DNA of 64,000 nt from Bactericera cockerelli (Eukaryota > Arthropoda > Insecta > Hemiptera > Triozidae): the NCBI GenBank assembly GCA_024516035.1, contig CM044965.1, positions 28,038,187 through 28,102,186 of the forward strand, read 5' to 3'. The first letter of the stretch is position 1. Every line of letters starts with the position of its first letter. The position numbers and the translations under genes were made by a program. Shown here one piece after another: positions 1-64,000 of the stretch. The notes under the pieces are model-generated. The model worked only from the letters and a program-made list of their open reading frames with translations, was not told where the DNA came from and did not search any database.

Positions 1-231
1 ACTGAGCTCTTTGATGTCATAGATTTATATTGTATATATTCTTATATACATAGATATATATTTATATTGTATATATCTCCTTCCCCTTTTTTTCCTGTAG
101 TATCTCCTTCCCGTCTTTTCCCTCTCCTCTTTTCCTTACCTCCCCATCCTCAGTTTAGTTTCCTTTTTTTTCTTTTCTTTTCTTCTTCTTTCTAATAATG
201 TAAATATATATAATTTATTTTTATTTGTTTT

Positions 232-454
232 TTTTTAATTTTTTTTTTTGTATCCGGGGTTAAGTGGCAGAGAATGCCTAAGGCATCAACTTCGCCCCGG
301 ATTACAAAACAATTGTAATTATAAATTAATATTGATCTTTATTATTATTTTTTTCTTTGTACATATTTCTAATTTTTTTTTAAAATTATTGTTATTAATT
401 CTTTGTTGATGATTGTTTTGTAAACATAAATAAAGTGTAAATAAATAAATAAAC
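232..454 (+). mobile_element. Dispersed element 3' module ending at the exon 12 donor
   Basis: GGGGTTAAGTGGCAGAGAAT with inverted TTCGCCCCGG, then A/T-rich sequence ending AAATAAATAAATAAAC. The tail stops a few bases from the exon 12 donor at 457-458. Bases 1-231 are T-rich intron with nothing else recognisable. Confidence 0.6.
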
Positions 455-458
455 TCAC

Positions 459-654
459 CTGAACAAGGTCTCTATGGTCCGCTTGAGCCGCCAGTCCGGT
501 CCCATCATGGTGAGGGCCGCCGCTATCTTGGTGTAGAGCACGCCCAGGGCCCAGCAGTGCCACACCCACAGCACGGGCGTCTGGTCCAGCGGCACCCGGA
601 AGGGCACCACGACGATCAGCTCCAGACAGAGGCCGAACAGAAGGGGGATCACGC
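459..654 (-). CDS. MARCHF6: MARCHF6 exon 12 (last exon present)
   Basis: 196 bp, phase 1 to 2. Encodes [30 protein letters not shown] and [19 protein letters not shown], matching the conserved VPLDQTP region. The donor is CAG|GTGAGT; the AATAAA-like tail of a dispersed element abuts the donor within about six bases. The remaining C-terminal exons lie outside the window. Confidence 0.95.
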
Positions 655-3600
655 CTGGGGGGGGGAAGAGTTTTTTTAATTGTTGAGCAGACATTGTTGC
701 CATTGATAGGAAAAAAGGCAAAGGACTAATTCTAGATCCTACTCTTCGATGGGAAACAAATTTAGAAGACCAAGACATCAAAATAAATGAAGAAAAACAA
801 GAAATATATGTTCCCACTGTCCCTTATTTTATTCTAAAGTATGAAATACCACGTTGGGAAGTGTTTGGTGTCTTTGGGTTTGGCGTTTCTCTTTCCTATA
901 AAGAGAGTTTCACTCACTGACTCACTGATTCATCACTGTTCATCCGAATGGTAAGTCTAGAAGCGATTTTTGTAGGTGCTTGGGTCCTATAGCTAGAGGC
1001 AATAAGACGGGACTTTTTGAATTCCCACTAACAACACCTGGCATTGGGCGAAAGATTTTTTGCTTTAACGAGCCATGCCTCGGCCGCACAGCGGCGACAG
1101 CCTCGTTACTATAATTCTGATTCTTCCACACCTAATCACTCTTACTCACTGATTCTATACTATCACCTTCTCCACTCACCACACCTGTCTCCACTCACCT
1201 ATCCCTCTCCCACTCACCTATATCACTCTCTCCACTCACCTATCACCTCTCTCCACTCACCTATCACCTGTCTCTCCACTCACCTATCACCTCTCTCACA
1301 TACTCTCACCTCTCTCCACTCACCTATCACCTCTCTCCACCTCATCACCCTCTTACTCTCACTCACCTATCACTCTCTCCACTCCTATCACCTCTCTCAC
1401 TCACCTATCACTCTCTCTCCACTCACCTATCACCTCTCTCCACTCACCTATCACCTCTCTCCACTCACCTATCACCTCTCTCCACTCACCTATCACCTCT
1501 CTCCACTCACTATCACCTCTCTCCACTCACCTATCACCTCTCTCCACTCACCACCTTCTCCACTCACCATACACCTCTCCACTCACCTATCCCTCTCTCC
1601 ACACTCACCTCACTACTCCCATCACTCTACTCACCTCTCTCCCACTACCTATCACCTCTCTCCACTCACCTATCACCTCTCTCCACTCACCATCACCTCT
1701 CTCACCACTCACCTACTCACCTCTCTCCACTACCTATCACCTCTCTCACACCTACACCTACTCCCATCACCTTCTCCACTCACCTATCACCTCTCCACAC
1801 CATCACCTCCACACCTATCTTCTCCACTCACCTATCCCACTCTCTTCCACTCACCTACCACCTCTCTCCACTCACCTATCACCGTCTCCACTCACCTATC
1901 ACCTCTCTCCACTCACCTATCGCCTCTCTCCACTCACCTATCACCTCTCTCCACTCACCCATCACCTTCTCCACTCACCTATCACCTCTCTCCACTCACC
2001 TATCACCTCTCTCCACTCACCTCTCTCCACTCACCTATCACCTGTCTCCACCACCTATCACCTCTCTCCACTCACCTATCGCCTCTCTCCACTCACCTAT
2101 CAACTCTCTCCACTCACCCATCACTCTCTCCACTCACCTATCACCTCTCTCCACTCACCTATCACCATTCTCCACTCACCTATCACCTCTCTCCACTCAC
2201 CTATCACCTCTCTCCACTCACCTATCACCTCTCTCCACTCACCTATCACCTCTCTCCATCACCTCTCTCCACTCACCTATCACCTCCACTCACCTCTCAC
2301 CTCTCTCCACTCACCTATCACCTTCACTCACCTATCACCTCTCTCCACTCACCTATCACCATTCTCCACTCACCTATCTCCTCTCTCCACTCATCTATCT
2401 CCTCTCTCCACTCACCTATCACCATTCTCCACTCACCTATCTCCTCTCTCCACTCATCTATCTCCTCTCTCCACTCATCTATCTCCTCTCTCCACTCACC
2501 TAACACCTCTCACCTATCTCCTCTCTCCACTCACCTATCACCTCTCTCCACTCACCTATCACCTCTCTCCACTCACCTATCACCTCTCTCCACTCACCTA
2601 TCACCTCTCTCCACTCACCTATCACCTCTCTCCACTCACCTATCACCTCTCTCCACTCACCTATCACCTTGTCTCCACTCACCTATCACCTCTCTCCACT
2701 CACCTATCACCTCTCTCCACTCACCTATCACCTCTCTCCACTCACCTCTCTCCACTCACCTATCACCTCTCTCCACTCACCTATCACCTCTCTCCACTCA
2801 CCTATCACCTCTCTCCACTCACCTATCACCTTGTCTCCACTCACCTATCACCTCTCTCCACTCACCTATCACCTCTCTCCACTCACCTATCACCTCTCTC
2901 CACTCACCTCTCTCCACTCACCTATCACCTCTCTCCACTCACCTATCACCTCTCTCCACTCACCTATCACCTCTCTCCACTCACCTCTCTCCACTCACCT
3001 ATCACCTCCACTCACCTCTCACCTCTCTCCACTCACCTATCACCTCCACTCACCTTTCACCTCTCTTCACTCACCCATCACCTGTCTCCACTCACCTATC
3101 ACCAGAGCCAGCACCACGAGCATCTTGCCAGCCAGCAGGGTCCAGGCAGCCAGCTTGTGCATCATCTGGGCGCGGCACAGGGGCAGCCACTGCCTGGCTG
3201 CGGCCACCACGCGGGCCGCGAGCCAGCACAGGTAGAGGCCGCAGGACAGGGTGTACAGCTCGTGTATGCCGGGGCCCGTGGGGAGGGGGCCGGGGGAGGG
3301 GGAGGAGGAGGAGGAGAGGGGAGAGGAGGAGGAGGGGGGCCGGGGCGGCACGGGGAGGGCGGGCCAGAACATCATGGCGCGGCGGCCTGTGAAGCAGAAG
3401 AGAGGGGGGGCGGGTGTGTGAATCAGAAGAGGGGGGGGAGATGTGTGAATCAGAAGAGGGAGAGGGGGGATGTGTGTCAAAAATATGTACCTCGTCTTTA
3501 AATAATGCAGCAACTAACTAAAAGACCAGTAGCCCGTTCCAGAAACATCCTCCGATCTCAAAATACCCCGAATCTCCGTTTCGAACGTCATACAACGCAC

Positions 3601-6600
3601 TCTGATGTGTTATTGCATTCTAATTAACCTATCAGAGTGCATTTTGTGACAGTTGAAGGGGAGATTATGAGAGTGGAGTGTGTTTCTGAAACGGGTTACA
3701 GGATCCCCCTGTGTGCAACACTTTGTCTCGCAACGTTGTGTAATATTTTAAATGGGAAATGTTGCGAAGTGTTGGATCTCATTTGATCCTAAAGGAAGCG
3801 TGGAGCATGAAAATGTTGCGATACAAAATGTTGCACACGATGAGATCCTGGCAAAGGAGATTTAAGGTAATTTTTTTATGCATTATGTGGTATTTCACAC
3901 ATACACCACTCCTACCATCAGTACATAAATTATATTAATAAAAGCTAGGGCGTGGATCTATAGAATGACCCACCTATTGCATGGACTTGTTTTCCTTTAT
4001 TCGTAGTATGTCGCCAAAAAAAAATACTTTTGAGCGAGCGATTTGCTCCGTCACAAGGTACTCTGTGACATGCGGAAGTCCCGGGATCGAAAAAAAAAGC
4101 TGTAAAAACACTCATCTTCAAAAAGAAAAATACTCACCTAGCCACACAGGTACAGTGAGGAGCACGAGGCTAGGAACTAGTGTAGATATTGTATCTAGTG
4201 AGATACTCACCTAGCCACACAGGTACAGTGAGGAGCACGAAGCTAGGAACTAGTGTATATTGTATCTAGTGAGATACTCACCTAGCCACACAGGTACAGT
4301 GAGGAGCACGAGGCTAGGAACTAGTGTATATTGTATCTAGTGAGATACTCACCTAGCCACACAGGTACAGTGAGGAGCACGAGGCTAGGAACTAGTGTAT
4401 ATTGTATCTAGTGAGATACTCACCTAGCCACACAGGTACAGTGAGGAGCACGAGGCTAGGAACTAGTGTATATTGTATCTAGTGAGATACTCACCTAGCC
4501 ACACAGGTACAGTGAGGAGCACGAGGCTAGGAACTAGTGTATATTGTATCTAGTGAGATACTCACCTAGCCACACAGGTACAGTGAGGAGCACGAGGCTA
4601 GGAACTAGTGTATATTGTATCTAGTGAGATACTCACCTAGCCACACAGGTACAGTGAGGAGCACGAAGCTAGGAACTAGTGTATATTGTATCTAGTGAGA
4701 TACTCACCTAGCCACACAGGTACAGTGAGGAGCACGAGGCTAGGAACTAGTGTATATTGTATCTGGTGAGATACTCACCTAGCCACACAGGTACAGTGAG
4801 GAGCACGAGGCTAGGAACTAGTGTATATTGTATCAAGTGAGATACTCACCTAGCCACACAGGTACAGTGAGGAGCACGAGGCTAGGAACTAGTGTATATT
4901 GTATCTAGTGAGATACTCACCTAGCCACACAGGTACAGTGAGGAGCACGAAGCTAGGAACTAGTGTATATTGTATCTGGTGAGATACTCACCTAGCCACA
5001 CAGGTACAGTGAGGAGCACGAGGCTAGGAACTAGTGTATATTGTATCTAGTGAGATACTCACCTAGCCACACAGGTACAGTGAGGAGCACGAGGCTAGGA
5101 ACTAGTGTATATTGTATCTAGTGAGATACTCACCTAGCCACACAGGTACAGTGAGGAGCACGAGGCTAGGAACTAGTGTATATTGTATCTAGTGAGATAC
5201 TCACCTAGCCACACAGGTACAGTGAGGAGCACGAAGCTAGGAACTAGTGTATATTGTATCTAGTGAGATACTCACCTAGCCACACAGGTACAGTGAGGAG
5301 CACGAGGCTAGGAACTAGTGTATATTGTATCTAGTGAGATACTCACCTAGCCACACAGGTACAGTGAGGAGCACGAGGCTAGGAACTAGTGTAGATATTG
5401 TATCTAGTGAGATACTCACCTAGCCACAGGTACAGTGAGATACTCACCTAGCCACACAGTACAGTGAGGAGCACGAGGCTAGGAACTAGTGTATATTGTA
5501 TCTAGTGAGATACTCACCTAGCCACACAGGTACAGTGAGGAGCACGAGGCTAGGAACTAGTGTATATTGTATCTAGTGAGATACTCACCTAGCCACACAG
5601 GTACAGTGAGGAGCACGAGGCTAGGAACTAGTGTATATTGTATCTAGTGAGATACTCACCTAGCCACACAGGTACAGTGAGGAGCACGAGGCTAGGAACT
5701 AGTGTATATTGTATCTAGTGAGATACTCACCTAGCCACACAGGTACAGTGAGGAGCACGAGGCTAGGAAATAGTGTAGATATTGTATCTAGTGAGATACT
5801 CACCTAGCCACACAGGTACAGTGAGGAGCACGAGGCTAGGAACTAGTGTATATTGTATCTAGTGAGATACTCACCTAGCCACACAGGTACAGTGAGGAGC
5901 ACGAGGCTAGGAAACTAGTGTATATTGTATCTAGTGAGATACTCACCTAGCCACACAGGTACAGTGAGGAGCACGAGGCTAGGAACTAGTGTATATTGTA
6001 TCTAGTGAGATACTCACCTAGCCACACAGGTACAGTGAGGAGCACGAGGCTAGGAAACTAGTGTATATTGTATCTAGTGAGATACTCACCTAGCCACACA
6101 GGTACAGTGAGGAGCACGAGGCTAGGAACTAGTGTGTATATTGTATCTAGTGAGATACTCACCTAGCCACACAGGTACAGTGAGGAGGAGCACGAGGCTA
6201 GGAACTAGTGTATATTGTATCTAGTGAGATACTCACCTAGCCACACAGGTACAGTGAGGAGCACGAAGCTAGGAACTAGTGTATATTGTATCTAGTGAGA
6301 TACTCACCTAGCCACACAGGTACAGTGAGGAGCACGAGGCTAGGAACTAGTGTATATTGTATCTAGTGAGATACTCACCTAGCCACACAGGTACAGTGAG
6401 GAGCACGAGGCTAGGAACTAGTGTATATTGTATCTAGTGAGATACTCACCTAGCCACACAGGTACAGTGAGGAGCACGAGGCTAGGAACTAGTGTATATT
6501 GTATCTGGTGAGATACTCACCTAGCCACACAGGTACAGTGAGGAGCACGAGGCTAGGAACTAGTGTATATTGTATCTGGTGAGATACTCACCTAGCCACA

Positions 6601-9600
6601 CAGGTACAGTGAGGAGCACGAGGCTAGGAACTAGTGTATATTGTATCTAGTGAGATACTCACCTAGCCACACAGGTACAGTGAGGAGCACGAGGCTAGGA
6701 ACTAGTGTATATTGTATCTGGTGAGATACTCACCTAGCCACACAGGTACAGTGAGGAGCACGAGGCTAGGAACTAGTGTATATTGTATCTAGTGAGATAC
6801 TCACCTAGCCACACAGGTACAGTGAGGAGCACGAGGCTAGGAACTAGTGTATATTGTATCTAGTGAGATACTCACCTAGCCACACAGGTACAGTGAGGAG
6901 CACGAGGCTAGGAACTAGTGTATATTGTATCGTGGATACTCACCTAGCCACCCGGTACAGTGAGGAGCACAGGCTAGAACTATGTATATTGTATCTTGAG
7001 ATACTCACCTACCACACAGGTACGTGAGGAGCACGAGGCTAGGAACTAGTGTATATTGTATTAGTGAGATACTCACCACCACACAGGTCAGTGAGGAGCA
7101 GAAGGTATTGTATTAGTGAGATATCACCTAGCACATACTGAGAGCACAGTAGGAACTAGTTATATTGTATCTGTGAATACCACCGCACAGGTACAGGAGG
7201 AGCACGGGCTAGAACTGTAATTGCAGTAAACCACTCCCACGTACATGCACACTAAATTATGTATCTAGTACCCCAGCACAGGACAGAGGACCGGTGGAAT
7301 GGTAATTGATTGTGAGAACACTCCAGAAGGAGGAGCACGAGGTAGAACTAGTGTAATTGTATCTGTGAGATACCACCAGCACAAGGACAGTAGGAACAGG
7401 TGGAACTAGTGAATATCTAAACCACTACAAGGCAGAGGCAGGACTATGATATTGTATATGGTATCAAGTACAGCACAGGACAGTGAGAAAGCTGTGAATT
7501 CTACAAGTACACGCACAGGCAGTGGTATGTCTAGGAATTCACTACACAGGAAGCACAGCCAGGTAGACTAGGTATTGTACTAGTGAGTACTCACTAGACA
7601 CAGTACATGAGAGCCAGCAGGAATAGTGATAGTACTAGGAATATACTAGCACCAGGAATCTGAGAGCACAGGCTAGGAACTAGGTATTGTATTAGTGTAT
7701 CATAGCACACAGACGGAGAGGACAGGGACTAGGTATATGTATCTGTAGTACTCACTAGCCACCAGTACAGTGAGGAGCACGAGGCTAGGAACTAGTGTAT
7801 TTATTGTGGATCTACTGCACACAGGTACAGTAGGACACGAGTAGGACAGTGATATTGTACTAGTGAATTCATAGACCACACAGGTACAGTGGGAGAGGAA
7901 GTATAAGTCTAGGTATTGTATCCTATGCAATACAGTAGACCAGACTAGGAACAGTATTGAACTAGATTGTACTACTAGACCACACAGCACAGAGGACGAG
8001 GAGGAAGTAATTATCTAGTGAGATATACTAGCACAAGTACGTGGAGCACAGCTAGGAACTAGTAATTGATCTAGTGAGATATATGACTAGTGAGGAGCAC
8101 AGCAACAGGTATAGTATCAGTGGTATACTAGCACCAGGTACAGTGAGAGCACGAGGCTAGGAACTAGGTATATGGAACTAGTGACTACTAAGTACTAGAG
8201 CACAGGCTAGGAAAGTGTATATGTATCTAGTGAATTCACTAGCAACGACAGGACACAGGCAGGAATAGTGAATGTAACTAGGTAATTACCTAAGTAGGAC
8301 ACGAGGACACGGACTAGGAAGTAACTAGAGTATACTACAGGTACTGACACCCCAGGAATAGGTCAGAGCTAGGAGTATATCTAGGAGAACGACAGGACAG
8401 GCTAGGAACAGGTAGACTAGGATATACTAGTAGGTACGTGACACACTAGATACAGGTACAGTGAGGAGCACGAGCTAGGAACTGTGATATGTACGTGAGT
8501 ACTCACTAGCACAGGTACAGTGAGGAGCCGAGGCTAGGAACTAGTGTATATGTATCTAGTGAGTACTCACTAGCCACACGTACGTGAGGAGCACGAAGGT
8601 AGGAATAGTGTATATTGTATCAGTGAGATACTCACCTAGCAACAGGTACAGTGAGGACACGAGGCTAGGAACTAGTGTATATTGTATCTAGTGAGATACT
8701 CACTAGCCACACAGGTACAGTGAGGAGCACGAGCTAGGAACTAGTGTATATTGTACGGAGATACTACCTAGCCACACGGTACAGTAGGAGCACGAGTAGG
8801 AATAGTGAATGTATTAGTGAGATATACTGCACAGGTACAGTGAGGAGCACGAGCTAGGAATAGTGTAATTGTATCTGTGATATACTAGCCACAAGTACAG
8901 TGGGAGCCGAGCTAGACTGTGTATATTGTATTAGTGAGATACTACTAGCCACACAGGTACAGTGAGGAGCACGAGCTAGAATAGTGTATATTGTATCTAG
9001 TGAGATACTCACTAGGTCAGTGAGGAGCACGAGGCTAGAACTGTGTATATTGTATTGTGAGATATACTAGCCACACAGGTACAGTGAGAGCACGAGGCTA
9101 GGAACTAGTGTATATTGTATTAGTGAGATACTCACCTAGCCACACAGGTACAGGAGGAGCACGAGGCAGGAACTATGTATATTGTATCTGTGAGTACTCA
9201 CCTAGCCACACAGGTACAGTGAGGAGCACGAGTAGGAATAGTGTATATTGTTTAGTGAGATACTCACCTGCCAACAGGTACGTGAGGCACGAGCTAGGAA
9301 TAGTGTATATGTATCTGTGAGTACTCACTAGCACGGTACGTGAGGAGCCGAGGTAGAACTTGTATATTGTACTAGTGAGATACTCACCTAGCCACCAGGT
9401 ACGTGAGGAGCACGAGCTAGGAATAGTGTATTGTATCTAGTGAGATACTCACTAGCACACAGGTACGTGAGGAGCACGAGGCTAGGAATGTGTATATTGT
9501 ATCTGTGAGATATCACCAGCCACACAGGTACAGTGAGGAGACGAGGCTAGGAACTAGTGTATATTGTCTAGTGAGAACTCACCTAGCCACACAGGTACAG

Positions 9601-12600
9601 TGAGGAGCCGAGGCTAGAACAGTGTAATTGTATTAGTGAGATATCACCTAGCCACAGGTACAGTGAGGAGCACGAGGCTAGGAACTAGTGTATATTGTAT
9701 CTAGTGAGATACTCACCTAGCACACAGGTACAGTGAGGAGCACGAGGCTAGGATAGGTATATTGTATTAGTGAGATACTCACCTAGCCACACAGGTACAG
9801 TGAGGAGCACGAGCTAGGAATAGTGTATATTGTATCTGTGAGATACTCACCTAGCACAAGGTACAGGAGGGCCGAGGTAGGAACTAGTGTATATTGTATC
9901 TGTGAGATACTCACTAGCACACAGGTACAGTGAGGAGCACGAGGCTAGGATAGTGTATATTGTTCTAGTGAGATACTCACTAGCCACACAGGTACAGTGA
10001 GGGCACGGTGGAACAGTGAATGTATTAGGAGCCATAGCCAAAGTAAGGGGGACGAGCTGGAACTAGTGTATATTTACATGGTATCACGCCCAGTCGTGAG
10101 GGCGGGAGTGTGTTTGTATCTGGATCTCACCTGCACAGGTACATAAGCACGAGCTGGAATGTTATATTGTATTGGAATATCACTCCACAGTACAGTAACA
10201 CGACTAGATAGTTATATGATTAGGAGCTACTGCCGGACGTGGAGCCAGCTAGGAAGATTGATCAGTGAACTACCGGTCATGAGGGCGAGTAGAAGTGTAA
10301 TTTACTGTGGATATACTGCCAGAAGTGGGACCAGGTGAATGTGTTTGTATTGTAATCTACACAAGTAAGTGGAGCACATAGACTGTTATTTATCAGGCAC
10401 CTACCAATAATAGCACAGGCTGAAGGATGTATCGTGATACACACACACGGTACATAGGGCACGAGCTGAACTGTTATATTATTGTGAGTATCTCACAAGG
10501 AGTGAGACCAGGAGACTGTTATTGTATCTTGGTCACTAGCACCAGTATGACAGCTAGACGAGTACAGTGAGGAGCACGAGCTAGGAACAGTGTATATGTA
10601 TCAGTGAATATCACTAGCCACACAGTACTGAGGAGCACGAGCTAGGAACTAGGTATATGTATCTAGTGAATACTCACCTACCACAGTACAGGAGGAGCAC
10701 GAGGCTAGAACTAGTGTATATTTATCTAGTGAGATACTCACCTACCACACAGTACAGTGAGGACACGAGGCTAGGAACTATGTATATTGTATCTAGTGAG
10801 TACTCACCTAGCCACACAGGTACAGTGAGGAGCACGAGGCTAGGAATAGTGTATATTGTATCTAGTGAGATACCACTAGCACAGGTACAGTGAGGAGCAC
10901 GAGGCTAGGAACTAGTGTATATTGTATCTAGTGAGATACTCACCTAGCCACACAGGTACAGTGAGGAGCACGAAGGCTAGGAACTAGTGTATATTGTATC
11001 TAGTGAGATACTCACCTAGCCACACAGGTACAGTGAGGAGCACGAGGCTAGGAACTAGTGTATATTGTATCTAGTGAGATACTCACCTAGCCACACAGGT
11101 ACAGTGAGGAGCACGAGGCTAGGAACTAGTGTATATTGTATCTAGTGAGATACTCACCTAGCCACACAGGTACAGTGAGGAGCACGAGGCTAGGAACTAG
11201 TGTATATTGTATCTAGTGAGATACTCACCTAGCCACACAGGTACAGTGAGGAGCACGAGGCTAGGAACTAGTGTATATTGTATCTAGTGAGATACTCACC
11301 TAGCCACACAGGTACAGTGAGGAGCACGAGGCTAGGAACTAGTGTATATTGTATCTAGTGAGATACTCACCTAGCCACACAGGTACAGTGAGGAGCACGA
11401 GGCTAGGAAAATAGTGTATATTGTATCTAGTGAGATACTCACCTAGCCACACAGGTACAGTGAGGAGCACGAGGCTAGGAACTAGTGTATATTGTATCTA
11501 GTGAGATACTCACCTAGCCACACAGGTACAGTGAGGAGCACGAGGCTAGGAACTAGTGTATATTGTATCTAGTGAGATACTCACCTAGCCACACAGGTAC
11601 AGTGAGGAGCACGAGGCTAGGAACTAGTGTATATTGTATCTAGTGAGATACTCACCTAGCCACACAGGTACAGTGAGGAGCACGAGGCTAGGAACTAGTG
11701 TATATTGTATCTAGTGAGATACTCACCTAGCCACACAGGTACAGTGAGGAGCACGAGGCTAGGAACTAGGGGTATATTGTATCTAGTGAGATACTCACCT
11801 AGCCACACAGGTACAGTGAGGAGCACGAGCTAGGAACTAGTGTATATTGTATCTAGGAGATACTCACCTAGCCACACAGGTACAGTGAGGAGCACGAAGG
11901 CTAGGAACTATGTGTATTTTCGGGGACCTGCTAGTGAGGCGATTTACTCCCTAGCCACACAGGTACAGTGAGAGCACGAGGCTAGGAATAGTGTATATTG
12001 TATCTAGTGAGATACTCACCTAGCACACAGGTACAGTGAGGAGCACGAGGCTAGGAACTAGTGTATATTGTATCTAGTGAGATACTCACCTAGCCACACA
12101 GGTACAGTGAGGAGCACGAGGCTAGGAACTAGTGTATATTGTATCTAGTGAGATACTCACCTAGCCACACAGGTACAGTGAGGAGCACGAGGCTAGGAAC
12201 TAGTGTATATTGTATCTAGTGAGATACTCACCTAGCCACACAGGTACAGTGAGGAGCACGAGGCTGGACACGACCAGGGACACACACACGAGTCCCAGGA
12301 GGCCGGCAATGCGGGCCAGGAAGTAGGAGGGCCGGCTGTAGGGCTGGAACCCGGTGGGGCCCCCAATCTGCAGCATGGCCTGATGGGCGGCCCCCAGGTC
12401 GTTGCCCAGGGGCGGGAAGTTGTTGGCTTCTTGTCGGACCTGATGCTGGGGCGACTCTGTGTCATCCCCTGGAATCAAAAGGTAATAATCATCCCCTGGA
12501 ATGTAAAGGTAATAATCATCCCCTGGAATGCAAAGGTAATAATCATCCCCTGGAATCAAAAGGTAATAAGTCAAACCGACATCAGTCGCTTCATCGATAA

Positions 12601-15600
12601 GGCGGCGGACTTGTAACCTGGAAGTCGGTGGATCAAGTTCCAAGTCAGGTAAAAATTCAAAGCGACATCAGTAGCTTAATCGATAAGGCGGCGGACTTAT
12701 AACCTGGAAGTCGGTGGATCAAGTTCCAAGTCAGGTAAAAATTTAGCCGTGTGAGTTTAAGTAATTGTGACAATATGAGAGTGATTAACAAAGGTAAGAT
12801 AACTTTCTTTTTTTTAAATTAGTAAATAAAAAGGTTTCTTTGTATTACCACAATTTTAGTGGGCAGCTCAGTTTCATATGACTTTCTCAAATCTTTAATC
12901 AAGGCGGCGTCGCTCCGTCGAGAAGGTTTTTCTCATAATTTCTCCAACACCAAAACAGAGACCCGTAAATAAGAAAGGCAAGTAAGCAATATACATAATA
13001 GGTCTCTCTTCTTTTTTTTCTTTTACTTTGCCTTTTTCCCAACCCACTGGCGGTCGGCACTGTTCAATCTTTTTCTAATCGTTGTGGTTTTTTGGTTTGA
13101 GTACTTCTACTTCTAAATTTTACGGATGGAGTGGCCTTCCTAACTTCAACTAGAGCCAGGGGTATTTCAGAAGTCATGATCGAGACAAAATAAATTTTGT
13201 ATGCCATAATTATCTTGCTATAAACAATTGATTTTATATTTTTTTTACCATATTTGACATGTTATTGAGAATAACATGTCAAATATGGTTAAAAACATGC
13301 AGAAACACTTAAATCTAAGTGTATTTTTTAGTAAATTCTAAGCAGGTTTAAGTTAAGCTCACCCAACAGATAGGACTTGATGTTGAGGAAGTAGGACACC
13401 ACACGGCACCACACCCGAATCACATTCTTGAGCCACACTCGCGTCTGACTCTGCTCCAGTATGGCGGGCAGAACAACCTGGGGAGTAGAGTATAGTATAT
13501 TTATTAGTTTATAAGACATTGAAGAATGTATAAAACATTGTCACCCTATCTAACTTATGACTAAAAAAAAGGAATGGACAGAATGTATTTTTGTGATATA
13601 TATTATGATGACTGTGGCGCGTAAGTGTGATATGTGGAGGTGTGGGTGTGTGTACATGGATGTGTTTGGTATGTGTGGTATGGTTAGTATGTAATGTTCT
13701 CTAGGTCTTTGAATTTGTATGGTGTTATTTTTACGATATTTTCAGTTCAGGGGGAGGAGAGAATTGATCAATCTTAGCGAGGTCTACAGTTCACACAACC
13801 ACTCTTGTAAGTTATCATATTTGTGTTAATTACTTTTATGAACCACTATTGCAAGTTATCATAATTGTGTTAATTAGTTTTATGAACCACTATTGGGGTT
13901 CGGTGGAAGAGAAAGCCACAGGCTTTAACCTCGCCCCTTGGTTCACTACATATTCTATTGTGTTCTTTTTCTTCATGTTTTATTTGGTAAATTTATGTAG
14001 TTGACCAATAAAGTGTTATATAATAATAATAATAAGTTACCATAATTGTGTTAACTACTTTTATGAACCACTATTGTAAGTTATCGTATTTGTGTTAATA
14101 CTTTTATGAACCACTATTGTAAGCTATCATATTTGTGTTAATTTCTTTTATGAACCACTATTGTAAGTTATCATATTTGTGTTAATTATTTTTATGAACC
14201 ACTATTGTAAGTTATCATATTTGTGTTAATTACATTTATGAACCACCATTGTAAGTTATCATATTTGTGTTAATTACATTTATGAACCACTATTGTAAGT
14301 TATCATATTTGTGTTAATTACATTTATGAACCACTATTGTAAGTTATCATAGTTGTGTTAATTACTTTTATGAAACACTATTGTAAGTTATCACATTTGT
14401 GTTAATTACTTTTATGAACCACTATTGTAAGTTATCATATTTGTGTTAATTACATTTATGAACCACTATTGTAAGTTATCATATTTGTGTTAATTACATT
14501 TATGAACCACTATTGTAAGTTATCATATTTGTGTTAATTACTTTTGTGATGTCACAATTACTCTAACTAACGCTGCTAAATTTTCACCGAACTTGAGACT
14601 CGATGGTAGTGTAGCGTGCGCCGTGATCGCCGTGTCATACTAAGTGCAGTACTATTATCTTTGCATGTTTGTTAAATGAACTTCTCACTTTCACATTTAT
14701 CTACATTGTAATAAGTACCCAAACCAAATTGTTATCATTTAATCTTAATCTGAAACAAAATCTGTATACAAATATATTTCTAAATCAATCTAAACAGTGC
14801 CTTCTCATTCCAACTCACTACCCTCTACAAAGTGGTGACCCCGACCTGAACAACAGCCCCAGCAACCAGCCAACCTCCAGCAGCTCCCAGCCCTAGCCAA
14901 GCAGTTCCTGGCCCTTACCAAGCTTCAACCATGCCTGAGGAGAAGAACCTCACAGAGCTCGCAACTCACGCAGACAACATCGCAGAAGCTACTCGCCCAT
15001 TCGTGCCCCAAGTCTCAGAAACTTCAATACCAAGGGCTGATGACATACTTACCCTCAAATTCAACCAACTTGCCGCCATCTTCAGTCAAGAAATTGCCAG
15101 TCTCCGTCAAGAAGTTGCATCACTACGATTTAACCATCAGAGCAGAAGTCAATCCCCAGCCCGTGACAGATACCAGAGCCGTTCCCAGTTCCGAGGCCGC
15201 AGCAGTTCCAGGCCACGCACAGACACTTGCTGGTACCACTGGCGCTTCGGACCCCAAGCAAAGAAATGTGAGCAGCCATGCAAGTTTCAGGGAAACGCCA
15301 CGGACCGCTGATCATGACGGCTTCTCAGTCGAGTCCTACGCCCCGCCGTCTCTTCGTCACAGAGCATTCAACCAAGTTGCAGTTCCTCATTGACACTGGC
15401 GCCGACTTATGCGTTTTCCCACGTTCTGCAGCACCTGGTAGACGTGAGAAGACCGACTACATCCTGTCCGCAGCCAATTCCACGGACATCAACACCTACG
15501 GCACCATCACCTTGTCACTGAACTTTGGACTCCGGCGCGACTTCACCTGGCGGTTCGTAGTAGCAGATGTTTCGAAGCCAATCATCGGCGCAGATTTCCT

Positions 15601-18600
15601 CCACCATTTTAATTTGCTAGTGGACCTACGGAACCACAGACTACTTGATGGGACCACTCACCTCACTGCCCAAGGACATGTTGCTGAATCCAATATCCCG
15701 TCAGTCAAGACAGTCTCCGAAGCCTCTCCGTACCACCAGCTCCTCCAGCAGTTCAAGGACATCACACGCCCCGATGGTACTCCAGGCATCATCCGTCACA
15801 ACACTAAGCACTTCATTGAGACAACTCCCGGTCCTCCAGTTGCCAGCAAACCAAGGCGTCTCGCACCAGCCAAGCTCAAGGCCGCCAAGAAGGAGTTCGA
15901 CGCAATGTTACAACTAGGCATTGCTCGACCTTCCAACAGTCCATGGTCTGCACCCCTCCACATGGTCGAGAAGCCGCAAGCCGACACCTGGCGACCCTGC
16001 GGAGACTATCGAGGACTCAATGCCCGCACCATTCCAGATCAGTATCCGGTGAGACATATACAAGACTTCGCCCACATTCTCCAAGGCAAAACAATCTTCA
16101 CCACATTAGACCTCGTCCGAGCCTACAATCAGATCCCAGTAGCCGAGGAAGACATCTGCAAGACTGCAATCACCACCCCATTTGGCCTGTTTGAGTTCCC
16201 CTACATGTCATTTGGCCTATGCAACGCAGCCCAGACATTCCAACGCTTCATGGATGAAGTTCTTCGAGGCTTAGACTCCTGTTTCCCCTACATCGACGAT
16301 GTCCTCGTAGCTTCCAACTCAGAGGAAGAACACCTGGCACACCTCTCAATCATCTTCAAGCGATTCCAAGACCACTCTCTTGTCCTGAATCCCAGCAAAT
16401 GTGTGTTTGGCCAGCAACAAGTCCGATTCCTAGGATACTTCATTTCCAAGGATGGGACAAGCCCGCTTCCCGACAGAGTCAAGGATATCCTGCAGTTCCC
16501 GCGACCAACTACAGCCAAAGGTGTACGACAATTCATGGGGATGCTCAACTTCTACCGCCGCTTCATACCCAGAGCATCCCACACCTTCGCACCAGTCAAC
16601 GATCTCCTGACTGACAACATCAAAGGCAAGGCAGAGATTCAATGGACGCCCGAAGCAATCAAATCATTCGATCAGTGCAAAGAGCGACTCGCAGCAGCCA
16701 CCCTCCTCGCTCACCCTCTCGATAATGCCCCACTCTCGCTTGTCACGGACGCCTCTGACACCGCAGTAGGCGCAACACTTCAACAACTGGTCAACAGTGA
16801 ATGGCAGCCACTCGGTTTCTTCTCCAAGAAACTTTCCAGTGCCGAGCAGAAGTACGGTGCCTATGACCGTGAGCTCCTCGCCATCTATCTTGCTGTCAAA
16901 AACTTCCGACACATGGTAGAAGGACGCCAATTCACCATCTTCACGGACCACAAGCCGCTCACCTTCGCTTTCTGCCAAAAGCCAGACAAATGCTCGCCTC
17001 GCCAGTTCCGCCACCTAGACCTTATCTCACAGTACACCACCGACATCCAGTACGTCCCAGGCGATCAAAACGTCGTAGCTGATGCCCTGTCAAGGATAGA
17101 GCTCATCCATGCGACTCTCGACTACAAGTCCCTAGCAGCCTCACAGAAAACTGATGTCGAACTACAAGCAGCACTCAAAAGAACCGACTCCACACTTCAA
17201 CTCAAACTACTAGAGATCCCCGGTTCCGGTGTCAAGCTCTACTGTGATGTGTCCACACCAACTGCAAGGCCCTACATCACCCGACCTTTCCGACGCACTG
17301 TGTTCAACATGGTACACCAGCTATCGCACCCCGGCACTAACACTACAGTCAAACTCGCACAGCAGAGATTCGTTTGGCCCTTCATTTCCAAGGACTGCCG
17401 CAGCTGGACCCAAGCCTGCACTGATTGCCAACGATCCAAGGTCACTCGCCACGTCAAGGCCCCACTCGGTTCCTTCTCTCCACCAACGCAGAGATTCGAA
17501 CATGTGCACATGGACCTCATCATCATGCCACACTCAGACGGATTCCGGTACTGTCTTACTATGGTTGATCGCTTCACACGATGGCCAGAAGTGATCCCGC
17601 TCCCAGACCAAGAAGCCTCCACCGTCGCCAAGGCGTTCTACACTCACTGGATCGCACGGTTCGGCACTCCACTCCGCATCACCACCGACCAAGGCAGACA
17701 GTTCGAGTCCAACCTGTTCAAAGAGCTCAGCACACTCACCGGCTCACAGCACCTCCGCACCACGGCATATCATCCTGCAGCCAATGGAATGATCGAGCGA
17801 CTCCACAGACAGCTTAAGGCCGCAATCAAATGCCACCACAACGACCGCTGGACAGACATCCTCCCTACTGTCCTACTTGGAATCCGAGCAGCATGGCGAG
17901 ACGATCTCAAGGCATCCAGCGCAGAACTCGTCTACGGTGAACCACTCAGACTTCCCGGCGAGTTCCTCACATCCAAGACAGATGATCCAGACCCCACAAC
18001 AGAGTTCGTCAAAGATCTTCGCAGCCACATGCGCCAGCTCCAACCAGTCAGCGGAACACAGCACGGTGACAAGTCCCACTTCATATTCAAGGACCTCTAC
18101 ACCGCAGACCAAGTTTTCATCCGCCGAGAGTTTTCCAAACGCTGCCTCCAGATGCCATACGACGGACCTTACCCAGTCGTCAGGAGAAGTTCCCGAACGT
18201 TCGTGATTGACATCAATGGAAAATACACCACAGTCACCATTGATCGACTGAAGCCAGCCTACACCATGACCGACACTGCCGACCCACCACAGCACCAGGC
18301 AGATTGCACCAGCCGCAGCCCCCCGCTTCAACCAACCAGTATAACGACACGATCCGGCCGCAGAGTCCACTTCCCCAAGAGATTCCAGAACTAATCCCCA
18401 CACCGATGAATCGTGATTACATCACTGGCAGGGGAGTGTGTAGCGTGCGCCGTGATCGCCGTGTCATACTAAGTGCAGTACTATGATCTTTGCATGTTTG
18501 TTAAATGAACTTCTCACTTTCACATTTATCTACATTGTAATAAGTACCCAAACCAAATTGTTATCATTTAATCTTAATCTGAAACAAAATCTGTATACAA

Positions 18601-21168
18601 ATATATTTCTAAATCAATCTAAACAGTGCCTTCTCATTCCAACTCACTACCCTCTACAGTAGAATCTCTATTATTAGTGAACTAAACGCGTTTTTTATAG
18701 GAACATTTTTTTGTTGTTGAATAGTTCAAATATTTTTGTACATTTTAAGAATTTCATAATTATTGACCTATTGATCTGGGACTCAGCAGTCACCCTGTAG
18801 ATCACTCACCTGTAGCAGCAGTAACTCGAGGGAGAGTTCATTGATCTGGGACTCAGCAGTCACCCTGTGCATCACTCACCTGTAGCAGCAGTAACTCGAG
18901 GGAGAGTTCATTGATCTGGGACTCAGCAGACACCCTGTAGATCACTCACCTGTAGCAGCAGTAACTCGAGGGAGAGTTCATTGATCTGGGACTCAGCAGA
19001 CACCCTGTAGATCACTCACCTGTAGCAGCAGTAACTCGAGGGAGAGTTCATTGATCTGGTACTCAGCAGACACCCTGTAGATCACTCACCTGTAGCAGCA
19101 GTAACTCGAGGGAGAGTTCATTGATCTGGGACCCAGCAGTCACCCTGTAGATCACTCACCTGTAGCAGCAGTAACTCGAGGGAGAGTTCATTGATCTGGG
19201 ACTCGGCAGTCACCCTGTAGATCACTCCACTCACCTGTAGCAGCAGTAACTCGAGGGAGAGTTCATTGATCTGGGACTCAGCAGTCACCCTGTAGATCAC
19301 TCACTCACCTGTAGCAGCAGTAACTCGAGGGAGAGTTCATTGATCTGGGACTCGGCTGTGAGGGTCACCCTGTAGGGCAGGAAGGAGGGCATGAGGGCGT
19401 GGATGAGGCGGATGGGGAGCCACAGCATCAGCAGGACCACGGTACCGAAGATGATGCCCGAGACTATGAGGCGCCGGATGTGGCGCAGCACGGGCAGGTA
19501 GATCATCTCCTGGAGGTGAGAGTAAACAAATAGCTGTTACACTTGTTACCATGGTAACTCATTAAAGTAATGGAACCTGTTGCTATGGTAACACATTATA
19601 CAAGGGCAGATGTAGCACGAGAGTAAACAAATTCTTGTTACACTTGTTAGCATGGTAACTCACTACAGTAATAGAACCTGTTGCTATGGTAACACATTAT
19701 ACAAGGCGACGGATGTGACGCAGCACGGGCAGGTAGATCATCTCCTGGAGTTGAGAGTAAACAAATAGTTGTTACACTTGTTACCATGGTAACTCACTAA
19801 AGTAATGGAACCTGTTGCTATGGTAACACATTATACAAGGCGACGGATGTGGCGCAGCACGGGCAGGTAGATCATCTCCTGGAGTTGAGCGTAAACAAAT
19901 AGCTGTTACACTTGTTACCATGGTAACTCATTAAAGTAATGGAACCTGTTGCTATGGTAACACATTATACAAGGGCAGATGTAGCACGAGAGTAAACAAA
20001 TTCTTGTTACACTTGTTAGCATGGTAACTCACTACAGTAATAGAACCTGTTGCTATGGTAACACATTATACAAGGCGACGGATGTGACGCAGCACGGGCA
20101 GGTAGATCATCTCCTGGAGTTGAGAGTAAACAAATAGTTGTTACACTTGTTACCATGGTAACTCACTAAAGTAATGGAACCTGTTGCTATGGTAACACAT
20201 TATACAAGGCGACGGATGTGACGCAGCACGGGCAGGTAGATCATCTCCTGGAGTTGAGAGTAAACAAATAGTTGTTACACTTGTTACCATGGTAACTCAC
20301 TACAGTAATGGAACCTGTTGCTATGGTAACACATTATACAAGGCGACGGATGTGACGCAGCACGGGCAGGTAGATCATCTCCTGGAGGTGAGCGTAAACA
20401 AATAGTTGTTACCATGGTAACTCACTACAGTAATGGAACCTGTTGCTATGGTAACACATTATACAAGGCGACGGATGTGACGCAGCACGGGCAGGTAGAT
20501 CATCTCCTGGAGTTGAGAGTAAACAAATAGTTGTTACACTTGTTACCATGGTAACTCACTACAGTAATGGAACCTGTTGCTATGGTAACACATTATACAA
20601 GGCGACGGATGTGACGCAGCACGGGCAGGTAGATCATCTCCTAGAGGTGAGAGTAAACAAATAGTTGTTACACTTGTTACCATGGTAACTCACTACAGTA
20701 ATAGAACCTGTTGCTATGGTAACACATTATACAAGGCGACGGATGTGATGCAGCACGGGCAGGTAGATCATCTCCTGGAGTTGAGCGTAAACAAATAGTT
20801 GTTACACTTGTTACCATGGTAACTCACTACAGTGATAGAACCTGTTGCTATGGTAACACTAATACTAGGGCAGATGTAGCACGAGAGTAAACAAATTTTT
20901 GTTACACTTGTTACCATGGTAACTCACTGTAGTAAACAAATTGTTGTTACCATGGTAACTCACTAAAGTAATGGAACCTGTTGCTATGGTAATACTGATA
21001 CAAGGCGACGCATGAGACGCATTACGGCAGATGTAGCACGACAGTAAACAAATTCTTGTTACCATGGTAACTCACTAAAGTAATGGAACCTGTTGCTATG
21101 GTAACACATTATACAAGGCGACGGATGTGATGCAGCACGGGCAGGTAGTAAACAAATAGTTGTTACTC

Positions 21169-21200
<32 letters not shown>

Positions 21201-23210
21201 AGTAATGGACATAACATCATTTAGAACTTTAATACTTTAAAGTAATCCAAACGACAATACTAATGTCCTAACAAGGCATACAAACTAAAGATTATAAACA
21301 ATACAGACTTAACTTTAACATTTTTATACAGACATTCTCTGCTCACATTCCAGCCGGAACAGATCACCAGAGAGATTATAGTGATCATGGTCCAGCTGAA
21401 GTGTGTTGCAGAGTGTCATACTTATTTTTCTAATCAACTTGATTCTCTACGTTTTAACTGTGATATTTTACTTGTCTTCTTAAATTTTCTTATTTGTATT
21501 AATTTTATATTGTTCTAGGTAATCAATGTACATTGGGCTTGACCCGTCAATAAAGAATAAATTAAATTAAAATTAAATTGAGTAAGAGCTATTTGTGTTA
21601 TTATATAAATTTCATGAAGTGGTGTGAATGACCATAGAAGTTGACATGCACCACTATAACCTAATAAAAGATAGATAGATACAAATTTCATGGCTAAGAA
21701 ATGAAAAAAAATGTGAAAAAACTCATTTATAAAAGAATAACAATAAAAAAAAATCGCTAGCAAAAATCTATGTTTCATCATCATAGGGTAGCGTCATCGT
21801 GAACGATGGTAGCCAGACAGTGGAGGAATGTTTCAGCACTTCTACCACTGTTTTTACAAGGAGGCTAATAATTGACAAGGGCCCCCAGAACCAAGCCAAT
21901 GCTGGTCTACTCCCTGTTTATAGTCCCCCAGCCAGACTGCTGGTCCACTCCCTGTTTATAGTCCCCCAGCCAGACTGTGTGTTTATTTGATCTATGTTTA
22001 TAGAATCTATGTTTATTTGACGCCAAAGTTCTGACTTTAGAAAGAAAAAAAAAAAAAAAAAAAAAAAAAAAAACGGGAGAAACAACTGACCTGAATGGGG
22101 CTGAAGTCCGGATCGTTGAGGTTCCTGAGGAACCAGAGCACGCCAGGCCTGAGCACCTCCCGCAGCAGAAGGATGAAGGACGCGAAGTAGTACACGTAGA
22201 TCATGCCCAGCAGCCAGTGGATGAACATGCAGGTGCCCGGGGCCGACCTCAGACTCAGGAGTCGATCCTTGAGGGTCGCCTCGAACATGGAGAGCGAGCA
22301 GAGGTCGAGCCACCAGCCGCAGATCAGCGGGAGCACGCCGATCTCGATCACGCAGAGGAGGGACACCTGTGTTGCCACGGAAACGAACGGAACATTAGAT
22401 AAGAGACACTTGTTGCCATGGAAACGAACAGGACATTAGATAAGAGACACCTGTTGCCATGGAAACGAACGGAACGTTAGATAAGAGACACCTGTTACCA
22501 TGGAAACCAACGGAACATTAGATAAGAGACACATGTTGCCATGGAAACGAACGGAACATTACATAAGAAACAACTGTAACCATAGAAACGAACGGAACAT
22601 TAGTAGTATGATTAGTTGATTACTTTACCGATTAAAGGGACTCTTTAGTCCCATTCTTGCAGGATAAACAAAGTGTTGTATTGTATTCTTTGTGGTGAAG
22701 AACAAGGCCTCTTTTAAAAAATCTGGTGTAAACATCACACGACTTTCCTTATCCCCCAAAAAGGAGTCGAATTCCGCCACTGGTGACTCAACGGTAACAG
22801 ATAACTAAAAACTAATGCCAAATTCGTAATCAGCACTTCAAAATCATTGAATTTGATATGTCACAACCCCCATGTAGGATGAATAATAAAAAAGTTAGTC
22901 AAAGCGGGTCCCCCCCAAATACCGGTAAATTGGGGCCGAGTTCCAAAAAGTTCAAGATATCAAAAAAATGATCAGAATAGACCCCTATTATTTTTTTAAT
23001 CTAAGAAAATGTTGTTCCCTAAAAATTTTTGTGTCTTTAACCAATTTAAAGAAGCGGCGCTTGCGGCTAGCATTTGCGGCCCTGTGGCCGCAGAATGCGG
23101 CCGATTTCAACCAAAAGTTTCGTGGTTCGTCTGGTGTATAAAATTAATTTGTGTACCAAATTTCAAGTCTCTAGCTTTTACCGTTCTTGAGATATCCTGT
23201 TCACACACAC

Positions 23211-23264
<54 letters not shown>

Positions 23265-26200
23265 GCACGGACCAATGGCTGAAAACAACTTTTTTGGTAT
23301 CCTGAGGCCATGATTCGTCCAGAAATGTGAAAAACTGGGTAGGTCAAATTTTCGACGAATACAATACTTTCCTTATTATAAGATAAGGAAAGTAAAAAAT
23401 TCTGTGTAGAAATGATAGGAATATTAGATAAAAGAAACATGTTTTATTTCATTATTTTATTTTAATTGTTTACCTTGACCACGATGTAGCAGAGACCCAG
23501 CACTCGTCTGGACTTGGCTAGGTTGAAGAAGGAGGCGAGGGAATGCAGAATAACTAGAGTGAGGCCTACCAGAACGTAGCCGCACAGTGTTGTCAGGAGT
23601 CCTGCAATATAATAATAATTATAATGAATAAAATCCGACCTCTGTAGCTGGATCGATATGGTGGCAGACTTGTGACCTGGAAATGAATGGTTTAAGTTCC
23701 AAGTTCAGCAAATATCTAGTAAAGCAGAGTTTGAGTAATTGTAACATCACTATTGTGATGATTAACACAAAAATGATATAAAAAAATATATAAATATATA
23801 AAAAAATCTGGTGTAAACATCACACGACTTTCCTTATCCTATTAGGAATGGGAAAAGGACCTAAAGCCACTGGTGACTCAACGGTAATAGTTAACAAAAA
23901 AAACTAATGTCAAATTCGTAATAAGCACCTCAAAGTCATTGGATTTGATATGTCACAACCCTCATCTACTAAATAAAAAAAAGTTGGTCTAAATACCGGG
24001 ATCCTCAAAAATACCGGTAAATTGGAGTCGAGTTCCAAAAAGTTCAACATTTCTAAAAAATGATCGAGTAAACCCCTATAATTCTAAGAAAATGTTGTTC
24101 TATAACTCAGTATTAAGATTAACCTGCTCTAGTCTACTCTACTCTACCCTAACAGACTAGTCTATTACCTTCAAACTTGGACGCGCTCACATAGTGTTTC
24201 AGAGTGGCTAGACTTAGCATGAACCTGCCCATGTGATAGGGACAGAAAGCAAACACCAGGATGAACAGAGTGTTGAGGCTGACCACCCAGAAGACATGCT
24301 CCAGAAACACCAGGGATCCGTCAAGCCCTGGAACACATAACACACTTGAGTCTAATATAATGCAGTGAGCTGTGAATAATAAGAACGTCCTGTTTTTGAG
24401 TTATTCAGAAATCGAACCCCCATCCCCCCAGCTACTCACCCAGTAGTCTCCCAGGTGAGAAACCTCATCCCCCAGGCTACTCACCCAGCAGTCTCCCAGG
24501 TGAGAACCCCCATCCCCCAGCTACTCACCCAGTAGTCTCCCAGGTGAGAACCCCCATCCCCCAGCTACTCACCCAGTAGTCTCCCAGGTGAGAACCCCCA
24601 TCCCCCAGCTACTCACCCAGCAGTCTCCCAGGTGAGAACCCCCATCCCCCAGGCTACTCACCCAGCAGTCTCCCAGGTGAGAAGCCCCATCCCCCAGGCT
24701 ACTCACCCAGCAGTCTCCTAGGTGAGAACCCCCAGCTACTCACCCAGCAGTCTCCCAGGTGAGAACCCCCATCCCCCAGGCTACTCACCCAGCAGTCTCC
24801 CAGGTGAGAACCCCCATCCCCCCGGCTACTCACCCAGCAGTCTCCTAGGTGAGAACCCCCAGCTACTCACCCAGTAGTCTCCCAGGTGAGAACCCCCAGC
24901 TACTCACCCAGCAGTCTCATAGGTGAGAACCCCCAGCTACTCACCCAGCAGTCTCCCAGGTGAGAACCCCCATCCCCCAGGCTACTCACCCAGCAGTCTC
25001 CCAGGTGAGAACCCCCAGCTACTCACCCAGCAGTCTCATAGGTGAGAACCCCCAGCTACTCACCCAGCAGTCTCCCAGGTGAGAACCCCCATCCCCCAGG
25101 CTACTCACCCAGCAGTCTCCCAGGTGACAACCCCCATCCCCCAGGCTACTCACCCAGCAGTCTCCCAGGTGAGAACCCCCAGCTACTCACCCAGCAGTCT
25201 CATAGGTGAGAACCCCCAGCTACTCACCCAGCAGTCTCCCAGGTGAGAACCCCCATCCCCCAGGCTACTCACCCAGCAGTCTCCCAGGTGAGAACCCCCG
25301 CTACTCACCCAGCAGTCTCCCAGGTGAGTACCCCCAGGCTACTCACCCAGCAGTCTCCCAGGTGAGAACCCCCCACCCCCAGGCTACTCACCCAGCAGCC
25401 TCTTCTATGTGAGAACCCCCAGCTACTCACCCAGCAGTCTCCCAGGTGAGAACCCCCAGCTACTCACCCAGCAGCCTCTTCTATGTGAGAACCCACGGCT
25501 ACTCACCCAACAGTCTCTCCCACGTCAGCTCCTCTGCGGCCCGGTCCCACTCTATCGGGTTCCAGTTGTTCTCCAGATTGGCTCCACCCCCTCCCCCTCC
25601 TCCCCCTCCATCCCCTCCAGGCGGGCCTCGGGGGGGCGGGGCAGCGGGTCATTGGCCCCGCCCACCCGGTTCAGATTAGGCCCGCCCTCGTTGTTCATGG
25701 CCTGGAAATGGGGTAATTTTATGTTAGTTTCTTATTCTAAACTAACATAAAATTTAAATACTATTTTTAATCACCTAAACTTTAAATACTATTTTTAATA
25801 TATTCATAAAAATTGATGAACATTTTTAATTTTTTGTTTATTTTTTATTGTTCTTTCATTTTGTTTTATTTTGATAAAATGTTTGTTGATTATAATAATA
25901 CAAATAAAGTACCTCGAAAAAAAAAAATCTATTTTGAAAATAAAACATTTGTTTTTCTCCTAAGATTTTATATTTACTTAATATGGCACATTGAAAACAA
26001 CAATTTTTGTCACTGAAGTTAATCAACGTGCAGCAAGATTACAACTTGGATGGGGACTATTCAAATTCAAACCCTTGTGTTGTTGGCTATTACCAGCCCC
26101 ACTCAGGCTAGGTGAAGTTAATGAGGGTGGATGGCTTATGAGTGTAGGTAAAGCAAATGGATGGTAAAACTGCTGTCTTGTATGAACTAGATGTTAAAGA

Positions 26201-28035
26201 CACAATGTGAAAAAAAAAAACTTGTATTTTAAAAATGTTCAATTTCGATTAAACAGACTGAAACACAATACTTTATATAACTTACAGGCAATAGAAAATA
26301 AACAAATCCAGTGGATCTCACTCTATGGTAAGTTAGTGCATCCAAGGAAATCTACTTTTAATAAATTGGTCTGATTATCTATGTCTTATGTTTATACCAT
26401 TCCACTTTTGTTTAATATTTTTCATCTTTTGTCTTCAGTAATGAATTTGCCAATTATAATAAATAAAGCACAACCTCTTATTAACAAATAACTCACTGGT
26501 ATATTGTCTGGCTCCCGAGGGATATCCTCCTCCTCATTATTATTGTTATTCTGAACATCCGCCTCATTATTGTTCCCGTTCAAGTTACCGGCCAACACAT
26601 TCGCGTCCCGCTCCAGCCACTCAGGGCCTCCCCCGTGCAAGATCTGCTCCCGCAGCCAGACCAGAGCAATGAATGCAAAGAGGGTGCAGACAACTACAAT
26701 GGATCCATGGATGATGTCCGATGCAAGGTGCTCCGTGGATATTAGGTTGAATGGAAGAGACATCACCTGTAAATAGGCATTGATTTGATTGATTAATATC
26801 AATTATAATTACTTAATTTATATAGTAAATAATTAAAACTTTTTTGGTCATTTCAGGTCAAAAGATACTAAACAATCAATCAAGTATAATTGTTTTATTC
26901 AATAAATGTTGCAATTTGAAAGTAAATCTAATAATCAAGGTAAAATCTTTTACTAAAATAATATACAATACAACTCATTCTAAATTTAAGGTTAACTGTT
27001 AAATAAGATACAATTGTAGCCCCCGTCACAGGTCAATGTTACAAAGGGCATCCAGGAAAATATATGGAGGTAGGAGTGCAGAACCAACCAACATCAACCA
27101 TGAGGAAAAGGTTGAGTAATGCTGACCCCAAATGGGATTAGGAAAAGGCTAAGTGAAAGAAGAAGTAATAACTATAGTTTTCATCATCTCTTTATAGAAA
27201 AGTGATATCCACTGTTTGATAGTCATTGTATTTCTGCAATCTATAAAACATTTTTTACCACAGATTGTTGTAATGGTTGTGACTACTATAGGAAAGCTAT
27301 ATCATAGACTACAAAAGCAAGACTTTTGTATTTCACTTACACTATCCAGAGTTCCTGTGAACAAACACTTGTAAATCCTGTACCCAAGAAGAGGTACAAT
27401 GCAAGCCAAGCAATCGCCACCAGAGTGTAGTGAATCCAATGTTTGACGGCGTCATATGCTTTGATTTGTAGTCCACCAAGAATTTTCCTTGACCGAAGCC
27501 TCGAGGCATGTCGAGCGTGATAGGCATGAAAGAAACTTGTAGCTACACAGCTCACAATACTCCTTGCGGCTGTACCCACCACTGGACCAAGCATTCCTAG
27601 AAAATAATAATTTGATGCTAATAACATTTATAATAAAAATATATTTTTTTTTTTTTTTTTTTTTGTGGAGGGGATGTTATAATTTATTTTATTAAAGTAA
27701 AAACTTGCCCAGGGACGTCCTCTGGAAGGACGAGGATGCAGAGCTTTATTATTAAAGCTATGTAGACCCTAGAAATAAGTATGACTGAACACTTACAATG
27801 CAATAGTCATGAGATTGGAATTAGTTAGAGCTCGTAAAATGCACAAAAGATTACTAACTTATTCATAATTAATGCATACTAGCTCAAAAGTTATTATTTA
27901 TAGTTATAAATGATCACACTAATTCCCCACCTTCAGCCAGTTTTCCCACTTCGCACAAGATTTTATTTTTGAAAGGTGGGTATACCCTTATGTTTGTGAA
28001 GACGTTTGTAATGTATAAATAATAAATGGAAACTT

Positions 28036-28066
<31 letters not shown>

Positions 28067-28479
28067 TTTATTAATTGTGCTTAATATTAGTCCACCTTAA
28101 TATTAAAATGGTTATCAAAAAATGATCAAAATGTCATTGATAAAAAAACCCAAGATCACAAATCAGCTGATAGGCACAGTCAGATTTATCACCCATTTAA
28201 TGTTGTTTTTAAGCACACTCTAAGCAACATGGTTCACTTCCAAAAGATTGATCAAAATCTCATGATAAACACACCAACATCACATTCACTGATTCATCAG
28301 AGAATTATCATCTTGTTCAATGTTGTTCATCTTGATTTACTTGTCAAAAATTACCTGATGAATCCACTTGATACTGCCTGTGCAAATCAGGGATGAACAG
28401 AGGCGTCAGGTAACCTTCAGAGCGGCACACCGGCAATGTCGCCCCTGACCATCATCCATCATTGTTAAGTGGATGTGTC
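459..28479 (-). CDS. MARCHF6: MARCHF6 (MARCH6/TEB4/Doa10-type) ER membrane E3 ubiquitin ligase, 12 exons, 3' end outside window
   Basis: Twelve minus-strand exons (28355-28479, 27341-27596, 26497-26766, 25507-25701, 24169-24327, 23474-23601, 22091-22366, 19309-19509, 13363-13477, 12232-12468, 3096-3386, 459-654) give about 800 residues co-linear with animal MARCHF6: split RING-CH domain, then hydrophobic segments carrying hallmarks such as [47 protein letters not shown] and VPLDQTP. Nearly all junctions have consensus GT/AG and matching phases. The family ubiquitinates misfolded ER and sterol-pathway proteins from the ER membrane with about 14 transmembrane helices. The window lacks the last helices and stop codon. 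Exons 1, 2 and 4 carry single-base indels, probably assembly errors. At least four donors and four acceptors lie in tandem arrays. The identity is very secure; the symbol follows vertebrate usage. Confidence 0.93.
655..1149. other. Intron sequence without recognisable gene
   Basis: Begins with a C-rich polypyrimidine tract of the exon 12 acceptor (minus strand), then unremarkable intron up to the start of the 21-bp array. Confidence 0.5.
1150..3095 (-). repeat. 21-bp minisatellite at the exon 11 donor (about 90 copies)
   Basis: On the minus strand the unit contains GGTGATAG|GTGAGTGGAGA: the last eight coding bases of exon 11 fused to the donor and early intron. The 21-bp unit equals seven codons (GEWREVI) and reads without stop in the exon's frame in canonical units. 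The distal third (1150-1870) and a few internal units are broken by small deletions. Confidence 0.95.
3096..3386 (-). CDS. MARCHF6: MARCHF6 exon 11 with Pro/Ser-rich insertion; both splice sites in tandem repeats
   Basis: 291 bp, phase 1 to 1. Starts [12 protein letters not shown], then about 28 Pro/Ser/Gly-rich residues encoded by a GGGGAGGAGG-type tract (plus strand, about 3280-3350), then the conserved [17 protein letters not shown] and [11 protein letters not shown]. In the human protein the interval before IHELYT is short, so the low-complexity stretch looks like a coding microsatellite expansion in a loop. The final codons GGTGATAG and the donor GTGAGTGG form the 21-bp unit of the adjacent array. 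Confidence 0.93.
3388..3478 (-). repeat. Tandem repeat of the exon 11 acceptor region (about 3 copies)
   Basis: Minus-strand units of roughly 30 bp repeat CTTCTGATTCACACA plus a C-rich run immediately before the true acceptor CTTCTGCTTCACAG. Confidence 0.75.
3531..3699. mobile_element. MITE-like element with imperfect terminal inverted repeats
   Basis: CCCGTTCCAGAAACATCCTCC at the left and an imperfect inverted copy (GGAGTGTGTTTCTGAAACGGG) at the right, with an internal inverted CTCTGAT..ATCAGAG. A longer relative is at 32466-32720. No coding capacity. Confidence 0.6.
3700..4129. mobile_element. Dispersed repeat fragments including a tRNA-SINE remnant
   Basis: 3720-3850 holds AATGTTGCGAAGTGTTGG and CTCATTTGATCCTAA, shared with 63880-63960. 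4030-4130 ends GCTGTAAAAACACTCATCTT plus an A-run, the same 3' end as the SINE at 57415-57690. Confidence 0.5.
4130..12231 (-). repeat. 71-bp minisatellite at the exon 10 donor, about 8.1 kb
   Basis: Each unit contains, on the minus strand, the exon 10 end (CTGTACCTGTGTGGCTAG) followed by GTGAGTATCTC and an AT-rich intronic spacer. About 110 units. Copies at 4.1-6.9 and 10.9-12.2 kb are nearly identical; those at 6.93-10.9 kb are degraded mainly by one- and two-base deletions. An in-frame stop lies within the first intronic repeat. Confidence 0.95.
12232..12468 (-). CDS. MARCHF6: MARCHF6 exon 10: AAHQAML..GGP block and transmembrane helix; donor is the founder of the 8-kb array
   Basis: 237 bp, phase 1 to 1. 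Encodes [10 protein letters not shown], then [20 protein letters not shown] and the helix [21 protein letters not shown], as expected. The last roughly 40 coding bases (the [10 protein letters not shown] codons) and the donor are repeated in every 71-bp unit from 4.13 to 12.24 kb. The acceptor lies in a four-copy 27-bp array. Confidence 0.95.
   Translation of the reverse strand, partial: GMTQSRPSIRSDKKPTTSRPWATTWGPPIRPCCRLGAPPGSSPTAGPPTSWPALPASWDSCVCPWSCPASCSSLYLCG
12461..12568 (-). repeat. 27-bp array at the exon 10 acceptor (4 copies)
   Basis: Four units carrying, on the minus strand, TTACCTTT..ATTCCAG|GGGATGAT; the copy nearest the exon is the used acceptor. Each extra copy is a potential decoy acceptor with seven coding bases. 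Confidence 0.9.
12573..12745 (+). repeat. Tandem pair of tRNA-derived SINE heads (family 2)
   Basis: Two roughly 87-bp copies with AGCTTAATCGATAAGGCGG (A-box-like) and GGTCG/AGTCGGTGGATCAAG (B-box-like). Related copies lie at 23635, 43800 and 53232. A SINE head duplicated in tandem next to the acceptor array. Confidence 0.7.
13247..13289. other. 20-bp perfect hairpin with 3-nt loop
   Basis: ACCATATTTGACATGTTATT, loop GAG, then its exact reverse complement. It is flanked by partly complementary T- and A-runs. It lies in intron 9-10, about 75 bp from the exon 9 donor. Confidence 0.9.
13363..13477 (-). CDS. MARCHF6: MARCHF6 exon 9
   Basis: 115 bp, phase 0 to 1. Encodes [18 protein letters not shown] and a hydrophobic stretch ending SYLLG, matching the block after LLLLQ in the family. 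Acceptor TACTCCCCAG, donor G|GTGAGC. The preceding intron (13478-19308) holds the 44-bp array and the Gypsy element. Confidence 0.94.
13797..14560. repeat. 44-bp AT-rich tandem array, about 14 copies, interrupted by a dispersed element
   Basis: Units share TGAACCACTATTGTAAG and CATATTTGTGTTAATTAC. An element of the 'GGGTT..GTGGAAGAG..AATAAA' type (13893-14033) sits within the array. The array does not include a splice site. Confidence 0.9.
13893..14033 (+). mobile_element. Dispersed element 3' module (hairpin plus AATAAAG and ATAATA tail)
   Basis: GGTGGAAGAGAAAGCCACAGG, CCTCGCCCC and a tail CAATAAAGTG followed by ATAATAATAA. The same module occurs at 232-454, 45520-45712 and about 55190-55212 (tail), and inverted at about 39880-39935 and 63760-63830. 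It looks like the conserved 3' end of a SINE or LINE family. Confidence 0.65.
14610..14829 (+). repeat. 5' LTR
   Basis: 220 bp, TGTAGCG to CCCTCTACA; matches 18439-18658 except for T/G within ACTATTATC versus ACTATGATC. Confidence 0.95.
14833..14845 (+). other. Primer-binding site
   Basis: TGGTGACCCCGAC starts three bases after the LTR and is complementary to a tRNA 3' end that includes CCA. Which tRNA is not determined. Confidence 0.75.
14931..15311 (+). CDS. gag: Short Gag-like protein with Cys/His motif
   Basis: 126 residues, ATG at 14931. The C-terminal part has an Arg/Ser-rich stretch and [18 protein letters not shown], a zinc-finger-like motif placed as in Gypsy nucleocapsid regions. 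It is much shorter than a typical Gag, so a capsid region is either absent or lost. It overlaps pol by 34 bp, implying -1 frameshifting. Confidence 0.8.
15278..18394 (+). CDS. pol: Gypsy Pol polyprotein: protease, reverse transcriptase, RNase H, integrase
   Basis: 1038 codons, uninterrupted. Protease motif DTGADLCV at residues about 39-46; reverse transcriptase with [13 protein letters not shown] and catalytic YIDD at 338-341; RNase H LVTDASD about 487; integrase zinc finger (HH..CTDC) about 678-716; catalytic triad D746, D804, E840 (35 residues between the last two). A C-terminal basic tail follows. The ATG at 15278 lies inside gag, so expression is probably as a Gag-Pol fusion by -1 frameshift. 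All active-site residues are present, so it could be autonomous apart from the short gag. Confidence 0.96.
18427..18436 (+). other. Polypurine tract
   Basis: GGCAGGGGAG immediately upstream of the 3' LTR; the expected plus-strand primer site. Confidence 0.75.
18439..18658 (+). repeat. 3' LTR
   Basis: 220 bp copy of 14610-14829, followed by GTAG of the target duplication. Confidence 0.95.
18770..19308 (-). repeat. 70-bp array at the exon 8 donor (about 8 copies)
   Basis: Minus-strand units contain the exon end GAGTTACTGCTGCTACAG|GTGAGTGATC preceded by about 40 coding bases ([14 protein letters not shown]). Some adjacent units near 19120-19300 remain open in frame, so a read-through isoform with a repeated peptide is conceivable there. 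Confidence 0.92.
19309..19509 (-). CDS. MARCHF6: MARCHF6 exon 8: both splice sites in tandem arrays
   Basis: 201 bp, phase 0 to 0. Encodes [13 protein letters not shown], a hydrophobic [13 protein letters not shown] helix, LMPSFLPY and [10 protein letters not shown]. The acceptor plus the first roughly 35 coding bases are repeated through 19.5-21.15 kb, and the last roughly 55 coding bases plus donor through 18.77-19.31 kb. The real exon is the only place where both ends are joined by the middle of the coding sequence. Confidence 0.95.
19510..21165 (-). repeat. About 133-bp array at the exon 8 acceptor (about 12 copies) with X-box-like palindromes
   Basis: Each unit carries, on the minus strand, CTCCAG|GAGATGATCTACCTG and about 20 further coding bases ending in a nearby in-frame stop, plus an intronic part with GTTACCATGGTAAC and GTTGCTATGGTAAC (for example 19545-19558 and 19579-19592). 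The last few units are shorter and rearranged. Confidence 0.92.
21166..22090. other. Intron with poly-T tract and dispersed repeat; no gene
   Basis: A T-run at about 21172-21200; a stretch including CATTGGGCTTGACCCGTCAA near 21530-21553 that recurs inverted near 53422-53445; and a dispersed repeat at 21779-21980 (listed separately). An A-run at 22042-22073 is the polypyrimidine side of the region downstream of exon 7. Confidence 0.5.
21779..21980 (+). mobile_element. Dispersed repeat, copy 1
   Basis: Shares ATCATAGGGT, GCGTCATCGT, GTAGCCAGACAGTGGAGGAA, CTTCTACCACTGT and CCAAGCCAATGCTGGTCTAC with 62857-63017. Partial relatives are at about 59022-59075 (inverted) and 59880-59965. Its class is unknown. 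Confidence 0.75.
22091..22366 (-). CDS. MARCHF6: MARCHF6 exon 7: central hydrophobic core
   Basis: 276 bp, phase 0 to 0. Encodes [18 protein letters not shown], then [15 protein letters not shown] and [21 protein letters not shown] residues ending NDPDFSPIQ, the most conserved core of the family. It is much more GC-rich than the flanking introns. The acceptor lies in a 41-bp tandem array with X-box-like motifs; donor is CAG|GTCAGT. Confidence 0.96.
22367..22605 (-). repeat. 41-bp array at the exon 7 acceptor (6 copies) with X-box-like motifs
   Basis: Units share GAGACACCTGTTGCCATGG and AAACGAACGGAACATTAGAT on the plus strand. Near-palindromic GTTGCCATGGAAAC recurs in most units. The exon-proximal copy supplies the acceptor CAACACAG. 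Confidence 0.9.
22715..23400 (+). mobile_element. Dispersed element with (ACAG)n tract
   Basis: ATCTGGTGTAAACATCACAC through AAGAAAATGTTGTTC (to about 23013) recurs at 23805-24105. It is followed here by a unique segment and a (ACAG)n tract at 23210-23265. No ORF of note. Likely a non-autonomous element; class unknown. Confidence 0.65.
23474..23601 (-). CDS. MARCHF6: MARCHF6 exon 6: transmembrane segment
   Basis: 128 bp, phase 1 to 0. Encodes [20 protein letters not shown] and then [16 protein letters not shown], matching the family order between exons 5 and 7. The acceptor is TATTGCAG and the donor AAG|GTAAAC. Two copies of a roughly 300-bp dispersed repeat flank this exon. Confidence 0.93.
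23635..24105 (+). mobile_element. SINE family 2 copy plus second copy of the dispersed element
   Basis: 23640-23770 has GATCGATATGGTGGCAGACT and the tRNA-like B-box region. 23805-24105 repeats 22715-23013. The pair of direct repeats flanks exon 6 (23474-23601). Confidence 0.65.
24169..24327 (-). CDS. MARCHF6: MARCHF6 exon 5: conserved transmembrane segment
   Basis: 159 bp with phases 1 and 1. The peptide [19 protein letters not shown] followed by [12 protein letters not shown] is nearly identical to the vertebrate protein and forms a membrane helix. It ends SKFEG at donor GAAG|GTAATA. No indel seen. Confidence 0.95.
24412..25506 (-). repeat. 37/48-bp array at the exon 4 donor (about 27 copies)
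   Basis: Minus-strand units contain GAGACTGCTGGGTGAGTAGC: the exon 4 end CTGTTG-like codon, G and the donor GTGAGTAG, plus a second GTGAGAA-like site read on the plus strand. Units alternate between a short form and one with an extra CCCCCATCC block. The donor is followed at once by an in-frame TAG. Confidence 0.92.
25507..25701 (-). CDS. MARCHF6: MARCHF6 exon 4: linker ending in WERLLG; donor inside tandem array
   Basis: Acceptor TTTCCAG then GCCATGAACAACG. A Gly/Pro/Glu-rich linker leads into [17 protein letters not shown], a strongly conserved family block. The exon is 195 bp where phase demands 196: one base is missing in the G/C-rich tract about 25587-25650, so the upstream frame hits TAG while the conserved block reads in the next frame. 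The donor G|GTGAGTAG is the first copy of the 24.4-25.5 kb array. Confidence 0.88.
26010..26180 (+). mobile_element. 5S-derived SINE, partial
   Basis: CACTGAAGTTAATCAACGTG and ACAACTTGGATGGGG match the internal-promoter region of 5S rRNA loosely, followed by CCCCACTCAGGCTAGG shared with the other copies. Decayed. Confidence 0.5.
26497..26766 (-). CDS. MARCHF6: MARCHF6 exon 3: second transmembrane segment and acidic linker
   Basis: 270 bp, phase 0 to phase 0, no indel. It starts [17 protein letters not shown], contains the hydrophobic [15 protein letters not shown] segment and LREQILHGG, then an Asn/Glu/Asp-rich cytosolic linker ending DNIP before donor GTGAGT. The acidic Asn-rich linker is usual for this position in the family. 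Confidence 0.93.
27341..27596 (-). CDS. MARCHF6: MARCHF6 exon 2: second half of RING-CH and first transmembrane region
   Basis: Acceptor TTTTCTAG precedes GAATGC; the peptide starts ECLVQW and continues SRKEYCELC, supplying the remaining zinc ligands, then a short MPI..DMP linker, [12 protein letters not shown] and, in another frame, [16 protein letters not shown]. The donor is GTAAGT after 27341. The order matches the family exactly, but about six single-base indels (in 27480-27590, and one missing base near 27401) scatter the protein over all three frames. Confidence 0.82.
27597..28354. other. Intron 1-2; T-rich and A-rich runs, no gene
   Basis: A T-run at 27642-27664 and an A-run at 28036-28060, probably tails of inserted elements. 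Nothing else recognised. Confidence 0.5.
28355..28479 (-). CDS. MARCHF6: MARCHF6 exon 1 (first coding): start codon and first half of RING-CH
   Basis: Acceptor CTTTCAG ends at 28480, leaving a 17-nt 5' UTR before ATG at 28462-28460 (second ATG immediately follows), so a non-coding exon must lie upstream. The coding part spells M-M-D-D-G-Q then, in shifting frames, the zinc ligands CR.C, SEG, a Leu-Phe core, CTGS and KWIHQ expected of the first half of a C4HC3 RING-CH. Donor CAG|GTAAT ends the exon at 28355. At least four single bases appear to be missing (TT, GG and CC pairs collapsed), so no single frame reads through. Confidence 0.78.
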
Positions 28480-29889
28480 CTGAAAGAACAAACAAATTGA
28501 TCAAAATTTAAAATTTAAAACAAATTAATTAATTAAAAATCAAAATAAAACAATGATTTAATGAATAATTTTATTAAGACAATCAATTGATAATTTTCAG
28601 TGTGCACATAAGTAAACTGTGGGCAGGTATAATTGACAGATTACTGTAGCATGCCAAAAGTAAATATTATTTATGCAGAACAACTACAAGCTCAAAAGTA
28701 CCAAAAATCCAAACTTTAATTTCTTTGATCTTCTTTTGAGTATTTCTTTGAAAATAACTAAATAAGGCATTCCAAATGTTCATTAAACTAGAAAGACAAG
28801 GAAAACAGTTTCAAGCAAGCACATGATACATGAAGTAAACGGAAAAATGGCCGTGTCCATATAGCTGAAAGATTGGTCTCAAGTTTGCAGTAATATTAGT
28901 AAGTGAAATAACAAGTCAGTATGACATAAGGATGAACTTGAAACACTACCTATTTATTATAATTAATTGAAAGTATACAGAGATGGTCTTCTAGGAAACA
29001 CCCTAGAAAATAGAGTTGTCCAACATCCTAAAGCAACTGTTTCAATCACAACCATTGGCAGCAACTATGCAGTCACCATGATTCTACTTTTTACTCTCAT
29101 ACAATTTGAATATAAACAATTATATACTTCCAAATAATGGTACATTTCTTTTTGAGAGCAAGCACTATCTATGTACTTTTCAAAAGTACCTAATCAGCTA
29201 AGGTTGTTGTGCATGGTATTGATAAGGCTTACCTGAGAATGCAAAGGTATGCTCTCTGCTCTGGAACAGATTTTAAGGAGGGTGTGATAAAAAAAACACT
29301 GCTACACTAGCTCATCATTTCAAGGGAGTTTTCCAGATATAAAATGAAAATTGATGATTGATGTTGAACCTAGATAAGATCCAATTTAAAACAATTTGAA
29401 TGAAAAGTTAAGGAAGTTTGCAAATTGCAAAAAAAGACCCTGATTTCTGATTCCAAATCTAAAATGCTTTATCAGGTGTTTTTTGTTGATGTTATGAAAT
29501 GAGTGTCCTTGACCATGGAGGAATAAGTAATGGAGAACTCGTAATGCCTCTAACCTGTCACGTAAACAAACTGATAACAGCTATCTAATATGGCTATCAT
29601 TATTACCTTCAAAATGGAGATAAGGGGTATTTCTTGTATGAATCAAAGTAATCCATCGAATATAGATTTATTTTGGAAAAATAACGTGTTTTGAAACTTC
29701 GAATCAAGTTGATACAAAAGGAATCGACTCAATGCAAGTTTTGACTTATTGGTTTTCTTAAGGGAAACAGAAGAATCTTATTTTTGTCCTAAAGTGAATC
29801 AAAAGAATCCACATTCGATGGATTCTGTTGAGTGAAGACTAAAATATACCTCTATAATAATTATAATTATTTGAGATAAGCATAAAAAA

Positions 29890-29985
29890 AAATTCCTGCC
29901 CCGCTGGGAATCGAACCCAGGTCACCATGCGTACAATGCCTAGCGCGCTAACTCACTCTGCCACGGAGACTACTGATATGACCAT
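29890..29985 (-). mobile_element. tRNA-derived SINE (family 1)
   Basis: The minus strand carries GAGTTAGCGCGCTAGGCATT and the B box GGGTTCGATTCCC. The same family occurs at 38615, 42265, 46092 (plus) and 58340-58490 (minus). Confidence 0.7.
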
Positions 29986-32311
29986 GCAGTTGAAAGCGAT
30001 GTTAAATTTTTGTTTAAAAAAACGCTTGCATACGAGTCTGCAACCATTGGGACATTTTCATCTTTACTATTCAAGGTCCAAAACCCAACTGACCAAATTT
30101 CGTATTGTGCGTATGACACATACCTTCTCTCTTCTCTCCCTCTACAATTCAATACTTCGCCATTGTGTGCATGACACACACTTTCCCTCTTCTCTCCCTT
30201 TACAATTCAATATTTCGTTACATAATATCGTTAAATAATATCGTTACATAATATCGTTACATAATTTCGTTACATAATTTCGTCACATAAATTTGGTTAT
30301 GTGCCAGAGCAAAGACATGAAAATGTCAAAAAATTACAACTAACTGAAATGGCCAACTTTATGTGACAGGTACATTTCCCACGAGATAACTTTCTATTGC
30401 TTATCACTCCATGCCCTTGACTATTTTTAAGTGTGACAAACCTGGTAAAAAAAATGTGTGAAATAATTTTAACCGCTTTTAAGTAATAATAGGAATACCT
30501 GCTTGAAGTTATAATTTTTCAGATATAGATAATTTAATCTTACATTTTAATGTCAAAAGTCTCTTAGGAATTCACTTTATTTAACAATTAAAAAATAACT
30601 TTTATTTAAAAAAAATATTTTTTATATTTTTAGGTTGGCAGCTTATCTTTCAAAATCAGCTGACTTCCTTGATTTTGTATTTCTTATCAGCTGCTATATA
30701 CTTAAATTCTATGAGCTCAGGATCTTCATTGAAGGAAAACAAGATTTTGAGATTACAAAAACCACTTTTGGCAAATCTGCTAATTGATATAAGAGAAATT
30801 AAAGTGATATTTCATTAAATAATAATTATACTTTTAGTTATTTAGCTGTTCGAATTTCTATTTTTTTCCATAACCTTTTGGGGAATATCTGCTTTAGTAG
30901 AAAACTCCAGTTCTTCTCTATTGTATTTTCATAGTGTTTGTACCCTCAGAAGGTTTGTATTTTTTGCTTCTTGCTACACATTAATGGTCGATGTTTTACG
31001 TTAATAAGACCATCTCTTGATCAGGATATAAATTTCATTTTTCCATAATAAAAAAAAATCATGTATGGCTAGTTATTGTCATTTGGACACACCTTGTTTT
31101 TTGCCATCCAAGAGCTAAGAACAGGATCAAAAATGAGAGAATGTATCTTAAAGTCAACAGGTTGGATTGATGTTCTTCTGGTCCTGGAGGTTGTCTTACT
31201 AAACAACAATCATCTGTATGTGTATGATACCAAGTGGCAGTAAGTGTGCAAACACAATGGGGTCCTATACCCAGGGTAGAGCCAGTACCTTGTAAAATAA
31301 TCTAACCATGCTATTGAATGTAAGCGGCCACAGTAGAATCCCAAAAATTGTCTATATCAAGCTGTGGGTACCAGGGTTTGGTGTTAGGGTTGTGTATAGG
31401 CCAGGTCCTTGTTGTGGCTGCCTACTAAGGGTTAGAGGATACACAATCCTGAGATCCTGGTGTATGTTGATGAACAATACCAACACCTTAGGTAGGTATA
31501 GTAAATGAAAAACAGTTTTACCCACCAATTGCTGGGGAAACAACCCAGCTACTCAATAAACCTCACGAGCCTGAGTGGCTGGGATTAGCTAGTGGAACAT
31601 GGATTACATGATGACCATGAATGGATTTGAAACCAGCACATTACCTACAATCCATGTTTTCACCCCCCTGCTTAACTCAAGTGATAGTATGATTCAACTT
31701 GCCATTTCTATGGGCTATATACATATATTAACTTTTAAAAAAAACTTTCTATCACATTATCACACATCAGTTCAAATGCTTTTTGGCCCTAGAAAGAATG
31801 GATTTTCCCTCACTAGTTTCTGGTATCCCCAGATGCAAAGGCAATATTTAGGTAGTGGTAGAAAATGCTTTGCTGCCCAGTTGTTAATAGTTGTTAATTA
31901 TGTTTCAATTTGTTCATTGCTCCCTGTGATGGCTGCTTATGATTGTTCTTCTTAGTTACCAATGGAGTCAGGTATACAAGATTTTTTTCCTAACTAGTTG
32001 TTTTTGTAACACATACTTAGCAATTAGTAATTAGGTACCTATTGTTTTGTAATATGAATATAAATAGAATCTCTACTACCTAGTCTAAAGTGATTAATTC
32101 TTTCTTTCTGTGTTTCTTGCACTATCATCTAGTATTTTGTTTGTTTCAAACCATTATAATATGTTGTAGTTTGGTATTTTTTTTCTTTTGTCTTTTCTTA
32201 AGAAGTTAATTCAATTTTTATTTTTCTTAACACCTAATAATTGAGCACTAAGAGAGATGCAAGGGAACTACAAAGAAATCAGTAGCCCTTTGATTGGTTA
32301 GTAGAAAGACT

Positions 32312-32458
32312 TGGTGCCAAATTATGAAACAGCATTAGAGTTAAGATAAGCCAGACAGACACACCCTCAAGTCAGAGTTTCAACCAATCACAGCACACTT
32401 GTCCATGTTGAGGGACAGTCTGGCTTATTGTAAATTCCATCTTGTTTCATAATTGGGC
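32312..32458. mobile_element. MITE with about 40-bp imperfect terminal inverted repeats
   Basis: The left end GCCAAATTATGAAACAGC and right end GTTTCATAATTGGGC are inverted, as are AAGCCAGACAG and CTGTCTGGCTT-like blocks inside. It has no ORF. Confidence 0.7.
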
Positions 32459-32465
32459 CCTTTTG

Positions 32466-32720
32466 CCCCATTCCAAAAAGCACATATACTCTCAAAATCC
32501 CCAAATCTCCCTATAAAATATCAAAATTTGCAAACTCAGAATGCATATTTTAATATTATAATAATATAGTTTATCATTTGTTTTATTTTTCATTTCTTTT
32601 TTTAATACAGAGGACCCATCCTAAGCCATTTTTATTTGGTACTAAGATATTAAATTAAATTTGACAGTTAAAAGGGAGGTCTAGGAATTTTGAGAGTGAG
32701 AGTGCTTTCTGGAACAAGGC
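32466..32720. mobile_element. MITE related to 3531-3699
   Basis: The left CCATTCCAAAAAGCAC and ACTCTCAAAAT are inverted to the right ATTTTGAGAGT and GTGCTTTCTGGAAC. Abuts the MITE at 32312-32458. Confidence 0.65.
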
Positions 32721-34042
32721 CATGGTCTGCTGTGAAGCTAAGAGGCCAGTATGAGTATCTCCATCTCTTTTCTCAAAGTTTGCTTAAACAAATGAAGCAA
32801 CATTGAGCAAAAAAACTAAAAAAAATATACCAACACAAATAGCAAGAATATTAATTTAAAGTCAAGTTTCCATAAGTTGTGATCGGATTTCTAATCACTG
32901 CCTATCTCTCAAAAAAAACTGCCCAGATGCTTGTAAAGAATTCTCAAGTTTGCTATCAAACAAAAGTCAGAGGTCAATTGAGACTCTTGTAGTGTTGCAC
33001 TGTAAACAACTATCATGTGTACACAACACAGCATCAGCAGATTGATTTCTTCATATTATAGACATTCCATGATAATAAAGTGTGTAAATGTAGTGTGTGC
33101 AACTGTGTCAGTATTAATTTAAAAATTAAGAAAATGTAACACACTACTATTGTTTTTAATAATAAATTTGTTTTTATAAACACATATTTGTTCAAAGGTA
33201 CAGTAGTATGTATACAAGGTGTTCAAAAGATCTTCAAAGTTGACCTCAAGGATCTCCCCACAAAAAAAAATAACTAACTTTTATCACCCTGTATTGATAT
33301 TGTATCAGTGATTCTGTAAATGTGAATCAATATTAATTGAGGAAGGGCCAAAACATCATAATGTGTAGAATTAGCCTAATTATTTCAAGATCTGTATTGA
33401 ACCAATTTGAAGGGATTCACATTAGTCAAATAATTTATTTTTAGCTTAGTTTATTAATAAATTATGTATTCTTTATTATTATTTATGTAAGTAGTCTGCA
33501 TTTTCATACAAGTTTTTTTGTTTAAGATGCACCATCTTCAAACTAACAGTCACAAAAAATGTCCATCATACAACATAGCATGCTTTGTAGCGCAAAAAAA
33601 AATCAATTTTACCAAATATGAGAACTTGTTATTAAAATAATAATAATTTTAACTTGCACTCATAGTAATATTTAAAAAAATGTACAGACCATAGGTCTAT
33701 TATCTATACCAGACTTTATATGCTCTCCCCATTCTCTTTGAACAAAGGCCACTTAGATGCTGCATGTGCTTAATTAATGTTGTGTGGGATTCCAAACAAT
33801 GTTACTGTGAACTCTATAGTTTTAGAACCATTTTCTATTATACCAAATAGGCATGCCCACTATATTTTATCAAGCTTTCTCAATCAACTTCAAGAGTAGT
33901 ATAATACCTATATTAAAACTAGTATTAAAGAAAAAAAAAAAAATAATATAAAAAAATTATTCTCTACTTAAATTAGTTTACTGTTTAAATAAGCATCCTC
34001 TAATTAAATAAAACATAAGTTTACTCTCTTTTACACTTGCAG

Positions 34043-34179
34043 GTAACATCCAGTCCAAGGTGGAAACATTTGTGTCCCCGTCTCAAACGGTTTCCATCTA
34101 TTGACAGCAACCAAAAAGTCACGAAATAAAGTTCTGTCTTATTGACAGGAATCATTACCAGGACAAGTCCATCTTAAAG
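34043..34179 (+). CDS. Possible upstream exon (5' UTR or coding) of the plus-strand gene
   Basis: A good acceptor (TTTTACACTTGCAG) and donor (AAAG|GTTAGT) bound 137 bp. One frame reads about 27 residues including RWKHLCPRLKRFPSIDS before a stop and there is no ATG. It could be a 5' UTR exon, a coding exon broken by an indel, or chance. It is listed because its sites are well formed and it lies just upstream of the first convincing exon. Confidence 0.3.
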
Positions 34180-34649
34180 GTTAGTTTGTATTCTAATGTC
34201 AGTATATTAACTGTGGGGTCTTTTTCATTTGGAGTAAAGTCACTTAAACCCTGCATACACATAGGTGTACCCTCCATTTGGAGGAATTCCACAATCTACA
34301 AAACTCACCCACCTGGGTTGGCTGATTCCTGAATCAAAAACGTGCATTCACCTCACATGATTTGCTGAGTTTTTGGATGCTACAAAATGTTGGCAATTCA
34401 ATGGCCATTGATTCTGGCAAGTTGAGATTTTTTTTGCAACTGTTCCTAGATGGTGGACCAAGAGAGAGAGAGAGGTTATATTGTGTTACCACTTTGTCCC
34501 CTATCTGCCAGGAGTCGGGGACCTGTATTTCTCTTAAAGCATGTACCCTACCTACCACAGTAGGTACCTTTGTTTGACTCTTGTTCTTTGTTTTGACTCT
34601 TCATCTAAACATTCTAAACTGATGTTTTTTTCTCTTTTCTTTTCTTCAG

Positions 34650-63589
<28,940 letters not shown>

Positions 63590-64000
63590 GTGAGAGATAC
63601 GCGAATCGATGCGCCATGGCCCGATTACGTAATTTATTTATTTATTTAGAAACTCTTTATTAGTTGAACATATATACAGACAAATAATGATAAAAATTAA
63701 ATATAAAAATTGACAATATTAATAATATAAACAAGAGAAAAAATAATAAGCAAATTATGTACATATGTCCTAACTAAAGGGCGGGGTTATTGCCTATGGC
63801 AATCTCTTCCACCCAACCCTTTAATAAAAGTAATTGAACTTAAGCCGGGAGCCCGCTGAGTGAAACGTTTTGTTGCGTAATTTTTAATAGAAATTGTTGC
63901 AAAGCATTGCGAAGTCAGTCGAGTTTGATCTCATTTGATCCTTAAGAAAGAGTGGAACATAAAAAGTGGGAAATCGGCTTAAATAATCTCTGAACACATA
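63590..64000. mobile_element. Intron with inverted dispersed module and repeat fragment
   Basis: 63760-63830 (GGGCGGGGTTATTGCC, CAATCTCTTCCACCCAACCC) is the inverted module; 63840-63985 shares TCTCATTTGATCC and GTTGCAAAGCATTGCGAAG-like sequence with 3720-3850. Confidence 0.55.

Follow-up and report, generated by a model that had tools for sequence, protein, structure and literature searches.

Tandem repeats with units that lie across an exon-intron boundary are known from the globin genes of the lancelet Branchiostoma as "mirages" (PMC3087553). Repeats in lancelet PGBD5 have been compared with mirages in a report that cites Adh and troponin C (PMC3902484), and mirages of Adh3 and troponin C are referred to here as cited in these two papers. 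These accounts describe boundary-spanning, site-specific units at 5' and 3' junctions with duplication of the AG/GT signals, features that the arrays described below share. Normal splicing and length instability are also reported for lancelet mirages. The present arrays differ from those of lancelets in their occurrence in an insect, in the involvement of 13 of 41 junctions in two genes, in array lengths of up to about 8 kb, and in a link to donors that read GTRAGT.

In the AGGT model of intron gain, as set out in PMC3443670 and PMC4974935, a segment with a splice-like AGGT is duplicated, as it is here, but the two copies form the ends of the new intron, whereas the copies in these arrays accumulate at a single end of an intron that is already there. 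Introner-like elements resemble the arrays in being intron-associated repeated DNA (PMC4457414). The C. elegans CeRep25B repeats near alternative exons are also intronic tandem repeats with a possible effect on splicing but, unlike the present arrays, are not described as junction-derived in the available part of the source (PMC4039745). Among the matches listed in the open literature, none described such arrays from psyllids or other insects, which does not establish that no such report exists. The dense insect set and the link to consensus donors look new, and the kind of repeat is itself known from lancelets. If the pattern were genome-wide, it would represent a second, distant animal lineage with repeat birth concentrated at splice junctions, and would favour a mutational process linked to junctions, or else a filter linked to splicing, over a lancelet oddity. 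Insects with sequenced relatives would then allow tests of intron growth and of how dozens of decoy sites are tolerated, and the pattern could help to explain DNA duplication at splice sites.

The stretch of DNA that was analysed, referred to as the window, consists of 64,000 nucleotides from Bactericera cockerelli (assembly GCA_024516035.1, contig CM044965.1, positions 28,038,187 to 28,102,186). Twelve exons were mapped for a minus-strand gene (459 to 28479) for MARCHF6, a Doa10/TEB4-type E3 ligase, the 3' end of which lies beyond the window. Beyond a frame break ~18 codons into the first of them, nine of these exons (25701 to 459) share a single open frame, and the preceding exon (26766 to 26497) is in frame up to the break. 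The two furthest-upstream mapped exons (28355 to 28479 and 27341 to 27596) also have frame breaks. Among the 120 matches listed out of 1714, the closest were proteins of Cacopsylla melanoneura and Diaphorina citri, with 85.5 to 85.6% identity over aligned residues. Viral and prokaryotic contigs searched with MARCHF6 yielded no other psyllid DNA. Nine exons were mapped for a plus-strand gene (40009 to 63589) of the KRAP/ITPRID type (olf186-M-like, ITPR-interacting). This gene contains the Pfam domain PF14722 (KRAP/IP3R-binding domain; E value, 1.3e-8) and matches insect olf186-M-like proteins, including psyllid ones; its frame is broken by the join of the exon ending at 53700 to that starting at 55236. 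The protein matches point to a psyllid as the most likely source, probably one other than the species matched. Likely extra plus-strand exons of the same gene were recognised, by reading only, at about 34.6 to 36.26 kb and 36.7 to 37.1 kb.

Splice signals in the sequence together with protein alignment with homologues defined the junctions, and 41 of them (21 donors and 20 acceptors) were obtained from 20 exons mapped in full and from the donor at 40099. An exon with an acceptor at 49345, beside a (TC)n tract (about 460 bp; 48866 to 49325) in an intron of the KRAP gene, was considered and dropped, as homologues link the exon ending at 44572 straight to 51277. The TC tract was therefore left uncounted.

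Arrays were present at 13 of the 41 junctions. Both kinds of boundary were affected, with arrays at 8 of 21 donors (5') and at 5 of 20 acceptors (3'). They are likely to be mirage-type minisatellites, in which junction-spanning segments underwent tandem duplication independently at each site, followed by expansion within the intron. Ten of the 13 include both coding bases (3 to 45) and the splice site, at donors 3096, 12232, 19309, 25507, 40099, 51484, 53700, and 55384 and at acceptors 12468 and 19509. The remaining three lie at acceptors 3386, 22366, and 44299, from which they are separated by 1, 3, and 5 intronic bases, respectively. An earlier note on this DNA had placed arrays at exon-intron boundaries, at about 13 of some 45 junctions. 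Tandem Repeats Finder (TRF) located the arrays where the note had put them, with exon edges re-derived from the sequence and compared with homologues; the figure of 13 stands, and the number of junctions is 41.

The arrays were located by TRF, which returned 87 rows over the window, and the copy numbers are approximate because the assembly is indel-noisy. In MARCHF6, on the minus strand, a 21-bp array of ~96 copies (1160 to 3103) contains the last 8 coding bases before donor 3096 plus GTGAGT. An array of ~3 copies of a 27- to 29-bp unit (3388 to 3476) ends next to acceptor 3386. The largest array, with ~124 copies of a 71-bp unit over 8.1 kb (4130 to 12265), includes 34 coding bases at donor 12232, and four copies of a 27-bp unit (12462 to 12569) include 7 coding bases at acceptor 12468. 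At donor 19309, ~8 copies of a 70-bp unit (18770 to 19353) include 45 coding bases. The array at acceptor 19509 has units of 101 and 134 bp (19469 to 21148) with 41 coding bases; the exact acceptor-plus-exon 17-mer is present eight times, counting the real one. Next to acceptor 22366 are 5.7 copies of a 41-bp unit (22370 to 22603) that appear, by eye, to contain a degraded version of the acceptor plus the first coding bases. Donor 25507 has ~27 copies of a unit of ~45 bp (24414 to 25517) with 11 coding bases, and GTGAGT is intact in all of them. Of these arrays, those at donors 3096, 12232, 19309, and 25507 and at acceptors 12468 and 19509 were also found with k-mers.

In the KRAP/ITPRID gene, on the plus strand, both TRF and k-mers revealed ~21 copies of a unit of ~55 bp with 17 coding bases at donor 40099 (40083 to 41149), 29 copies of a 45-bp unit with 38 coding bases at donor 51484 (51447 to 52735), and ~35 copies of a 57-bp unit with 40 coding bases at donor 55384 (55345 to 57386). 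Two further arrays were found by TRF. Six copies of a 32-bp unit (44102 to 44293) precede acceptor 44299, and a 21-bp family (53698 to 54960) with 3 coding bases begins at donor 53700. This array, at 53.7 kb, proved on correction to be one family that extends to about 54960 and is broken by insertions: a MITE-like insert (53734 to 54124, with 24-bp inverted ends) and a second stretch (about 54253 to 54790).

The main exception to the association with junctions is a 44-bp array (13797 to 14549) that contains no splice site and adjoins an LTR element in a MARCHF6 intron. This element (about 14560 to 18760), which we take to be of the Ty3/gypsy type, encodes protease, RT, RNase H, and integrase domains in a frame from 15272 to 18394. 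A separate RT fragment lies on the minus strand at 50343 to 51245.

An independent k-mer check gave a similar picture. A 24-base junction sequence recurred, with ≤5 mismatches and within 9 kb, at 9 of the 10 junction-including arrays; by the same measure it was not found at 53700, where the array has just 3 coding bases. Among the array-free junctions only 44572 recurred, with one extra match. The k-mer and mechanical TRF counts used 42 junctions, including the later-rejected acceptor at 49345, which caught no array. When all noncoding TRF clusters with a period of at least 10 were considered, the numbers at a junction were 13 of 30 at a score of at least 50 (leaving 17 of 30 elsewhere), 12 of 20 at 100, 11 of 17 at 150, and 10 of 13 at 300. 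The non-junction clusters at the highest threshold were the 44-bp array, a cluster at 12561 to 12743 that touches a junction array, and one at 36764 to 37025 that reads like coding sequence. Other tandem repeats with a coding look lie inside mapped exons (59401 to 59471 and 61357 to 61560); that at 36764 to 37025 was recognised by reading only.

In order to compare the positions of the arrays with chance, a list of 17 intronic arrays was compiled, in which two 44-bp clusters were merged into one, as were three 21-bp pieces between 53.7 and 54.96 kb. TRF clusters with a score of <100 (the 53.7-kb family excepted), microsatellites, and coding repeats were omitted, as was the region between 28.5 and 40 kb, which lacks an established gene structure. 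Four of the 17 (at 12570, 13797, 21900, and 54504) are away from junctions. The 17 arrays, inserts inside the 53.7-kb family included, cover 20,493 of 45,280 intronic bases. Base-by-base overlap would therefore be misleading, and each array was collapsed to one unit. The null was how often a randomly seeded unit, in uniform or GC-matched windows, spans or touches a junction.

With uniform seeding, 1.47 arrays were expected at junctions compared with the 13 of 17 observed (P = 1.5e-11, a post hoc value for a window picked as striking). The 10 junction-including arrays alone compared with 1.25 expected (P = 3.7e-8). When full-length arrays were placed at random in their own introns, the mean was 2.4 and none of 200,000 trials reached 13; this placement used an earlier list of 19 arrays, with the 53.7-kb pieces separate and an intron near 49345 that has since been revised. 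All of these P values cover one window and two genes chosen for their unusual look and are not genome-wide values.

Base composition might account for part of this excess. In AT-rich introns, exon edges could simply be the nearest GC-rich place that tolerates duplication, so that a bias toward GC-rich seeds would place arrays at junctions. The GC content of exons was 55.1% versus 34.5% in array-free introns, and that of the junction units was 0.42 to 0.64 in 12 of 13 and 0.37 in one. GC matching raised the expected number of junction arrays from 1.5 to 2.43 when GC was within 5% and to 3.96 when it was at least that of the array, but the observed 13 still exceeded both (P = 3.5e-9 and 1.7e-6, respectively, both post hoc). 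For the junction-including arrays the expectations were 2.23 and 3.81 (P = 4.3e-6 and 6.7e-4). Furthermore, GC bias leaves the lack of arrays at the non-GTRAGT donors (0 of 8) unexplained. Thus, it seems unlikely that GC-rich seeding is the only cause. Within the window, the excess at junctions survived uniform, same-intron, and GC-matched nulls.

Each of the eight donors with an array has the sequence GTGAGT or GTAAGT. Arrays were present at 8 of 13 GTRAGT donors and at none of the 8 other donors (P = 0.007, for a contrast noticed after the fact). Elsewhere in introns, counting both strands, GTRAGT was present at 34 array-free sites and in two non-donor arrays, which contrasts with the 8 of 13 donors (P = 1.0e-4). 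A comparison based on 0 of 34 cryptic sites (P = 4e-6) was set aside, as sites within arrays had been excluded and the result was partly true by construction. Other motifs gave weaker contrasts between donors and cryptic sites (AGGTRAG, P = 0.09; AGGTGAGT, P = 0.33; AGGT, P = 5e-4). It seems that neither the GTRAGT hexamer alone nor an exon edge alone is sufficient in this sample. The direction of the link is not proven because homogenisation could later make donors more consensus.

For the mirage-type process favoured here, the first duplication would arise at exon edges more than elsewhere in introns, with seeding perhaps tied to GTRAGT donors, for example, through transcription- or U1-coupled pausing or R-loops. 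The copies may then have been expanded and homogenised by unequal exchange or slippage. Replication or repair stress, the cause suggested in the earlier note, is no more than a conceivable trigger. A broader speculation, which we offer tentatively and consider doubtful, is that strong 5' splice sites are mutagenic: when a consensus donor is recognised in the course of transcription, U1 binding, pausing of the polymerase, or the edge of an R-loop might promote tandem duplication. Junctions would then be hotspots for the birth of minisatellites in certain lineages of animals, with psyllids and lancelets affected independently.

Over seven donor arrays the GT was intact in 316 of 340 copies, with the real copies counted. 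It is conceivable that the pattern reflects retention and not mutation, with duplications occurring everywhere and splice-site copies being kept as spare sites that buffer or regulate splicing. The intact GTs and the occurrence of donor arrays at consensus donors only are consistent with this idea. However, when positions of the unit were ranked by substitutions, the donor window ranked 7/21, 13/71, 41/70, 4/43, 3/55, 27/45, and 42/57 in the seven arrays; with ranks so mixed, decoy donors were not clearly better kept than the rest of the unit, and selection on them was rejected. In addition, a stop codon lies 1 to 29 nt past the real donor at 8 of 8 array-bearing donors, and the use of most decoys would therefore give an early stop. 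Retention of spare sites is therefore a quite improbable explanation.

There are exceptions to the early stop. The first decoy at donor 3096 adds 21 in-frame bases ahead of the stop, and at donor 19309 an overlapping site lies 4 bases downstream. The decoy acceptors of the four-copy array at 12468 leave the frame open, adding nine-residue repeats without a stop, and, judged from the sequence, it is possible that this array is a source of variable protein isoforms. Possible in-frame insertions at 3096 and 12468 aside, the arrays probably have no function of their own.

Under exon definition, splice sites are paired across the exon and the copy nearest to it is selected. Tolerance of the minisatellites could be explained if the spliceosome, by such pairing over the real exon, takes the exon-proximal copy, and most decoy donors, if used, would add an early stop that leads to RNA decay. 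The earlier proposal that the arrays are tolerated as only intron length changes fits this anatomy and the early stop that follows all eight array-bearing donors. The arrays at donors 3096 and 12232, each with about 80 full GTRAGT copies behind a single exon, provide a natural test of exon definition.

Comparison with other insects suggests the order of events. All nine of the aligned MARCHF6 boundaries have flanking residues that can be recognised in both psyllid proteins, and eight of the nine have them in four other insects as well, the exception being a boundary without an array. In the KRAP gene, three of the five array junctions (44299, 51484, and 53700) were well supported by homology; the exon end at 40099 was weakly supported, by a few residues of Diaphorina P0135, and that at 55384 by eye only, against Cyamophila P0004. 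Exon ends are thus conserved in other insects at most sites, and the coding part of the arrays there is therefore old exon sequence, with the exons having come first. This conservation also lends indirect support to normal mRNA despite the decoy sites. The reverse order, in which arrays existed first and splice sites moved into them later by exonisation, would account for the overlap of exon ends and arrays but not for the matches of the coding side to residues of other insects at the MARCHF6 boundaries and at three of the five KRAP array junctions, and its probability is close to negligible.

Introners have sequence in common between introns. Unlike introner-like elements, the 17 array units gave no cross match at E ≤ 0.01, and unit lengths at junctions ranged from 21 to 134 bp. 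Separate events are therefore likely, as had been claimed in the description of the arrays as recurring junction events, and one spreading repeat or introner was rejected. As to an escape of array-edge copies from homogenisation, a feature of mirages, the substitution rate of the exon-proximal unit was higher than that of interior units in four of seven arrays and zero in three.

The arrays had also been proposed to show intron birth in action, through intron gain by tandem duplication of AGGT segments. The units do hold exonic sequence plus a donor or acceptor, and a similar route was proposed by the authors of the lancelet globin study (PMC3087553). However, none of 19 introns had ends that looked like copies of one duplicated segment; 8 to 17 of 40 registered positions were identical between the ends, a comparison with no shuffled control. 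As the two ends do not look like copies of one segment in 19 of 19 introns, and none of the pairs is near-identical, the gain model is unsupported. The exon ends, moreover, are mostly old and conserved at the protein level. Intron gain is an extremely unlikely account of these arrays, and the claim of intron birth is not supported.

Coding-exon frame breaks were found in both genes (27341 to 28479, 25507 to 25701, 44299 to 44572, 58550 to 58779, and 59377 to 59562), several of them at homopolymers, pointing to an unpolished long-read assembly. In the 71-bp array at donor 12232, identity to the unit fell to 0.65 to 0.72 in the bins at 7.0 to 8.5 kb and 10.0 kb, versus about 0.99 at both ends, and this deletion-rich middle is probably assembly noise. 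Array lengths are therefore estimates. These flaws would be expected if the arrays were mis-assembled repeats or the genes decayed copies. However, nine MARCHF6 exons share one open frame after the break in the first, with 86% identity to psyllid orthologues, and assembly error would have no reason to follow splice sites. An artefact or a pair of dead genes is thus very unlikely.

A shared DNA hairpin was considered and rejected. Nine units were folded and had no common fold; eight had z-scores of -3.2 to +0.9, with three below -2. The arrays at acceptors 19509 and 22366, either side of one MARCHF6 exon, share a 14-base palindromic motif, which qualifies the separate origin of their units. The sequence GTTRCYATGGNAAC has 24 matches at 19545 to 21105 in the first array and 4 at 22412 to 22548 in the second, and is reminiscent of the RFX X-box. 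In the KRAP gene, donor 58779 opens a short GTA repeat (GTAGTAGTAGTAGTA), a small repeat that begins exactly at the junction. A minus-strand Rfam match resembling 5S rRNA lies at 41521 to 41642 (65 bits) and is perhaps a 5S-derived SINE, and a weak tRNA match (30.3 bits) was detected at 47353 to 47434.
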